The position numbers were made by a program, and so were the translations under genes. A stretch of 49,610 nt of DNA, from the IMG/VR virus record IMGVR_UViG_3300021960_000115, positions 1 to 49,610 of that record; one strand, given 5' to 3'. The DNA is from a virus. This document shows, piece by piece, positions 1 to 49,610 of the stretch. Positions within the stretch are counted from its first letter, which is position 1. Every line of letters starts with the position of its first letter. Below the pieces are notes generated by a model. It did not search any database. It was not told the origin of the DNA and saw only the letters and a list, made by a program, of their open reading frames with translations.

Positions 1-9
1 TCGCCGCAT
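1..9 (-). CDS. start of a gene running off the left edge
   Basis: Only an ATG and two Arg codons are inside the window. The start is chosen because a strong Shine-Dalgarno (GAGGAGG) lies 5 bases upstream and a perfect TATAAT lies further upstream, right after the stop of the lysis gene. Nothing can be said about the product. Confidence 0.35.
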
Positions 10-28
10 ACGGCCTCCTCAGGAGACC

Positions 29-34
29 ATTATA
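29..34 (-). promoter_or_regulatory. candidate -10 box (TATAAT) for the left-edge gene
   Basis: A perfect TATAAT on the minus strand lies 20 bases upstream of the left-edge ATG. No good -35 hexamer is present at 15-19 bases, so the call rests on the -10 and on its intergenic position. Confidence 0.35.
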
Positions 35-40
35 CGTTAT

Positions 41-613
41 TTATGGAAACCAAGGTGACCACCCTGAGTTTTCCCACAAAGCAAGTGACGCTGTTAGGGA
101 GATTCTAGGGTCGTACAGTTCGTCGCAATGGTCAAGGATGTCATGAGTCTGGAGCCAGCCTCCCGGCCAGTACTGCGTGGGCTTACACCAGAACTGGTTG
201 ATCTGCGTCAGCCCATTGCTACCGCCCATAGGGTCATCGGGGTTATGCTGATCGGGGCGGCAACGTGTCTCACGGTAGATGACATAGGACAACTTGGGCA
301 GTTGCTCCTCTGCCCACCCGACCTCACGGGCTAGGGGCATCCACTCATCACAACGCCAGTCAGGGTTGTGGCGACTCCATGACTTAACCCGGGGCGGGGG
401 CATTGGCTCCCGCCGCTCGTCAGCCCACACCGGCTCTGGCCGGATGCTGTAGATCTGGATGGACCTGACTGGTACAGGCGTTGGGTCTGCTGGCAGTTCC
501 CAGTTGTGGGGTGGGATGAACTCCTCAGGAACTTCCACGCTGGCCCCCGTCTGGGGCAGTGAAAGGGTGACAGCGGCAGTAGCCGCAAGGATAAGGGAAA
601 GAAGACGGCGCAT
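41..613 (-). CDS. secreted lytic transglycosylase-like lysis protein
   Basis: 190 aa. The N-terminus (MRRLLSLILAATAAVTLSL) is a basic n-region plus hydrophobic stretch ending near an Ala-Ser site: a Sec signal peptide. The C-terminal half (about residues 90-190) has lysozyme/SLT-fold marks: a catalytic-type Glu in YRETRC, then GSNGLTQINQFWC, the usual Gly-Leu-x-Gln-Ile block, and several Cys that could form disulfides outside the membrane. It probably cleaves peptidoglycan glycan strands from the periplasm-facing side. It could serve as an endolysin exported by Sec, or as a host-derived resuscitation-type enzyme. SD AGGAGGT is 7 bases before ATG; it has its own promoter after the tail fibre gene. 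Confidence 0.75.
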   Translation of the reverse strand: MRRLLSLILAATAAVTLSLPQTGASVEVPEEFIPPHNWELPADPTPVPVRSIQIYSIRPEPVWADERREPMPPPRVKSWSRHNPDWRCDEWMPLAREVGWAEEQLPKLSYVIYRETRCRPDQHNPDDPMGGSNGLTQINQFWCKPTQYWPGGWLQTHDILDHCDELYDPRISLTASLALWENSGWSPWFP

Positions 614-626
614 TGGGATACCTCCT

Positions 627-644
627 CGCTCGTGTCTCCGAGCG
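627..644 (-). other. 5'-UTR hairpin before the lysis gene
   Basis: CGCTCG and CGAGCG form a perfect 6-bp stem with a 6-base loop. It sits at the predicted 5' end of the lysis mRNA, just before the Shine-Dalgarno; it may protect the transcript end. Confidence 0.4.
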
Positions 645-647
645 TCC

Positions 648-678
648 AGTATACCACTATGTTACGATTCCGTGTCAA
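648..678 (-). promoter_or_regulatory. extended -10 promoter of the lysis gene
   Basis: Minus strand: TTGACA (673-678), 19-base spacer, then TGG-TATACT (-10 at 648-653), an extended -10 (TGn). The 19-base spacer is long; the extended -10 may compensate. Predicted start of transcription is near 641. Confidence 0.5.
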
Positions 679-688
679 CGGGTGGTCG

Positions 689-2665
689 TCAGTGCGCCTT
701 AATTTGGAAGTTCACCGCCAAGTGAGCGTTCGTCACGTCCACGCTCGTCCCAGAACCGGTGTTACCAGAGTTACCGGTGTAGTTAGTCACCGAGCCGCTA
801 ATGGAGACGCCAGTTGCGGATGGGCCTCCAGAAGTAAAGGAACCAATGTTTACAGACCCCGATATCGAGTGGCCGTGACTGTCTACAAAGTCCACAGCCA
901 TACCGGTGCTGGCTACCGGCACTGCGTAGGTCGCGTAATTACCCAGACGCCTAACAAACTGGGTGGTGTTATTACCGAGAGACAACGACACGCCGGTGTT
1001 AGGCGGGTCAATGGAGTGCGTGTGGCTACTAGCGCTACCGGAGAAGGTGTCGCTGTGGCCGTGGTTGATGCTGTGGGCGTGGCTTGGCAGGTTGGTCTCC
1101 GCCAGAGTAACGCTGTTAGATCCGCCAGCAGCACCAAGGGCGGTGGTACCTGACCCCCCGAGGGTCTTGTTACTCATGTCAGGCAGGTTTAGGGTAGTTC
1201 CCGACTTCCACGAGGTGGGGGCGGCAGACCACAGCGACGGGTATAGCGTGCTAGCCGAACTGACCGAAGAACCGTCGAGCATAAGCCAGCCAGTATCAGC
1301 GGTGGTTTTGATGGTGGCCGCGACGGTACCAGCGGGTACCAGAAGGTCTTGGACAGCGGCTGCGATCTTTGCTGCCGTAACTGCTTCGTCAGCCAGTTTC
1401 TCGGTAGTAATAGACCCGTCGCTGATGGCGGCGGTGGGGGCACCAATAGACGACGCCTCTACGCGACGGATGTCGTAAATGCCACGGAGAGCGGCCTTTA
1501 CGCTATTGGTGTACGTGTCTTTGACTTGGAACACGTATTTATAGAGGGGGCGCATCTCCACGATAGGCAGGTCAGTCAGAGTCAGGTCGCTCCAAACTCT
1601 GGCCTCCGCATCACCGATATTGAGGTACTGCGCTTGTCCCATAATGGCAAGTACCGGATAGTTCAGGTTATTCGTAGCGACGATCCAAGCGATACCAAAC
1701 TTGTTGGAGTCAATCTGCGTCAAGGACGTACCGTCATTGAAGTAGGGCAAACTGGCCCCCATCTTGAACGGGAAGTTGGTGGGATCATCCATGACCCAGC
1801 CGTTAGTCGTCAAGTAGAAGACAGGAATCTGAGCGGGGGAAGAGAGGTCCTGTTCCCACGAGTTAGCCGATGGGGTTGCGGTAGAGACAACGTCGACCTG
1901 AAGGTCCTCGTCGAAGAACGTACCGTTTTCCAGCGTAAAGTAGCAATGAGAGTCAGCAGTGCCATCACCGTCGATGACGAACGAGGTGGGGTCCACGTCG
2001 AACCCGTTAGCAATAGATGCTCCCCTCGTCCGGTGCAGATACTCGTGTGTCTGCCAGTCAAGGACAATGCCGTGGCGCTCGTCAGCGAAGAACTCAGCCT
2101 TCTGGGTAGTGGAGTTCCAGTAGACGTACGAGGTGGGGCAGTCGCTATCCCAAACGAAGTACGAGGTGCGGTACTGAATCAGCCCGTCAGGATCAAAGTA
2201 GATGTAGTACAGGTCCGTGGTATCAGGAAGCGTCAATGAGGACGTGCCCGTCTTGACGTACTTAGTGCCCTTACACCAGATGGTAAACGAGTCACCAACT
2301 GGCTGGATGGTAAAGATACGAGTGCTGTCATCGAACGCCATAGCGCTCTCGGTGCGGTCTTCGTGCCCCATCGGCTCACCAGTAGCAGCCAAAATGTCGG
2401 CCCCAGTGTCCTCGTCTACGGGGGCCGCATCGACGGCAGTGAGCCACAGGAACTGAGTACGGTCAGTAGACACCGCGACAAACACTGAGGTGCCATCGGC
2501 TGGCACATTCCAGAAACCGTCGGCGTCTTGAGTCAGCCCCGTATTGGGTATGTACACAACGTCGTCAGCGCCCAGTAAGGCGGGTATCCTAACCTGAGCA
2601 AAGCCAGTTGTGATATCCGCCCAATGAACTACGGCTCTGTGAATCTCAAAACTATGAGTATTCAT
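689..2665 (-). CDS. tail fibre/spike with phage tail collar domain
   Basis: 658 aa. Residues 1-90 look like an OB-type barrel as in baseplate spike or hub-bound proteins (AQVRIPALLGADDVV, then a run of beta strands). The middle is beta-rich. From about residue 435 comes a phage tail-collar domain (PAGTVAATI, DTGWLMLDG, LNLPDMSNKTL), followed by His-x-His repeats (LPSHAHSINHGHS, SSHTHSID) typical of metal-binding fibre shafts. It ends the baseplate operon, directly after the hub gene with a 14-base overlap. Inferred role: a fibre or spike anchored on the baseplate that touches the host surface. A second collar-domain fibre lies at 14565-16289. Confidence 0.8.
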   Translation of the reverse strand: MNTHSFEIHRAVVHWADITTGFAQVRIPALLGADDVVYIPNTGLTQDADGFWNVPADGTSVFVAVSTDRTQFLWLTAVDAAPVDEDTGADILAATGEPMGHEDRTESAMAFDDSTRIFTIQPVGDSFTIWCKGTKYVKTGTSSLTLPDTTDLYYIYFDPDGLIQYRTSYFVWDSDCPTSYVYWNSTTQKAEFFADERHGIVLDWQTHEYLHRTRGASIANGFDVDPTSFVIDGDGTADSHCYFTLENGTFFDEDLQVDVVSTATPSANSWEQDLSSPAQIPVFYLTTNGWVMDDPTNFPFKMGASLPYFNDGTSLTQIDSNKFGIAWIVATNNLNYPVLAIMGQAQYLNIGDAEARVWSDLTLTDLPIVEMRPLYKYVFQVKDTYTNSVKAALRGIYDIRRVEASSIGAPTAAISDGSITTEKLADEAVTAAKIAAAVQDLLVPAGTVAATIKTTADTGWLMLDGSSVSSASTLYPSLWSAAPTSWKSGTTLNLPDMSNKTLGGSGTTALGAAGGSNSVTLAETNLPSHAHSINHGHSDTFSGSASSHTHSIDPPNTGVSLSLGNNTTQFVRRLGNYATYAVPVASTGMAVDFVDSHGHSISGSVNIGSFTSGGPSATGVSISGSVTNYTGNSGNTGSGTSVDVTNAHLAVNFQIKAH

Positions 2666-3806
2666 GCGTTACAGCCTTACTGGAGACCCACGTGTCTCTA
2701 TCAAAATATGGATCGGCTGGTGCTTGAAACGGTTCTGTGTTGGTAAACCGCAATTCAGAGTTAAAGTTTTTAGCGATATTTAACTCTGAGTAAAAAGCGT
2801 CTGAATGAATGACGTGCTTCACGCCGCTAACGTACCAGAACCCATCGAAGTCACTCGTGTAACTATCGATATTTACTACTCCTCCGGGCAGGCAGCCGGG
2901 AACTCCTAAGACAGTCACGTCTGCGTAGTAGTCGTACTTGTCTTTAGATAGGGCGTTAATCCGGCGAGTCGCTTCCTCGTAGTTATCTACATATTCAGGT
3001 ATCCTGTTAGGGAACCTAGCCACTCCATTATGTGCTACTTCTAATTGCGTCGAACTAACATCGTACATAGATAGATCTGGATTGAGCACAGGTATGGTGC
3101 TCTCCTTGTACTCACCGTCTATGTGTCGCTTAGAAAAGGTTCCAGAAAAGTCAATTATCTGTCCCGGGTGTACGTTGATTCGGCCCTTACCCTTGACTAG
3201 GGGAGTCAGTTGATGGTAGGAAGTCTGCCTACTGAGAGCGGTATAAGCGTCGTATACGTGAACGTGAGTTCCATGCACATTTACTGCATACCCTAAGAAG
3301 TTCGCATACCTAGTTAAAAACTGCCAATCAGATTCGTTGGTCTGTAGAAGGTTGTCGTGGACGTAGTTATCTTCTGGAACGTCCGCGCTGAACCGGTACT
3401 TAGCCGCCAGTTCTTTCGTTATATCACTTAACTTGTAGCCATTCCAGACTTTGCTAGTGCTACCACGCATGTTATAGGAAGTACCCATGCACACGATCTG
3501 TGCCGTCTGAAAGGGGCTGTCGTTCATCAGGCCGTGCCCCGTGAAGGACGAAGGCCGAACGTCCTCTACGTACCCGTAAAACTTATGGTAGAAGTTGCCC
3601 CCATTAGATACCTCTATTGTTACTGGCTTGTTGTAGTAGTCAGTGATGGCTCTGGGGGGGATTCCGTACATCTCTAGAACCACCATGTCGTGGCGATTCT
3701 CTTCTAGATGAATTTCTATTAGATTAATTGTGTTGTAATCAACAAAAGCATTAGCAATTACAATCTCTATTGACGGTGAGTTACCGTACGGGGTTTTGCG
3801 TATCAT
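2652..3806 (-). CDS. baseplate hub protein (gpD/gp27-like)
   Basis: 384 aa. The pattern matches late-control-D/VgrG-like hub proteins: an N-terminal beta domain, a segment with SDITKELAAKYRFSAD and SDWQFLTRYANFLGYAV (the usual 'open helix then W-x-F-L' region of gpD-type hubs), and a C-terminal beta domain. Such proteins form the trimeric hub at the end of the tail tube. The gene follows the LysM protein with an ATGA overlap, the standard order LysM (gpX-like) then hub. No protease or lysozyme domain is fused to it. Confidence 0.8.
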   Translation of the reverse strand: MIRKTPYGNSPSIEIVIANAFVDYNTINLIEIHLEENRHDMVVLEMYGIPPRAITDYYNKPVTIEVSNGGNFYHKFYGYVEDVRPSSFTGHGLMNDSPFQTAQIVCMGTSYNMRGSTSKVWNGYKLSDITKELAAKYRFSADVPEDNYVHDNLLQTNESDWQFLTRYANFLGYAVNVHGTHVHVYDAYTALSRQTSYHQLTPLVKGKGRINVHPGQIIDFSGTFSKRHIDGEYKESTIPVLNPDLSMYDVSSTQLEVAHNGVARFPNRIPEYVDNYEEATRRINALSKDKYDYYADVTVLGVPGCLPGGVVNIDSYTSDFDGFWYVSGVKHVIHSDAFYSELNIAKNFNSELRFTNTEPFQAPADPYFDRDTWVSSKAVTHEYS

Positions 3807-4045
3807 GTCGGTATGCGGATTACGTCACCAACACTAAGGCCCATTGGAAACTTTAACTGCGGGTTGATGTCCGCTATTTCCCAATAGCGCTCTGTAGTGC
3901 CGAACAGATTGGCGGAAACACGCTCAAGAGTGTCGCCTTCGCGCACGGTGTACAGGGTGTACTTGGCCGTCCCGGTCGGTGTTCTCGTCGCAGTTTGACC
4001 ACCAGCATCCAACTTGTATCTAGATATTGCGTTGTATATAGCCAT
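3803..4045 (-). CDS. LysM-domain baseplate/tail protein (gpX-like)
   Basis: About 80 aa. Nearly the whole protein is one LysM domain (YTVREGDTLERVSANLFG, then YWEIADINPQLKFP and SVGDVIRIPT). In myoviruses a short LysM protein just before the hub gene binds hub and tube (T4 gp53/P2 gpX type). ATG at 4045 was chosen; an in-frame TTG at 4063 would add 6 residues and sit directly against the previous stop codon. GAGG lies 12 bases before the ATG, so the start is not certain. Confidence 0.75.
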   Translation of the reverse strand: MAIYNAISRYKLDAGGQTATRTPTGTAKYTLYTVREGDTLERVSANLFGTTERYWEIADINPQLKFPMGLSVGDVIRIPT

Positions 4046-4063
4046 ACGTATCACCAACCTCAA

Positions 4064-6082
4064 TCATGTCTTAGACACGCCGGGGGGCAGTCCGCCGCTA
4101 CCACCGTTGTTGTTATTGTTGTTATTGTTGTTATCGGTATTGTTGGTGTCATCGCGTAGCGCAGCCCAATCGAATCTAAGTACCTTTTTAAGATCAAAGT
4201 CGCTGACATCCGGATGGAAGATCGGCTGGGTCCTCATGCGGTAGTCAACTGAGGTCTGGGGCGCTAAGGCAAAGTCATCAACACTAACAGTTATTGTGGT
4301 TGTGAATACTGCAAAGTAATAAACGTCGGGGTTAACACTGCCGTCGTGATCAATACTGTACTTATTAGAAATACCAGAACCGCCTGATACGTTTAAGTCA
4401 TTGTCTAGAGCGCCGACCTGCTTATCGCTGGTGCATGCCCAGTCTCGCATACTGTCCCATTCGTCGGCAGTTGACGCGTTAACTATGCCCCCATCCCCGT
4501 ACACATTATTAGCACCAATGTATACTGAGTGGATCTTATTAACTGAGGCGTAATCGTAAGTGTCACCGTGTTCTGACTTATACCTCTCGTATACGGTTAT
4601 GGGATTATTGGGGTCTGGGTTGCTACTTCTTCCTGCAATCCACGTGTCAAGTTGCGACTTAATAGAAGCGGCTGCATCCCGCTTACGCCCATTGGGAGTG
4701 TATTGAGCGGTTTCTAACCCGCCTTCTGCTTCTATTGTAGAGAAGTAACCGCTGTTAGTTGGGTTATTTTTAAAAGAGTCACCAAAGCGATAAATCTCAA
4801 TGTTCCCATCAACTTGCACTGAGACAGCACCACCACGTGTCAGTCTGCCGTAGATACGGCCTTGTTCTCCAGTAAATAAGACTTTTACAAACTTGTCTTT
4901 ATCGCTAGCACGATGACGTTCAGAAGGGTTGTCTACGCCGTCGTAGTCTAGGCTGATAAACCGTTCAAGGCCAATGGTGTTTTCGTATCCGCCGAATATA
5001 CTCTCTCGCCAACTGTCGGCTTTATCTACTCCATTCTTTTCGGTGTCACCGTCACCGCTGTTAAGCACCATGGTGACAGTCGTCAGATCAGCAATAATGT
5101 CATCCAAGTACTCTAGAGCCGTATCCGTGAGGGTGGCGTAGTCCTTAGTGCCTGCGTTCTTTAGGTCCTCTAAAGCCTTGGTGAAGAAGGTTTCCTTCTT
5201 GGCAAATCCAATGTACTTAGCCTCAAACGTCACGGTAACGGAGCACTGCATGGGCACCATGTTTGTAGTGAACTTGGTGAACAAGACATTAAAGTCCTGT
5301 ACAAGACCCTCTACAATATACAAAGAAGAGAAAACAATACGAACTGGCAACGGTAGCAAGAAGGCGGTGTTACCTTTGTTTATTGCTAGCAGTTCATCTA
5401 CTCTAGTCTTATAATCCTCACGCTCAGTTGACGCGTCCTTACCTATAGCGTCTTCAGCGGTTAACTCAGTGGTGCGTTTATCAATGGCGGCATCAATAGC
5501 CTGATCCAAGTAAGCGGACTCAGTGGCATTTGCAACCATGTTTCTTTCTATGTAGTCACCTATGCCTACACCAATGATTGAGTACAACGCAGCGAGGTCG
5601 TGTAAAACGCCGATGCTTTCTGGACCTAACTGATTCCAAGGGTCAGTTACATCCCTCATACTTTCGCTCATACCGCTGTTCAATTCCATAGATCTATCAA
5701 AAAACAGATCAAACTGGAAGGTAACATTACCCGGAACTGGTTGAGAGTACTGGTACTGATCAATCTGTAAAAAGTTTAAGATGCCAGTGTTCTGTGTAAC
5801 AGACTGATTCAAAGACGACGGGTTGAACTGGAACTGGCATTTGTTTACGCCCCTACCGTCACCCGTCAACAGTGATCTGATGTAGCCGCGCTTGAGACCC
5901 TCGGACTTGTGGTTTCCCTTACCGTCTACTGTGCGTACGACCCTACTAGGGTAGATAAATGGGTCATTATCAGCACCGGGAACTACATAGCCTGCGGGCG
6001 TCTGTAGCCTTCCCCTAATTATGTTCTCACCAGTTAGAGCAGGCTGGTTCAGCCTGAACCACTGGTCGTTACGGTAGGACAT
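4064..6082 (-). CDS. baseplate tube-initiator/contractile injection tube-like protein
   Basis: 672 aa. The block KCQFQFNPSSLNQSVTQNTG (about residues 80-100), followed by a FQFDLFFDRS segment, is the hallmark of the contractile injection system tube/baseplate family in which a tube-like domain is fused to further baseplate parts. It probably joins the tail tube to the hub. The C-terminus is a low-complexity Asn tract (TDN, nine Asn in a row, then GGSGG) coded by AAC/AAT repeats, an odd linker. It overlaps the tape measure gene by one base and is followed by the LysM gene. Confidence 0.6.
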   Translation of the reverse strand: MSYRNDQWFRLNQPALTGENIIRGRLQTPAGYVVPGADNDPFIYPSRVVRTVDGKGNHKSEGLKRGYIRSLLTGDGRGVNKCQFQFNPSSLNQSVTQNTGILNFLQIDQYQYSQPVPGNVTFQFDLFFDRSMELNSGMSESMRDVTDPWNQLGPESIGVLHDLAALYSIIGVGIGDYIERNMVANATESAYLDQAIDAAIDKRTTELTAEDAIGKDASTEREDYKTRVDELLAINKGNTAFLLPLPVRIVFSSLYIVEGLVQDFNVLFTKFTTNMVPMQCSVTVTFEAKYIGFAKKETFFTKALEDLKNAGTKDYATLTDTALEYLDDIIADLTTVTMVLNSGDGDTEKNGVDKADSWRESIFGGYENTIGLERFISLDYDGVDNPSERHRASDKDKFVKVLFTGEQGRIYGRLTRGGAVSVQVDGNIEIYRFGDSFKNNPTNSGYFSTIEAEGGLETAQYTPNGRKRDAAASIKSQLDTWIAGRSSNPDPNNPITVYERYKSEHGDTYDYASVNKIHSVYIGANNVYGDGGIVNASTADEWDSMRDWACTSDKQVGALDNDLNVSGGSGISNKYSIDHDGSVNPDVYYFAVFTTTITVSVDDFALAPQTSVDYRMRTQPIFHPDVSDFDLKKVLRFDWAALRDDTNNTDNNNNNNNNNGGSGGLPPGVSKT
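4101..4146 (-). repeat. AAC/AAT trinucleotide repeat coding poly-Asn
   Basis: About 15 consecutive AAC/AAT-type triplets with few interruptions, inside the 3' end of the tube-initiator gene. Changes in copy number would stay in frame and only alter linker length. Confidence 0.7.
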
Positions 6083-8880
6083 TAGGCAGACCTCAAATCA
6101 AGCATGTCGACTTCTTCCTTGATCAGTTTACTCACACTCTGTGCTATGCGCTTGAGATCAGGGGTGGCGGGGGCACCGTTGAAGTTAATCACAGGTGCCA
6201 CGTTGATCGTCGGAGACGAAGTGTAGTGGTTGGTAGTAGAGCGAGACTGACCACCTGAACCAGAAGAGCGGCCCCTGCTGGGCATGTAGGAAGGGGATGG
6301 GTCGCCCACCTCATTGGCAGCGGCGCGAGCCTCGTCCATGAAATCTAGATACTTACCACTCGTGTAGGTAGTCCAGTGGCTAAAGCCGCCGGTCCTAGAG
6401 TACAGGTCGTGAGCGGCACGCATGTTGGTGTCCGGGTTGTACAACTCGCTGTTACTGCTCAATCCCCAACGCTCACGGCGTGCTGGCCCCATGTCTCCAT
6501 ACATGTTCATCTGCATGAGACCGTAAGAATTATCAAGACCGTTAGGGTTGAACGCCCCTGTTCTCCATCCGCTCTCAGCCTTAGCGATAGCAATGGCAGT
6601 GATTAAGTCATCGCCTGAAAAGTACTTCTTAGCGTAACGCGCTACCTGTGCTCCTGTTAACTGCCTAGTTTTAGGCAGAGCGCTAGCCGATGAGGTGGTA
6701 GCACTAGCGCCCTCACCAGTGGCAGATCCGTAAGACCCAGTTCCACCGCTAAGGAACCGTGCCAAGCCAGCGGCCTTGTGGGCGTCAATCAGCGCAGGAA
6801 GAGGAGTGTTTGCTCCACTCAGTGAGCCTGAGGCACCACCGCTGGAAGACATCGCACTAACCTCATCATGAGGAGCGACGTAATCTCCTCCATTGAAGTC
6901 CTCTTTAGCGTTGTCCTCAAACCAGCCATCAGGTCGCGCCTGCTGTGGGGCCTTGTATTCTCCACCATCATACTGGCTTCGGAAACGTGGAACTTCCTGA
7001 GGCTGGACGTGCCACGGCTCGTCGTGTCGCCAACCCTTGGCACGCCAGTTGTTTAGGCCGAATCGCGCTGAGTTAGCGACGATCCAACTGTAATCGCGGC
7101 CTTCTTCAAAGATGTCAGCGGCAAGACCAACGCCGTGCATAGACCTACCGGGAGGAGCCGTGAAGGAATATCCCGGGGCCTGCTTCCAGTACTTACCGTT
7201 CCATTCAACCTGCGAGTCCTCTTTGGTAGTCTCCTGCATCTGCCTATAGAACAGTCGTTCCTGCTCTGACTCGTCGCGGTAACCACTGTTAATACCGATG
7301 TCATGGTTCTCGCGCATCATTCTGATCAACTTCTCGCGAAGAGAGGGTTGAAGTTTGGTCATTCTAGGACTGCGCTTTAGGACGGAGAGGGGCGTCCGCT
7401 TACTACCTCGCCCCCCGCTAGGCACCATAATCTCATGGTCCCTAGAACTATCGTTGGAGTTTCTGTTGTGGTTAGGGGTGTTGGGGGGCGCGGAACCAGA
7501 GCCGTCGGCATCACCGTCACCCATGGTGCTACCCATAAGCATTAATGCGCCACCGGCTGCTGCCATAAACGGGTTAAGACTGACGCCGCCTCCAGCCAGC
7601 AATGCACCTCCAAGGGCCTGTAGACCGCCGCTCGCGGCACGCCCTGCATTACCATAAGAGGTCTTAGCGCCCATTAAGCCACTAAGGGTGTCCTCTAGTT
7701 TGCCGAGGACCTTGATCATCTCTTGATCGATCTTCTCACGGGTGGCCATGTTGTCGATCTGGCGGCGCATGAATTGTTCCTCACGAGCCGTCTGCACCCT
7801 GCCAGTCTCCTCCTGCTGAGTAGCAAGGTTGTCCTCAATACCCATCAACTGGCGGTCGCTAGACTTAGACGGGTCGTACATACCCTTCCCGCCCTTTTCC
7901 CTGAACCGAACCTGTTGCTGGGCGTATTGGAGAATCTCAGTCTGCATCTCCTCGCCCATGCCCATGTCAGCGAGTCGGGCACGAGTTACGGAACCGGGCA
8001 TGAGCGCACTTCTAGCGATCTCAGGATTGTCAAGCCCCATACGCTGGACTATCTCTTGGCGCATTTGAAGAGGGTCCTTCAAGCCACCACCGATGTTGTA
8101 AGCGTTAGTGCCTCCCATAAAGAACATACGGTTAGCAACAGTGGGGTCCATCAGTTGTTGCTGCTCAGACAAAATGTCTTGAGTGCTCTTGCTGTAACCG
8201 GTGCTAGCGCGGATACCTGCTACTGATTGGGCATAACTATTAGGTAACCTAGTTCCAGTCTGAGCCTGAAACTGCATGAGTGCGTTGACACCGCCAGCAC
8301 CGAGACGGTACTCAGTAAGGGGCTGGCGCATCTGGGTCATGACCTGCATCTGCGACATGCCAGTCGTCTGCTGTAGCATTACGTTGAGGCGATCAGCAGA
8401 CGTAGCGTAGTTGATACCTCTGTCTATGCGTTGGTTGACCGCATCAACGAGAGGCTTGATGACTTGCGATAGGGCCGCTGCGCCAGTACCCATACGGGTG
8501 GCCATTGTGGCCATACGCCCGCGATACGGCCCATTGTCATCTAGGTACTTCTGGGCTGCGCTTACGCCGTCGCCGTCGCCCCCCTTACCCTGATCCAATT
8601 CCGGCATTTCGGAGAAACTGTCGTTTAAGTAACTCCCACCGCCGCCTTTACCGCCGTTAGCAGCACTGATACTACCAGCGGCTTTTTCAGCGGCCTTGGA
8701 GAGTTTCTCCATTTCAATGCGCCACTGAGTTGTGATGTCCTTAGCATCTTTAAGGGCCTGCTTGAGTTTGGCTAACTCGGAGGTGTCAACGCGAAGACCG
8801 GCTTTAACGTCAGCCTTCAAGCGGCCATTACGGCCACCGATCAGACCTTCTCCGACTTCTGCGTCGGGATTTGCCGCCAT
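6082..8880 (-). CDS. tape measure protein with M15 peptidase and SLT transglycosylase domains
   Basis: 932 aa. N-terminal 450 residues are Ala/Gln-rich and helical with a coiled-coil start (SELAKLKQALKDAKDI), as in short tape measures. A hydrophobic Gly/Ala segment follows near residue 420-450. Then an M15/VanY-like peptidase (SMHGVGLAADIF near residue 582 and EPWHVQP near 623: the H, D and H zinc ligands), and an SLT-type domain (AIAKAESGWR near 769, then GLDNSYGLMQMN). It sets tail length and can cut both peptide and glycan bonds in the cell wall during injection. Its place between tail chaperone and baseplate genes fits. Two hydrolase domains in one tape measure suit a thick actinobacterial wall. 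Confidence 0.88.
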   Translation of the reverse strand: MAANPDAEVGEGLIGGRNGRLKADVKAGLRVDTSELAKLKQALKDAKDITTQWRIEMEKLSKAAEKAAGSISAANGGKGGGGSYLNDSFSEMPELDQGKGGDGDGVSAAQKYLDDNGPYRGRMATMATRMGTGAAALSQVIKPLVDAVNQRIDRGINYATSADRLNVMLQQTTGMSQMQVMTQMRQPLTEYRLGAGGVNALMQFQAQTGTRLPNSYAQSVAGIRASTGYSKSTQDILSEQQQLMDPTVANRMFFMGGTNAYNIGGGLKDPLQMRQEIVQRMGLDNPEIARSALMPGSVTRARLADMGMGEEMQTEILQYAQQQVRFREKGGKGMYDPSKSSDRQLMGIEDNLATQQEETGRVQTAREEQFMRRQIDNMATREKIDQEMIKVLGKLEDTLSGLMGAKTSYGNAGRAASGGLQALGGALLAGGGVSLNPFMAAAGGALMLMGSTMGDGDADGSGSAPPNTPNHNRNSNDSSRDHEIMVPSGGRGSKRTPLSVLKRSPRMTKLQPSLREKLIRMMRENHDIGINSGYRDESEQERLFYRQMQETTKEDSQVEWNGKYWKQAPGYSFTAPPGRSMHGVGLAADIFEEGRDYSWIVANSARFGLNNWRAKGWRHDEPWHVQPQEVPRFRSQYDGGEYKAPQQARPDGWFEDNAKEDFNGGDYVAPHDEVSAMSSSGGASGSLSGANTPLPALIDAHKAAGLARFLSGGTGSYGSATGEGASATTSSASALPKTRQLTGAQVARYAKKYFSGDDLITAIAIAKAESGWRTGAFNPNGLDNSYGLMQMNMYGDMGPARRERWGLSSNSELYNPDTNMRAAHDLYSRTGGFSHWTTYTSGKYLDFMDEARAAANEVGDPSPSYMPSRGRSSGSGGQSRSTTNHYTSSPTINVAPVINFNGAPATPDLKRIAQSVSKLIKEEVDMLDLRSA

Positions 8881-8891
8881 ACTAGCCTCCG

Positions 8892-9086
8892 CTATTGATT
8901 ACGCCACTTCGCCATACGATACCAGAAATCGCGTTGCCGAACTGTCATAGATTTAATGTCGTGTAGACCAAAACCCTTGTAAACGGTGGCTATCAGTTCG
9001 TATTCCCAATATAAGATCTTTAAATTAACTGAGTAAAAGGGAGACCCAGTCGAGCAGAATTGGCATATCTTCGCCGCAACTTGCAC
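8892..9086 (-). CDS. tail assembly chaperone, second part (probable frameshift extension)
   Basis: The frame is open from 9143 to the stop at 8892 and overlaps the end of the first chaperone gene. Its last 45 residues (KILYWEYELIATVYKGFGLH, then DIKSMTVRQRDFWYRMAKW) look genuine and recall the C-terminal part of P2 gpE+E' type chaperones (a 'W...I..M...E...W' pattern). To join it, ribosomes must move +1 (or -2) before the stop at 9025; TCC CTT TTA (9034-9042) could re-pair as CCC TTT. The alternative is a separate GTG start at 9086 with SD GGGGGAGG 10 bases upstream; that coordinate is used here as the outer limit. Confidence 0.55.
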   Translation of the reverse strand: MQVAAKICQFCSTGSPFYSVNLKILYWEYELIATVYKGFGLHDIKSMTVRQRDFWYRMAKWRNQ

Positions 9087-9825
9087 ACTGAGTTTCCACC
9101 TCCCCCATCTTCGGCCCAACCTCAACCGCGAGGAGGGCATCAACTAACTTACGCCTGTCCGAGAGGCTGAGAGAACGCGCCCACTTCATAGGCTCTGTGG
9201 GGGCCTCTCCTTCAGGCCAGACAGCGCAACGAGCGAGCATAACAGTGTTAGTTTCTGCGTCGTTCTTTGCTAACTTACTAGCCTCTACGGTATCCTCACC
9301 GTTAGGTAACCTTAGAGTCACAGTTCCCTTAGAGGTTTCTATCTTAAGACCCTCTCGAACATCAAAGTTTGGGTAACTTACTGGGAAGTCGTTGTCTAAC
9401 TCAATCGTAACGTCGTTAGGTTCACCACACTTAAGACAGTTCATCTTTATAGTGCGCTCTTTGCCGTAAGTGGCTTTAACAATAGCCAAATACAAGAGGT
9501 CCCTGTCACCTAGCATCAACTTGTTGATGATCTGGGAAGCGCCTGCTCCGTTGATGCCAATATCACCGATACGTAGAACAGCCCTGCTTAAGACTGCCGT
9601 CATGTACTCAGAGTACAGAAGGCCCTTCTTATTTTCTATTGATGCAAGATACTCTTCGTCTTCTCCATTGAGTTCCCTAACCTCAGCAGTGGTGTGCCAC
9701 TTGTCCGTGGTAGATTGGTGTACGCCCCTCATTAACTCAACTACTGAGTCAGGGGCGTCACCCATGGAAGGAACTGGGTCGCTTACTGCATCATTAATGA
9801 CATCAGCAACATCTGTATCACTCAT
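9025..9825 (-). CDS. tail assembly chaperone/T4 gp26-like protein
   Basis: 266 aa. Residues 120-150 hold MNCLKCG and near the C-terminus TQCASCG: two CxxC pairs that likely bind one zinc, as in T4 gp26-like baseplate proteins. The gene lies exactly between tail tube and tape measure, the position of tail assembly chaperones in contractile phages. The central part is acidic and helical. Inferred role: coats or loads the tape measure during tail assembly, with a minor longer form made by frameshifting into 8892-9027. It could instead be a baseplate hub subunit. Confidence 0.65.
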   Translation of the reverse strand: MSDTDVADVINDAVSDPVPSMGDAPDSVVELMRGVHQSTTDKWHTTAEVRELNGEDEEYLASIENKKGLLYSEYMTAVLSRAVLRIGDIGINGAGASQIINKLMLGDRDLLYLAIVKATYGKERTIKMNCLKCGEPNDVTIELDNDFPVSYPNFDVREGLKIETSKGTVTLRLPNGEDTVEASKLAKNDAETNTVMLARCAVWPEGEAPTEPMKWARSLSLSDRRKLVDALLAVEVGPKMGEVETQCASCGEDMPILLDWVSLLLS

Positions 9826-9858
9826 CTACTTGTACTCCTAATTGTTGTATTCTAAATA

Positions 9859-10470
9859 TCAGTTAAGTGAATTGACGATATTCTCAGCGTCCTCATCAAA
9901 CGAGAGCGAAAAGCCCTCGTGATTCAGCACGATCTGCTGAATCAGGATAGACGAGTCGCCTGCGTTGAGGTCGCCCATGGAGAACGACGCGGGCCAGCAG
10001 TTGTGCAGTTTATAAGCAAGTTTTGCAGCACCTGCTGAAATTCCAGTGAATCCGGTGGGTGACGGATTCTGGTACGCCCCAGCGGAGACCGGGTGATCGT
10101 ACACGGCTACAACGACATCGCATCGGTAGTTATTGTTATCGCTGGTCGATCCACCATCTGCCGGGGTCGGGCCGCCTTGACTCCATGAGTGCATGAACTG
10201 CTGCCACTTGTACAGCGAGTCTTGCCCATTGAAGACACCCTTAGTCAGCGTAACGGGGCCGTAATCCGACTGACCAACCATCTTATGCGGATGGGTGTTC
10301 ATGCCGCCCTCGCGATAAGCGATCATCTCGTTCTGCACGGTAAGGCCAGAAACCACCGAGAAGCCGAGAGTAGCGAGACCGCCGACGATCTGTTCCAGAT
10401 TAGTCGGAGGTTGGATGGTGACCCTGAACTTAAAGTTCCTGAGTGGATCGGTGTTTGCTGCTCGTGCCAT
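9859..10470 (-). CDS. tail tube protein (gp19-like)
   Basis: 203 aa. Starts DPLRNFKFRVTIQ and continues GFSVVSGLTVQNEMIAYREG and PVTLTKGVFNGQDSLYKW, the typical T4 gp19-like tube family pattern (N-terminal beta strand, 'G...E.I.YREGG', 'L.kGv'). Hexamers stack into the inner tube. It follows the sheath gene by 20 bases, the canonical order. Full length for the family. Confidence 0.9.
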   Translation of the reverse strand: MARAANTDPLRNFKFRVTIQPPTNLEQIVGGLATLGFSVVSGLTVQNEMIAYREGGMNTHPHKMVGQSDYGPVTLTKGVFNGQDSLYKWQQFMHSWSQGGPTPADGGSTSDNNNYRCDVVVAVYDHPVSAGAYQNPSPTGFTGISAGAAKLAYKLHNCWPASFSMGDLNAGDSSILIQQIVLNHEGFSLSFDEDAENIVNSLN

Positions 10471-10490
10471 GAGTTGTTACTCCTTGACTA

Positions 10491-12056
10491 TTAGAGAGAC
10501 TCAACGGCGTTGCTGCCGCCAGTCCACTGGCTGAGGTTGATAACGATGAACTCTGCGGGATACTGAAGAGCAACGCCAACTTCGACGTTCACGATGCCCT
10601 GATCGATGCTCGTCGTGGTGTTGTTGGTCTCGTCGCAGATGACGAAGTATGCCTGACTGGAGTTAGCACCACGGAGACCGCCAGAGCGGTAGAACTCTCC
10701 GAGGAATCCAGAAACCGTAATGTTGATACGGTTCCAGAGGTTGGCATCGTTAGGCTCAAAGACCGCAAACGAAGTGAGGTCCTTGAGAGAGTACTTCAGG
10801 TAGTTCAGGGTGCGGCGCACCGGGATGAACTTGTCCGAGGTAGAACGGGCCAACGTACGGGCACCGTAGACCACGACACCCGCTCCCGGCACAGCCTTGA
10901 ACGAGTTGACGTACGGGGTACCGTCATACAGAGTTCCGAGGTCGTCGTCGGACAACTTGACCGAAAGACCCAGAGCACCGCGCATATCGGCGGAAAACCC
11001 AGCCGGGGCCTTAGCCACGGAGCGCTGAACCTCAGTGCGAGTGATAAGGCCAGCAACAGCACCACCCGGGTAGGTAGTGCGGATAGCGCCGGGACCAGTC
11101 TTAGCGGGGTCGGCCATGATTAACGCCGGAGCGTAGTGGGCGGCGTAACCACCGTTCGACAAACCCGAGAAGTTCGACGCAACTGTCTGAAGGTCACTCA
11201 GCGTCTCTGAGGTCTTGTCCGGGTCGATGACGACGAACGAGTCCCCACGGGCCACGGCCTTGTTGATAAGCGGCGTAAGGGCCGTAGTGGAAGTCTGACC
11301 GACGGCGTTCAGGACTAACGTCCCCTTAAGAACGTCGATGCGATCAGCGGCTCCAGCGAAGTCCTGAGGACCAACAACACCCTCAGTACCGCCGGAGAAG
11401 GCGGCGACGTTGTCAACCGCGGTAATCCAAGCAAGGTTGGCGTCAGGAGACGCAGTCGAAACTCCGCTGATCTTGATGTACTTGCTGTAGTTGTTGATGA
11501 CCGTGGCAACGTAGCGGTTGCCATCGGGGTCGAGCGTAACCTCAGGCCAACGCTCAACTTCCGTACCAGACAGGCTCACGACAACGGTGAAGGTACCGTG
11601 GGCCGAGGCGGTGGTGTCAACCAGACCGGCGGCAATGGTGACCGTAAGGCTGTTGCCCCATGTACCGTTGCTCATGGCCTCAGCATCGAAGAGGGCGGCA
11701 GACGCCGACGAAGAACCGTTAGGGTAGTAAGGAACGTCCAGCGACGCAGCCGCATCGGGAGTCACCGAGTCAGCAGTACCGCCTTCGCTGTCGTAGGTAC
11801 CGACGGTGCGGACGACGTAGCAGTTACGCCCACCATTAGCGAAGAAGTGGTAGACGGCATAGCCGAGGTCGTAAGCGTTCTTAAGGTCACCATAGGTGCG
11901 CTTGTAGGTAGTCCAGTCAGTGATGAGGGTAGCCACCTCGGGGCCACGCTCAGCGGCACCGAAGAACACAGCGGCGGTCCCACCACCGACAGAGGGGGTC
12001 AGGCTAGCGAGTGCGCCCTCGTTGACGTACACACCGGGAGTTGAGTAGGTAGGCAT
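10491..12056 (-). CDS. tail sheath protein (gp18-like)
   Basis: 521 aa. N-terminus PTYSTPGVYVNEGALA is the sheath signature (Y-x-x-P-G-V-Y-V-x-E). The C-terminal part has ARTLARSTSDKFIPVRR, LNYLKYSLKDLTSFAVFEPN and RINITVSGFLGEFYRSG, the conserved core domain that binds neighbours in the contractile sheath. Length is normal. With the tube gene it proves a myovirus-type contractile tail. It begins one base after the end of the preceding neck gene. Confidence 0.95.
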   Translation of the reverse strand: MPTYSTPGVYVNEGALASLTPSVGGGTAAVFFGAAERGPEVATLITDWTTYKRTYGDLKNAYDLGYAVYHFFANGGRNCYVVRTVGTYDSEGGTADSVTPDAAASLDVPYYPNGSSSASAALFDAEAMSNGTWGNSLTVTIAAGLVDTTASAHGTFTVVVSLSGTEVERWPEVTLDPDGNRYVATVINNYSKYIKISGVSTASPDANLAWITAVDNVAAFSGGTEGVVGPQDFAGAADRIDVLKGTLVLNAVGQTSTTALTPLINKAVARGDSFVVIDPDKTSETLSDLQTVASNFSGLSNGGYAAHYAPALIMADPAKTGPGAIRTTYPGGAVAGLITRTEVQRSVAKAPAGFSADMRGALGLSVKLSDDDLGTLYDGTPYVNSFKAVPGAGVVVYGARTLARSTSDKFIPVRRTLNYLKYSLKDLTSFAVFEPNDANLWNRINITVSGFLGEFYRSGGLRGANSSQAYFVICDETNNTTTSIDQGIVNVEVGVALQYPAEFIVINLSQWTGGSNAVESL

Positions 12057-12770
12057 TTAGAAATCCTCCGAAAAAGAAGTTGATAAAACGTCAGAGTCCG
12101 TGTAATTATCCCGAATAGTACCATTAACTTCAGAAACCGCTTTGACAGTGAAGATGTCTTTTTGCGGAATCTCTGCGTTTATTCTAACCGTGTAGACTTT
12201 GCGGAATATCCTTTTGTTGAAGCCTGCTTCTTGATCAAGGACATCTGCTTGCCGCCAGTCTAGCATGTCACAGCGCCGTACGGTGCCGTCTTCGGGGATT
12301 TCAATGAAACCCCGTCGAAATGGGAAAACGTACCTGAGCATAGTTGCAGTCAACTGTCTGTCATGTCGTTGACTACGACAATAAGTACTTACTTGGTACA
12401 TAAGATTTACAGGAACGAACTGGTCTGTGGCCATGAACTCAGTAGGTCCAGAGAGCAACTGATCTATATCGACATTGCTGTACTCGGACGGGAAGTAGTC
12501 AAGAGCGTTAGCGCCACTTTTATGGATACCGGCAGCGCTAGCAGATGTCGTGTAATAGTAATTAACCTCAGAGTGTTGTCTTTGGGCGTCAAACTCAATA
12601 TCAATAAGTTCAATAGTGGCGAAGGGGTAAGTCTTTTCAGTCTCAGCGTCGGGATACCTGAAGAACGTCTTGATGGGACGACGCATGTCCCTGTCATCAG
12701 ATACAGTCAGTGCAGCCAGACGCTGCTTAAGTGCTGCGTCTTCCGCGAGGGTAAAACCGGGGTTAGGCAA
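12057..12770 (-). CDS. tail terminator/neck protein candidate
   Basis: 237 aa, no motif that I can name. It has FRYPDAETEKTYPFATIELI, then FVPVNLMYQVSTYCRSQRHD and CDMLDWRQADV, a mixed alpha/beta protein. Its place between the head-closure genes and the sheath gene matches the tail terminator (T4 gp15-like or tail completion) position. It overlaps the upstream gene by 8 bases. Function is inferred from position only. Confidence 0.55.
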   Translation of the reverse strand: MPNPGFTLAEDAALKQRLAALTVSDDRDMRRPIKTFFRYPDAETEKTYPFATIELIDIEFDAQRQHSEVNYYYTTSASAAGIHKSGANALDYFPSEYSNVDIDQLLSGPTEFMATDQFVPVNLMYQVSTYCRSQRHDRQLTATMLRYVFPFRRGFIEIPEDGTVRRCDMLDWRQADVLDQEAGFNKRIFRKVYTVRINAEIPQKDIFTVKAVSEVNGTIRDNYTDSDVLSTSFSEDF

Positions 12771-13173
12771 CGGGGAGGTCCTTCTCTAGGGCAGCGTAGA
12801 TAGCGCTTGGAATACGGGACTCATCCTTCTGTAGAGTTTTGCGGAGAAGTGGCGAAGGGGATCGATCTCCGTCGCCGTACTCTAGGGTAGTAGCGTATAG
12901 ATTCATTTCTCTAGAGTCAGTTTTATGTCCTACTACTATTTGTCCCTGTTCTGCCGTAACGCGCAGATCATCGGCTATGTCTGCCCATCCCTCAATCCCT
13001 TCCGCTCGGTCCTGAAGGCGGTCAGTGGCAGCATCAAGCGCATCACCAACAGCGTCATTAAGTAACTCAGAGACGTTGGCCTCAAACCACTCAACTGCGG
13101 GAATAACCCCCGGAAACCCAGTAATAAAGGAGTTACTAGAACCGTTAGATGCAGCAGGTTGAGAAGCCACCAT
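12763..13173 (-). CDS. neck/tail completion protein candidate (HK97 gp10-like)
   Basis: 136 aa. An amphipathic helix (NDAVGDALDAATDRLQDRA) is followed by beta strands and LATTLEYGDGDRSPSP-like text (ATTLEYGDGDRSPSPLLRKT), similar to the C-terminal 'YG....P.PFL' block of HK97 gp10-type neck proteins. SD GGAGG lies 6 bases before the ATG. Neighbours support a role at the head-tail joint. Family assignment is tentative. Confidence 0.5.
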   Translation of the reverse strand: MVASQPAASNGSSNSFITGFPGVIPAVEWFEANVSELLNDAVGDALDAATDRLQDRAEGIEGWADIADDLRVTAEQGQIVVGHKTDSREMNLYATTLEYGDGDRSPSPLLRKTLQKDESRIPSAIYAALEKDLPVA

Positions 13174-13216
13174 GGCTTTCCTCCGGTTCTAGGCGTTGTA
13201 AAGCGATTCAGGGCAC

Positions 13217-13232
13217 CCGACGCGCATCGGGC
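13217..13232 (-). other. small hairpin between neck genes
   Basis: CCCGA and TCGGG form a 5-bp stem with a 6-base loop in the 76-base gap between two neck genes. No T-run follows; it may be an RNA processing site. Confidence 0.25.
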
Positions 13233-13249
13233 ACCCACACATCATACCT

Positions 13250-13774
13250 CTAACTAGGGAACGATGTAGGCCAAGGGAGGGTTGAAATCTTAGGATTTTG
13301 AGGTCCACGATCAAACGGGAATTCCTGATCAACAAGTACTTCATAGGCACTAACTTTGAGGATTACTTCCTCGGGAAGACGCCCGCGTGCGTTGTAGTTA
13401 CGTACCTTATAAAACCTACCGTCGTACTCCAGCATGTCATTTAAATGCTTGTTGTACTCATCTGGTGTGCTCAATCCAGCAGCAACTGCATCCTTATACA
13501 GAATAGTAGCCATTAGATTTTGTACAGGCTGACGGCCCTCTTCGATGGCACGGTAACCATCCTCAACCTCTTCAATGTAGATGGTGGGAATGATTATGCC
13601 AGTCTTGTAGTTACGGCCACTAGCGCCGGGGACGCCTTCGTCATAGACATCGTCGTAGACGCTGTAGCCACCCTGAAGTGGCTGAAATTCATACCAGACA
13701 ATGGATTCGCCAGCCTCACGGTTACGCCTGCGAACGTGCTTGTTGATCATGCTCAGTTCTCGGCGGGGGTCCAT
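13250..13774 (-). CDS. head closure/connector protein candidate
   Basis: 174 aa. Conserved-looking features: a basic N-terminus (KHVRRRNREAGES), many acidic beta strands (YSVYDDVYDEGVPG) and C-terminal VILKVSAYEVLVDQEFPFDR. It overlaps the adaptor gene by one base and precedes other neck genes, so a head-closure role (stopper) is likely. No named family is recognised with certainty. Confidence 0.5.
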   Translation of the reverse strand: MDPRRELSMINKHVRRRNREAGESIVWYEFQPLQGGYSVYDDVYDEGVPGASGRNYKTGIIIPTIYIEEVEDGYRAIEEGRQPVQNLMATILYKDAVAAGLSTPDEYNKHLNDMLEYDGRFYKVRNYNARGRLPEEVILKVSAYEVLVDQEFPFDRGPQNPKISTLPWPTSFPS

Positions 13775-14565
13775 CAGTAGTACCCAGTCGACAGGTACCC
13801 GGGCGGCGGCTCACCGTCAAGGTAAACCTCTTCACGAAGGTCATCCGGCAACTCTTCGATGTCAATAACACCGTCGTCAATCGCTGGGTAGACACGTTCG
13901 ATGGGGCCGTAATCACCCACCTCACGCGGCTTGTACAGCGGCACCAGACGGTTGGTGGTGCGGCTGACCCGGCGAAGGTTGACGACCTCCAGACGCTCCA
14001 GTCCGATATTGAGAGCGGTGGCGCGACGGTTGTACTCGCTCATCCAGTAGTCCAGCAGACTGGACACCATGCGGTAACGCTGGGAGGTCTGGATGTGGAC
14101 GGACTCAGATGTAATTACATCGATGTCGCGGCTGTACTCGGACATCAGCGCCCATAGCGCCTGAACGAGGGTATGGATACCTATGACATCAGTAACTGCG
14201 GGGGCCAAGTTCGCGAGTGGCACTCGAAGGTTGTGGGTGTTGAGGTTGATAGCCATGTCGGCGTAGAAATCCAGATCCGTCGGAAGGAACCACTCGTAGT
14301 AGTAGCCGTCCACCATAAGGGTGGCATTGTTCGGCAGAGCACTACCAAGCCGTATCAAACCGTTACGGTCATCCAGCGTGTACGCAACTGACGCGGACGT
14401 TGATCCACCTTGCGGGGTGTAGGCCACCCAGAGTGTGTCAGCCTCCACGTTGGGCTTACCCAGATCGTAGGTAATGCCCATGGGGACGAACGTCTGCTGG
14501 AACGGCTTCTTGAAGTCCCGCAGATAGTTGCGGGCAATAGTAATGATCTCGGCTTTAGTAGCCAT
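13774..14565 (-). CDS. head-tail adaptor/connector candidate
   Basis: 263 aa. N-terminal helix KAEIITIARNYLRDF resembles gp6-type adaptors. Later parts are rich in Tyr and Arg (SVHIQTSQRYRMVSSLLDYW, then MSEYNRRATALNIGLERLEV), with an acidic end. It lies between a collar-type fibre and the head-closure gene; such adaptors bind beneath the portal. Neck genes are separated from the portal and capsid genes by about 18 kb of fibre genes, an unusual order. Confidence 0.5.
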   Translation of the reverse strand: MATKAEIITIARNYLRDFKKPFQQTFVPMGITYDLGKPNVEADTLWVAYTPQGGSTSASVAYTLDDRNGLIRLGSALPNNATLMVDGYYYEWFLPTDLDFYADMAINLNTHNLRVPLANLAPAVTDVIGIHTLVQALWALMSEYSRDIDVITSESVHIQTSQRYRMVSSLLDYWMSEYNRRATALNIGLERLEVVNLRRVSRTTNRLVPLYKPREVGDYGPIERVYPAIDDGVIDIEELPDDLREEVYLDGEPPPGYLSTGYY

Positions 14566-16289
14566 CAGGCATCCCTAGTGAAGTACAAGGTCACCGTCAG
14601 GGGGCCGCTATCTCCTGTGTCTGCCGAATCGATATCAATTGTGATCAGTGCGTCATCTGCGATGGCCGGGTCTGATATGACAGCCGCCGTAGCAGCCGAA
14701 GTAGAACTGGATTCCCCAGCGTCGATGGTCAACGGGGTGCTGAGGATGCTGCTACCGGACTCGTTGATATCGATACTGATAGCCGACGTGGCATTGCTGC
14801 CCGAGTTCAGACCAGCGCGGACCTCGGTAAGTAGCGCCCCATATGGCATACGGAACACCGCCGCCCCAGCCTGACTAGCGGGGAGCGACCCCGACCCTAC
14901 CAGTTCCAGAGTCACGGTCTCCTCAAGAGCCTCGTCAAGAAGTGAAGTACCGCCCACCGTGTCGGCCTCCACACCATGCGCGGATCGGATAATCCAGCGG
15001 ACATACGTAGATGCGGGGACGTTACTAAATGACTGGGTAGAACCGGTCTCAGTTGTAGAATCAGTACTAGGAGTGCTGGTGGTAGTGGCTGACTGGCTGC
15101 TGGTCGTAGTTGGGCTAGGTGATCCTACCGACACTGTGTGGCTGTGCGCCCCAGCAGGCTCGGTGTAGCCATACTCAATGCTTCTAGCACCAAAACCGGG
15201 ACTACTACCAGCATTACTTCCAGATTTGAACTGCTGAACATCTTGGTACCTGTGGGTGTGGTTTGGCGCAGTATCAGCAGTACCACTGTGGCTGTGGTCG
15301 ATGGAGTGGGTGTGAGACAACGTGTGGGTGTGCGCCCCAAGACCATGGCTGTGAGCGGGCAGGTTGTTGACACCCAGAGTCGTAGTGTCGCTACCTATTG
15401 GGGTACCGACCAAGTTGATGTCCGTGGTGCCTTTGAGGCTCTTCCCGTTCAGGTTGGGGACTTGGAACGACGAACCAGAGCCACCGTGGGTGTAGCCGTA
15501 CGCGGCGAACAGGGCCGGGTAGTCAGTAGTCAGCAGGCTCTGTCCGTTGGCCTCAATGAATCCTGAGGGGAGCGATCCCTTAGAGGGCCACGCTACGACG
15601 GCACCGATAGGCAGGTGGGGGCCGATGTTGCGGGCCAACTCATACCACTCACCGTAGATGCCCTTGACGTAGACGCCCGATGACGTACCGCTGGGGGCAA
15701 CCTTGCGATAGAACAACCGCCCCGCATCTGCAACAGCAGAGATGCTGATCTCGGACTCAGGGGCCGACGTGCTCTGATCGAAGATCGCTGAACTCTGGAA
15801 CGTACGCTTGTCGGCAATACGTGACGTAGTGATGACCTGCGTCCCCTGCCGGTAGATAGCCGCCAACACCACATCGGTATCAAGGTTGACGTTGGTGGTG
15901 GGGCTGAAGGTACCAACGATGGTGTTGGAGGTCTTCGGGTACTCAGGGTTCGTATCATCGTCATCGCCCTGAACAACGATCAGAGAGGCGACTCCGCTAG
16001 AGACGCGGGCAACGACTAGATCAAAGCGAGTACCAAGGGGGGCCGTCGGCATAGCCAACGAAGCGGCGGCGCTAATGCTGTACGGCGCACCATTGATAAC
16101 GATGGTGCCCGAGGACACAGCGACAGCCGTGCTGGACGAGATCGACGTGACCGCACAGCCAGAGAGAACACCAGATCGGCCAGTGTTACCGAGGATCTCA
16201 AAGTCAAGAGAATCCGGCTCGGCCTGATCTAGGTTCTCAAACTTGGCACCGCTAGACGTGTCAACGGCGTTGGGAATAATGAAGGCCAT
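14565..16289 (-). CDS. tail fibre with phage tail collar domain
   Basis: 574 aa. The N-terminal 220 residues are beta-rich and may attach to the virion. Near residue 225 begins a collar domain (LPIGAVVAWPSKGSLPSGF, ANGQSL, FQVPNLNGKSLKG). A His-rich shaft follows (LPAHSHGLGAHTHTLSHTHS, then IDHSHS and NHTHRY), where H-x-H pairs usually bind iron between trimer chains. A beta-sandwich closes the protein. It overlaps the adaptor gene by one base. Likely host-binding or neck-whisker fibre. Confidence 0.8.
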   Translation of the reverse strand: MAFIIPNAVDTSSGAKFENLDQAEPDSLDFEILGNTGRSGVLSGCAVTSISSSTAVAVSSGTIVINGAPYSISAAASLAMPTAPLGTRFDLVVARVSSGVASLIVVQGDDDDTNPEYPKTSNTIVGTFSPTTNVNLDTDVVLAAIYRQGTQVITTSRIADKRTFQSSAIFDQSTSAPESEISISAVADAGRLFYRKVAPSGTSSGVYVKGIYGEWYELARNIGPHLPIGAVVAWPSKGSLPSGFIEANGQSLLTTDYPALFAAYGYTHGGSGSSFQVPNLNGKSLKGTTDINLVGTPIGSDTTTLGVNNLPAHSHGLGAHTHTLSHTHSIDHSHSGTADTAPNHTHRYQDVQQFKSGSNAGSSPGFGARSIEYGYTEPAGAHSHTVSVGSPSPTTTSSQSATTTSTPSTDSTTETGSTQSFSNVPASTYVRWIIRSAHGVEADTVGGTSLLDEALEETVTLELVGSGSLPASQAGAAVFRMPYGALLTEVRAGLNSGSNATSAISIDINESGSSILSTPLTIDAGESSSTSAATAAVISDPAIADDALITIDIDSADTGDSGPLTVTLYFTRDA

Positions 16290-16304
16290 ACGGCCCCTCC
16301 TCTA

Positions 16305-16835
16305 TCAGAGAGTGTCGTGCTGTGCTCCGGTGTAGCCCTCAAGATAAGCGATGGCCTTCCTAAGAAGATCCGGGTCGTCTCTCAAGAAACCTATTCCAGT
16401 ATTGCATGTTGAACAGAGAATACCACGAACACAGTTACCGCATCCCCTAGAACGACCATCGCAACAAGAATGGTCGTGGTCTACATGCAGCCGGTTATGC
16501 GAGCCGCATACAGCACACCCAGCACTCGTCAGGGACTCGTACTCATCAAGAGAAAGGCCGTAGAAGAAGCGTACATTAGACCGCTTACGGGCGAGGGCCA
16601 TCTTCTCTGGGTTGGCTTCTCGCCACCGCTTACTGTTGGCGTTGACTCTGTCTGGATTACGCTTAGCCCATTCACGAGAGGCAGCGTTAGCACGGTCTTT
16701 ATGCTTACGGTAGTACTCAGCAGACGCTGTACGGGCGCACTCTAAACAACGTCGTTGATGCCCGTCTTTCTGACGTTTGTTCTTACCGAACTCTGACAGT
16801 GGCTTATCCGCTTTGCACGTACAACAGGTCTTCAC
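16305..16835 (-). CDS. endonuclease VII-type HNH homing endonuclease
   Basis: 176 aa. N-terminal zinc ribbon (CCTCKADKPLSEFG, then CLEC at 30-33), a Lys/Arg/Asn-rich linker that repeats (REWAKRNPDRVN, KRWREANPEKM), then a recombination endonuclease VII-like core: CAVC at 107-110, LHVDHDH at 116-122, CVRGILCSTCN near 135-145. Such genes behave as free-standing homing endonucleases in phages. It interrupts the fibre region. Start is GTG with no Shine-Dalgarno; a promoter 5 bases before it predicts a nearly leaderless mRNA. Confidence 0.85.
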   Translation of the reverse strand: MKTCCTCKADKPLSEFGKNKRQKDGHQRRCLECARTASAEYYRKHKDRANAASREWAKRNPDRVNANSKRWREANPEKMALARKRSNVRFFYGLSLDEYESLTSAGCAVCGSHNRLHVDHDHSCCDGRSRGCGNCVRGILCSTCNTGIGFLRDDPDLLRKAIAYLEGYTGAQHDTL

Positions 16836-16846
16836 AAGACCAACGT

Positions 16847-16875
16847 ATCATACATGTTTCACAAAGTGTCGTAAA
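16847..16875 (-). promoter_or_regulatory. candidate promoter of the HNH gene
   Basis: Minus strand TTTACG, 17-base spacer, TATGAT (16847-16852). Predicted start of transcription near 16840, only 5 bases before the GTG at 16835, which lacks a Shine-Dalgarno. The -35 overlaps the end of the upstream gene. Confidence 0.4.
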
Positions 16876-17104
16876 TACAGCCATTTTTCCGCAGGTACTC
16901 GTACAGGTCAAGAGGAAGGTCATAACGATGACCATCCACGAAGTCCCACTTACCAGTACCGTAGTACATGGTCCACGTCCCCTTGATCTTGGCGTTCTTG
17001 GTCGTGGGGGACACGACAGTGGGCTGAGCAACGGGGGCCGGGGCCTCCACCTCGTCCTCAATGAGGACCTCAGCGATCTTCGTGGTGTTCTTGCTAGCAG
17101 CCAT
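16859..17104 (-). CDS. small protein of unknown function
   Basis: 81 aa, not recognised. N-terminal half is Pro/Val/Ala-rich and likely unstructured (EVEAPAPVAQPTVVSPTTK); the C-terminal half is aromatic (TWTMYYGTGKWDFVDGHRYD, then LPLDLYEYLRKNGCIY) and probably folded. The pattern of a flexible arm plus a small domain occurs in minor virion proteins. SD AAGGAG is 7 bases before ATG. It closes the fibre array. Confidence 0.65.
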   Translation of the reverse strand: MAASKNTTKIAEVLIEDEVEAPAPVAQPTVVSPTTKNAKIKGTWTMYYGTGKWDFVDGHRYDLPLDLYEYLRKNGCIYDTL

Positions 17105-17146
17105 TTGTACTCCTTGAATCGGGTTTCTCTACGAGTGTAGCACTGG

Positions 17147-17212
17147 TTAGGGCTGAGTATGTAGATATGGGGCGGCTACGATGCTGTCATCGAGAAAAGC
17201 GTAGTGTGCCAT
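17147..17212 (-). pseudogene. truncated remnant of a MAHYAF-family gene
   Basis: A 21-codon frame starts with MAHYAFLDDSIV, almost identical to the first residues of the full gene at 19909-20292 (MAHYAFLDDNNIV), then stops. Its ATG shares the A of the preceding stop (TAATG), as in intact copies. The rest of the gene has been lost. It is a deletion scar in the fibre array, or a very short leader peptide. Confidence 0.6.
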
Positions 17213-18072
17213 TAGAGCGACCAACTAACTGCGTCAGAACCGCCAGTAAAAGTAGCAATAGTGTCACCGCCAATAGTTGACGTTGTATACGTCAAACCTG
17301 CGCCCACCGTCATATTGAAAGCAGACGAATAACGAAGAACAACAATTCCTGAACCACCATTACCAGTTCCGCTTGCTCCTGCACGACCGTTTCCGCCACC
17401 ACTACCAGTATTGGCTGTACCGCTTTGGCCACGATTACCACCGCCACCAGCACCACCAGTACCGCTAGAAGCACCGCCGCCAGCGCGGGTCACAGATGAA
17501 CCAGTAATTGTAGATGCAACACCGTCGCCACCATGACCAAAACCATCAGCATGTCCCACTTCGCCAGCACCACCACCGCCACCACCAGTTCCAGCAACAC
17601 CACTAATTCCCGGTCCACCGTTATAACCTTGGTTTGCTGTTCCGGCTCCGCCGGGACTGCCGTAATAACCGCCTGCGCCAGAGCCTGAACCGCCAGATCT
17701 TCCAGCAGTTCCCCATCCCGGACCGCCACCGCCGCCTACTGTAGAAACAGTACCGAACACTGAGGTTCCGCCTTGAACGCCTCGGCCTCCGCCGCCACCG
17801 ACCGTAACAGTAAAGTCAACATTTTTCTGTAAGGTCAACGGTGTTTCTGCCGATGCGCCACCACCTGACTGTTCGTTGTTCCACGAATTTCGGTAACCGC
17901 CCGCACCGCCAGCACCACCTTCTTCAGCGCCAGCAGAAGCGACACCGATGTTGCCGCCACCGCCGCCCGCAATCACCAAATACGACACAATAAGGTCGGG
18001 ATTGAAAGTGATTTTAGCGGTTCGATATTTGGCTCCCGTCAAACCCGACGTACTTGTAGTGGTTACAGCCAT
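17212..18072 (-). CDS. glycine-rich tail adhesin
   Basis: 286 aa. Residues 30-250 are made of Gly tracts with short spacers (LVIAGGGGG, GGAGGAGGYRNS, FTVTVGGGGG, GYNGGPG), the pattern of glycine-rich phage adhesins that fold as packed polyglycine-II helices, as in S16-type gp38. The end (GSGIVVLRYSS) is shared with other copies in the array. Such domains bind host surface receptors at fibre tips. It is one of six copies between 17.2 and 28.9 kb. It lacks the MAI-x-FP module and has its own short N-terminus. Confidence 0.75.
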   Translation of the reverse strand: MAVTTTSTSGLTGAKYRTAKITFNPDLIVSYLVIAGGGGGNIGVASAGAEEGGAGGAGGYRNSWNNEQSGGGASAETPLTLQKNVDFTVTVGGGGGRGVQGGTSVFGTVSTVGGGGGPGWGTAGRSGGSGSGAGGYYGSPGGAGTANQGYNGGPGISGVAGTGGGGGGAGEVGHADGFGHGGDGVASTITGSSVTRAGGGASSGTGGAGGGGNRGQSGTANTGSGGGNGRAGASGTGNGGSGIVVLRYSSAFNMTVGAGLTYTTSTIGGDTIATFTGGSDAVSWSL

Positions 18073-18075
18073 GAC

Positions 18076-18405
18076 TTACGAAATTTCAGAACCGTAAGCG
18101 TGAAACGAAAAGTCGCCAGATGACGCATACGCTTCAAGCACATCCGACGCATCCATTGTGACACCGATAGTTAGAATCATCGTGTCGTTTGCCGCAAGAT
18201 TAGCGTCATAGGCCAAATAATGCTGGTTAGCCAACGTCGCCCCATCAGGGCGGACCGCCAAACGAAACGTCCCAGCAGACCCAGCACGGTTACACACCGT
18301 CACAGACGATACAACTGTCTGAGTAGCAGACGGCACCGTATACACGGTAGTTGCCGTCGTAGCCAAGGGGGCCACCTGACCCAAGACCTTATAAGCAGTA
18401 GCCAT
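18076..18405 (-). CDS. small beta-rich structural protein
   Basis: 109 aa. ATTVYTVPSATQTVVSSVTV, then LAVRPDGATLANQHYLAYD and NDTMILTIGVTM. The layout (VPA or VPS, 'V.S..v.N..g....v...', 'T..ig.tl..') matches the gene at 28872-29210, so the two are paralogues or share a fold. It lies 3 bases from the adhesin gene. Probably a minor tail or fibre component. Confidence 0.65.
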   Translation of the reverse strand: MATAYKVLGQVAPLATTATTVYTVPSATQTVVSSVTVCNRAGSAGTFRLAVRPDGATLANQHYLAYDANLAANDTMILTIGVTMDASDVLEAYASSGDFSFHAYGSEIS

Positions 18406-18408
18406 TCT

Positions 18409-18867
18409 TTACGCTCCCATTAACATGAACATCACTGGATACGGATCTTCGACCCCTGTGATGGTGCCGGTAACTGACAGGTCACCGGCTACGGACACTG
18501 TACCATCTGATGCGATGGTCATACGCTCACTACCAGCCGTATCAAAGCGGATAGTGTCGTCGTCTGTACCTTCTTCGACGTGGACAATGGTGTCACCGTC
18601 AGCATCGGTCAAGAACGTAGTAACGGCGGCGGTGTTACCTAACTCCACCCATGCGCCGTCATAATACGTGAACGTGCGCCCCGTATCTGACTCATACCAC
18701 ATGTCTCCTGATACAGGAGAAGCGGGGGCCGTGTCGGAGATCTCAAGACTCAGGCCGCGCAGAACAGAGCCGTACAACTTCCAGTACGTGCCGTTCCATA
18801 CCCAAGTTTTGCCCCCTGAGGTAAAGGAGTCATTTACTGATGGGGACGACGGAAAGTCAATTGCCAT
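18409..18867 (-). CDS. tail fibre protein with MAIDFP module
   Basis: 152 aa. Three blocks: an N-terminal module (MAIDFPSSPSVNDSFTSGGK, then TWVWNGTYWKLYG) shared by five genes of the array; one copy of the 'SDTAP..P..GD.WYESDTG' module also repeated five times at 29275-29965; and a DGDTIVHVEE...DTAGSERMTI block shared with the gene at 19103. It ends soon after, without an evident receptor-binding tip, so it may be a shortened fibre or a connector. Confidence 0.7.
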   Translation of the reverse strand: MAIDFPSSPSVNDSFTSGGKTWVWNGTYWKLYGSVLRGLSLEISDTAPASPVSGDMWYESDTGRTFTYYDGAWVELGNTAAVTTFLTDADGDTIVHVEEGTDDDTIRFDTAGSERMTIASDGTVSVAGDLSVTGTITGVEDPYPVMFMLMGA

Positions 18868-19106
18868 CAGTTACCTCCTACGGGCAGGTCAGGAAGAATT
18901 GGGTTAGCGATATCAATAGTTGCTGGCAGGTCACGCAACGCCTGACGGTATGTGGCCCACGCTGAAGCGTCTACGGGTGCGTCAGCAATTTGCGTCCAAT
19001 CAGTGCGGGCCAGTTCGCTGTTACGCCACAAACGGACCTGCTCCAACTTCTGATCGTCGGTTGCGTCAGGCCACAAAAGGTTGAACTCAAAAAGTGTCAT
19101 TGTCAT
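18867..19106 (-). CDS. phage tail assembly chaperone-like protein
   Basis: 79 aa from the ATG at 19106, which overlaps the upstream stop (ATGA). Text such as VRLWRNSELARTDWTQIADA and WATYRQALRDLP is the signature of the Phage_tail_APC family (R-x-x-x-L-x-x-T-D-W-T-Q, YR-x-x-LR-x-L), small proteins found beside fibre genes and thought to help fibre folding. It lies directly after the fibre at 19103, consistent with a dedicated chaperone. Confidence 0.75.
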   Translation of the reverse strand: MTMTLFEFNLLWPDATDDQKLEQVRLWRNSELARTDWTQIADAPVDASAWATYRQALRDLPATIDIANPILPDLPVGGN

Positions 19107-19909
19107 GCCGCCTTGTAAAGAACATCCCATCGGAGGAAATCGCTTGTGGTCCAAGTAAAAGGATTAGTCGCGTTCACATTGGCCTCGCCGATCAGGCTAC
19201 CTGTCACGGAAAAGAACTTGAAACTCGCAGTAGTGCTACTTCCACCCGTCATGCCGAGATAAACGGCCGTGCCGCTGTCGTTGAGTTGGACGGTTCCACT
19301 ACCAAGTATCAAAAAGTCCTTGTTGACCGGCAAGTTGACAGACCAGTTGCCGGTCACAGAACTTGTTGAACCCAAAGTAACTTCGCCTATGAAGTGAACC
19401 AAATCGTTGACCTGTGTGTAGTAAGCCGACACCGTGCCATTGCCGAGCGTGAAGTTGTTGAACGTGACCGTGCCGCTGTAGTCGGTGTAGTTGCCCTGCG
19501 CCTCTAGTTGGGCAACCTTATAATCAAGGCTGGTCGTCACCGCAGACGAATCCGCACCCACCTTCGCCTGAAGAGCCTCGATTGCGGGCATCGTTCCAGA
19601 ATCCAACGTAGTGGGAAAGGTAGTAGACCCACCCGCAATAGTACCCGTAACCGTAAGGTCACCAGTCATAGCGACATTACCTGACGGGTTGATCGTCATA
19701 CGCTCGGTACCAGCGGTATCAAAACGTAAGTAATCTTCGTCGGGGGACTCTTCTACGTGGACGCGGGTATCGCCATCCGCATCAACGATCTGATTAGAGA
19801 TCGGGGTCGATACGACAACATCCCACGTCGATCCGTTCCACGTCCACGTCTTGTCACCGACGGTGACGGTGTCGCCGTTAGAAGGAGAATCGGGGAAATT
19901 GATCGCCAT
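19103..19909 (-). CDS. tail fibre protein with MAINFP module
   Basis: 268 aa. Begins with the MAINFPDSPSNGDTVTVGDK module, then the DADGDTRVHVEE and DTAGTERMTI block shared with 18409. A helical link (AIEALQAKVGADSSAVTTSL) could trimerise. The C-terminal 120 residues (FNNFTLGNGTVSAYYTQVND and onward) form a beta-sandwich tip typical of fibre ends. It is followed by its chaperone-like gene at 18867. Likely one of several alternative receptor-binding proteins. Confidence 0.72.
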   Translation of the reverse strand: MAINFPDSPSNGDTVTVGDKTWTWNGSTWDVVVSTPISNQIVDADGDTRVHVEESPDEDYLRFDTAGTERMTINPSGNVAMTGDLTVTGTIAGGSTTFPTTLDSGTMPAIEALQAKVGADSSAVTTSLDYKVAQLEAQGNYTDYSGTVTFNNFTLGNGTVSAYYTQVNDLVHFIGEVTLGSTSSVTGNWSVNLPVNKDFLILGSGTVQLNDSGTAVYLGMTGGSSTTASFKFFSVTGSLIGEANVNATNPFTWTTSDFLRWDVLYKAA

Positions 19910-20292
19910 TACTCGGCCTCAACTACTTCCCATGAGGTCGTGTCTTCGTTCCACGTGTACACCTGTCCGTCATCAGGCATCGGGGTGGGGGCGTCCCACA
20001 CACAGGTGTCCTCGTTCAGGACCCATGAAGCGTAAGGAGAAGGCGGGATGAAGGCATCACGGTCGGCATCGTACGTGTATCCGATACCGGCGTAGTTCTT
20101 ACGGTACGGGGTGCCGTCACCAGTGTGCTGTCCACCTCGCGTGTTGTACGAGGTGCGCTTACAGGTCTGGCCCCGAAAAGCACCGTAATGGGCCTCCCAG
20201 TCCGTAATACCGTCAACGGCCTCATCTTCGTTCCGTCCGACGATAACCTCGGTGACAATGTTGTTGTCGTCAAGAAATGCGTAATGTGCCAT
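19909..20292 (-). CDS. MAHYAF-family tail-cluster protein
   Basis: 127 aa. MAHYAFLDDNNIVTEVIVGR, then SYNTRGGQHTGDGTPYRKNY, AGIGYTYDADRDAFIPPSPY and ASWVLNEDTCVWDAP. This is a family I know from marine and freshwater phages, found next to fibre genes and possibly a fibre assembly factor or cap. Other copies here: 20310-20576, 27692-27973 and the remnant at 17147. TATAAT lies only 7 bases upstream of its ATG, so a leaderless start is possible, without a good -35. Confidence 0.7.
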   Translation of the reverse strand: MAHYAFLDDNNIVTEVIVGRNEDEAVDGITDWEAHYGAFRGQTCKRTSYNTRGGQHTGDGTPYRKNYAGIGYTYDADRDAFIPPSPYASWVLNEDTCVWDAPTPMPDDGQVYTWNEDTTSWEVVEAE

Positions 20293-20309
20293 AGGATTGA
20301 TTATACCTC

Positions 20310-20576
20310 TTACTCGGGGGCGGGTTCTTCAGTTACAGGGGGCGGTACGAACTCGTCAAGGTCAGGGTCGTAGGTGTAGCCAAGTCCGGCATAAGTGCCA
20401 CGGAAGTTCCCGTTGTAGGAGGTTTGTAGCCATTCGCCAGACAAACCTAGAACGTCAGCGATAAACGCCTGTCCCTGTTGCTCGTTGTCAGGGGCAGGAT
20501 CGGGTGCTACGTCGTCGCTGATGACGATGACCTGCTCAACTACGTTGTGTTCGTTGATTTGTGCAAAGTGTGCCAT
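20310..20576 (-). CDS. MAHYAF-family tail-cluster protein, short copy
   Basis: 88 aa. MAHFAQINEHNVVEQVIVIS, then WLQTSYNGNFRGTYAGLGYT and YDPDLDEFVPPP. It has the N-terminal and 'AG-G-YTYD' parts of the family but not the 'YASWVLN' tail, so it is a shorter paralogue of 19909-20292. It lies just after the adhesin at 20580. Function unknown; fibre assembly is inferred from context. Confidence 0.7.
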   Translation of the reverse strand: MAHFAQINEHNVVEQVIVISDDVAPDPAPDNEQQGQAFIADVLGLSGEWLQTSYNGNFRGTYAGLGYTYDPDLDEFVPPPVTEEPAPE

Positions 20577-20579
20577 GTC

Positions 20580-21485
20580 TTAGACCTCCACTCTTACGAC
20601 GATGATGCCGGAGCCGCCCGCACCACCAAAAACGCCACTGACACCTGCTTGTCCTGCGCCGCCGCCACCACCACCGGTGTTAGCGGTTCCAGCAGTCCCA
20701 GCCGTTCCACTACCGCCAGCACCGCCGCCGCCGGTACCACCGGCACCGCCAGTTGTGGCACCGCCACCACCGCCACCTGCGTAATCAGTAGCCGAGCCAG
20801 TAATCGATGATGATGCGCCTGCTCCGCCAGCACCGCCAGTGCCAGCCGTCGCATTACCACCGACCGCGCCAGCACCGCCGCCGCCGCTACCGTCAGCAGT
20901 GGAGGTGCCGCCGTTATTCCCTTGTCCCGGTACTCCCGGTGCAGCAGTCGCATAATAGGCGGTGCCGCCGCCAGAGCCTCCCGCATTGCCTGCGACATAG
21001 AGCATGCCGTTACCGCCGCCGCCGCCGATGCCGTAAAAGTCTCCGATTCGTGAGGTCGTGCCGTTTAGCCCTTTGCCCCAACGGTCACCACCTGCAACCC
21101 ATTGAAAACTTGCGCCGCCGCCGCCCACTGTCACCGTGTAGGTCGTGGCGTCGAAGTAGGCGAGCGACGAGGTGAGCATGCCGCCCGCGCCGCCGCCGCC
21201 TTGGCCGGTTGTGAAGTCGCTAGAGGCTCCGCCGCCGCCTCCGCCACCGACGACGAGGATGTCGGCGAGACCGGCGGTGTCGAACGTGATCGTACCCGAT
21301 GCCGTGAACGTCAAATACTTGTAGTCTTTGCCACCTGACGAATACGTGCCGGTGGCGGTGTCGGTGAAGTTGGCTGCTCTTCGCACCTGCTCCACCAGCC
21401 AAGCGGTACCGTCCCATATCCACGTAATGTCCCCAACCTTATGGGTGTCATCTACTGAGGGGGCGTCAGGGAAGTTGATCGCCAT
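20580..21485 (-). CDS. glycine-rich tail adhesin with MAINFP module
   Basis: 301 aa. Residues 1-35 are the MAINFPDAPSVDDTHKVGDI module and WIWDGTAWLVEQ. A link (FTDTATGTYSSGGKDYKYLT, FTASGTITF) leads to ILVVGGGGGGGAS and a long glycine-rich part, ending GGSGIIVVRVEV. The codons for the N-terminal module share a 21-base identical stretch with the adhesin at 26802. Likely receptor-binding fibre tip. The high-GC repeats make it a likely site of recombination. Confidence 0.75.
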   Translation of the reverse strand: MAINFPDAPSVDDTHKVGDITWIWDGTAWLVEQVRRAANFTDTATGTYSSGGKDYKYLTFTASGTITFDTAGLADILVVGGGGGGGASSDFTTGQGGGGAGGMLTSSLAYFDATTYTVTVGGGGASFQWVAGGDRWGKGLNGTTSRIGDFYGIGGGGGNGMLYVAGNAGGSGGGTAYYATAAPGVPGQGNNGGTSTADGSGGGGAGAVGGNATAGTGGAGGAGASSSITGSATDYAGGGGGGATTGGAGGTGGGGAGGSGTAGTAGTANTGGGGGGAGQAGVSGVFGGAGGSGIIVVRVEV

Positions 21486-21487
21486 TG

Positions 21488-21796
21488 TCAGACCTCAGGG
21501 TTGGGATAACGAGATTTGATTTCCGCACGCTTATTAAGCCATTCCTGTTCGGTGATCTCTCCGGCTTGGTATTGGAAGAACAGTGGGTCAGATTCTGTGA
21601 CGTAGGCGGCGTGCCGTTGGCGATCCACCTCGGCTTGTTGGCGTGCCTGTTGGACTGCTGGCCATGCGGCATCCAACTCAGCCTGCGTCGGCTTCGGGTC
21701 GTCTGACAGCCAGTCAAGGGTATCGTAATCGTTATCGGTCAGAGACCATTGAGCGCCCGCATAATTGGCGGTTAGCACAGCGGCGTAATCGGTCAT
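21488..21796 (-). CDS. XkdW-like tail-cluster protein, copy 1
   Basis: 102 aa. MTDYAAVLTANYAGAQWSLT, PKPTQAELDAAWPAVQQARQ, then DPLFFQYQAGEITEQEWLNK and AEIKSRYP. The pattern of XkdW-like and tail-chaperone-like small proteins. A close paralogue sits at 22747-23058. Each copy directly follows a fibre gene and precedes the next, so each is probably the partner of one fibre. Confidence 0.7.
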   Translation of the reverse strand: MTDYAAVLTANYAGAQWSLTDNDYDTLDWLSDDPKPTQAELDAAWPAVQQARQQAEVDRQRHAAYVTESDPLFFQYQAGEITEQEWLNKRAEIKSRYPNPEV

Positions 21797-22746
21797 GCCG
21801 AAACCTCCAAAAGCGTGAGCGACGAGGTAGCCGTAACGGGGCCGACGTCGTTTCGATTGACAAACAGAGTGCCTGCGTCAGTTCTGGTTTGAATTTTGTA
21901 AACCACAGCGCTTGTAGTTGCTGGACTATCCAAATAGTTGAAATGCACGTTCTGGAAATTCTCTTGGTAAAACTGCGCGGTGGCCGCATAGGCGCCGCCG
22001 GTTGGCTGTGCAATGGTAGAACCGTCACGAACAAGGTTCAGCGGGCTGACGCGTCCCGCGGCCGGTCCGGTGTGCGTCGTGTAAAGCACCAATACTTTGT
22101 TTGACGCTGAGGACGGCGTGATCGTTGCGGTGTGGCCGGTAATGTCGACGAAACTTGTCGAACTCGTTGAAAATGTTCCGTCGATGAACGTTGACACGAC
22201 TTGAAGAATCTTGCCGCCGCCGCCAATCGCGGCCCACGATGAGCCGTCGTACACCTCCACCGAGTTCGTATCCTGAAGATACGACAAATCAGCCTCAGAA
22301 GGGGACGGAATCGCCGTAGTACGGGCCGATGAGTCAGCATAAGACGCTAAAGCGATCTTTGATCCGTTAGGTGGGACACCAAACTCAACCCACTGTTGGG
22401 AAGAACCGTCGTCGTAATACACGAACGTACGGCCTGAAACTTCGTTGTACCACATCTCTCCTTCTGACGGAGAAGAGGGGGCCGTTGAGGAAACCGTCAT
22501 ACCGGCCCCAGAAATCGATCCACCAGAAATCGTCCCCGAAACCGTAAGGTCGCCGGTTACGTCTAACGCGGTCGTGGGGGACGTGTTGTTGATACCGACA
22601 CGGTTGGTACCGGTATCAATCTTCAGGACGGTGGGGTCGGGATAGTTGCCGTATGCGGCCCAGACGGTACCGTCCCACTGCCACGTCCGCCCCCCAGCAG
22701 TGTACGTGTCTCCAGTAGTAGGAGAGTTCGGAAAGTCGATAGCCAT
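21793..22746 (-). CDS. modular tail fibre protein with MAIDFP module
   Basis: 317 aa. Modules in order: MAIDFPNSPTTGDTYTAGGR and TWQWDGTVW (1-35); VGINNTSPTTALDVTGDLTV (35-75), as in many fibres; one 'SSTAPSSPSEGEMWYNEVSG' module (80-125); a 'TTAIPSPSEADLSYLQDTNS' module shared with 27973; and a beta-sandwich tip from about 180 (GKILQVVSTFIDGTFSTSST) that closely resembles the tip of 23055-23618. It is a mosaic of parts found elsewhere in the array. Confidence 0.75.
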   Translation of the reverse strand: MAIDFPNSPTTGDTYTAGGRTWQWDGTVWAAYGNYPDPTVLKIDTGTNRVGINNTSPTTALDVTGDLTVSGTISGGSISGAGMTVSSTAPSSPSEGEMWYNEVSGRTFVYYDDGSSQQWVEFGVPPNGSKIALASYADSSARTTAIPSPSEADLSYLQDTNSVEVYDGSSWAAIGGGGKILQVVSTFIDGTFSTSSTSFVDITGHTATITPSSASNKVLVLYTTHTGPAAGRVSPLNLVRDGSTIAQPTGGAYAATAQFYQENFQNVHFNYLDSPATTSAVVYKIQTRTDAGTLFVNRNDVGPVTATSSLTLLEVSA

Positions 22747-23058
22747 TTAGGGGGCCTCCGGGTAGGGATAGCGTGCTCTGATGGAGTCTACCGCATCCAG
22801 CCACTCTTGTTCTGTAACTTCGCCCCTCTGGTATGAGAAGTAGAGGGGGTCGGCTTCTTCTCTGTAAGCGTTTTTACGTTGGGTTTCTACTTCGTCCCGT
22901 TGTTGTTGGTATTGAACTTGGGGCCATGCTGCATCCAACTCGGCTTGCGACGGCTTTGACGTATCAGACAGCCATGTCAGACCGTCGTAGGTGTCACCAT
23001 CCAACGTCCACTGGGAACCGAAATAGTTGGCGACGAGCACAGCGGCGTAATCGGTCAC
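22747..23058 (-). CDS. XkdW-like tail-cluster protein, copy 2
   Basis: 103 aa. MTDYAAVLVANYFGSQWTLD, KPSQAELDAAWPQVQYQQQR, DPLYFSYQRGEVTEQEWLDA, RARYPYPE. Paralogue of 21488-21796 along its whole length. It overlaps the fibre gene at 23055 by 4 bases. Inferred fibre-assembly partner. Confidence 0.7.
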   Translation of the reverse strand: MTDYAAVLVANYFGSQWTLDGDTYDGLTWLSDTSKPSQAELDAAWPQVQYQQQRDEVETQRKNAYREEADPLYFSYQRGEVTEQEWLDAVDSIRARYPYPEAP

Positions 23059-23618
23059 GCTGACACCTCCATGACGGTGATGGTGGACGCGGAGCGAACG
23101 TGTGAGTTGGTATCTGAGTCCGTGATGCTGCGGTTGACGTAGATTGCCGCTGGTGTTGAGTTCGGCACGACGACTTGCACTTTGTAAGTGGTTGCGCTCG
23201 TCGTGGACGGTGAGTCAAGGTAGTTCACAGCGACAGTCGTTGTATCCGCACCTGCAAGCATGTAACCAGCGCTGGAAACAGACAGACGGCTTCCTGCCGT
23301 ATCGCCGACGGCGATTGCGGTGCTGTCGCGGACAAGCCTCATCGGCGGGCGGTCATAAGCGCCTGCCATGTTGACGTTCGCAACGACGAGAATCTTGGAC
23401 GATGCGGCTGATGGGGTGATGGCTACAGAGAGGCCGGTCACATCGGTGAACGTGTCTGCGATGGTCGCCGAGAAAGTGTCGGTCTTTGTGGTGGACACGA
23501 CCTGCAAAATCTTGCCTGCCCCCACACCAGCAAACGTCAAATTACCAGAAGCATCAGACGTAGCAATAGACGTACCGTCAGAGTTCTCCCAGTTATCAAA
23601 ACGAAGAATAGAAGCCAT
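23055..23618 (-). CDS. tail fibre protein with MASILRF N-terminus
   Basis: 187 aa. The N-terminus MASILRFDNWENSDGTSIAT is a short fibre-start module common in environmental phages. From residue 35 the beta-sandwich tip GKILQVVSTTKTDTFSATIA continues to VNYLDSPSTTSATTYKVQV, parallel to the tip of 21793-22746. So two fibres share a tip but have different virion-attachment modules. Confidence 0.72.
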   Translation of the reverse strand: MASILRFDNWENSDGTSIATSDASGNLTFAGVGAGKILQVVSTTKTDTFSATIADTFTDVTGLSVAITPSAASSKILVVANVNMAGAYDRPPMRLVRDSTAIAVGDTAGSRLSVSSAGYMLAGADTTTVAVNYLDSPSTTSATTYKVQVVVPNSTPAAIYVNRSITDSDTNSHVRSASTITVMEVSA

Positions 23619-23819
23619 TTAGATATCCTCCTCTGAAGGGGGCGGTGCGATCCAATCAGAACCGTCATAGGTCCATCCGGGACCCGCACCAACACCATCA
23701 GGAACCTTGACAAGCGTGATGTCATCACCCGGATCGTATTCGGTGACACCATCCCACACGGAACAGTTCACGACCAGCCCTTCTGGGTTGACATGGGCAT
23801 ATCGAAATACTTCATCCAT
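23619..23819 (-). CDS. small tail-cluster protein
   Basis: 66 aa. RYAHVNPEGLVVNCSVWDGV, PGDDITLVKVPDGVGAGPGW and TYDGSDWIAPP. The 'V.N..vWDG...y.p....tLV......PGWTYDG' pattern is frequent in small proteins beside fibre genes. It overlaps the adhesin at 23819 by one base. Function unknown; assembly factor by context. Confidence 0.65.
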   Translation of the reverse strand: MDEVFRYAHVNPEGLVVNCSVWDGVTEYDPGDDITLVKVPDGVGAGPGWTYDGSDWIAPPPSEEDI

Positions 23820-24478
23820 TACGCAAACAACTCCACGATTACGATTCCGTCAGCACCATCGCCACCACCGTTATCTACACTTGACCCGCCGCCGCCGCCC
23901 CCGTAGACACGGCCCGCACTCCCTGCGCCGCCACCGGCCCGTGAACCACGGCCACCGCCGCCCAACGGACTGCCGCCACCATTGCCGCCACCAAAGTCAC
24001 CTAGACCCGAACCGGGCGCACCGTCACTACCGGAGAACACAACATCCCCTGTTGACCCTCCAGCCGAGCCGCCATAACCGCCGTTAGTCGCATTACCGCC
24101 CGTCCCGCCGCCATGATCGGCGACAACTAGCGTGCCGAACGACGAATCGCCGCCAGCCGCGCCCTCACCCTGACTGCCAACGGACTTACCAGCACCACCC
24201 GCACCAACCGTCACCGTTTCCGATGCCGCCAAACCAGCGATGTCAGTAATAAACGATTCTACTAATGCGCCGCCGCCACCACCAGCGGCACAATCGCCGC
24301 TCGTAGCACGGTTGCCGCCGCCACCACCGCCAGCCTGACACCTCACACGAATCGCCCTCAGCCACGGATACGTCGCCTTCGTGAACGTGCCATCAGAAGT
24401 GAAATACAAGGTATCAACATACCGGTAGGTATCAACGCCCCCGCTTGTAGCAGAAGTATTAACTCTTAAGGTACTCAC
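23819..24478 (-). CDS. glycine-rich tail adhesin with MSTLRV start
   Basis: 219 aa. Starts MSTLRVNTSATSGGVDTYRY, a fibre-start module, then VRCQAGGGGGGNRATSGDCA and continuing glycine-rich blocks to GGGDGADGIVIVELFA. Its ATG overlaps the stop of the gene at 24475. Sixth type of glycine-rich tip in the array, with two Cys in the first part. Inferred receptor binder. Confidence 0.75.
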   Translation of the reverse strand: MSTLRVNTSATSGGVDTYRYVDTLYFTSDGTFTKATYPWLRAIRVRCQAGGGGGGNRATSGDCAAGGGGGALVESFITDIAGLAASETVTVGAGGAGKSVGSQGEGAAGGDSSFGTLVVADHGGGTGGNATNGGYGGSAGGSTGDVVFSGSDGAPGSGLGDFGGGNGGGSPLGGGGRGSRAGGGAGSAGRVYGGGGGGSSVDNGGGDGADGIVIVELFA

Positions 24479-24735
24479 TGGGGGGCCTCCAAACCAAAGG
24501 CTTCCTTGATTTCATCAACGGTCAACCCTAAAGCCGCCAACTTCTCAATAGCAGACTGCTTAGTAGCATCTTTAGCGGCTTGAGCATCAGCCTCAGCCTG
24601 CTCGGCGGCTTGTGCTTCCATAGCCTTATCAACCCATGCCGTCCACTCAGCCTCCGTCATCGCGCGAATTTCACCGTCCTGCTGGACGTTGACCGTGCCG
24701 AGCGGATGTTGTGCTTCGTACTCTACCCTACTCAT
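24475..24735 (-). CDS. small coiled-coil tail-cluster protein
   Basis: 86 aa. DGEIRAMTEAEWTAWVDKAM, then a helical run rich in Ala, Glu and Gln (EAQAAEQAEADAQAAKDATK) and SAIEKLAALGLTVDEIKEAF. Similar short helical proteins stand beside fibre genes in many phages. Overlaps the fibre gene upstream (ATGA) and the adhesin downstream. Likely a fibre chaperone, not proven. Confidence 0.65.
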   Translation of the reverse strand: MSRVEYEAQHPLGTVNVQQDGEIRAMTEAEWTAWVDKAMEAQAAEQAEADAQAAKDATKQSAIEKLAALGLTVDEIKEAFGLEAPQ

Positions 24736-25358
24736 GACTTCGAATACCCGTAAACGTCAATAGTTCCGCCGGTCAGAGTACCGGTATCCGTACCCACCGT
24801 GAACGAGGTGTAAGAAGTTGCGTCATTAAGAAAACCACTATAATTGGAGTTTGTTCCTGCTCCAGAAACGGGTGTAAGTCTAGGTTGAAGAGACATAAAA
24901 GAAGTTGCTTTTTCTAGATAAGGCTGCATTATCGTTGCGTTCATTGTTAATCCTAGCGAACCAGCCTGACCTGCATAGGTCCAGTTGGCAGCGTTGACCT
25001 GTCCCACGCCAGCAATTGCGGCGGTGCTATAAACTTGGTATATCAAACCGCCGTAATATCCCGTAGTGGTTGAACCCATTTGAACACTTAAGTTGATATT
25101 TGTAGAACCAGCGCCGCCACTAATAATGATTTTGTAGGTATCGTAATCAGCAGAAAACGCATTTGACACAGTGACCGACGACACCGCCGACCCGATCGTC
25201 GTCCGACTGATAAACACCAAACCGGCACTAACAACAGCAGAACCACCGATCTGCAAACCGCCCGCATCAGCAACATTCAAACTATGACCAGTGGGGACAG
25301 AAATAACATTACTGTTCTCAACCAAACCCTCAATAGACCCGACCGTTAACCTACTCAT
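24732..25358 (-). CDS. tail fibre protein with MSRLTV N-terminus
   Basis: 208 aa from the ATG at 25358, which forms an ATGA overlap with the previous stop; an upstream in-frame start at 25370 is less likely. Residues 1-40 (MSRLTVGSIEGLVENSNVIS, VPTGHSLNV) form a start module; the rest (ISRTTIGSAVSSVTVSNAFS, DYDTYKIIISGGAGST) is a beta-sandwich fibre tip. Followed by the helical chaperone-like gene at 24475. Confidence 0.7.
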   Translation of the reverse strand: MSRLTVGSIEGLVENSNVISVPTGHSLNVADAGGLQIGGSAVVSAGLVFISRTTIGSAVSSVTVSNAFSADYDTYKIIISGGAGSTNINLSVQMGSTTTGYYGGLIYQVYSTAAIAGVGQVNAANWTYAGQAGSLGLTMNATIMQPYLEKATSFMSLQPRLTPVSGAGTNSNYSGFLNDATSYTSFTVGTDTGTLTGGTIDVYGYSKS

Positions 25359-25666
25359 ACAATACTCCACTCACTACCAGAAGAAACTGTTACTGTTACT
25401 CCATCAGCAATAGTAATTGGACCCGCCGACATACCATTGTATCCTGACGGAATTGTATAATCCGCTGTGATGGACTGTCCATTGAGATAGATGGGGACGC
25501 CCACGGCGTTAGCGTGGAGAATCCATGAGGTGCCGTCGTACACGTAGGTGTATTCGGTGTCGGTTTCGTAGATGACCTGCCCGTTGTAGGGCAAGGCGGG
25601 TCGGGTTGTGGACGTGCAGACACCCGGTTGAAGAATACTGTTCGGTACAGAGTTACTTAAGCCCAT
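25355..25666 (-). CDS. small fibre-related protein with GQVIYETDT module
   Basis: 103 aa. ILQPGVCTSTTRPALPYNGQ and VIYETDTEYTYVYDGTSW form a module also present at the N-termini of 25657-26802 and 27973-28872. The rest (LNGQSITADYTIPSGYNGMS, AGPITIADGVTVTV) is a short beta-helix-like end. Here the module stands almost alone. It may be an adaptor that joins a tip made by another gene. Confidence 0.65.
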   Translation of the reverse strand: MGLSNSVPNSILQPGVCTSTTRPALPYNGQVIYETDTEYTYVYDGTSWILHANAVGVPIYLNGQSITADYTIPSGYNGMSAGPITIADGVTVTVSSGSEWSIV

Positions 25667-26802
25667 GATACTGTTCCTGTTCCAGCAGTAAAGACGGTGA
25701 CTTTATCTGCGCCTACTGTTGTGGTTGTTGCAGTCAGGCCCACTCCGATGTTGATGGTTCTATCTGATGTGTAACGAAGTATCACAACACCTGATCCACC
25801 ATTTCCTCCAGCGTTAGCGCTAACACCGCCTGCGCCGCCACCACCGCCGCCAAGATTCGCTGGGGCAGAACTTCCTGTCGAATTCTGTGCTCCGTTCGCA
25901 CCGCCGCCGTTTCCGCCCGCTCCACCAGCCGCATTCTCACATCCACCACCGCCGCCACCAGCACGAAAGACAGAAGCACCTGTGATTGATGATGGCAGCC
26001 CGACTCCGCCTGCGGGTGAAGTATTAGTGCTCGCCCCGACGCCACCAGCACCGCCGCCCCCGCCGCCTCCGTAGGGGGCGCCCGATCCGCCACCTCCTCC
26101 ATTATAGCCTTGGCTAGTGGTAGCAGTACCGCCAATTCTTTGCCAGCCGCCTCCTCCGCCAGAACCACCATCTGCTCCATCGGTGGCGTTTGAGGCACCG
26201 CCGCCACCACCGCCAACTGCCGTAGTATCGACAAAAACGGAATCACTTCCACTAGGAGCAACTGTTCTCTGACCTGCTGTTGCTCCGGCTCCTCCGGCTC
26301 CTACAGAAACAGTATAATTGTCTCCAAACCTTAGCGTTGAAACGGTCTCGGTTGCACTATTTCCACCAGAAGATTCTAAAGCGTAAGAGTTCCTGTAACC
26401 CCCTGCGCCGCCTCCTCCCCCAGAGCCAGTAGCGTGGGCAGTAGCCCCACCTCCTCCACCACCAGCAAGTACAAGAAATGCAACATCAAATGTTGGTGCG
26501 TTTCTAAAGTTTACCCAATCACCTAAAGATGATGAATACCACTCGGGTTCACCGGTAGTCTCATTAAATCTCATCTGACCGGCAGTAGGAGAAGAGGGGC
26601 GTTCGGCAGTAGTACCAGAAGGCAACTGCACACCTTCACCAGACGTATCACCAATGTTCACCCATGCAGATCCGGCCCACACATACACTTTGCCGGTATC
26701 TGTTTCGTAGATGACTTGTCCGGTGAACGGGTTATCTGGGCGGTCTGTTGAAAGACATACCCCTGTTTTGAGAGAACCTGAAGAAGTAGAAGAAACAGCC
26801 AT
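25657..26802 (-). CDS. glycine-rich tail adhesin with GQVIYETDT module
   Basis: 381 aa, the longest glycine-rich copy. Residues 1-55: GVCLSTDRPDNPFTGQVIYE and TDTGKVYVWAGSAWVN; 55-100: a second module (TTAERPSSPTAGQMRFNETT); from 105 VAFLVLAGGGGGGATAHATG and about 240 residues of Gly-rich text; end GGSGVVILRYTSDRTINIGV. The end resembles 17212-18072 (ILRYxS, V-G-x-GLT-x-T). Overlaps the next gene by 10 bases. Confidence 0.75.
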   Translation of the reverse strand: MAVSSTSSGSLKTGVCLSTDRPDNPFTGQVIYETDTGKVYVWAGSAWVNIGDTSGEGVQLPSGTTAERPSSPTAGQMRFNETTGEPEWYSSSLGDWVNFRNAPTFDVAFLVLAGGGGGGATAHATGSGGGGGAGGYRNSYALESSGGNSATETVSTLRFGDNYTVSVGAGGAGATAGQRTVAPSGSDSVFVDTTAVGGGGGGASNATDGADGGSGGGGGWQRIGGTATTSQGYNGGGGGSGAPYGGGGGGGAGGVGASTNTSPAGGVGLPSSITGASVFRAGGGGGGCENAAGGAGGNGGGANGAQNSTGSSAPANLGGGGGGAGGVSANAGGNGGSGVVILRYTSDRTINIGVGLTATTTTVGADKVTVFTAGTGTVSWA

Positions 26803-27692
26803 CAGTTTTTGAACCTCACTAAGACAATGCCAGAACCGCCGGGACCAGCGGTACCAGTTGAATCTCTGGAGCCGCCGCCACCGCCAGTATTAGCGTCACC
26901 GTAACCGTCAGTTCCCGATGCGTTGCCATCACCGCCGCCACCGATTCCTCCGCTACTGCCTGCGCCGCCGTCGCTAGAACCGCCGCCACCACCGGCGTAA
27001 TAGGTCGTCGTGGCAGATTCTCCACGCCACGCCGAAACGTCCGCTCCTGCGCCGCCATTACCGCCGACACCGCTACCGGAACCATTAGAACCTGCCGCAC
27101 CTGCCCCGCCGCCGCCACCGCCACCGGCTGGTGAACCGCCAGCACTTCCGCCGTCGTTGCCGGTGATCCCATCACCCGGCATCGGCGCAAAGAGTGAGTA
27201 GCCGCCGCCACCGCCCGAACCGTGGCCGCCGCCACGCTCTTGGAACCGGCTCCGACCGGTGCTACCGGTAGCGGCCACGATGCCGCCAACGGCACTTGCC
27301 GTCCCGTGAGTCCGTAGGGCACCGCCCGCACCAATCGTGATGGTTTGGTTCGTGTCGAAATACACCTTATCGACATACATGAGGCCGCCAGCGCCGCCGC
27401 CGCCGCAGTAGATCGAATCGCTCACACCGCCTGCGCCGCCGCCGACCATCAGCAGGTCAAATATGCCAGCGTCCGTCACGGTGAGCGTCCCCGATGAGTT
27501 GAACGTGAGCATTGTGTAGGACTCGCCGCCAACGGTGATCGTGGCGGACGAATCGCCTCCCGTGGCAGTACCATAACGAACATCAGCAACACGGTTACTG
27601 ATGTACCACGTTGTACCGTTCCAAGTGTATTCAATATCACCTGCGGTATAGGTATCGTTTACTGAGGGGGCGTCAGGGAAAGATAAAGGCAT
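26802..27692 (-). CDS. glycine-rich tail adhesin with MPLSFP module
   Basis: 296 aa. MPLSFPDAPSVNDTYTAGDI and EYTWNGTTWYI are the fifth copy of the MAI-x-FP module. A link (YTMLTFNSSGTLTVTDAGIF) leads to DLLMVGGGAGGVSDSIYCGG and further Gly tracts, ending GPGGSGIVLVRFKN. Strongly parallel to 20580-21485. Overlaps both neighbours by one base. Likely alternative receptor-binding tip. Confidence 0.75.
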   Translation of the reverse strand: MPLSFPDAPSVNDTYTAGDIEYTWNGTTWYISNRVADVRYGTATGGDSSATITVGGESYTMLTFNSSGTLTVTDAGIFDLLMVGGGAGGVSDSIYCGGGGAGGLMYVDKVYFDTNQTITIGAGGALRTHGTASAVGGIVAATGSTGRSRFQERGGGHGSGGGGGYSLFAPMPGDGITGNDGGSAGGSPAGGGGGGGAGAAGSNGSGSGVGGNGGAGADVSAWRGESATTTYYAGGGGGSSDGGAGSSGGIGGGGDGNASGTDGYGDANTGGGGGSRDSTGTAGPGGSGIVLVRFKN

Positions 27693-27973
27693 TAGTTACT
27701 CACCACCTGCCAATTCACCGACGCCTCATCCCAAACATACGACTCACCGTCATCAGGCATCGCCACCGGCGGCTCCCACACATAGTTGTTCAACACCCAC
27801 GACGCATACGGCTGAGGCGGAATAAAGCCGGTGCCGTCCCATTCCCAACCGATACCCGCAGGCATCGCATCGGTGTATTCGACTTCGTTCGGGCCGACAG
27901 TCCAATCATCGGAAACAACGATGACGTTCTGAACAATGTTGCCGTCTAGTACGGCTACGGTGCGTTCGGTCAT
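27692..27973 (-). CDS. MAHYAF-family tail-cluster protein (MTERT copy)
   Basis: 93 aa from the ATG at 27973 (ATGA overlap with the previous stop). The frame is open further upstream, but that region codes for the adhesin in another frame. MTERTVAVLDGNIVQNVIVV, then GIGWEWDGTGFIPPQPYASW and VLNNYVWEPPVAMPDDGESY. The C-terminal half matches 19909-20292 (PYASWVLN, MPDDG-x-x-Y-x-W). Inferred fibre-assembly role. Confidence 0.72.
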   Translation of the reverse strand: MTERTVAVLDGNIVQNVIVVSDDWTVGPNEVEYTDAMPAGIGWEWDGTGFIPPQPYASWVLNNYVWEPPVAMPDDGESYVWDEASVNWQVVSN

Positions 27974-28872
27974 CACGACTCCTGATATTCGATCCAGACG
28001 TAACCCGAACCGCCATCGGCCCCAGTATCGCCGCCGCTCCCAGTACCGCCCGCTCCGACCGTTACGGTGATCGAAGCGGCGGGTGTTACGTCGGCTCCTG
28101 CGACGATGTACGCGCCATCCTCGGCTTGACCGTTTTCGCTCGAACCGATCTTGCCTGCCCAGCCGTGTGCGCCGTGGCCGCTGTTGGCTTGTCCTGCTAC
28201 CGCTCCACCTCCGACGATGTTCGAGCCTCCGCCGCTCACATAGATGCCATTGCCGCCGGTGGCGGTAACGGTGCCAGAGGCGAACGCGACAGAGGACGAG
28301 CCGCCCTGACCTAGCGTGCCACCATTGATTCTGACGTTCCCACCGCCGCCACGGATATGGGCGACCGCATACGTCACACCCGCAGGCACCGTCCACGAAC
28401 CCGAACTAGTAAATGCTGCAACTTTTGTCATCTTGCTGATACCTTTCCAAGACGATCCATCGTAAAACTGAATAGCGTTTGTGTCTTGTAGGTAGACCAA
28501 ATCTGCTTCTGTTGGAGAAGTTATTGCCGCGTCTCTGGCCGTTGAGTCAGCGTAAGAAGCCAGAGTTATAGAAGAACCAGACGGCGGAGCACCAAACTCA
28601 ACCCACTGTTGAGACGACCCATCATCATAATAAACATAAGCACGACCATCATCAGAGTCATACCAAATATCCCCGGCAGCAGGACTAGAAGGGGCCGCAG
28701 AAGAAATAACAGCACCCTTATTGCTTTCCCACGCAGAACCAGACCAGAAACGAATGTTATTCGTATCAGTCTCGTAAATAACCTGACCAGAATACGGATT
28801 AGCAGGGCGAGTTGAACTAGTGCATACCCCGGGCCTAATACCTAGACGCCCCAAAGCAGCATCAAGAGCCAT
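27973..28872 (-). CDS. mosaic glycine-rich tail adhesin
   Basis: 299 aa from the ATG at 28872, which overlaps the previous stop. Modules: RPGVCTSSTRPANPYSGQVI (10-45); SSAAPSSPAAGDIWYDSDDG (55-95); ITSPTEADLVYLQDTNAIQF (115-145), shared with 21793; then a glycine-rich tip (AVAHIRGGGGNVRINGGTLG and on) ending GSGYVWIEYQES. It combines parts from three other fibres in the array. Less pure Gly than other copies. Confidence 0.73.
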   Translation of the reverse strand: MALDAALGRLGIRPGVCTSSTRPANPYSGQVIYETDTNNIRFWSGSAWESNKGAVISSAAPSSPAAGDIWYDSDDGRAYVYYDDGSSQQWVEFGAPPSGSSITLASYADSTARDAAITSPTEADLVYLQDTNAIQFYDGSSWKGISKMTKVAAFTSSGSWTVPAGVTYAVAHIRGGGGNVRINGGTLGQGGSSSVAFASGTVTATGGNGIYVSGGGSNIVGGGAVAGQANSGHGAHGWAGKIGSSENGQAEDGAYIVAGADVTPAASITVTVGAGGTGSGGDTGADGGSGYVWIEYQES

Positions 28873-29210
28873 CAGACTTCCTTCACCCAACCAACACCAG
28901 TGATATTCACACCGGATCTATCTGAAATAGCCTGCACAGTTTCGGTAGCAGTCATCACCAACGCAGTGTCGAACACCACCGTGTCATTACCTGCGACCGG
29001 CAACTGGTAGAAAATAGCGTTACTTGCCGTCGTTACATCCCCAACAGACACGGTAACCCACGCATCCACACCATTCGTGTTCGTGAAGATGAACTGCTTA
29101 GTTACCCAGACACGGCTAGCGGGGACGGTGCCGACGGTACCGGCAGATGCTGCTGTTGCTATCTCTGAGGGGCCGAAGACCCTAGTCTCTGTGCGATCTC
29201 CTGCTGCCAT
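28872..29210 (-). CDS. small beta-rich structural protein
   Basis: 112 aa. TETRVFGPSEIATAASAGTV, PASRVWVTKQFIFTNTNGVD, AWVTVSVGDVT. Fold-level similarity to 18076-18405. Overlaps both neighbours by one base. Likely minor tail or fibre component; function unknown. Confidence 0.65.
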   Translation of the reverse strand: MAAGDRTETRVFGPSEIATAASAGTVGTVPASRVWVTKQFIFTNTNGVDAWVTVSVGDVTTASNAIFYQLPVAGNDTVVFDTALVMTATETVQAISDRSGVNITGVGWVKEV

Positions 29211-30328
29211 TACGGTCCAATCTCCATCAAAAGAATCGCAGCATCAGTGCTGCTACTAGTAATTGTCGTGCTGCCGCCTGAAATAGCCTGCCACCCACCA
29301 TCATAGTAGATGTACGTCTTTCCTGTAGTGGTCTCATACCACAGATCTGAGACGTTGGGACTAGAGGGGGCGGTGGACGAGGGAGTGATAGTCACTCCAG
29401 CAGAAGCCGCCCCAATCTCTATCCACTGACCACTGCTTCCATCATTGTAATAGACGTACGTCTTACCAGTGTCGGTCTCAAACCACAGGTCACCGTTGGT
29501 AGGTGATGAAGGGGCCGCGTCCGACGTGGACATGGCGATGACGGCGTCACCGATGACTTCGATCCATTGGGACGAGTTTCCGTCGTTGTAGTAAACGAGA
29601 AGTGCGCTGGTAGCGGAGTCATACCATAACGTACCGTTATCAGGAGCCGAGGGGGCGGTATCGGAAACGGTAATGATCGAGGCGCTGCTCGACGCCGCTC
29701 CAACCTCAACCCACTGGCTGGATGTGCCGTCCGTGTAATAGACGTAGGTCTTACCGGTATCGGACTCAAACCACATATCGCCATTACTAGGCGTGGACGG
29801 GGGCGTATCGGCCACCGTCATGGCAACTACGCTGGAACCGCCAACCTCAACCCACTGTGTGGTATTGCCATCGTCGTAGTAAACGAACATGGAGCCGGTG
29901 TCCGACTCGTACCAGAGATCGCCCGACGTGGGGCTACTGGGGGCGGTATCGGAAACGGTAACAGTCGCCCCACCGCCGCCACCACCAGTAACCTGCTGCC
30001 ACGTTGAGTTAGATCTGAAGTAAAAGGCATCGTTAGACGTATCGATGGCTAACGCGCCATCGGCAAGGCTAGTAGTGGGTGCGCCCGCCGTAGTCAGCGT
30101 GATAACGCCAGATGCGGCCTCAAAGACATCGTCGGTCTTGAGAAGGTCAGCGGCGTGACGGTACAGGTTGACATCGCCAGCAGAAGCCCCGCCACCCCAG
30201 ACGACTCGGCCACCCGCCTCAAACTTGATGCGGTCAGCGGCCTCACCATCCACCGATACGGCCAATGCGTCGGACGCTGCCGACGTGATGTTCCGTATAA
30301 CAATTGGGGTAGTGAACTTCTGAGCCAC
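29210..30328 (-). CDS. tail fibre shaft protein with five tandem modules
   Basis: 372 aa, GTG start. Residues 1-115 form a start domain (TTPIVIRNITSAASDALAVS, NLYRHAADLLKTDDV, DTSNDAFYFRSNSTW). Residues about 122-355 are five tandem copies of a 48-residue unit (SDTAPSSPTSGDLWYESDTG, YVYY-D-D-G-x-S-x-Q-WVEVG). Single copies of this unit occur in 18409, 21793 and 27973. The array is probably a bead-like shaft; repeat number can change by recombination. No clear receptor tip. Confidence 0.75.
   Translation of the reverse strand: MAQKFTTPIVIRNITSAASDALAVSVDGEAADRIKFEAGGRVVWGGGASAGDVNLYRHAADLLKTDDVFEAASGVITLTTAGAPTTSLADGALAIDTSNDAFYFRSNSTWQQVTGGGGGGATVTVSDTAPSSPTSGDLWYESDTGSMFVYYDDGNTTQWVEVGGSSVVAMTVADTPPSTPSNGDMWFESDTGKTYVYYTDGTSSQWVEVGAASSSASIITVSDTAPSAPDNGTLWYDSATSALLVYYNDGNSSQWIEVIGDAVIAMSTSDAAPSSPTNGDLWFETDTGKTYVYYNDGSSGQWIEIGAASAGVTITPSSTAPSSPNVSDLWYETTTGKTYIYYDGGWQAISGGSTTITSSSTDAAILLMEIGP
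29275..29965 (-). repeat. five tandem 144-base repeats inside a fibre gene
   Basis: Five diverged in-frame units of about 48 codons, each with D-T-A-P-S-S-P, G-D-x-W-[YF]-E-[ST]-D-T-G and YVYY...QW[VI]E[VI]G at fixed places. The last unit is shorter. Confidence 0.75.
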
Positions 30329-30345
30329 GACTCAGTCCCTTCCGT

Positions 30346-30361
30346 GGGGGCCGCAACCCCC
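30346..30361 (-). other. short GC hairpin between fibre genes
   Basis: GGGGG and CCCCC separated by 6 bases in the 38-base gap between two fibre genes. It lies 18 bases before the GTG start and may influence translation or mark an RNA processing site. Confidence 0.25.
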
Positions 30362-30366
30362 TTATG

Positions 30367-31719
30367 TCAGCCCGTTACGACGATGCGGTAATCGCCAGAG
30401 GTGATGCTGGCACCGTTAATGGTGACAGTAGCAGCACTGGTGGAGGTGCGGACGGAGTCAGCGATCACCGTCGCGCCCGTGGACACCTCAAAGACCTGAA
30501 CGAGGATGTCCTTGGTACCGAAGTTGTGAGTCACCGTAGTGATGCTGGTCGAACCCGAAGAGGCGGCACAGTCCTGAGCGGCAACGCGGGCCAGCGTCGG
30601 AGTGCTCGTCGTCCCAGAGGTGGTATCAGCGAGGTTGTTACGGGCGTCAGCAGCGGTGCTGGCACCGGTACCACCATGGGTAACCGGAAGATCATTGGTA
30701 ACCGCCGCACCCTGCGAGAGGTCAAGAGCGCCCCACGTCGGGGTAGTTCCCGCCCCGTCAGAGATAAGAACCTCATACTGGGTGGCCGACGACTTGACGG
30801 CGACATTGTCAGAACCGTCAATGTAAGTCGTAGATCCATCGACGTTGACATCGATCTGGTTCGACTGAGTGCCCGACTTGGAGAGACCGTCACCAGCAAC
30901 GATCTGCCCAGCGCCAGAGAACTTGGCAAAGGTTAGAGCAGTCGTGTCAAGAGTGATGGTGTCATTGGTGGAGAGCACCCAGCCCGAGTCGCCGTTAGCG
31001 GCACCCTCAGCAACGAAGGTGAAAAGTCCAGCGGTAACCTCGGCGCTGGAGTCGGCGTCAGTCGAACGTGACCATGCGCCGCTGGTGGAGACGACGTAGA
31101 TACCGTTCTCAGAGCCAGTGGACTGGTCCTTGACAAGGACGCGGTCCCCGTCAACAAGCGTCACACCGTCGATGCTGGTCGTGGTGTTGCTCAGCGAGAT
31201 GTCGGAGCCGGTGGTGGCAACTCGCACCGACTGCTTAACGTCAAGACCGGAACGGGCCGCATCGACGTATGCCTTGTTAGCAGCGTCGGTGTCAGCGGTG
31301 GGGGCGACAAGACCAGTGACCTTGTTCGCAGTGATGTCGTTAGCAGCGAAGTCGCCAGAAGCATCACGGAAGACAATCGTGGAACCGGTGTTGCTAGAGG
31401 TAGCGGCATCCAACTTGGTCTTATCAGCCGCCGACATAACGCCGGGATCAGTGGAGGTCGCCGCATTGGGAGTGATGCTGACCGAACCGTTAGACTCGCT
31501 AACGCTAAGAGCAGCAGAGTTGCCCCCCGCCGAAGCAACGGCGTGAACAACCTTGCGCCAGCCCGTTCCGTCGTACCACTTGATGACGTTTTCGGTGGTG
31601 TTGTAGACAACGCGACCAACGAAGTTGCCAGTGGTGGGATCGGAAGCAAGGCTTTCAAAGCGACCATTTACGATCTGATTCTGGACCAGATCAAGATTTG
31701 TAACGAACTTCGTTGCCAT
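30367..31719 (-). CDS. tail fibre/minor structural protein
   Basis: 450 aa. MATKFVTNLDLVQNQIVNGR at the start, then VGRVVYNTTENVIKWYDGTG, ADKTKLDAATSSNTGSTIVF, APTADTDAANKAYVDAARSG, SIDGVTLVDGDRVLVKDQST and LPVTHGGTGASTAADARNNL: a well-known set of fibre-shaft motifs in environmental phages. The last 80 residues are a beta-sandwich (ITTVTHNFGTKDILVQVFEV). First large fibre gene after the capsid region; likely the main long fibre. Confidence 0.8.
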   Translation of the reverse strand: MATKFVTNLDLVQNQIVNGRFESLASDPTTGNFVGRVVYNTTENVIKWYDGTGWRKVVHAVASAGGNSAALSVSESNGSVSITPNAATSTDPGVMSAADKTKLDAATSSNTGSTIVFRDASGDFAANDITANKVTGLVAPTADTDAANKAYVDAARSGLDVKQSVRVATTGSDISLSNTTTSIDGVTLVDGDRVLVKDQSTGSENGIYVVSTSGAWSRSTDADSSAEVTAGLFTFVAEGAANGDSGWVLSTNDTITLDTTALTFAKFSGAGQIVAGDGLSKSGTQSNQIDVNVDGSTTYIDGSDNVAVKSSATQYEVLISDGAGTTPTWGALDLSQGAAVTNDLPVTHGGTGASTAADARNNLADTTSGTTSTPTLARVAAQDCAASSGSTSITTVTHNFGTKDILVQVFEVSTGATVIADSVRTSTSAATVTINGASITSGDYRIVVTG

Positions 31720-31728
31720 AAAAAGTCC

Positions 31729-32178
31729 TTAGGTTAGATAGGCAATGCCCGAGAACGGCTGAGTGAAGTCTACACGAATTGAAGTCTCGCTGAGGTAAGT
31801 TACCTCTCCTATAACCTGTGTTTTTCCGCTGTCCACAACAGTAACAGACGGGTACCCGCCTAAGTTGTGAGTAATGCTCCAAGATGAAGATGGTGACGCT
31901 TGGGTATATATAAGTCGACGGCTTTCTGTGCTGAACGCACCAAAGGGGTCTGCGGGCCAACCAGCGTCAGTCTTTGGCCCGTACAGCGCGTTAGCGTCGT
32001 CAACGTCAACGTAGTAGTCACCTACTGAGCCGACATCGTTAGTGGGGACGCCGCTGCCCTGAATGAAGATTGATCCACGAGGACCTTGCGCCCCGGGGCT
32101 GGTGACCTCTACAACATTCTGCTCTGGGTACGCTTCTACTATGTTGATGGATTCGTAGACCTCAACGTAGTTGCTCAT
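31729..32178 (-). CDS. minor tail protein with short collagen-like segment
   Basis: 149 aa. YVEVYESINIVEAYPEQNVV is followed by a short collagen-type stretch (GAQGPRG) and a Gly/Asp-rich link, then a beta-sandwich (SITHNLGGYPSVTVVDSGKT, QVIGEVTYLSETSIRVDFTQ) that resembles the end of 30367-31719. Overlaps the gene at 32175 by 4 bases. Probably a fibre-associated or head-fibre protein. Confidence 0.65.
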   Translation of the reverse strand: MSNYVEVYESINIVEAYPEQNVVEVTSPGAQGPRGSIFIQGSGVPTNDVGSVGDYYVDVDDANALYGPKTDAGWPADPFGAFSTESRRLIYTQASPSSSWSITHNLGGYPSVTVVDSGKTQVIGEVTYLSETSIRVDFTQPFSGIAYLT

Positions 32179-32531
32179 CTGAACACCTTCGGCCTTACTA
32201 CGAATAACCCCATAAGAACACGTTCTACGATGCCCCCAGATGAGGTCAACTCAAGCGTGTAGGTGTAATGACCTTCGTCAAGATCTGCCGTATCTTCGTC
32301 GGCAATAAGCAGGTCAATAGTGCCAGCCGCATCCCCGAGGGTAATGCGGCCATTGGAAGTAGAGAGGGTCAGCGCTACAGGGGCGGCTGTGGTCCTCTCA
32401 CGGATGACCATCTCGGCGGTGTAGCCGGTGAGGTCAATCAACGATCCAGTGGAGTCCTTCCACTTGACCGTCTGTGAGAACGTGGCTCCCTGATCGGCAG
32501 TAAACCCATAAGTTCCTGCTAATGAAGTCAT
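32175..32531 (-). CDS. Ig-like minor structural protein (BppU-type)
   Basis: 118 aa. TYGFTADQGATFSQTVKWKD, LTGYTAEMVIRERTTAAPVA and GHYTYTLELTSSGGIVERVL resemble the Ig-like N-terminal domain of BppU-type baseplate proteins. It comes right after the capsid hairpin and starts the fibre region. Could decorate head or attach fibres. A related fold may be present at 41319-41711. Confidence 0.6.
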   Translation of the reverse strand: MTSLAGTYGFTADQGATFSQTVKWKDSTGSLIDLTGYTAEMVIRERTTAAPVALTLSTSNGRITLGDAAGTIDLLIADEDTADLDEGHYTYTLELTSSGGIVERVLMGLFVVRPKVFR

Positions 32532-32555
32532 CCTACGTCTCCTCTACGAACTGGA

Positions 32556-32583
32556 AAGGGCGGGGGCGTGTGCCCCCGCCCTT
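32556..32583 (-). terminator. strong hairpin after the major capsid gene
   Basis: A perfect 12-bp, GC-rich stem (32556-32567 with 32572-32583) and a 4-base loop, 28 bases after the capsid stop. On the minus strand only TTT follows, so it may act as a weak terminator or as a 3'-end stabiliser that keeps capsid mRNA high relative to fibre genes. Confidence 0.65.
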
Positions 32584-32610
32584 CTAGCCAGTACTTACTT
32601 GGCGGGGTTA

Positions 32611-33690
32611 TCAGGCGATGGCCCCACCGAGGGTGTTGAGGATGACGCGGGACTCGTGCGTGATCATGCCGAAGCCCCAGATGGCGTACCACGCCAACCC
32701 GTGCTCACGACCGAAGTCGATCACACCACCGTCTCGCAACTCAACCGGGAGCGAGATGGCGTGGCCGAAGGCGTTGTCACCGATCATGATGGCGGCGTAC
32801 GACTCGTCAGCGACATCGCCGTCACCAGCGTCCGGCAGGCCAGCAGCGATGGCGCTGGTGTCCAGACCCTTGGCAACCTGCGTGGTCTCAATGAAGACAA
32901 CGTCGTAGATACGCCCGATCTCACCGAGCATGAAGTTGCCGGGGGCGGCGTACTTCGTGACCTCGATGAACTCCGGCCAGTCACGGAGCGCACGGCTCTG
33001 CGACGGGTGAACGAAGCACACGTAGGTGTCGCCCAGACGCGGGATGTTCTGGCCAGCGAGGACCTCAACGGCATCCTTGACGGTCGCCGGGGACATGTAG
33101 CCCGGAGCCGACGCGGTACCAACGGTGCCCGGGTCGTACGGCGAGATCGCGCCACGAGCCGAAGCCGTGGTGCGTCCGAAGACGGCGTTGGGGGCAACGG
33201 CGGACCCACCACCGAACGGAATAGCGTTCTGGTAGAGGGTGTTGCGGGCCTGCGTGTCCATGGACTGAGCCATGTGACGACCGAGGAGGCGCGAGGCCGA
33301 GGCCATCACGTCATCGAACGAGGCGTTGAGAAGGAGTTCGGTGACGGCGACAGCCTTACCGTGCTCCTTGACGGTGATCTGGATCTGCGAGGCCGAGAGG
33401 GCGACCGGCTCCATACGAACACCCTCAGTCAACTCCGACCCAGTCTGGTCGACGCTGAGGTTGTTGTAACGCATGAAGTTGATCGTCAGACCGGGCTGAA
33501 CGCCCAACTCCGTCTTCTTGACGGCGAACTGCTCAAAGCGAAGCACCGGCATCGCTTGGAACAGGATCTCCTTCGACCAGATCTGCTGAATGGCGGGGGA
33601 GAGAGTAGCGTCCGACGAATAGCCGGTCGTGGTGACCGCCGAAAGGTCGGCACCGGTAATCGCTCCACCCTGAGGTGCGGGAAGGGCCAT
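32611..33690 (-). CDS. major capsid protein (N4-gp56-like, HK97 fold)
   Basis: 359 aa. ATLSPAIQQIWSKEILFQAM, PVLRFEQFAVKKTELGVQPG and LTINFMRYNNLSVD match the N4-gp56-type capsid family, followed by ITVKEHGKAVAVTELLLNAS, the E-loop/P-domain area. C-terminal LNTLGGAIA. The gene follows the scaffold gene by 40 bases, has a very strong SD (GGAGG) and ends with a strong hairpin, as expected for the most abundant protein. No protease or N-terminal delta domain is evident. Confidence 0.9.
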   Translation of the reverse strand: MALPAPQGGAITGADLSAVTTTGYSSDATLSPAIQQIWSKEILFQAMPVLRFEQFAVKKTELGVQPGLTINFMRYNNLSVDQTGSELTEGVRMEPVALSASQIQITVKEHGKAVAVTELLLNASFDDVMASASRLLGRHMAQSMDTQARNTLYQNAIPFGGGSAVAPNAVFGRTTASARGAISPYDPGTVGTASAPGYMSPATVKDAVEVLAGQNIPRLGDTYVCFVHPSQSRALRDWPEFIEVTKYAAPGNFMLGEIGRIYDVVFIETTQVAKGLDTSAIAAGLPDAGDGDVADESYAAIMIGDNAFGHAISLPVELRDGGVIDFGREHGLAWYAIWGFGMITHESRVILNTLGGAIA

Positions 33691-33730
33691 GGTATTTATC
33701 CTCCGTAGGATACGTTGTTACTAATATGGG

Positions 33731-34522
33731 TTAGCGACCTCTAAACGAGGCTTGTGCCAAGAGCCGGTCCCTGATCTGTGCATACTGATCCATCGACATG
33801 TTGGCAATGTCTGCCGAGGTCAATGTCTGCTGCTCCGTCATATTCTCCAATGGCCCAATTGGGGTTGATCCCGTCGCCGGGACTCCCCTCAGACGCTGCT
33901 GCTGTTGCGGCATAGCCTGTTGGATGTTCTCCACAATAGCAGATGTACGAGCAACAACTGCCGAAATTGCGCTTTCAATTTCATCTTCTGAATTTCCCTT
34001 AATGAAGTCCAGAAGTTCCGGCATAATGTTGTCTTGCTCTTCTGCAATGCGGCGTGACTTGTACGACTCAAGTTCTTGGTAGCGACGCTCCTGATCTAGG
34101 ACCGCCTTCTGAGCCTCAGCCTCCTGCTGGAGTGCGTTGAACTTCTCTTCCCACTCCATTTGGGCTGTGTTAATGCGCTGCTGGAACTCGTCTTCTTTCT
34201 TAGACAGAAGTTCCTTAGCAGACATTTCCTCCTCTTCACGGAGGCGACGCTCTTCTGCTTCCTTAGCAGCGGCTTCCTCAGCGAGGCGCTTTTGCTCTTC
34301 GCGCTCGTGATTGAAGATCTCAACCTGCTCTTGCAACTTGTTGATCTTGTCGTACAACTTGTCCTTTTCCTGACGACGGATCGCTTCCACTTCGTCCTCG
34401 GAGAACATCCGAGCGTTCTTAGCGCGTTGGGTCTCCTGAACAGGGGCCGTGGCCTCCTGCTCAACAGGAGCCGTCACAGGGTTATCAATGGTGACAGAGT
34501 CACCGGTTTCATTAACTGCCAT
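33731..34522 (-). CDS. capsid scaffold/assembly protein
   Basis: 263 aa. Long charged coiled coil from about residue 40 to 160 (MFSEDEVEAIRRQEKDKLYD, KINKLQEQVEIFNHEREEQK, EERRLREEEEMSAKELLSKK) and a C-terminal helical tail (MSMDQYAQIRDRLLAQASF). Placed between portal and capsid genes, as scaffolds are. Such proteins guide shell assembly and then leave. No protease signature. Confidence 0.85.
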   Translation of the reverse strand: MAVNETGDSVTIDNPVTAPVEQEATAPVQETQRAKNARMFSEDEVEAIRRQEKDKLYDKINKLQEQVEIFNHEREEQKRLAEEAAAKEAEERRLREEEEMSAKELLSKKEDEFQQRINTAQMEWEEKFNALQQEAEAQKAVLDQERRYQELESYKSRRIAEEQDNIMPELLDFIKGNSEDEIESAISAVVARTSAIVENIQQAMPQQQQRLRGVPATGSTPIGPLENMTEQQTLTSADIANMSMDQYAQIRDRLLAQASFRGR

Positions 34523-34574
34523 TGTTAATACCTCACGTTGTCGTGCTGATGTGTCTGAAATAGATTCCCGTTAG

Positions 34575-36266
34575 TCAGTCCGTGTCAGGCACACGTCGTT
34601 GAGCCAAGTTGGCTCCGTATGCCCGCTGCGCCAATTGATTAACTATGTCACCGGAGGGGTTAACCCCCGGCATCACTCCCGATCCCTCTTGTGCGGAACC
34701 GGCAGATGTTACGTTAGAGCCGCCTGCGCTCTTTGTCTCTGAAGCAGGCTGCGCTCCGTCAGGTGTAACCATACCAGTAATTGCCATCACCGATGCGGCT
34801 ATCTGAGCATTAATTAGTTCAAGAGCACCTTGGTCCATCGCGTCGTCACGCAACTCTTCGGAGACCTCGGCCATCTTCTCGTTGGGGAACTCTTCGCCAA
34901 GGGCGCGGAGAGCACCACGCTTAGACTCCAGACCCATCGCCATCTTCGCCTGCAACTCGTTGAGTTTGATCAACTGGTCGACAGGGAGCGGGTCCGGCCA
35001 GTGGATGGAGGTCTGGTACGTATTCGGATCGCGAGGATCAAGCATCTGCAACTGGTCAGGCTCGGGGAACGTAGCCTCGGCGGGATTCCACATAAGAGAC
35101 TCTGGCTCATGGACGGCCTGCGTACGGATGATCAACTCGTTCAACTGCACGAGACCCTTAGAGAAGTGGGTCCGCTTCATGTGGTAGCGGTTCATCATTG
35201 GCTGATACTGAATAGCCAACGCAACACCCGAGGTGTTAGAAATCGGTTGTGTCTTACCGAGAGCAGTCTCAGGCACACCAGTGATCTCGTGCATCGCCTG
35301 CTTGATGACCTGTACGTAGTTCAGCGCACCTGCCATCTCACCGCTGGACTCAAGGTTGTACACCCGAGCCTTGTCAGGAAGACCGGCCCACACCTTCTTG
35401 GCACCACGCTCCAACTGTGAAGCCTTGGCACCAGTGATGATCGTCACGGGGGCGCTGTGGTAGTTGATGATGTCCGAAATCTCAGTCATCTTCTCGTTCA
35501 ACTCTCGGTTGAGCGGAATGATGTCCCAGATGTCAGCCTGCCCCCACGGGGACGACGAGATGCTGACGTTAGGGATATGGATGACCGGCACCTTGCCGAT
35601 GGGGTTCTCATATTGATCAATCAACTCATCGTTGATGTACTGCTCCACCGTCTCATCGGTGAGGATCTCAGTGAAGGTGTAAACCTGACGAGTGCCCTCA
35701 GGGCTGGTGCCCCAGAACCGGTATTTCAACTTGAACCTGAGGATGCGATCCCTGTCGTGGGGGTGATACTCGGGGAAGCAGTGGGCGGGGTTCAGCGGAA
35801 TGATACGGGTACGCCCAGCGTGGACGACTCCGAGAGTGTCCTGCCATGGCTGTTCATACGCCACCTTAACGAAGCAGTCGCCAGTAACACCGGCCAACTG
35901 CCCCATCTCCCAGAGCACCTTGCCCTTGTTGTTGTCTACCTCCCACACCTTCTGAAGAACGTGGGGGATGATCGCACCATTGGCCTCGGGGGTCTTGAAC
36001 TGGACGCCTTTGCCAAAGCAGAAGTTCGTGATGTAGTCCGCCATAGTGCGGACGTAGTTCAACGCGAGATTAGGCTCGCCCATCTCACGACGGTGCGACC
36101 AGTGGTGACCGAGATACCAAGCCCAGCAGGCGGCGTAGCGGTTCAGACGGGGACCATGAACCTCAAACTCTTCGTCAGCAAGTTCGACAAGACCGAGGGG
36201 GGAGATGGCAACCGTAAGGTCGCTAGAACTCGCTCTATAACTTGGTGACCAAAAATCAACTGGCAC
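34575..36266 (-). CDS. portal protein (SPP1 gp6-like)
   Basis: 563 aa, GTG start with SD GGGAG 6 bases upstream. Portal marks: NYVRTMADYITNFCFGKGVQ near the N-terminus, the crown/clip region (TFTEILTDETVEQYINDELI, GKVPVIHIPNVSI), then MHEITGVPETALGKTQPISN and TSGVALAIQYQPMM, the stem helix block of SPP1-type portals. Forms the 12-fold ring at the head vertex for DNA packaging. C-terminal 70 residues are Gly/Ser-rich. Confidence 0.9.
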   Translation of the reverse strand: MPVDFWSPSYRASSSDLTVAISPLGLVELADEEFEVHGPRLNRYAACWAWYLGHHWSHRREMGEPNLALNYVRTMADYITNFCFGKGVQFKTPEANGAIIPHVLQKVWEVDNNKGKVLWEMGQLAGVTGDCFVKVAYEQPWQDTLGVVHAGRTRIIPLNPAHCFPEYHPHDRDRILRFKLKYRFWGTSPEGTRQVYTFTEILTDETVEQYINDELIDQYENPIGKVPVIHIPNVSISSSPWGQADIWDIIPLNRELNEKMTEISDIINYHSAPVTIITGAKASQLERGAKKVWAGLPDKARVYNLESSGEMAGALNYVQVIKQAMHEITGVPETALGKTQPISNTSGVALAIQYQPMMNRYHMKRTHFSKGLVQLNELIIRTQAVHEPESLMWNPAEATFPEPDQLQMLDPRDPNTYQTSIHWPDPLPVDQLIKLNELQAKMAMGLESKRGALRALGEEFPNEKMAEVSEELRDDAMDQGALELINAQIAASVMAITGMVTPDGAQPASETKSAGGSNVTSAGSAQEGSGVMPGVNPSGDIVNQLAQRAYGANLAQRRVPDTD

Positions 36267-36308
36267 TATGTGCTCCCGTCAGACGTACGTACTTAAGAGA
36301 ATAGCAGA

Positions 36309-36476
36309 CTACTTACTGCTCTTCTTCTTCTTGGAGGCGTTCATGTTATCTACGAGATTCGGATAAGGACGACCAGCCTTCTTGGCTGAGGCCTTAGCCT
36401 TAGCCTTCTGTGAAGGGGTCAACTTCTTATCTTTTTTTGTAGGATCTTTCTTCTCCCAAACCTTCTTCTCAGCCAT
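36309..36476 (-). CDS. small Lys-rich protein with GRPYPN motif
   Basis: 55 aa; MAEKKVWEKKDPTKKDKKLT at the start, then a Lys/Ala run and AGRPYPNLVDNMNASKKKKS at the end. Its ATG shares a base with the previous stop (TAATG). Very basic. The GRPYPN-L-x-DNM motif recurs in small phage proteins near portal or terminase genes. It could bind DNA or the packaging motor. Function unknown. Confidence 0.7.
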   Translation of the reverse strand: MAEKKVWEKKDPTKKDKKLTPSQKAKAKASAKKAGRPYPNLVDNMNASKKKKSSK

Positions 36477-36739
36477 TACTTCTTCCCTCGGTTTCTAGCC
36501 CTGTTAGCGCTGGGGTCTTCCTTAACCAACTTCCCGTCCTTGGTGTGGGACAGGTCCTTGCCACCCTTACCGTCCATGCCACGATCACGGCGGGCCTGCT
36601 TTAACTCCGTACGCTTCTTGCGCTGCTCAGGCTTCTGGTTGAACTCCTTGTTATAGGCGTCCTTCTTAGCCTTGGCGTCGGGGTTGTTGCGGTAATACTG
36701 GGCGCTCTTGCGCGGGGACGCGCTCTTGCGTGGTGCCAT
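36476..36739 (-). CDS. basic small protein beside the portal gene
   Basis: 87 aa from the ATG at 36739 (TAATG overlap). SAQYYRNNPDAKAKKDAYNK, KPEQRKKRTELKQARRDRGM, GKDLSHTKDGKLVKED, ANRARNRGKK. A small family known from marine phages next to packaging genes; the K-x-P-E-Q-x-K-K-R and A-N-R-A-R-N-R ends are typical. Basic enough for nucleic acid binding. Function unknown. Confidence 0.75.
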   Translation of the reverse strand: MAPRKSASPRKSAQYYRNNPDAKAKKDAYNKEFNQKPEQRKKRTELKQARRDRGMDGKGGKDLSHTKDGKLVKEDPSANRARNRGKK

Positions 36740-37044
36740 TACCACTTCACCTTGTCAGCCCAGTACGCGGCGCTCATTTTGCCTTTGGCGATGTTGGCAC
36801 CGTGACGGGCCTTGAAGGACGCACGCTTCTTCGTCATCTTTTCAGACTCGCCAGCCTTGGGCTTACCAGCGGTCTTGGCCCCCTGCTCACCGAAGCGGAT
36901 CAACTTGACCGTGTCGCCTTCCTTAGCCAGCACAGCGTGCGACTTGGTGGCGTGGCCGGGAGTCTTCTTAGGCTTGTTGTAGCCCTCAAAGGTGATCCCT
37001 CCGCGAGTGTACTTACTGCTCTTGCTATCTTTCTTCTCAGCCAT
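36739..37044 (-). CDS. DUF6321-like small protein
   Basis: 101 aa from ATG 37044. GHATKSHAVLAKEGDTVKLI, RFGEQGAKTAGKPKAGESEK and KRASFKARHGANIAKGKMSA, AYWADKVKW. This conserved text (VKLIRFGxQG, SFKARHxxNIAKG, SAAYWAxKVKW) marks a family found in many environmental phages, which I associate with DUF6321. Four overlapping basic genes (36309-37044) form a small unit between exonuclease and portal. Function unknown. Confidence 0.75.
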   Translation of the reverse strand: MAEKKDSKSSKYTRGGITFEGYNKPKKTPGHATKSHAVLAKEGDTVKLIRFGEQGAKTAGKPKAGESEKMTKKRASFKARHGANIAKGKMSAAYWADKVKW

Positions 37045-37052
37045 AACCTCTC

Positions 37053-37826
37053 CTACAAGGTGGTGTTGGTAACTCGTTCGATGAGTTTGTTGTCCTTGGT
37101 GTACCCGCCACATCCCTTACACTGCATGATGCGGTACTTACCGGTACGGGTCATATAGTAGCGGTTTATCACTAGGTCGTCGTGGCCACAGCGGGGGCAA
37201 GCGTCCAAATCTCCATCGTAAAGACCCTGATGTGGGTGGGTCTTGATCCACGGCAGAAGCCGCTCGTACACCTGCTCTGTCAGCACAACGTCCTGCATGT
37301 TGTACTTCTTCATGGTGCGCCACGACTTGTCGTCGTTACGCATACAGCCCACCCATAGGTCAAAGCCATCGTGCTGAAGTTTGGAGCCGATACCCAACTC
37401 CACAGCGACGTGCTGGAGTTTGTTGGAGGCGAACTTGAACCGCTGCTTGACCACCTGCATCAAGTCGATGTCCACGTAATGAGAGGGTGGGGGCATCCCC
37501 GCCAGCACGAACTCTCGGTTGAGATGCTTCATGTCGAAGGACTTGCTGTTGTATCCGACAACGGCATCAGCCTCGTCCAACATCTTCCACGCCTGCTCAA
37601 CCATGGCGTCATGACCATCGTGGTAGTCACTGGCGAAGTGAACCTTCTTCTCTCCGTACCACTTCGCTGCCCATGAGATGACCGTGCCGAACTCCTCAAC
37701 TTGGTTGAGGCCGACGTTCTGATCCCACAGTCCCCATACGTAAGCGAGACTGGGGCGCGTCTCAATGTCAATGGTGAGTATCTTGATTCCCAAGTGACTA
37801 CCTTCCTGATATACGCACTCAGACAA
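37053..37826 (-). CDS. DnaQ-like 3'-5' exonuclease with C-terminal zinc ribbon
   Basis: 257 aa. DEDDy-type exonuclease motifs: ILTIDIET (D20, E22), DAVVGYNSKSFDMKHLNREF (about 85-105) and YNMQDVVLTEQVYE (about 173-186). Residues 213-243 hold CPRCG and CKGCG, a zinc ribbon that may bind nucleic acid. It likely degrades or trims DNA or RNA ends. It lies within the packaging block, between terminase and portal genes. No polymerase domain is attached. Confidence 0.82.
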   Translation of the reverse strand: MSECVYQEGSHLGIKILTIDIETRPSLAYVWGLWDQNVGLNQVEEFGTVISWAAKWYGEKKVHFASDYHDGHDAMVEQAWKMLDEADAVVGYNSKSFDMKHLNREFVLAGMPPPSHYVDIDLMQVVKQRFKFASNKLQHVAVELGIGSKLQHDGFDLWVGCMRNDDKSWRTMKKYNMQDVVLTEQVYERLLPWIKTHPHQGLYDGDLDACPRCGHDDLVINRYYMTRTGKYRIMQCKGCGGYTKDNKLIERVTNTTL

Positions 37827-37838
37827 GCATAGCCTGTC

Positions 37839-38069
37839 TTAGCGTCGGCAACGGGTATACCCGTCGTCAAAGCAGTACCGACGCCGCCTCGCGTACCCGG
37901 CAATGGCGTACGGAGAAACAGGAAGCGGGACATCCTCAGTACCAGTTAATTCACCCCCAGCATCGGTGGATGCCTCACCTGCATCACCGGAGGAGGTGGT
38001 GGTACTAGAAGATGCCCCGCTTCCCGAGGTAGCGGCAGAACCGCTAGCGGCGGACGAGCCGCCGGTCAT
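37839..38069 (-). CDS. Ser/Gly-rich small protein
   Basis: 76 aa, not recognised. N-terminal 35 residues are Ser/Gly/Thr/Ala-rich (GGSSAASGSAATSGSGASSS), then an acidic link and a basic end (YAIAGYARRRRYCFDDGYTR). The ATG lies 2 bases after the previous stop, which supports expression by coupling. Probably unstructured; could be a virion or scaffold-like accessory protein. Confidence 0.55.
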   Translation of the reverse strand: MTGGSSAASGSAATSGSGASSSTTTSSGDAGEASTDAGGELTGTEDVPLPVSPYAIAGYARRRRYCFDDGYTRCRR

Positions 38070-38071
38070 GG

Positions 38072-38485
38072 TCAGCCGTCAACACGAACCGGGTTGGGCC
38101 GGTTCATGTGCATACCGGAGTTGGCGGCGACCTCAAAGGTCGGCATACCATCACCAGCGACGGTGCCCGTCACGAAGTCGGAGAGCACGCCGGGAGCCTC
38201 AATCCACGAGGCCGAGCCGACGTGGGCACGCTCGCGCATCGTCTGCTCCGGGTACTTGAAGAACATCTCTCGGTTGTTGTGGTTCATACGCATGGGCGAT
38301 GGAGCCGTGTCGGCATACGCACCCTGCATGAAGTCGTTGGGAACGTCAGTGTCGCTCTCAATGCCTTCCCGAAAACGCTGGGGGCCACGGTTACCCGGGA
38401 TGCTCGGGGCCATAACGCGCTCAAAGACGTTACGCATGGCCTCGGGGTACGGGTTCTGCGGGGCGATAGTCGGGTTCATGTCCAT
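38072..38485 (-). CDS. protein of unknown function in the packaging block
   Basis: 137 aa. NPYPEAMRNVFERVMAPSIP, GIESDTDVPNDFMQGAYADT, FFKYPEQTMRERAHVGSASW and MPTFEVAANSGMHMNRPNPV. Rich in Met, Asn and Pro; probably a virion-associated protein. SD GGAGG 11 bases before the ATG and a promoter above it suggest it opens a late transcription unit. No family recognised. Confidence 0.65.
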   Translation of the reverse strand: MDMNPTIAPQNPYPEAMRNVFERVMAPSIPGNRGPQRFREGIESDTDVPNDFMQGAYADTAPSPMRMNHNNREMFFKYPEQTMRERAHVGSASWIEAPGVLSDFVTGTVAGDGMPTFEVAANSGMHMNRPNPVRVDG

Positions 38486-38523
38486 AAAGAGGAAACCTCC
38501 GTGTAGGTACTTACGATTGCAAT

Positions 38524-38535
38524 GGTAGCACTACC
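38524..38535 (-). promoter_or_regulatory. operator-like palindrome GGTAG-CA-CTACC
   Basis: A 12-base perfect palindrome that covers the predicted start of transcription (about 38533) of the promoter after the terminase gene. A similar palindrome, GGTAA-CT-TTACC, lies before the gene at 42481-42762. Confidence 0.35.
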
Positions 38536-38539
38536 CCGT

Positions 38540-38570
38540 ATTGTATGCCTCAGTTTTACGCCTTATTCAA
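38540..38570 (-). promoter_or_regulatory. candidate late promoter after terL
   Basis: Minus strand TTGAAT (38565-38570), 19-base spacer, TACAAT (38540-38545). The -35 overlaps the terminase stop codon. The unusual 19-base spacer recurs in the lysis promoter at 648-678. It could drive the head gene block. Confidence 0.4.
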
Positions 38571-40134
38571 AAAACGGGTTCTCATACACTGTAACAGTTG
38601 GCATGACATCCTGCACCGTCATAGCGCACGCAATAGCAAGAGAATCTGGGTAGTCGTCAAAGGCCCCACGCTCGTCTGGAGCGGCTGCTAGCAGGTAGGG
38701 GCCGCGATTCACCTTCTCTAGGTCAGCCATCTGTTGGTTGAACTTCTTCCAACGCTTGGTGCGGCGGGCCTTGCTATGGCCGGGGACGATCAACTGGTCG
38801 CGTTGGATCAACTGCGTCAGGTGAGTCCATCGCTCATTCTGTGCTTTTGCATCAGATGAAACTGCGATAACTTCGATGTCTGGGAGAAGAATCTGAAGGC
38901 GTTCGGCCACTGCACCTCCGACACCTTGCGCGTCCACCCCGATCCTGTATACGTCATAGTTACGACGAACATCGATGATCTCAAAGTACTGCGTCTCCCA
39001 TTCGACGTTGTTGATCTCGTGCCAGTTCAACACTCTATGTTCAAAGAACCCGAACGGATCTGGGTGATCCCAGTCAACCCACACGGGAGTAATCACAGTC
39101 GAGTCGTTAGTACGGGCAACGTCTATACCAACAACTATTGGAGTCTTCCACCATTCGTGTACCAGTGGCATACTTGGATCGTACATACGTTCAAGTCTGT
39201 CTTCAGACACAAACATACCTTTTTCAAGCATCCATCTATTGCAGTATGACATCTGGAACTCATCTGAGTCCTCACCAATGCGTAACTTCTCCTTGGCGAT
39301 GAAGGAGGCGTAGTTGGAGTTGTACTTAGCCGCCATCCTCCAGTCGTACTCGTGGTGATGGACCTTGTGGCCGCGAGCGTTGATATCACGACGCTTGTTG
39401 TACTGGATGGCGTTGTAGAAGTACGACTTGTAACGCTGGGCCGTACCGCCCAACACGATGCTCCCGTTATTCCACGCAAGCATGGGCTTGATCGACTTGG
39501 CGATCATGACCTCGTCGGCTTCCTGAGCCTCGTCAATGAACGCGAAGTGGTAGGTCTTAGATTCGATCTTGGCCTTAGGGTTACAAGTCTGCATACGGCA
39601 GAGCGAGCCAGACTTCTTCAGCGTGATGATCTTGCCCTTACCGCGACCGCCGCCACCCGTGGCCTTGTCATCGATGTCGGGATCAAGGAGGAAGTTCATA
39701 GCGTGCTCGCTGGTCAACTTGCTGACCACACGTCCGAACACGGTGTCTGCCTGCTCCTCGGTGGGGGCGAACACGCCCACCCAGAAGCCCTTCTCAAACT
39801 TCTTCAGCCACGTCGGGTACACGTTGGACAGACGTGGAAGAATCACCATGAGACCAGCGATGAGGTTGGATACCACCTCAGACTTGCCGCTCTGACGGGT
39901 GGCAATCAGGGTTTTCTCCTCGCCATCTCCGAGAACGATTGACTCAACAAAAGAGTAGGCGATAGGCAACTGATACGGGAAGAACTTAACGTCGCAGAAC
40001 TCTTCAATAAAAAGTATTAACTTCTTAACGAGATCGTCTACGAACTCAGCAGTAGTCTCATCCAGATCATCATCTACCTCTGGAACGTCGTCTACTTCTT
40101 CATATTCTTCTACGTAGTCAAGAGTCTCACTCAC
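38563..40134 (-). CDS. terL: terminase large subunit
   Basis: 523 aa, GTG start overlapping the previous stop (GTGAGTGA). ATPase: Walker A-type TLIATRQSGKSE (about 75-86) and Walker B FAFIDEAQEAD (about 205-215). Nuclease (RNase H fold): VGIDVARTNDST, RIGVDAQGVGGAVAE, DDYPDSLAIAC provide the acidic metal ligands. It pumps and cuts phage DNA through the portal. The N-terminus is very acidic. No clear small terminase gene is seen; a candidate could be the gene at 40127. Confidence 0.95.
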   Translation of the reverse strand: MSETLDYVEEYEEVDDVPEVDDDLDETTAEFVDDLVKKLILFIEEFCDVKFFPYQLPIAYSFVESIVLGDGEEKTLIATRQSGKSEVVSNLIAGLMVILPRLSNVYPTWLKKFEKGFWVGVFAPTEEQADTVFGRVVSKLTSEHAMNFLLDPDIDDKATGGGGRGKGKIITLKKSGSLCRMQTCNPKAKIESKTYHFAFIDEAQEADEVMIAKSIKPMLAWNNGSIVLGGTAQRYKSYFYNAIQYNKRRDINARGHKVHHHEYDWRMAAKYNSNYASFIAKEKLRIGEDSDEFQMSYCNRWMLEKGMFVSEDRLERMYDPSMPLVHEWWKTPIVVGIDVARTNDSTVITPVWVDWDHPDPFGFFEHRVLNWHEINNVEWETQYFEIIDVRRNYDVYRIGVDAQGVGGAVAERLQILLPDIEVIAVSSDAKAQNERWTHLTQLIQRDQLIVPGHSKARRTKRWKKFNQQMADLEKVNRGPYLLAAAPDERGAFDDYPDSLAIACAMTVQDVMPTVTVYENPFFE

Positions 40135-40375
40135 TTGACTGTCGTCTTTCTACTACGGTCCATAACGCAACCATAGCGTCTACGCAGAGGGTAACTTCCT
40201 CTGCGGGGCCTCCGTTGTGACGCCAGTTATCCAACGCCTGATGTAGTGAGATAGCGATGGAGTCCAGATGCGCGGGGGCATCTGACGGGTGAATCGACTC
40301 AGCCCTCTTGATGTACGAGGGGTTTATCTGTCGTTGCTCGCTTGCCCCACGCCCGAATCTGTTTCGCATCTTCAT
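40127..40375 (-). CDS. small protein upstream of terminase
   Basis: 82 aa. GASEQRQINPSYIKRAESIH, SIAISLHQALDNWRHNGGPA and EEVTLCVDAMVALWTVVERR: two or three helices. Position suggests a small terminase-type or packaging accessory protein, but there is no DNA-binding motif to prove it. Its first 77 bases overlap the membrane protein gene in another frame; a shorter form with a later start is possible. Confidence 0.5.
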   Translation of the reverse strand: MKMRNRFGRGASEQRQINPSYIKRAESIHPSDAPAHLDSIAISLHQALDNWRHNGGPAEEVTLCVDAMVALWTVVERRQSSE

Positions 40376-40664
40376 CTAACTCCCTGCCGTCGACCTGATC
40401 TAACAGGCCGTTGGCTCTACTTGTTAATATCCCAATTTGGAACGTGTACCTACCAGCACGAAACTGTAGACCCGTACCCCTCCACCACGGGGGCGCGGTC
40501 TGGCGCATGAACGCCCGAGTTATTACTCTCGTCCCACGCACGCCGTTGTTTCTGGTTATCCAGTACAGACGTACACTTTGCAGGTACTGGATGCGGTTCA
40601 TGGTGTCTCGGAATAGTAGATAAGCACCAATAGCAAAGACCACAACAATTAGTAAGTAAATCAT
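40299..40664 (-). CDS. membrane-anchored small protein
   Basis: 121 aa from the ATG at 40664, which overlaps the previous stop (TGATGA). The first 18 residues (MIYLLIVVVFAIGAYLLF) form one transmembrane helix. The rest is basic and soluble (RTRVITRAF-type, GTGLQFRAGRYTFQIGILTS). Likely faces the cytoplasm or the wall side. It stands with other small membrane proteins (41125) near the packaging block. Function unknown. Confidence 0.6.
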   Translation of the reverse strand: MIYLLIVVVFAIGAYLLFRDTMNRIQYLQSVRLYWITRNNGVRGTRVITRAFMRQTAPPWWRGTGLQFRAGRYTFQIGILTSRANGLLDQVDGRELDEDAKQIRAWGKRATTDKPLVHQEG

Positions 40665-41128
40665 CACGCATTAATGCTCGGCATTACTCCATACACGTAC
40701 TGTGAGTACTGATCTCCATTAAATAACTTATTATGAGAAAACATATTCAAAACAGAGTTTACGTAACGACCCGCTGAACTTGCTGATACTAAATCAGTAT
40801 ACACAGTTACGGGTACCTCGTGATAAATCCAAGGTGTCTTCCCGTTTGCCCAAGTCATTAATAACTTATTATCTGGATAATGGTAACGGGAGGCAGCGCA
40901 TCTAGTGGACTCAAACGTATAAACATCAGAAACAACTTCGCCATCTGGCCCTAGTCCTCTAGCGTCACCAAAAGCATTGCGTCCAATTATATCTAGTTCT
41001 AGAGAACCCTGACCTGTCTCTGGGTCACCATAACGGGGACGCAGGGCGCGTCCCGACGTTCCTTGGAACGGATTGTCTCGGCTGTAGGGGACGGTTGGTC
41101 GCCACGGATAGTTTTCGCTGTCGCTCAT
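40664..41128 (-). CDS. KTSC-domain protein
   Basis: 154 aa. The C-terminal half has the KTSC pattern: STRCAASRYHYPDNKLLMTW, ANGKTPWIYHEVPVTVYTDL and SASSAGRYVNSVLN (S-x-x-I-x-x-x-x-Y, 'F-x-G-x-x-Y-x-Y-x-x-VP', 'a.S.G.y.n'). KTSC is a small domain of lysyl-tRNA-synthetase-type origin, of unclear role. The N-terminal half is Pro/Gly-rich. ATGA overlaps with both neighbours. Virion or host-takeover role unknown. Confidence 0.7.
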   Translation of the reverse strand: MSDSENYPWRPTVPYSRDNPFQGTSGRALRPRYGDPETGQGSLELDIIGRNAFGDARGLGPDGEVVSDVYTFESTRCAASRYHYPDNKLLMTWANGKTPWIYHEVPVTVYTDLVSASSAGRYVNSVLNMFSHNKLFNGDQYSQYVYGVMPSINA

Positions 41129-41322
41129 TGTTCCTTATCTAAGTGCCATTCGATGTGGTGGTCAAGTCGCTGGTCGATCTTGTCGACTTTCTTATCAATC
41201 GACTGTAGCACCTCAGAGTTGCGGGCGTGGTCTCGGTTGTTCTCTCTCCGCGTCTTCTCAATCAAGAGGGCGATCAGACCACCGGGGGCGAGGACGGTAG
41301 CGAGGATGCCGAGCCAGTTCAC
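41125..41322 (-). CDS. small membrane protein with coiled coil
   Basis: 65 aa, GTG start in a GTGA overlap. One hydrophobic helix (WLGILATVLAPGGLIALLI) and then a charged coiled coil (EVLQSIDKKVDKIDQRLDHH). Resembles small DUF2746-type phage membrane proteins and holin-like accessory proteins. Could take part in lysis timing; not proven. Confidence 0.6.
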   Translation of the reverse strand: MNWLGILATVLAPGGLIALLIEKTRRENNRDHARNSEVLQSIDKKVDKIDQRLDHHIEWHLDKEQ

Positions 41323-41711
41323 GTCCGAGCCACCAGAGCGGTGGGGACGCCATCGGAGTCCATGGGGGTCAGGTTGTTGTAGGTACTGACGACCAACTTG
41401 CCGTGAACGACGACGGTCTCTGCCAGAGGGGTGGAGGTGAGGAGGGCAGACCGGCTGACGGTGGCCACCAGATCCCAGTCGTACTCTCCATCAGCGAGCC
41501 ACTCGGTGTTGTTGGCGGTCATGGTGAGGAGCAGACCACCCTCTGAGGTGATGGTCACCGGCAGGATGTAGATGGTGCTTCCGATCTTGATGGAGGCGTC
41601 AGCCTCTACGGGGACGCGCTTCCTGCGGGTTCTGCGATCCTTCGGGATAATCAACCGTTCCCAAGGCTCGCCCCGGTCGACGGTGTAGTTCAACACGGCT
41701 CTAGTTGACAT
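41319..41711 (-). CDS. beta-rich structural protein (Ig-like)
   Basis: 130 aa from ATG 41711, chosen because GGAGG stands 7 bases upstream; the frame is open to 41741. KRVPVEADASIKIGSTIYIL, ITSEGGLLLTMTANNTEWLA, DGEYDWDLVATVSRSALLTS. An Ig-like 'linear text then DG-x-Y-x-W-D-L' pattern similar to BppU-type domains and to 32175-32531. First gene of the leftward block. Function unknown. Confidence 0.65.
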   Translation of the reverse strand: MSTRAVLNYTVDRGEPWERLIIPKDRRTRRKRVPVEADASIKIGSTIYILPVTITSEGGLLLTMTANNTEWLADGEYDWDLVATVSRSALLTSTPLAETVVVHGKLVVSTYNNLTPMDSDGVPTALVART

Positions 41712-41827
41712 GGAGCGGCCTCCGTAGTTACTTGCGGACATACATATTATGGCTGATAGATTCTACCTTGGGAGCCTGCTCAGGGGGCCTTTTACTTTTT
41801 CTTGGGGCCTCCTATTGACAGGCTCGC

Positions 41828-41833
41828 TATAAT
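41828..41833 (+). promoter_or_regulatory. -10 box (TATAAT) for the plus-strand gene
   Basis: Perfect TATAAT followed by GG; predicted start near 41840, giving a 130-base leader. The TTGACA at 41815-41820 leaves only 7 bases, so it is not the matching -35; TTGGGG at 41802 would leave 20. Confidence 0.45.
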
Positions 41834-41847
41834 GGAAGTTGTACAAG

Positions 41848-41956
41848 GGAAACGGGAAACGGAGAGAAGCCCTCTGGCCGAGCGCTTGCGCGAGGCCCAG
41901 CCCCCGTAGGGGGCGGGCTAAGGCAGACACCCTGCGGGTGTCTGCGGTTTCCAACC
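41848..41956 (+). ncRNA. structured leader RNA, candidate riboswitch-like element
   Basis: Plus-strand fold seen by eye: hairpin 1 (41874-41900, with inner GCG-CTTG-CGC), hairpin 2 (GCCCCC-GTA-GGGGGC, 41900-41914), hairpin 3 (10 perfect bp, 41923-41945, loop TGC). GTTTCC (41947-41952) can pair with GGAAAC at 41848-41853 or with the tandem copy at 41855-41860, closing all three hairpins into a four-way junction; GGTT-TCC-AACC (41946-41956) competes with this. The SD AAGGAGAAGGT follows at once. It matches no RNA family I know. Confidence 0.5.
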
Positions 41957-41969
41957 ACAAGGAGAAGGT

Positions 41970-42308
41970 ATGTCTGTGGACAAGGTGAAAGAAGGTCGTT
42001 TTCTCATTGGTGAGGACGAGCAGTCCTACCGGACGGTGTCCGAGAAGGTGTACAACGATCCCAACAAGTACCAGATCATCCTTAACGCCAACGGTGGTGT
42101 GAACTGGGCACCGGGAGTGACTCTCAGAATCCCCAACAAGGAGGGGCGCATCGCAGTTCCGCAGGAGTCGGAGACTACCCCGGAACTCATCGCTCGCATG
42201 TTTCCCAACCAGCCCGTACACTTGTACACCGACAACTTCTATAAATGGAACGCTGGTAACGAGGCCGAGGACCTCATCGGCTCACAGGTGTTCATCCCTG
42301 AGCGCTAG
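41970..42308 (+). CDS. LysM-like protein, the only plus-strand gene
   Basis: 112 aa. Two LysM-like units: YRTVSEKVYNDPNKYQIILN with WAPGVTLRIPNKEG (residues 18-62), and TTPELIARMFPNQPVHLYTD with NFYKWNAG and IGSQVFIPER (68-112). LysM units bind peptidoglycan or mediate protein contacts; phage forms occur in wall-associated and virion proteins. Excellent SD (AAGGAG), own -10 box and a long structured leader. It ends directly against the 3' end of the antisense tRNA-like element. Being divergent from all other genes suggests separate timing. Confidence 0.75.
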   Translation: MSVDKVKEGRFLIGEDEQSYRTVSEKVYNDPNKYQIILNANGGVNWAPGVTLRIPNKEGRIAVPQESETTPELIARMFPNQPVHLYTDNFYKWNAGNEAEDLIGSQVFIPER

Positions 42309-42388
42309 TACCGCCAGTAGGAATTGAACCCTCATCCGGTTGTTGATAAGACAACTGGGGACAACCGGTCCCCTTAGGATCTGGCGGC
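42309..42388 (-). tRNA. aberrant tRNA-like element (anticodon possibly UAU)
   Basis: 80 bases. Acceptor 7 bp (GCCGCCA with TGGCGGT, G-U at the first pair), discriminator A, T-arm GAGGG-TTCAATT-CCTAC with one mismatch, anticodon-type arm GTTGT-CTTATCA-ACAAC, D-type arm GGGG-ACCGGTTGT-CCCC. Odd: an 8-base linker (GATCCTAA) between acceptor and D-arm instead of 2, and C at position 37. Read this way the anticodon is UAU (Ile AUA). It could be a decayed tRNA or a tRNA mimic. It lies one base from the tRNA-Leu. Confidence 0.45.
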
Positions 42389-42389
42389 G

Positions 42390-42462
42390 TGCCCGTGGTG
42401 GGGGTCGAACCCACACTTGAGGGATTTTAAGTCCCCTGCCTCTGCCGTTGGGCTACACGGGC
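42390..42462 (-). tRNA. tRNA-Leu(UAA)
   Basis: 73 bases, complete cloverleaf: acceptor GCCCGTG/CACGGGC, D-stem GCC/GGC, anticodon arm GGGGA-CTTAAAA-TCCCT (anticodon UAA, codon UUA), short variable loop CAAGT, T-arm GTGGG-TTCGACC-CCCAC, discriminator A, no encoded CCA. Leu tRNAs normally carry a long variable arm; this one does not, so the amino acid is assigned from the anticodon. It may help translate UUA codons that a GC-rich actinobacterial host uses rarely. Confidence 0.85.
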
Positions 42463-42480
42463 GTGGGCGCAGTGTAACCC

Positions 42481-42762
42481 TCAGTCAACGGTTATGTCTA
42501 TAGCCCCCAGCACGGTGATCTCCTTGACCATCTTTTCAGGGATGTGGATCACGTGGTCGCATAGACCGTCGGCATGACTCTGCGTCAAAGTGACGTGCCC
42601 CGGCTTTACCTCTGAGGCGAGGAGGATGCCCACGGAGGTCACGATCAGTGGCTCTGGGTCGATGTCGCTCAGATTGACCCACGTACCGGCGCTGTCAGCA
42701 TGGGCGTCTTCCCACACCACAACTACTATTGACAGTGCCTCAGGTTTGCGGGTACGTTTCAC
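42481..42762 (-). CDS. protein of unknown function
   Basis: 93 aa, GTG start. LSIVVVVWEDAHADSAGTWV, NLSDIDPEPLIVTSVGILLA, LTQSHADGLCDHVIHIPEKM and VKEITVLGAIDITVD. Reads as a compact alpha/beta protein; small proteins of this pattern (starting with a 'W-x-D' and ending 'IP...I..I..L') occur widely in actinophages with unknown role. It lies between the tRNAs and a strong hairpin, with a palindrome (42766-42777) 4 bases before its start. Confidence 0.65.
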   Translation of the reverse strand: MKRTRKPEALSIVVVVWEDAHADSAGTWVNLSDIDPEPLIVTSVGILLASEVKPGHVTLTQSHADGLCDHVIHIPEKMVKEITVLGAIDITVD

Positions 42763-42765
42763 ATA

Positions 42766-42777
42766 GGTAACTTTACC
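42766..42777 (-). promoter_or_regulatory. operator-like palindrome GGTAA-CT-TTACC
   Basis: Perfect 12-base palindrome 4 bases upstream of the GTG at 42762; same layout as GGTAG-CA-CTACC at 38524-38535. It could block the ribosome site or serve as a repressor site. Confidence 0.3.
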
Positions 42778-42783
42778 CTACAT

Positions 42784-42818
42784 ACAGAACGGGGTGGCCC
42801 GAAAGCCACCCCGTCTGT
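42784..42818 (-). terminator. long hairpin after the WhiB gene
   Basis: 10 perfect bp (42789-42798 with 42805-42814), then a bulged A and 4 more bp; loop of 6. It lies 54 bases after the WhiB stop. No T-run on either side, so it may be a factor-dependent terminator or a stabiliser separating WhiB from the downstream gene and tRNAs. Confidence 0.5.
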
Positions 42819-42871
42819 GTCGGGAGCCAACCAACAAACAACCGACCCCCGAAGGTTATCGCACTGTCGAT

Positions 42872-43171
42872 CTATCCGTCAATAGTTGACGGCATTTTAT
42901 CTGTATTTCTTTCCCTGATGCGCGTGCGGGTTCCGACACCGCCCCAGAAGCCGTATCGCTCATGCTCGCCGTAGTCACGGCACTGGCTCTGGACGGGGCA
43001 CGCATCGCAGATCTCAGCAATACGCTGTCTATCCTTGATACTCGGCTTGTCTGGGAAGAACAAGTTAGTGTCCATCCCCTTACATGCCGCGTCCTCTAAC
43101 CAGTCCCTTTCGCTGTAATCGCTAAGGAATCGGAACGCTCTCAGGAAGTTGTTGTAAGTGATCTCGTCCAC
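42872..43171 (-). CDS. WhiB-family transcription factor
   Basis: 99 aa, GTG start. Four Cys that bind a 4Fe-4S cluster: C30 (AACKG), C55 and C58 and C64 (CDACPVQSQC), then the G-F-W-G-G turn (74-78) and a basic tail (TRTRIRERN) that touches DNA. WhiB proteins occur only in Actinobacteria and their phages and act with the main sigma factor. In phages they can shut off host whiB genes or control superinfection and late genes. No SD; a promoter places the transcript start on the GTG itself, so a leaderless mRNA is predicted. Confidence 0.92.
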   Translation of the reverse strand: MDEITYNNFLRAFRFLSDYSERDWLEDAACKGMDTNLFFPDKPSIKDRQRIAEICDACPVQSQCRDYGEHERYGFWGGVGTRTRIRERNTDKMPSTIDG

Positions 43172-43195
43172 CCCTCAACAGTAGTCGTTGAGGGG
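43171..43195 (-). promoter_or_regulatory. 9-bp inverted repeat over the whiB promoter
   Basis: CCCCTCAAC (43171-43179), 7-base spacer, GTTGAGGGG (43187-43195), perfect arms. It covers part of the spacer, the -10 box and the predicted +1, the ideal place for a repressor. It would also form a hairpin in any read-through transcript. Confidence 0.6.
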
Positions 43196-43206
43196 CGTTA
43201 TGTCAA
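43178..43206 (-). promoter_or_regulatory. whiB promoter (leaderless)
   Basis: TTGACA (43201-43206), exactly 17 bases, TACTGT (43178-43183). Six bases further lies 43171, the G of the GTG start, so the mRNA should begin at the start codon. The -35 overlaps the stop of the preceding gene. Confidence 0.65.
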
Positions 43207-43382
43207 CGAGAGACCCGGGGAGAAAGGTCGCTGTTGTACTCGCCGGAGCGAGCGTCAACAACGTCGCGGTCAACCACGTAACCAGTACCGGTGTAATTGC
43301 GCCCATTGCCCTTGCGCTTACGACCACCGTACTGCGGGTCCATCTTCTTACCAGTTTTCCTAATAGGGGTTTTTCCCTGCAT
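43203..43382 (-). CDS. small basic protein
   Basis: 59 aa from the ATG at 43382, chosen because GGAGG lies 6 bases upstream. MQGKTPIRKTGKKMDPQYGG, RKRKGNGRNYTGTGYVVDRD. Strongly basic, probably unfolded at the N-terminus; may bind nucleic acid. Own extended -10 promoter after the reductase gene. Not recognised. Confidence 0.55.
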   Translation of the reverse strand: MQGKTPIRKTGKKMDPQYGGRKRKGNGRNYTGTGYVVDRDVVDARSGEYNSDLSPRVSR

Positions 43383-43404
43383 ATCGGCCTCCGATCTACG
43401 CCAA

Positions 43405-43413
43405 AGTATAACA
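43405..43413 (-). promoter_or_regulatory. extended -10 (TGTTATACT)
   Basis: TG-T-TATACT between the reductase stop and the small basic gene; predicted start near 43398. No matching -35. Same TGn-TATACT core as the lysis promoter at 648-656. Confidence 0.45.
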
Positions 43414-43416
43414 CCC

Positions 43417-45342
43417 TTATTTGATAGGGCAGGCTCCCGTTGCACACTCTCCAAAATCAACATCTTCAGTTACAGAGGTCTGAACCAGCGGAATACTAAA
43501 GTCAATCTTGCTGAGCATCTTGTCGTACTCATCCTCAGAGCACTCCTCATATGGAGGGAGTGGGAAGTTGTGGTCACTGTGGAGGAGGAACGACACGGAC
43601 TTCAACCCTTTGTCGTAGTTCTTCTTTAACCACGCCTTAATGTCTTCCAACTCTTCGCTGCGGTAGTAGACGGTGACGGAGACAGCGTTGTCAGCCCAGT
43701 CCGTCTGCATCTTCTTGACCCACTCCAACTGCTCCACGGCAGTCATGTCCTTGGCCAACACTGCGCCCTCAGGAGACTTGCAAGGGAACTCCACCACGTA
43801 GCGAGTGTGGTCTTCACGACCGTCGATGCCGATGTCCCACTTGATGGGGTAGCCACGACGACGACAGGCGTCCACCAACGGGTCAGCGGACCCGAATCTC
43901 ACGCGACGGATGTAGTACGGGGCGTAGGCGGGGTGGACACCGGGGGTCACGCCGGGGAGCAAGGCAAGCGTCCCCGAAGGCTGAACCGTCGTCAGACGGA
44001 CGCTGGTGGGGAAGTCGTTGTCCTTGGAGTACTCAGTATCGAAGTCGCTGAGGTACTCGTACGTGGGCGACAGCCACGACAACTGCACTTCCTCTGCCTG
44101 AAGGATGCCGGTCACGGACTGACCGAGGCGGGCGTTCTTAGTGACAATTTTAGTTGTCTTCTCGTACGGGTACTCAAGACGGGTGATCTGCTTCTGACAC
44201 ATGTACAGCAGACGGGAGATCTCCATCATCTGCTTCAGAGACTCAATGTTGGGCAGGAAGATCGTGGCGAGGTTGCAGGACTCACCGTCTCCCAACGCGA
44301 TCTCGGCGCAGGGGTTGTAGCCCTCAATACTGTTGTCAACCTTACGCTCACCGAGGCGTCCGTACTGGCGAGCCAACTTACGGTTAAGGAGTCCGTATGG
44401 CTCTCCAGACCCGTCGTAGCCCTTCCACAACTCCGGCATGATCTCGTCGTAGGAGTCGGCGTAGATGCTGTTGTTGGAGTTGGCACGCCACGCAGGCACG
44501 TTGCCAGTCGACCAGTTCTTGGCGCGAAGGAACAACACGTCGTCAGGGTCACCGATAGCGATCTGAGCGGAGCGTCGGCTGGAACCGGAGACCACGATGC
44601 GTCCGATGATGTTGCAGATGTCCAGCACGTCGATGGAGCGCAACTTCTTACCGACGCGCCCCTCCATGACCTTGCAGATATCCTCAATGCCGTCGATCAG
44701 AGCGCCGGGGCCAGAGGCAGTGCCCCCGAACGTCTTGAGGGGCGCACCGTACTCGCGGATCAGAGCGGTGGAGTAGGAGAACGACTTGCCGGTGTAGAAG
44801 TATGACTTCAGGACGGAGTGAAGCAGTCGGCTCCAGCCTTTACGTGAGTCAGGCACAATGATGTCGGCGTCGTGCGTTCTCTCGTGAGTGATCTCCACGT
44901 TCGCCTTAACCTTTGGCAGTTCGTGAATCTTGGCTCGCTCTACTGAGAAGCCAACGCCACCACCGAGCATCAGGTGGTCAAAGAGGAACTCAAAGTCTTC
45001 AATCTTTTCGATGTTGATGAAGTAGCAGTTGTTGATCGACGCACCATTCAGTTCGTTAACGAGGGGCGTGCCCAACTGCCAAAGAGCGCGTCCTGAGAAC
45101 GAGCAACGCAGGTTGAACATGTGGTCGAACAACTGCTCGGCCTCCTCCTGCGTGTACGGCACCCCGATGTCGATAGCCCCGTTGATGACACGCTGGATGG
45201 TCTCCGGCCACGTCTCGTTATCACCGTTCTCCTTCTTGCGACTATACGTGCGGAGGAAGACAACTTCCCCCATACCACCAAAGCCCCACGGGGGAGTGAG
45301 GGCGTTGTGGAGAGACACGTATTCATCGGTGATATAAGCCAT
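43417..45342 (-). CDS. nrdJ: adenosylcobalamin-dependent (class II) ribonucleotide reductase
   Basis: 641 aa. Monomeric class II type (RTPR-like): NNCYFIN with the first redox Cys (about 105), LGGGVGFSVERAKI, NPCAEIALGDGESCNL (active-site Cys and Glu, near 342), TVQPSGTLALLPGVTPGVHP, and the C-terminal ECATGACPIK with the shuttle Cys pair. It makes deoxynucleotides from ribonucleotides without oxygen, using the host's or environment's B12. Slightly shorter than the about 740-residue bacterial enzyme. Upstream 120 bases carry a GTGAC palindrome; no cobalamin riboswitch is seen. Confidence 0.92.
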   Translation of the reverse strand: MAYITDEYVSLHNALTPPWGFGGMGEVVFLRTYSRKKENGDNETWPETIQRVINGAIDIGVPYTQEEAEQLFDHMFNLRCSFSGRALWQLGTPLVNELNGASINNCYFINIEKIEDFEFLFDHLMLGGGVGFSVERAKIHELPKVKANVEITHERTHDADIIVPDSRKGWSRLLHSVLKSYFYTGKSFSYSTALIREYGAPLKTFGGTASGPGALIDGIEDICKVMEGRVGKKLRSIDVLDICNIIGRIVVSGSSRRSAQIAIGDPDDVLFLRAKNWSTGNVPAWRANSNNSIYADSYDEIMPELWKGYDGSGEPYGLLNRKLARQYGRLGERKVDNSIEGYNPCAEIALGDGESCNLATIFLPNIESLKQMMEISRLLYMCQKQITRLEYPYEKTTKIVTKNARLGQSVTGILQAEEVQLSWLSPTYEYLSDFDTEYSKDNDFPTSVRLTTVQPSGTLALLPGVTPGVHPAYAPYYIRRVRFGSADPLVDACRRRGYPIKWDIGIDGREDHTRYVVEFPCKSPEGAVLAKDMTAVEQLEWVKKMQTDWADNAVSVTVYYRSEELEDIKAWLKKNYDKGLKSVSFLLHSDHNFPLPPYEECSEDEYDKMLSKIDFSIPLVQTSVTEDVDFGECATGACPIK

Positions 45343-45453
45343 GGCGCACGTCCTTGCGTAGTCGGAGTCAATTCCCAGAAGGGGAGACTCTCATCCTAGC
45401 GGGGGCGCTACTGGCGGGAGTTGCTACCTCACCAGCGAGTTTGTAACAACTGT

Positions 45454-45467
45454 GTGACTTGCGTCAC
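45454..45467 (-). promoter_or_regulatory. GTGAC-N4-GTCAC inverted repeat upstream of nrdJ
   Basis: GTGAC-TTGC-GTCAC, overlapping the stop of the gene at 45464. A very similar site, with nearby TTACAA in the same relative orientation, lies at 49291-49304. It could be a CRP/GlxR-like operator for the reductase promoter (possible TTGTTA-N17-TAGCAA just downstream). Confidence 0.45.
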
Positions 45468-45673
45468 TCGTCGGGGAATAGCCGCCCGTTCTCAAACTGG
45501 ACGGGGTTGAGACGGCGCTCTTTCATCATGTCTGCGATGTTCAGGAACTTCTCTCTCACGCTGTCACTAGAGATGCCTTTAGCAGCATTTGCTATTCTTT
45601 CTTCGTCAGTTTCTGATCCCCAAGGGTGATCAATGTGCATTTGATCTTGCTTAGTGAGTTTGCGCTCAGTCAC
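45464..45673 (-). CDS. small protein of unknown function
   Basis: 69 aa from the GTG at 45673 (SD AAGGAGA), overlapping the stop of the preceding tiny gene. TKQDQMHIDHPWGSETDEER, IANAAKGISSDSVREKFLNI and ADMMKERRLNPVQFENGRLF. Mostly helical and charged. Upstream in-frame starts are possible but would lack a ribosome site. Not recognised. Confidence 0.6.
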   Translation of the reverse strand: MTERKLTKQDQMHIDHPWGSETDEERIANAAKGISSDSVREKFLNIADMMKERRLNPVQFENGRLFPDE

Positions 45674-45755
45674 CGCGCTTCTCCTTGGGCAGAATAGTGA
45701 CAAGCCAAATTCGCTTGCCGTCCCTATTAATCCACTTACCCTCGGTCGTTGCCAT
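45666..45755 (-). CDS. 29-residue micro-protein
   Basis: MATTEGKWINRDGKRIWLVT, then ILPKEKRGD. The ATG lies inside the end of the methyltransferase gene and the stop overlaps the GTG of the next gene, so it bridges two genes exactly as a coupled gene would. Its sequence (W-I-N-R-D-G-K-R-I-W-L) looks like a short beta hairpin. Too short for a family call. Confidence 0.45.
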   Translation of the reverse strand: MATTEGKWINRDGKRIWLVTILPKEKRGD

Positions 45756-46332
45756 TGAAAGCCCTCACCATTAACGCGAACTGCCAGTGGTGTTTACCTA
45801 CAACTGGCCAAGTAATATCAGTTACTTGATCGTACCATTCCTTACCTGAGGGATTGTTAGGAATGTAGTCGTACACATCACTAATGTCTGTGAAGCCAAT
45901 GTCTTCTAGCAGTTCAAGAACTCGCTGGTTGTGGCAGTTCCAATGGTGTGTGGCCCCGTCCCACCACTCATGTTCTCGGTCAGGCTGGTAGTTCACATCT
46001 TGATGCTCCATGGTGGACAGCACCATGTGCCACGGCTCTTTACCATCTTTCCAGAGTTGGATGGTTTTGAGCACGTCGGGACCGACGATTAGGATGGGGG
46101 CATCCGGCTTGGCGACTCGGTTCATGTCTAGCAAGAAGGATGGAACGGCAGACCAATCGATGTGCTCAATGACGTGACCTAGATAGACGGCGTCAAAGTA
46201 GGCGTCTTCAAACGGGTAAGGCTCACCGGCCTTAGCGACAATGTCTGGATGAGTATTGTCGTCTTCCCATATGTCGACGTTTACCCAGCCCTGAGCGTAG
46301 TGGGTCCCGCATCCCGCATTTAGAAGTTTCAT
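45736..46332 (-). CDS. SAM-dependent methyltransferase
   Basis: 198 aa. Class I motifs: LLNAGCGTHYAQGWVNVDIW (motif I with G-x-G and the acidic residue after strand 2), YFDAVYLGHVIEHIDW (motif IV region) and LLDMNRVAKPDAPILIVGPD. Similar to the small-molecule/glycan methyltransferases of the Methyltransf_11 type. It overlaps the PhyH gene by one base, so the two may act on one substrate. Target unknown: DNA base, sugar or lipid. Confidence 0.82.
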   Translation of the reverse strand: MKLLNAGCGTHYAQGWVNVDIWEDDNTHPDIVAKAGEPYPFEDAYFDAVYLGHVIEHIDWSAVPSFLLDMNRVAKPDAPILIVGPDVLKTIQLWKDGKEPWHMVLSTMEHQDVNYQPDREHEWWDGATHHWNCHNQRVLELLEDIGFTDISDVYDYIPNNPSGKEWYDQVTDITWPVVGKHHWQFALMVRAFNGNDRG

Positions 46333-47117
46333 TATTTTCCGTAGTAAAGAGAAAGGTCAGTCTGTAGCGGGAAGTAATACCCGCCCCACGGGGACTGCTT
46401 TGCGTCAGGCATGTCAGGTCTGTGGTAGATACCACTGTAGTGCGCGATCAACGCACGACGCTCCATACCGGGCACATTGGCAGGAGAACCTCTGTGAAGG
46501 AGTCTTCCGTTCCATATCAACACGTCGCCCCGGTCAGGCAAGTGAGAGACAGGTTCGATGCCCCCCTCTTCCATCATCTGCTCAAAGATAGGGGTCAGCA
46601 GACGCTCGGAGTACTTGGGCCACCTGTGGTCGCGTTCCTCCTTACTGAGGTGGGCCATGACCTTCTCCTGAGTGATGGTGCGCCACCGCTGGGAGCCGGG
46701 GATGTACTGGAAGGGGCCAGAGTCAGGGTGGATGGTGTCCAGAGCGATCCACACAGCCGCGTAGGCGTCCCCCACGTACGGAGGATTGAGATAGGTGTCC
46801 TGATGCCAGTTGCGCTCAGTGGACACCCAGCCGGTGAGGTTGAGGTGAAGACCCGGAGGCTCCCCGATCAGCGCTTCGATCTCATCGCATAGCGGTTGAT
46901 ATAGGAGCAGGTCTCGCAGTTCTTTGTGTCGTGTATACGGGACAGGGTCGGGCCATCCCATCGGGCGTCCCCGGTTTTCACGTATCCAACATTCCTCATA
47001 AGCCACGAGGAGTTCTTCTGGAAGAAAGTTCTTAAGGATGACAACGCCTTCGTCATTCCAGTCACCGTCCCCTATCGCTGCGGGTGGATCAGAGAGGTCT
47101 TCAAGAGTAATCATCAT
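46332..47117 (-). CDS. PhyH-family Fe(II)/2-oxoglutarate dioxygenase
   Basis: 261 aa. Iron ligands in WHQDTY (H and D, about 104-106) and LLHRGS (H about 207), followed by RRALIAHYSG with the Arg that binds 2-oxoglutarate; DVLIWNGRLLHRGSPAN is the usual end strand. Family members hydroxylate small molecules, lipids or residues. Coupled to the methyltransferase and near the ribonucleotide reductase. In cyanophages PhyH genes are common accessory genes of unknown substrate. ATGATGA start region; the first ATG is used. Confidence 0.82.
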   Translation of the reverse strand: MMITLEDLSDPPAAIGDGDWNDEGVVILKNFLPEELLVAYEECWIRENRGRPMGWPDPVPYTRHKELRDLLLYQPLCDEIEALIGEPPGLHLNLTGWVSTERNWHQDTYLNPPYVGDAYAAVWIALDTIHPDSGPFQYIPGSQRWRTITQEKVMAHLSKEERDHRWPKYSERLLTPIFEQMMEEGGIEPVSHLPDRGDVLIWNGRLLHRGSPANVPGMERRALIAHYSGIYHRPDMPDAKQSPWGGYYFPLQTDLSLYYGK

Positions 47118-47776
47118 TGCGAGAGATAATCTAGTCCCTCAATTTTAGGAATTGCTAGTGCGTCGTACTGGCTGCTCTCAGGCCGTGTCCTAGTCTTCTT
47201 CGTTGTCTCACTCTCCACGATGCGGCTGTAATCCATTGGAAGCGCCCTCTGGCTCATCTGGCTTAAGTTGATGATTGGGCTGGGGACAAGGAACGAATGT
47301 GGTTCAAAGCCATCCTCAGATTCTGAGATCTCGCGCGTGTTTTCGTACTTAATAACTTCGTTGCGATTCATAGCGGCAAGCGCCCGATCCTCAATCAGAC
47401 TGCTCTCCTCAAAGTTACGGTTTCCGCCATAACCCAACGTGCTGCTGTACACACTAGGACTGGGGTTAATGTCTTTTTGACGTAAGAACCTACTGTGTAC
47501 ACGGTTGGCCTGCTTGTCGGTCAACGTCACGGGGTAGACCTTGGCGTGCTCTGACAGCGGAGTGCTGTGAATCTTGTGCTCGTACACTTCCTCTGGCTGG
47601 ATGAATCCTTCACGGATGTCGGCTCTTTGTTCAGCAGTCGGGAGAGTAATGTCATCTGCTCTTTTGGCGGCCTGACCGTATGTACCAACATGAATAGCAG
47701 GAGCCTTCATGAACTCTTCTTCAGGTAAGTCAGAGGCATGGAACAAGTCTCTGTTTATGTTGTCTTTTGCGGTCAT
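47114..47776 (-). CDS. unknown protein, N-terminus possibly ADP-ribosyltransferase-like
   Basis: 220 aa. LFHASDLPEEEFMKAPAIHV and GTYGQAAKRADD recall the start of ART-fold phage proteins (FH-x-[ST], then H-x-GT-x-x-QA-x-x-R), and EHAKVYPVTLTDKQANRVH would be the next strand. The C-terminal half (YGGNRNFEESSLIEDRALAA, ALPMDYSRIVESETTKKTRT) is charged and not recognised. It may be a virion-packaged effector. The ART link is weak. Confidence 0.5.
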   Translation of the reverse strand: MTAKDNINRDLFHASDLPEEEFMKAPAIHVGTYGQAAKRADDITLPTAEQRADIREGFIQPEEVYEHKIHSTPLSEHAKVYPVTLTDKQANRVHSRFLRQKDINPSPSVYSSTLGYGGNRNFEESSLIEDRALAAMNRNEVIKYENTREISESEDGFEPHSFLVPSPIINLSQMSQRALPMDYSRIVESETTKKTRTRPESSQYDALAIPKIEGLDYLSQ

Positions 47777-47780
47777 GTGA

Positions 47781-48383
47781 TTATCGTACTACGAAGCCAA
47801 GTCTAGGCACTTCTAAATACCCATCTGCGTCTTCAAAACTTGGAATCATGTCCTCGGGCACGTCCATGTCGGCCCAAATCGGGATAAAGAGGTCTGCGTC
47901 GGGGTCTAGTGACTCTCTAAAGTGGATTTCTACGATCCGATCACCGATAAATTCGACGTTTAGCACCTCTGCGGAGTGTACTTCCTCAAATCCGCGCAGA
48001 ATTGGGGCCTCAGTACGCATCCAGTAAGAGAAGCGACTGAGATTTTCAACGTCACGGACCCCCTCAAAGGCAGAAATGGGTATCCAACCGCTTCTCCAGC
48101 GGTAAGTAGCGCTGATTTGCCGCCCATCGAACCACTCGCACCAGAAATACCCGGGTTCTACGCAGCGATTATCGCCTTCGTTGATCCATTGCTTCCGCGC
48201 CCCCACGCCCATACCGGCCAAATTCATCACCGGGCGTACGCAATACCAGCCACTTTCACTAGGAGCAAGCCCACACGGCCCACATTTATAGCCGAGTTTC
48301 TCCGATAAGTAGAGTTTGTTGAACCACTGATGAAACTGTGGGTACTTCTCCCAAGCAAGAGCGTCGGGTTCAGTCGTGCTCAG
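47781..48383 (-). CDS. conserved phage protein with probable CTG start
   Basis: 200 aa if started at CTG 48383. That CTG overlaps the previous TGA as CTGA, and GAGGGA lies 6 bases upstream. The first 51 residues (STTEPDALAWEKYPQFHQWF, NKLYLSEKLGYKCGPCGLAP) clearly belong to the protein but have no ATG, GTG or TTG; the next normal start is GTG 48230. The rest: MNLAGMGVGARKQWINEGDN, GYFWCEWFDGRQISATYRWR, SAEVLNVEFIGDRIVEIHFR. I recall this as a widespread phage family that starts near 'HPWFNKLWVAE'. Function unknown. Confidence 0.7.
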   Translation of the reverse strand: MSTTEPDALAWEKYPQFHQWFNKLYLSEKLGYKCGPCGLAPSESGWYCVRPVMNLAGMGVGARKQWINEGDNRCVEPGYFWCEWFDGRQISATYRWRSGWIPISAFEGVRDVENLSRFSYWMRTEAPILRGFEEVHSAEVLNVEFIGDRIVEIHFRESLDPDADLFIPIWADMDVPEDMIPSFEDADGYLEVPRLGFVVR

Positions 48384-48613
48384 GTGCGTCCCTCAAATTT
48401 TTGCATAGAGTTGAACTCTCGTAAGCCCTCCTCAGAGGCCATCTCACGCTGGTACGGCTCCAGATCATGGCGATACTGCTTGGGTGCATTGTGCTCATGG
48501 CCGAGCACCCGCCCACCCGGGTCCTTAGGAACAGTACTCTCCTCGTAACTGTGCTCCCCGAAGGCAGTCATCACGTTCTTCAGTTGCTGAGAGAGCACAT
48601 CAAGGGTTGCCAT
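48380..48613 (-). CDS. small protein of unknown function
   Basis: 77 aa. LDVLSQQLKNVMTAFGEHSY, GRVLGHEHNAPKQYRHDLEP and EEGLREFNSMQKFEGRT. Helical, charged. Overlaps the membrane protein gene by one base and the CTG-started gene by 4. Not recognised. Confidence 0.6.
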   Translation of the reverse strand: MATLDVLSQQLKNVMTAFGEHSYEESTVPKDPGGRVLGHEHNAPKQYRHDLEPYQREMASEEGLREFNSMQKFEGRT

Positions 48614-48843
48614 CAGTCGTCTTTCTTCATGCCCTTGGCCCCGAAGTACCCACCGATGATGCCGATGACACCACCAAGAGCAGTCTGCACGAGCGTCATC
48701 ACGTCAGACGACACCTCAACGGCTTCACCGGTCGTCCGAGTCTCAATAGCGGCGACCAGATAGTCACCGACGATGGCGATAAGGATGGCCAGCATGACTC
48801 CGACGGCCAGCACGTACATGGTCTTCTCTTTCATATCGTTCAT
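48613..48843 (-). CDS. two-helix membrane protein, holin candidate
   Basis: 76 aa. Two transmembrane segments: MYVLAVGVMLAILIAIVGDY (about 9-28) and LVQTALGGVIGIIGGYFGAK (about 51-70), a charged link between and a Lys/Asp tail (MKKDD). This is the size and layout of class II holins. The wall hydrolase gene is far away (41-613), so the role in lysis is inferred from shape only. It lies below the SOS box with the ART-like gene. Confidence 0.6.
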   Translation of the reverse strand: MNDMKEKTMYVLAVGVMLAILIAIVGDYLVAAIETRTTGEAVEVSSDVMTLVQTALGGVIGIIGGYFGAKGMKKDD

Positions 48844-48845
48844 AT

Positions 48846-49157
48846 TTACAGTTTCCTATTTTTAGGTGTGGAAAAATCAGACTCTACGAATTCTACATGC
48901 TTTTTAACGCGGAAACCTTTGTCAGAAATCCGCTGGTGAGGATAGATATCTGAGGTTTCTGTGTCGCCTAGAGGCTCTACTTCGTACACACTGCCAAACA
49001 GGGTTCCTTGTTCTTGCTTACGAAATCCAATAGCAGCCGATTTTTTAGCCATACCCTTATCTACAGTGGCATACGCCTTACCAGAGCGCGGCTCAATGAC
49101 ATCGCCTTCCTGAAGGTAGTTAGCGGCTGTGCCGTGAAACTGTGGTCCAAGAGTCAT
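48846..49157 (-). CDS. ADP-ribosyltransferase-like protein (Arr-type fold)
   Basis: 103 aa. FHGTAANYLQEGDVIEPRSG near the start, YATVDKGMAKKSAAIGF, GSVYEVEPLGDTE and KGFRVKKHVEFV. The order matches rifampin ADP-ribosyltransferase Arr (HGT, G-D-x-x-x-P, Y-x-T, 'IY-x-VEP-x-G', a C-terminal 'R-x-x-x-x-V'). The catalytic Asp of Arr has no exact match here, so activity is open. It could modify a host protein or small molecule. First gene after the SOS box, about 50 bases away. Confidence 0.6.
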   Translation of the reverse strand: MTLGPQFHGTAANYLQEGDVIEPRSGKAYATVDKGMAKKSAAIGFRKQEQGTLFGSVYEVEPLGDTETSDIYPHQRISDKGFRVKKHVEFVESDFSTPKNRKL

Positions 49158-49206
49158 GTTTTGATACTACCAGCGGCCAACCGTCAAACATGACAGAACG
49201 GCGGGG

Positions 49207-49220
49207 CGAACATATGTTCG
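49207..49220. promoter_or_regulatory. LexA/SOS box (Gram-positive type)
   Basis: CGAACATATGTTCG, a perfect 14-base palindrome that fits the CGAAC-N4-GTTCG consensus of LexA in Actinobacteria and Firmicutes. It lies 50 bases before the ART-like gene, inside a 151-base intergenic region. Host LexA probably represses this unit until DNA damage. Confidence 0.75.
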
Positions 49221-49289
49221 TATATGGATTTCGCTTTTTACCGTGCCTGTGGATAAGAAGCCATATGAAGACCTATTGGGGCGCGGGGG

Positions 49290-49305
49290 TGTGACGGAAG
49301 TCACA
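49290..49305. promoter_or_regulatory. CRP/GlxR-like site TGTGA-N6-TCACA
   Basis: TGTGACGGAAGTCACA is a perfect match to the CRP/GlxR half-site pattern. It lies 3 bases after the end of the gene at 49309, in the same intergenic region as the SOS box. Similar palindrome before nrdJ at 45454-45467. Confidence 0.45.
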
Positions 49306-49308
49306 GTG

Positions 49309-49599
49309 TTACAAGAATTCCCAAATGTTGAACTGTTCTTTGTTAACTTTGCCTAACACGTCGTAGTTAGAGCCGCCGTACTGAGTCCAATCGACTTCTG
49401 GGAGGGTGCCTTGAACTCCTGTGGAGCCTTCTGGAGGAGTTGGAATCCAGTTGACATCCGTAATTTTCTGTTTAGGCGCAGCGAATGATTTTCTGGGTCC
49501 TATTGTGGGGCCAACTGGATCAGTTGTGGTTTCTCCTACAGGTTGAGTGGTGTACACGCGGGGGCGTCCTGCGACCTTTTGGTTGGCTCGTGTGGCCAT
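49309..49599 (-). CDS. Pro/Thr-rich small protein of unknown function
   Basis: 96 aa. RPRVYTTQPVGETTTDPVGP, TIGPRKSFAAPKQKITDVNW, IPTPPEGSTGVQGTLPEVDW and NVLGKVNKEQFN-like text near the end (LGKVNKEQFNIWEFL). Low in predicted secondary structure except the last 25 residues. Not recognised. It is the last leftward gene before the SOS-controlled unit. Confidence 0.6.
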   Translation of the reverse strand: MATRANQKVAGRPRVYTTQPVGETTTDPVGPTIGPRKSFAAPKQKITDVNWIPTPPEGSTGVQGTLPEVDWTQYGGSNYDVLGKVNKEQFNIWEFL

Positions 49600-49610
49600 G
49601 TCCCATGCCA

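Follow-up and report, generated by a model that had tools for sequence, protein, structure and literature searches.

The Ackermannviridae carry a branched tailspike complex of up to four TSPs, whose conserved domains the authors propose to be homologous recombination sites (PMC11414711). In the jumbo phage phiKp24, graded N-terminal modules are thought to set the position of fibres in a branched tree (PMC9700779). In Alteromonas phages A5, V22 and P24, a tail fibre and its cognate chaperone form one module that occurs across families, in otherwise unrelated genomes (PMC10579305), and the gp25 chaperone of cyanophage Pam3 has a variable client-binding N-terminus and a conserved C-terminal helix (PMC9608196). 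P-SSP7 holds a row made of gp17 and several small 'tail fiber' genes (NC_006882), and the Anabaena myophage A-1(L) is known to have neck fibres (PMC10966104).

Here we analysed a 49,610-nucleotide stretch of viral DNA (IMG/VR record IMGVR_UViG_3300021960_000115; hereafter the window), a fragment of a contractile-tailed actinophage, as indicated by WhiB and by relatives of Streptomyces phage BRock; the virus hosts, as we describe them, are water-dwelling actinobacteria. Its minus strand holds, between 17212 and 31719, twelve fibre-like genes (F1-F12) and two leader genes (Table 1). We read this locus as probably an ordered, portable fibre operon with interchangeable tip-plus-chaperone cassettes, serving a many-tipped adhesion apparatus made, most likely, of tail fibres. 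A sequence-only reading of the same DNA had counted about eleven fibre genes; we find twelve, eleven of them with a recognisable start module (F12 has none), together with eight small chaperone-like genes. The array genes share a single strand and are spaced by -28 to +17 nt, all frames are open, and Shine-Dalgarno-like sequences stand at many starts. Scans for sigma-70 promoters and terminators within the array gave no clear excess, and a megablast search of 50,697 phage records with the region as query returned zero matches.

Table 1. Features of the fibre array and its flanks, in order of decreasing window position.
Feature	Position	Strand	Evidence
Major capsid protein, backbone anchor upstream	32611..33690	-	phrog_1357 E=5e-61; 60% id to Streptomyces phage BRock group
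L1 leader protein, MATKFVTNLDL..., 450 aa	30367..31719	-	ORF; phrog_2647 'head decoration' E=3e-45
L2 leader protein, tandem bead modules, 372 aa	29210..30328	-	phrog_9729 tail fiber, 5 stretches
x0, connector-like gene, 110 aa, MAAGDRTE...	28872..29210	-	70-83% aa identical in other arrays
F1: GVCTSSTRP stem, bead, Gly-containing tip (YVWIEYQE end)	27973..28890	-	ORF, N-terminal matches
c1, chaperone-like	27692..27976	-	aligns with phrog_7759-type small genes
F2: MPLSFP stem, Gly_rich_2 tip	26802..27692	-	PF21722 54 bits
F3: GVCLSTDRP stem, bead, Gly_rich_2 tip	25657..26802	-	PF21722 80 bits
F4: 103-aa GVCTSTTRP stem, short ...ADGVTVTVSSGSEWSIV end	25355..25666	-	77-83% aa identical across backbones
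F5: MSRLTVGSIEGL stem, t3 tip (...GGTIDVYGY)	24732..25370	-	stem 76-90% id, tip 19-42% id vs same slot elsewhere
c2, class k5, after t3 tips	24475..24735	-	small-gene classification
F6: MSTLRV stem, Gly_rich_2 tip	23819..24478	-	PF21722 45 bits
c3, class k7, after Gly tips	23619..23819	-	small-gene classification
F7: MASILRF stem, GKILQVVS (t2) tip	23055..23618	-	t2 tip-family profile vs PDB 9efk
c4, class k1, XkdW-like, after t2 tips	22747..23058	-	XkdW match below cut-off; model pLDDT 95.5
F8: MAIDFP stem, bead, GKILQVVS tip	21793..22746	-	ORF, module matches
c5, class k1	21488..21796	-	small-gene classification
F9: MAINFP stem, Gly_rich_2 tip	20580..21485	-	PF21722 75 bits; model matches Pam3 fibre 7ypx
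c6	20310..20576	-	phrog_7759 E=2.5e-26
c7	19909..20292	-	phrog_7759 E=4e-40
F10: MAINFP stem, t4 tip	19103..19909	-	tip homologous to G001 tip on MSRLTV stem
c8, Phage_tail_APC chaperone	18867..19130	-	PF16778 E=2.4e-15, 56.5 bits vs cut-off 26.6
F11: MAIDFP stem + bead, without tip, ends FMLMGA	18409..18867	-	
Connector-like gene, 110 aa, between F11 and F12	18076..18405	-	phrog_1276
F12: stemless Gly-rich protein	17212..18072	-	phrog_2295 E=4e-27; PF21722 20 bits
HNH/Endonuclease VII gene, inserted at array edge	16305..16835	-	PF02945 E=4e-16
Collar-domain tail fibre protein, conserved downstream flank	14565..16289	-	PF07484 E=7e-13

Within the GVCTS set (F1, F3, F4), and likewise within the MAI-x-FP set (F2, F8-F11), 60-residue N-termini match one another at E=1e-18 to 1e-10, far beyond chance, which bears out the shared start modules proposed earlier; four of five claimed MAI-x-FP starts are exact, and the fifth (F2) reads MPLSFP. 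The bead modules seen in that reading were recovered, with at least four in the second leader and one each in F1, F3, F8 and F11, as were its six glycine-rich tips, four of them (F2, F3, F6, F9) above the Pfam cut-off for PF21722 (Gly_rich_2; 24.3 bits), F12 just under it and F1 with 27% glycine in its last 150 residues. Its two GKILQVVS tips (F7, F8) also stand, and the profile of this tip family (t2) matches the C-terminus of chain orf22 in PDB 9efk (E=1.9e-42), for which a literature search found no describing paper. Foldseek placed the glycine-rich model of F9 closest to the Pam3 fibre 7ypx (E=4e-6, prob 1.00, TM-score 0.44-0.51), and the model also matches a Bxb1 tail-fibre structure. No Pfam match to a T4 gp10-like XD docking domain was found in F1-F12 at E<=1. 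The true start of F1 is probably 28872, and the start of c8 may be internal. The window genome holds several distinct receptor-binding-type proteins with conserved N-termini and variable C-termini.

A homologue of the first leader (43% identity) heads the array of a contig with an unrelated backbone (L297), the second leader ranges from 183 to 1098 aa across arrays, and the conservation of x0 extends to arrays on unrelated backbones. The three-gene order of F11, phrog_1276 connector and F12 recurs in other arrays, and the Endonuclease VII/HNH gene is missing, without a scar, in G028 and G029. Other fibre-like proteins are encoded at 689-2665, close to the window's distal tail end.

The location of the array could also suggest capsid, neck or collar fibres, that is, an ordered tip-swapping array on the head or neck whose products would bind the host surface or a polysaccharide before the tail engages. 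In the window and in array D, the fibre block begins soon after the major capsid gene, and in array F it is close to that gene; its first leader in the window matches a 'head decoration' family, and fibre-like proteins are present elsewhere, near the distal tail end; the neck fibres of A-1(L) offer a precedent (PMC10966104). We nevertheless consider this reading unlikely: most PHROG matches among the fibres are to 'tail fiber', the glycine-rich model resembles tail fibres of Pam3 and Bxb1, and the t2 homologues of P-SSP7 come after gp17 and are annotated tail fiber. Moreover, a tail assembly chaperone (PF16778) and a fibre with a Collar domain stand in or beside the block, and BRock has, in the same interval, a gene annotated tail fiber.

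For comparison of arrays, a scan (A4) returned about 80 loci, of which only about ten are true array relatives, the others having the GVCTS motif alone. Relatives found through the capsid mostly have no array (capsid-to-sheath interval of ~3-5.5 kb) and therefore could not be used for slot comparison. Every one of arrays A, B, H, C, I, D, E and F (D, E and F being contig fragments) keeps the order F1<F2<F3<F4<F5<F6<F7 among those of these stems that it carries, and the stems scored in J, K and L, where F5 has no match and F6-type stems match at only 40-52%, do not contradict it. The window's own F6 stem shares no more than 31-40% identity with other F6 stems. Stem order is also kept on three backbones without the window's capsid and terminase proteins, and a search for these two proteins in G046, G039, G042 and G037 found nothing. 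On the evidence of these comparisons, similar arrays occur in phages whose heads and portals are different. Given the constant stem order, we dropped the idea that whole cassettes shuffle freely.

Rearrangement of cassettes within one genome during growth, such that a single clone yields particles with different fibres, is in our judgement very improbable. One genome does hold several related stems and tips, tip classes occupy different slots in different phages, L295 has a second copy of F4, and G039 and G046 have a serine recombinase upstream of their arrays. However, a contig 99.97% identical to the window over 19.3 kb (G027) has the same order with no rearrangement, and further near-identical contigs (100% over 5.8 and 7.1 kb) also keep one order, assemblies displaying the dominant form only. 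Inside the window, stretches of DNA similarity between stems are short (20-77 nt), all array genes are on one strand, no resolvase/invertase (PF00239) was found in the window fragment or ten BRock-like relatives, and no reverse transcriptase (PF00078) in the 15 records searched. Two specific mechanisms were rejected on these grounds: Mu/P1-type invertible fibre cassettes, on the PF00239 result and the single strand, and a diversity-generating retroelement, on the PF00078 result.

While stem order is kept, tips differ. The sibling L294 has flanks 95.8 and 95.7% identical in nucleotides to the window, and its F4 is 99% identical in amino acids; its tips differ at F1, F3, F5 and F6, almost every shared slot, and F2 is absent. 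The sequence-only reading had proposed recombining cassettes, to be refuted by identical order in relatives without recombination. Stem order is constant, yet a backbone of ~96% nucleotide identity carries other tips, so that modular parts exchanged by recombination are supported and whole-cassette shuffling inside one phage is not supported. In slot 5, amino-acid identity is 83% for the stem and 23% for the tip between arrays A and H, and 86% and 19% between A and C (shuffled baseline 22%). Slot-5 pairs with unlike tips are 88% identical in nucleotides over the stem and 51% over the tip (random 50%), a drop that occurs inside ~60 nt. Exchanged segments are bounded by the stem/tip junction on one side and by the next gene's Shine-Dalgarno on the other; in 7/7 arrays the slot-5 small gene ends in GAGGCCCCCCA[AG]TGA although the body of this gene differs, and G001 has a chimeric small gene. 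Tips are also found on other stems, as sister phage B has a MAIDFP stem bearing the F1 tip class (56% aa) and the t4 tip of F10 is related to the G001 tip on its MSRLTV stem (33% aa, E=3e-15).

The earlier claim that each fibre is coupled to a chaperone-like gene is wrong, since such a gene directly follows only seven of the twelve (F1, F5, F6, F7, F8, F9, F10); F2, F3, F4, F11 and F12 have none directly after them. Small-gene classes were taken from stricter clustering, single linkage having lumped k1 with others. Neither c5 (23.0 bits) nor c4 (17.2 bits) reached the cut-off for XkdW (PF09636; 24.6 bits), and the k1 chaperone model gave no match to solved structures. With slot controlled for, tip class predicts small-gene class (p=2e-4), and with tip controlled for, slot adds nothing (p=0.34), in permutations that counted related arrays as independent. 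Tips of class t2 are paired with k1 in 13/13 cases on four different stems, t4 with k2 or k9 in 8/8, and t7 with k8 in 3/3. Across a wider set, t2 precedes k1 genes in 54 of 56 cases and glycine-rich genes precede phrog_7759-like genes in 71 of 86, against a base of 105/425. Judged from these alignments and pairings, the exchange unit is the tip plus its small gene, which move together between slots and between the genomes of different phages.

Rapid tip turnover between siblings, and an array size that varies from ~16 fibre genes in B to few in G002, might point to a storage array in which only some fibres enter virions and others are held as recombination stock. We find this improbable, as the frames are open and tightly packed with many Shine-Dalgarno-like starts, and the stems keep slot-specific sequence that a passive store would not need.

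Under the ordered-operon reading, each gene would be a slot, with a short stem serving as its address in a fixed operon order and joined to a variable tip, and seven tips would each carry their own downstream small chaperone gene. Co-infecting phages would exchange tips by homologous recombination at shared stems, the distinct stems may assemble into one branched complex with many tips per virion at once, and the small genes would be tip-specific folding chaperones. One virion with many simultaneous tips, suggested before as a 'mixed fibre tail', is a plausible interpretation of the gene content and the one we favour. A fuller version, which we put forward tentatively as possible rather than probable, is a portable adhesin rack: leader and ordered stems would form a standard scaffold common to unrelated actinophages, its slots would take tip and cognate chaperone as plug-ins, recombination at the stem end and the next Shine-Dalgarno would swap single tips with assembly intact, and the virion would show a dozen or more tips. 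If right, this would supply a clear rule for the renewal of host recognition by phages of uncultured aquatic actinobacteria, with scaffold and order kept and tip and chaperone replaced; many 'hypothetical' small genes could be annotated as tip-specific chaperones, and the arrays would supply natural data on stem/tip junctions that tolerate exchange. The locus illustrates one way in which phages may re-tool a many-armed gripping apparatus.

Among known systems, BRock (Borockvirus) shares with the window a homologous capsid (60%) and portal (51%), but in the interval from its capsid to its sheath only one tail fibre is annotated, and it has no array. The Ackermannviridae TSPs resemble the array in that several receptor-binding proteins combine conserved structural modules at the N-terminus with C-terminal specificity parts that can be exchanged, whereas the array has 12 to ~16 short fibres with other N-terminal modules, glycine-rich or beta-type tips, separate small chaperones and unrelated backbones, and no match to a gp10-like domain. 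The hyperbranched fibres of phiKp24 (14 putative) are comparable in gene number, but are capsule depolymerases, and the available part of that account describes no ordered exchange of tip plus chaperone (PMC9700779). P-SSP7, like the array, has tandem t2-tip genes, here downstream of a main fibre (NC_006882), in a smaller row where we saw no arrangement into slots with cognate small chaperones of the array's classes. Pam3 gp24/gp25 (PDB 7ypx) is alike in the gp25-like layout of the small genes and may be alike in its glycine-rich fibre fold, at a TM-score of only 0.44-0.51; Pam3 has a single fibre, and the k1 chaperone is without a detectable match among solved structures. Finally, Alteromonas phages A5, V22 and P24, like the array, have a fibre and cognate chaperone common to unrelated genomes (PMC10579305), but that work centres on one primary fibre/chaperone pair, whereas in the array many slots swap tips separately while stem order is kept.

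The predicted gene content of G000, a linear virus-contig fragment of 49,610 bases, shows a contractile-tailed phage whose capsid is 60% and whose portal is 51% identical to those of the Streptomyces phage BRock group. WhiB, regarded as an actinophage marker (PMC10202952), was also found in the long relatives and in contigs G039/G046. Since the window carries this marker and shows capsid and portal kinship to the BRock group, its host is probably an actinobacterium. Near the WhiB and ribonucleotide reductase genes lies a tRNA-Leu (taa) gene (42389-42462).

Structural and marker genes of the window
Feature	Position	Strand	Basis
Sheath	10491-12056	-	gene content
Capsid	32611-33690	-	gene content
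Portal	34575-36266	-	gene content
Terminase	38563-40134	-	gene content
WhiB gene	42920-43102		

The fibre array opens with two leader proteins (L1, L2) and a 112-aa gene. Behind them come twelve fibre-like genes (F1-F12, slots that mostly pair an N-terminal stem with a C-terminal tip) and eight small genes, spaced at -28 to +17 nt. A sequence-only reading had proposed mix-and-match cassettes, and its three start-module families were confirmed, with N-termini matching within the GVCTS (F1, F3, F4) and MAI-x-FP (F2, F8-F11) families at E-values of 1e-18 to 1e-10 and MSxLRV/MASILRF (F5-F7) as the third, as were two GKILQVVS and six glycine-rich tips. Five MAI-x-FP starts proved an over-count (four exact, one MPLSFP), and the chaperone-like gene said to be coupled to each fibre directly follows only 7 of 12 fibres. 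L2 (29210-30328) differs strongly in bead number among arrays (183, 285, 314, 372, 418 and 1098 aa; 657 in G002). At 17212-18867, a tipless stem ending xMxxGx, a gene of ~110 aa and a stemless glycine-rich protein form a three-gene cassette that may be a detachable adhesin arrangement; this type also occurs in arrays B, C, E, F, I and M.

Comparison arrays came from scanning with the capsid, tips, small genes, connector and F4 as queries: A (the window), B (G001 + G028), H (L294), C (L297/G046, also G039), I (L295), D (L290/G042), E (L289/G038), F (G037), J (L300), K (L302), L (L301) and M (G024). G001 and G028 overlap by 5,802 b without mismatch, giving B ~16 fibre genes. In the interval that the array occupies in the window, BRock has one annotated tail fiber and, from coordinates, the capsid-to-sheath distance is only ~3-5.5 kb in most long relatives. 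In D, G037 and G039/G046, searches detected no homologue of either the capsid or the terminase of the window; D carries a phrog_12 portal and a phrog_1623 capsid-region protein, array F a phrog_38 terminase and a phrog_1328 capsid, and G039 an integrase-like recombinase. D and the window share a 63% identical ribonucleotide reductase, so the gene pool of D is not wholly separate. In G024, array and leader occupy another place in the genome, upstream of the terminase. G039/G046 have a serine recombinase of the integrase or invertase family (L286:1501-2226) upstream of their array leader. L295 holds a second F4 start copy at the locus end (19983-20192), preceded by another glycine-rich fibre, possibly a segmental duplication of the array. 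Non-fibre genes within arrays (L082:1031-1528, L087:15177-16287) resemble 2-oxoglutarate oxygenases by eye; Pfam gave no match for the former.

We found that the F1 to F7 stems keep one order wherever present in arrays A, B, H, C, I, D, E and F. Array F has a MATNFPASLD stem in place of the GVCTS and MAI-x-FP stems and retains F5, F6 and F7. Arrays J, K and L agree for F1, F3 and F4, which is weaker support for a fixed order because F5 is missing from all three, the match of their F6-type stems is just 40-52%, and an F7-type stem occurs only in L. The window's F1 and F3 stems are 91 and 94% identical (aa) to those of C, which has an unrelated backbone, versus 75 and 78% to sibling H, suggesting transfer between lineages.

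Tips behave differently from stems in sibling H, whose backbone matches the window at 95.8% nt towards the capsid and at 95.7% on the opposite flank, endonuclease gene included. H carries other tip classes at F1, F3, F5 and F6, lacks F2 and has the MAI-x-FP part replaced; its F7 tip is of the same class at 36% identity, and its F4 is 99% identical. That Endonuclease VII/HNH gene (16305-16835), at the array edge in the window and L294 and cleanly missing from G028 and G029, could be a homing gene aiding transfer of the adjoining array. Tips also change slots: the t3 tip is on F5 in the window and on F6 in H, the window's F1 tip class is on a MAIDFP stem in B (56% aa), and the t4 tip of F10 is on F5 in B (33% aa). 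Across slot-5 pairs with different tips, stem DNA is 88% identical and tip DNA 51%, the random level, with identity falling within ~60 nt. At the other boundary, slot-5 small genes with bodies of different classes all end in GAGGCCCCCCA[AG]TGA (7/7 arrays), which is where the following stem has its Shine-Dalgarno and coupled start. In slot 6, the small genes of 7/9 arrays differ in their bodies but have DKLAALGLSVDEIRAAFGLEGN as a common tail. One small gene in G001 is chimeric, joining two classes found in the window. Such chimeras may work, since the Pam3 and Mu chaperones combine a variable client-binding N-terminus with a conserved C-terminal helix (PMC9608196).

Tip class and small-gene class share 1.93 bits versus 0.68 expected (49 fibre/small-gene pairs). 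The association persists within slot (p=2e-4), and slot adds nothing given tip (p=0.34), these p-values being only a guide as the arrays are related. Under stricter clustering, the t2 (GKILQVVS) tip was paired with small-gene class k1 (13/13, on F5, F6, F7 and MAI stems), t4 with k2 or k9 (8/8), t7 with k8 (3/3), and glycine-rich tips with k3, k4 or k7, except three singletons regarded as miscalled or unrelated genes. Among wider loci, t2 precedes a k1 gene in 54/56, and a glycine-rich gene precedes a phrog_7759-like gene in 71/86 (base 105/425). Outside the array group other small genes often follow t2, and its pairing with k1 is therefore not universal. Judged from these sequence pairings, tips travel together with their small genes. 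Genes with GKILQVVS tips also stand in tandem in other contigs of aquatic phages (L138, L142, L147, L167), so rows of several fibres may be common.

A profile built from 30 t2 tips matched the C-terminal 189 residues of chain 'orf22' (18 chains) in PDB 9efk (E=1.9e-42), an entry for which no paper was found; in P-SSP7, t2 genes that are annotated tail fiber lie behind gp17. The AlphaFold model of F9 (pLDDT 88.8) matched best, among PDB entries, the fibre of Pam3 and the tail tip of mycobacteriophage Bxb1 (E=4e-6 to 9e-5), at TM-scores of only ~0.4-0.5.

G027 differs from the window by five mismatches over 19,267 b with no rearrangement, and where contigs of B from separate assemblies overlap, they are identical as well. 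PF00239 was absent from the window and ten BRock-like relatives, and PF00078 from all 15 records. Because near-identical contigs are unrearranged and these families are absent, we think that exchange occurs between genomes, over evolutionary time; any rearranged minority in the population would not show in assemblies. The simplest account would be that co-infecting phages recombine homologously at stems of the same slot, the second crossover falling on the next Shine-Dalgarno or behind it. As the stems all stay distinct and hold their order, each may have its own place in an assembled structure, by analogy with branched RBP complexes (PMC11414711 and PMC9700779). That the array instead encodes head or neck fibres is a real rival: it begins close to the gene for the capsid, and L1 is similar to a head-decoration family.

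Each element has precedents: phages with many fibres, tips of modular build, and fibre/chaperone pairs, which also pass between unrelated phages. The literature consulted does not describe the combination seen here, in which unrelated phages keep their stems in one fixed order and exchange tip plus chaperone slot by slot.

Follow-up and report, generated by a model that had tools for sequence, protein, structure and literature searches.

Structured 5' leaders are known, among them the leader of T4 gene 32 and the 5' UTR of E. coli ompA, and the leader described here shares with these two its 5'-terminal hairpins before the ribosome site of a single transcript. It differs from them in having several hairpins, an invariant tandem-GA motif and a place at one divergent phage locus; its relation to them in sequence was compared through Rfam only. 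Translational riboswitches and leaders of the ribosomal-protein type (Rfam cis-regulatory families) have the same position, together with an alternative pairing that can hide the Shine-Dalgarno (SD) sequence, but the present leader matches no Rfam family and has no conserved aptamer core. The phi29-type pRNA is likewise a phage RNA encoded near packaging genes; here, however, there is again no Rfam match, a ribosome site and an ATG are present, and the phage is contractile-tailed with actinophage-like genes. Hairpin leaders are a known kind of element, and what appears new here is the family, its signature and its locus, none of which was found in Rfam or in the literature searched.

The window, that is, the whole stretch of DNA analysed, is the IMG/VR virus record IMGVR_UViG_3300021960_000115, 49,610 bases of an uncultured phage and possibly incomplete. 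Its minus strand carries the identified genes, including those for terminase, portal, capsid, tail sheath, a B12-type ribonucleotide reductase and a WhiB protein, and the plus-strand gene behind the leader is the one gene opposed in direction to all its neighbours; the locus lies about 1.7 kb upstream of terL. Among cultured phages the nearest relatives belong to the Streptomyces phage BRock group (BRock, LuckySocke and pSt2308), with 44% identity in the terminase (terL) and 60% in the capsid. These phages also have a single reversed gene just ahead of terL, at a position comparable to the window locus (L017 5576-5821, L018 5569-5820), but it is annotated as a membrane protein, whereas that of the window encodes a double LysM. 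The GA-hairpin motif described below is absent from the BRock-group stretches read, no LysM homologue and no cultured relative of the protein were found in the phage collection searched, and a DNA search of cultured phages with leader and gene as query had the tRNA as its sole match. Behind the gene, adjoining tRNA-Leu, lies a second tRNA-like sequence (42309-42388, minus strand) with a 7-bp acceptor CCGCCAG/CTGGCGG and a TTCAATT T-loop. It scored 23.5 bits against the Rfam tRNA cut-off of 29, was missed by ARAGORN and is nearly identical in L004/L042, and it is possibly an unusual or degenerate tRNA.

Table 1. Positions of the leader, its parts and its neighbours (window coordinates unless a record is named)
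Feature	Position	Strand	Remarks
Divergently transcribed gene, locus marker	41319..41741	-	Conserved in all lineages
TTGACA	41815..41820	+	7 bp (8 in clade D) before -10; kept in all leader homologues
-10-like TATAAT + GGAA discriminator	41828..41837	+	TAWAMT-GGAA present in all leader homologues
Leader RNA (5' UTR), structured	41841..41969	+	About 129 nt; fold, conservation
Purine-rich, G-rich 5' tract	41846..41869	+	G-rich 5' tracts also in other lineages
GGAAAC copies in 5' tract	41848-41853, 41855-41860	+	First kept; second altered in L022, L042
Hairpin 1 (GA-hairpin, tandem GA/AG internal loop)	41876..41897	+	GGCC-GA-GCGCUUGCGC-GA-GGCC; covariation, 11 copies
Hairpin 2	41900..41914	+	GCCCCC-GUA-GGGGGC; identical 15-mer in clade B
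Hairpin 3	41923..41945	+	10 perfect bp, UGC loop, 15 nt ahead of ribosome-site GGAG
GUUUCC (GTTTCC)	41947..41952	+	Pairing options: 5' GGAAAC or ribosome-site GGAGA
Ribosome-binding site AAGGAG	41959..41964	+	Within conserved block UUCCA-N2/3-ACAAGGAG
Start codon ATG	41970	+	
Tandem double-LysM protein gene, 112 aa	41970..42308	+	AlphaFold2 model, weak LysM matches
Hairpin-rich arrays with GA-hairpin	L029 3300-3740, L032 3120-3450, L056 380-640	-	Same divergent locus, before different ORFs

The elements that an earlier note on this DNA had described, three hairpins including one of 10 perfect base pairs, tandem GGAAAC and GTTTCC, are all found in the sequence (Table 1). The folding energy of the leader is -59.6 kcal/mol, compared with -50.1 kcal/mol for dinucleotide shuffles (z -2.6, 3/200), a repeat run with slightly different ends gave z -2.4, and all nine leader sequences examined are more stable than the mean of their own shuffles (z -1.1 to -3.6). 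Hairpin 3 is one of six sites in the 49.6 kb of the window with a perfect stem of at least 8 bp, and hairpin 2 may be extended by pairing of 41894-41898 with 41915-41919. Over 41841-41969 no Rfam 15 family reached its gathering cut-off, the best match at a relaxed E-value was RF01097 (16.4 bits, 43 required), and the sequences of relatives yielded tRNAs only; the statement that the leader matched no class known to the earlier reader thus extends to Rfam, relaxed threshold included.

Homologues were reached through the neighbouring gene. With the LysM gene as query the search returned near-identical records and one diverged one, L004/L042, only, and searching IMG/VR with leader-sequence patterns gave near-identical copies plus the chance matches L007 and L011. 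The divergent gene proved the better anchor and revealed four further IMG/VR lineages with leaders, here called A (L044, L046, L052), B (L048/L051), C (L049, L050) and D (L054), in each of which a homologous double-LysM gene, 35-46% identical, follows the leader. In a third group (L029/L055, L032 and L056, the last being the same as L016) the same divergent locus carries a related hairpin-rich array with other ORFs behind it; these arrays open with runs such as GGGGAGGGGGGAAAGGGGGGAGGGG, which are G-quadruplex-like. L029 and L032 do have the LysM gene as well, farther down the same strand and with a separate promoter-like site 7 bp from its ATG; in L032 a second promoter-like site stands between array and ORF. 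When bacterial genomes were scanned with the divergent gene, a lone match in Legionella came up, which was rejected as spurious. In L057 (about 3450-4000, minus strand) a long region dense in short hairpins, without Rfam match, lies upstream of an operon containing a LysM homologue; it differs from the leader array and could be another structured RNA.

Because no sound alignment of whole leaders was available (60% identity, large gaps), covariation was tested hairpin by hairpin. In the GA-hairpin set all 11 copies have the invariant core C-GA-GC-loop-GC-GA-G, in which the two GA steps are opposite each other and the loop is GNA or GCUUGC, and outside this core the stems compensate, with 88% of cells paired and a covariation of 0.413 against 0.111 +/- 0.045 in shuffles (0/500 as high) and at most 0.117 in slid controls. 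The CUUG form occurs in the window and L042, and clade B matches neither form exactly. In the last hairpin, aligned without gaps across the window clade (W) and clades A, B and C (a small set of five sequences, row B positioned by its loop), both partners have changed in 6 of 10 pairs, an outcome equalled in 0/500 shuffles, and in clade C it includes G-U pairs. The GNA form of the GA-hairpin core, the 11-nt GAGCGNAGCGA, was looked for in the 17 records from which the loci come and occurs at nine places in eight of them, all in leaders and on the leader strand, where chance predicts about one (10 specified letters, about 0.55 Mb, both strands, equal base frequencies). A dispersed REP-like hairpin repeat was rejected, GAGCGNAGCGA being restricted to the leader locus and not scattered over the genome.

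Between the window and L042 the leader differs at 4/129 positions and the four-fold sites of the gene at 21/45 (Fisher P 4e-11); upstream 11/73 positions differ, and the promoter-like stretch 41815-41840 has 0/26 changes. Half of the four leader changes in L042, C41898T and A41921G, turn mismatches into pairs as read from the sequence, and would lengthen the helix around hairpin 2. L049 and L050 differ at 20/44 four-fold sites, while three hairpins keep 100% of their stem bases and changes are confined to linkers and loops. To judge from these counts the leader is under strong selection, although the low divergence of one phage pair could be mimicked by recent exchange of a short segment. The proposal of a structured leader RNA before LysM-like phage genes is borne out by this selection together with the compensatory changes in homologues, the lack of which the earlier note had named as the contrary outcome and which are present in both the GA-hairpin and the last hairpin.

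The order TTGACA-N7/8-TAWAMT-GGAA, hairpins, ATG is constant in the leader homologues. TTGACA is not the -35 of TAWAMT, since it stands at the short distance given in Table 1; TAWAMT-GGAA may instead combine a -10 and a strong discriminator, with TTGACA as a factor site and transcription predicted to start at about 41840-41842. A facing promoter-like site on the minus strand (CATAAT, about 41748-41753) is also without a clear -35, and the whole arrangement suggests a phage-specific promoter type. A scan with the promoter pattern re-found the known leaders, and its remaining matches were without hairpin leaders; one of them, L068, has a similar promoter-like site and no such hairpin array was seen there. 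No terminator-like site was found on the plus strand from 41600 to the ATG, and transcription attenuation was rejected for a leader without an intrinsic terminator.

The label LysM-like that the earlier note had given to the downstream gene is correct, and the product is more precisely a tandem double LysM. The AlphaFold2 model, made with nine aligned homologues, has a pLDDT of 93 and two strand-helix-helix-strand units; the Pfam LysM match is weak and confined to one homologue (E 5e-4), and among PDB folds LysM proteins come closest, some of them baseplate proteins of phages and injection systems, though with weak scores. The gene keeps 94% amino acid identity despite changes in 44/112 codons, and on this comparison it is under selection as a protein. 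In L029 (960-2228) and L032 (1335-2370), both on the minus strand, the module is reversed and a peptidase-like gene, called VanY-like by eye, stands immediately ahead of the LysM gene, a hint that the product of the latter serves in cell-wall binding or lysis.

It is less clear that the leader has the architecture first proposed for it. The GGAAAC/GUUUCC closing helix is energetically favoured in W and A, and its length in the window is equalled by 48% of shuffles. Across leaders the length of the closing complement is matched by shuffles in 27-85% of trials (exception A2, 2%), at chance level because the leader 5' ends are so purine-rich; the helix is at chance length in 7/8 leaders and missing in clade D. 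As hairpin number also varies by lineage, the four-way junction is not supported as a conserved architecture. The two-state switch built on tandem GGAAAC and a small GGTT/AACC hairpin is unsupported in that neither element is conserved: A41857 is G in L022 and L042, making the second copy GGGAAC, and the hairpin GGTT-TCC-AACC occurs in the window clade only. A riboswitch is likewise unsupported, with no conserved ligand-binding core and with hairpin number and sequence differing between lineages. Three things alone recur across lineages: the core of the GA-hairpin, the last hairpin and a UUCC..GGAG block. In this block UUCC precedes GGAG by 7 nt (8 in W), a spacing kept in four clades; clade D is without the block. 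In four lineages UUCC could, as an alternative pairing, mask the SD GGAG. Energy calculation makes the upstream pairing of GUUUCC dominant in W, W2, A1 and A2 (inner pairs 0.87-1.0) and the masking pairing dominant in C1 and C2, minor in A1 (0.12) and negligible in W, W2 and A2, with W3 mixed (upstream 0.63, masking 0.22). Neither alternative gains covariation support, because the letters of UUCC and GGAG hardly vary. A translational switch via UUCC/GGAG is possible.

Taken together, the locus probably encodes a lineage-specific, cis-acting 5' leader of a one-gene transcript, which would protect the messenger and present its ribosome site. It has the general marks of a structured 5' leader, namely a fold that is conserved, shows compensatory changes and lies immediately upstream of a ribosome site, and this reading is favoured because a promoter-like site precedes the hairpins, no terminator intervenes, the last hairpin is conserved and the gene behind is conserved as a protein. 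A phage promoter would start transcription at about 41841, running counter to the remainder of the genome, and the RNA would begin with the G-rich purine tract, followed by strong hairpins including the GA-hairpin, the fold ending in the 10-bp hairpin 15 nt (13-15 in homologues) before GGAG. The hairpins would shield the 5' end from decay in cis and leave the ribosome site accessible, allowing double-LysM protein to be made in quantity; UUUCC may tune translation by pairing upstream, which opens the site, or with GGAGA, which masks it. What speaks against action in cis is that the arrays of L029, L032 and L056 precede other ORFs.

That same observation is the starting point of the main rival, a stand-alone phage small RNA, acting in trans or binding a protein, with the LysM gene merely downstream. 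An array that stays in its place and orientation as the downstream gene changes, a second promoter-like site behind the array in L032 and a GA-hairpin core invariant in every copy, as would suit a protein-binding site, all fit such an RNA. It is nevertheless unlikely, as in four lineages the leader continues to a ribosome site and ATG at fixed spacing, the plus strand lacks a terminator-like site between 41600 and the ATG, and L029 and L032 still have their LysM gene further along the same strand. Less likely than this stand-alone RNA are two further explanations. A riboswitch or translational switch, in which a ligand or protein sets the partner of GUUUCC (upstream, site free; GGAGA, site masked), could draw on the existence of both exclusive pairings, on the difference between lineages in the dominant one (W, W2, A1 and A2 versus C1 and C2) and on the UUCC-GGAG distance held in four clades; near-invariant UUCC and GGAG without covariation, an upstream complement of chance length in 7/8 leaders, a clade D lacking the block and the want of a conserved aptamer core make it improbable.

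The sequence GCGNAGC is an extra-stable DNA mini-hairpin. Mini-hairpin DNA has been employed for extra stability (PMC4686876). The likeness of the GA-hairpin to it, the G-rich 5' tract and the divergent position upstream of terL would all suit a DNA-level element (a replication origin, or a packaging or recombination site) with hairpins that work while the DNA is single-stranded. This is very improbable: the hairpins are on the strand read from the conserved promoter-like site and lead up to a ribosome site, G-U pairs are present in clade C's last hairpin, and GC skew does not change at the locus, where a replication origin was rejected for want of a skew turn.

Beyond the cis-acting leader, the RNA may have a role independent of the LysM gene, because the array is kept before other ORFs and L032 has its second promoter-like site. 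A tentative and rather doubtful extension is an RNA class defined by the tandem-GA hairpin (GNA or CUUG loop) and G-rich 5' tract at a fixed divergent locus, which a phage or host protein would recognise and which would control whatever cell-wall-related module follows, in some lineages by hiding the ribosome site. Little is known of structured RNAs in uncultured phages. This one was spotted by eye, and it now has the backing of nucleotide-level selection exceeding that on the gene and of covariation between lineages. Its small sequence signature makes further members searchable, and, should the GA-hairpin be a protein site, these viruses or their hosts would have an RNA-binding regulator as yet unknown.
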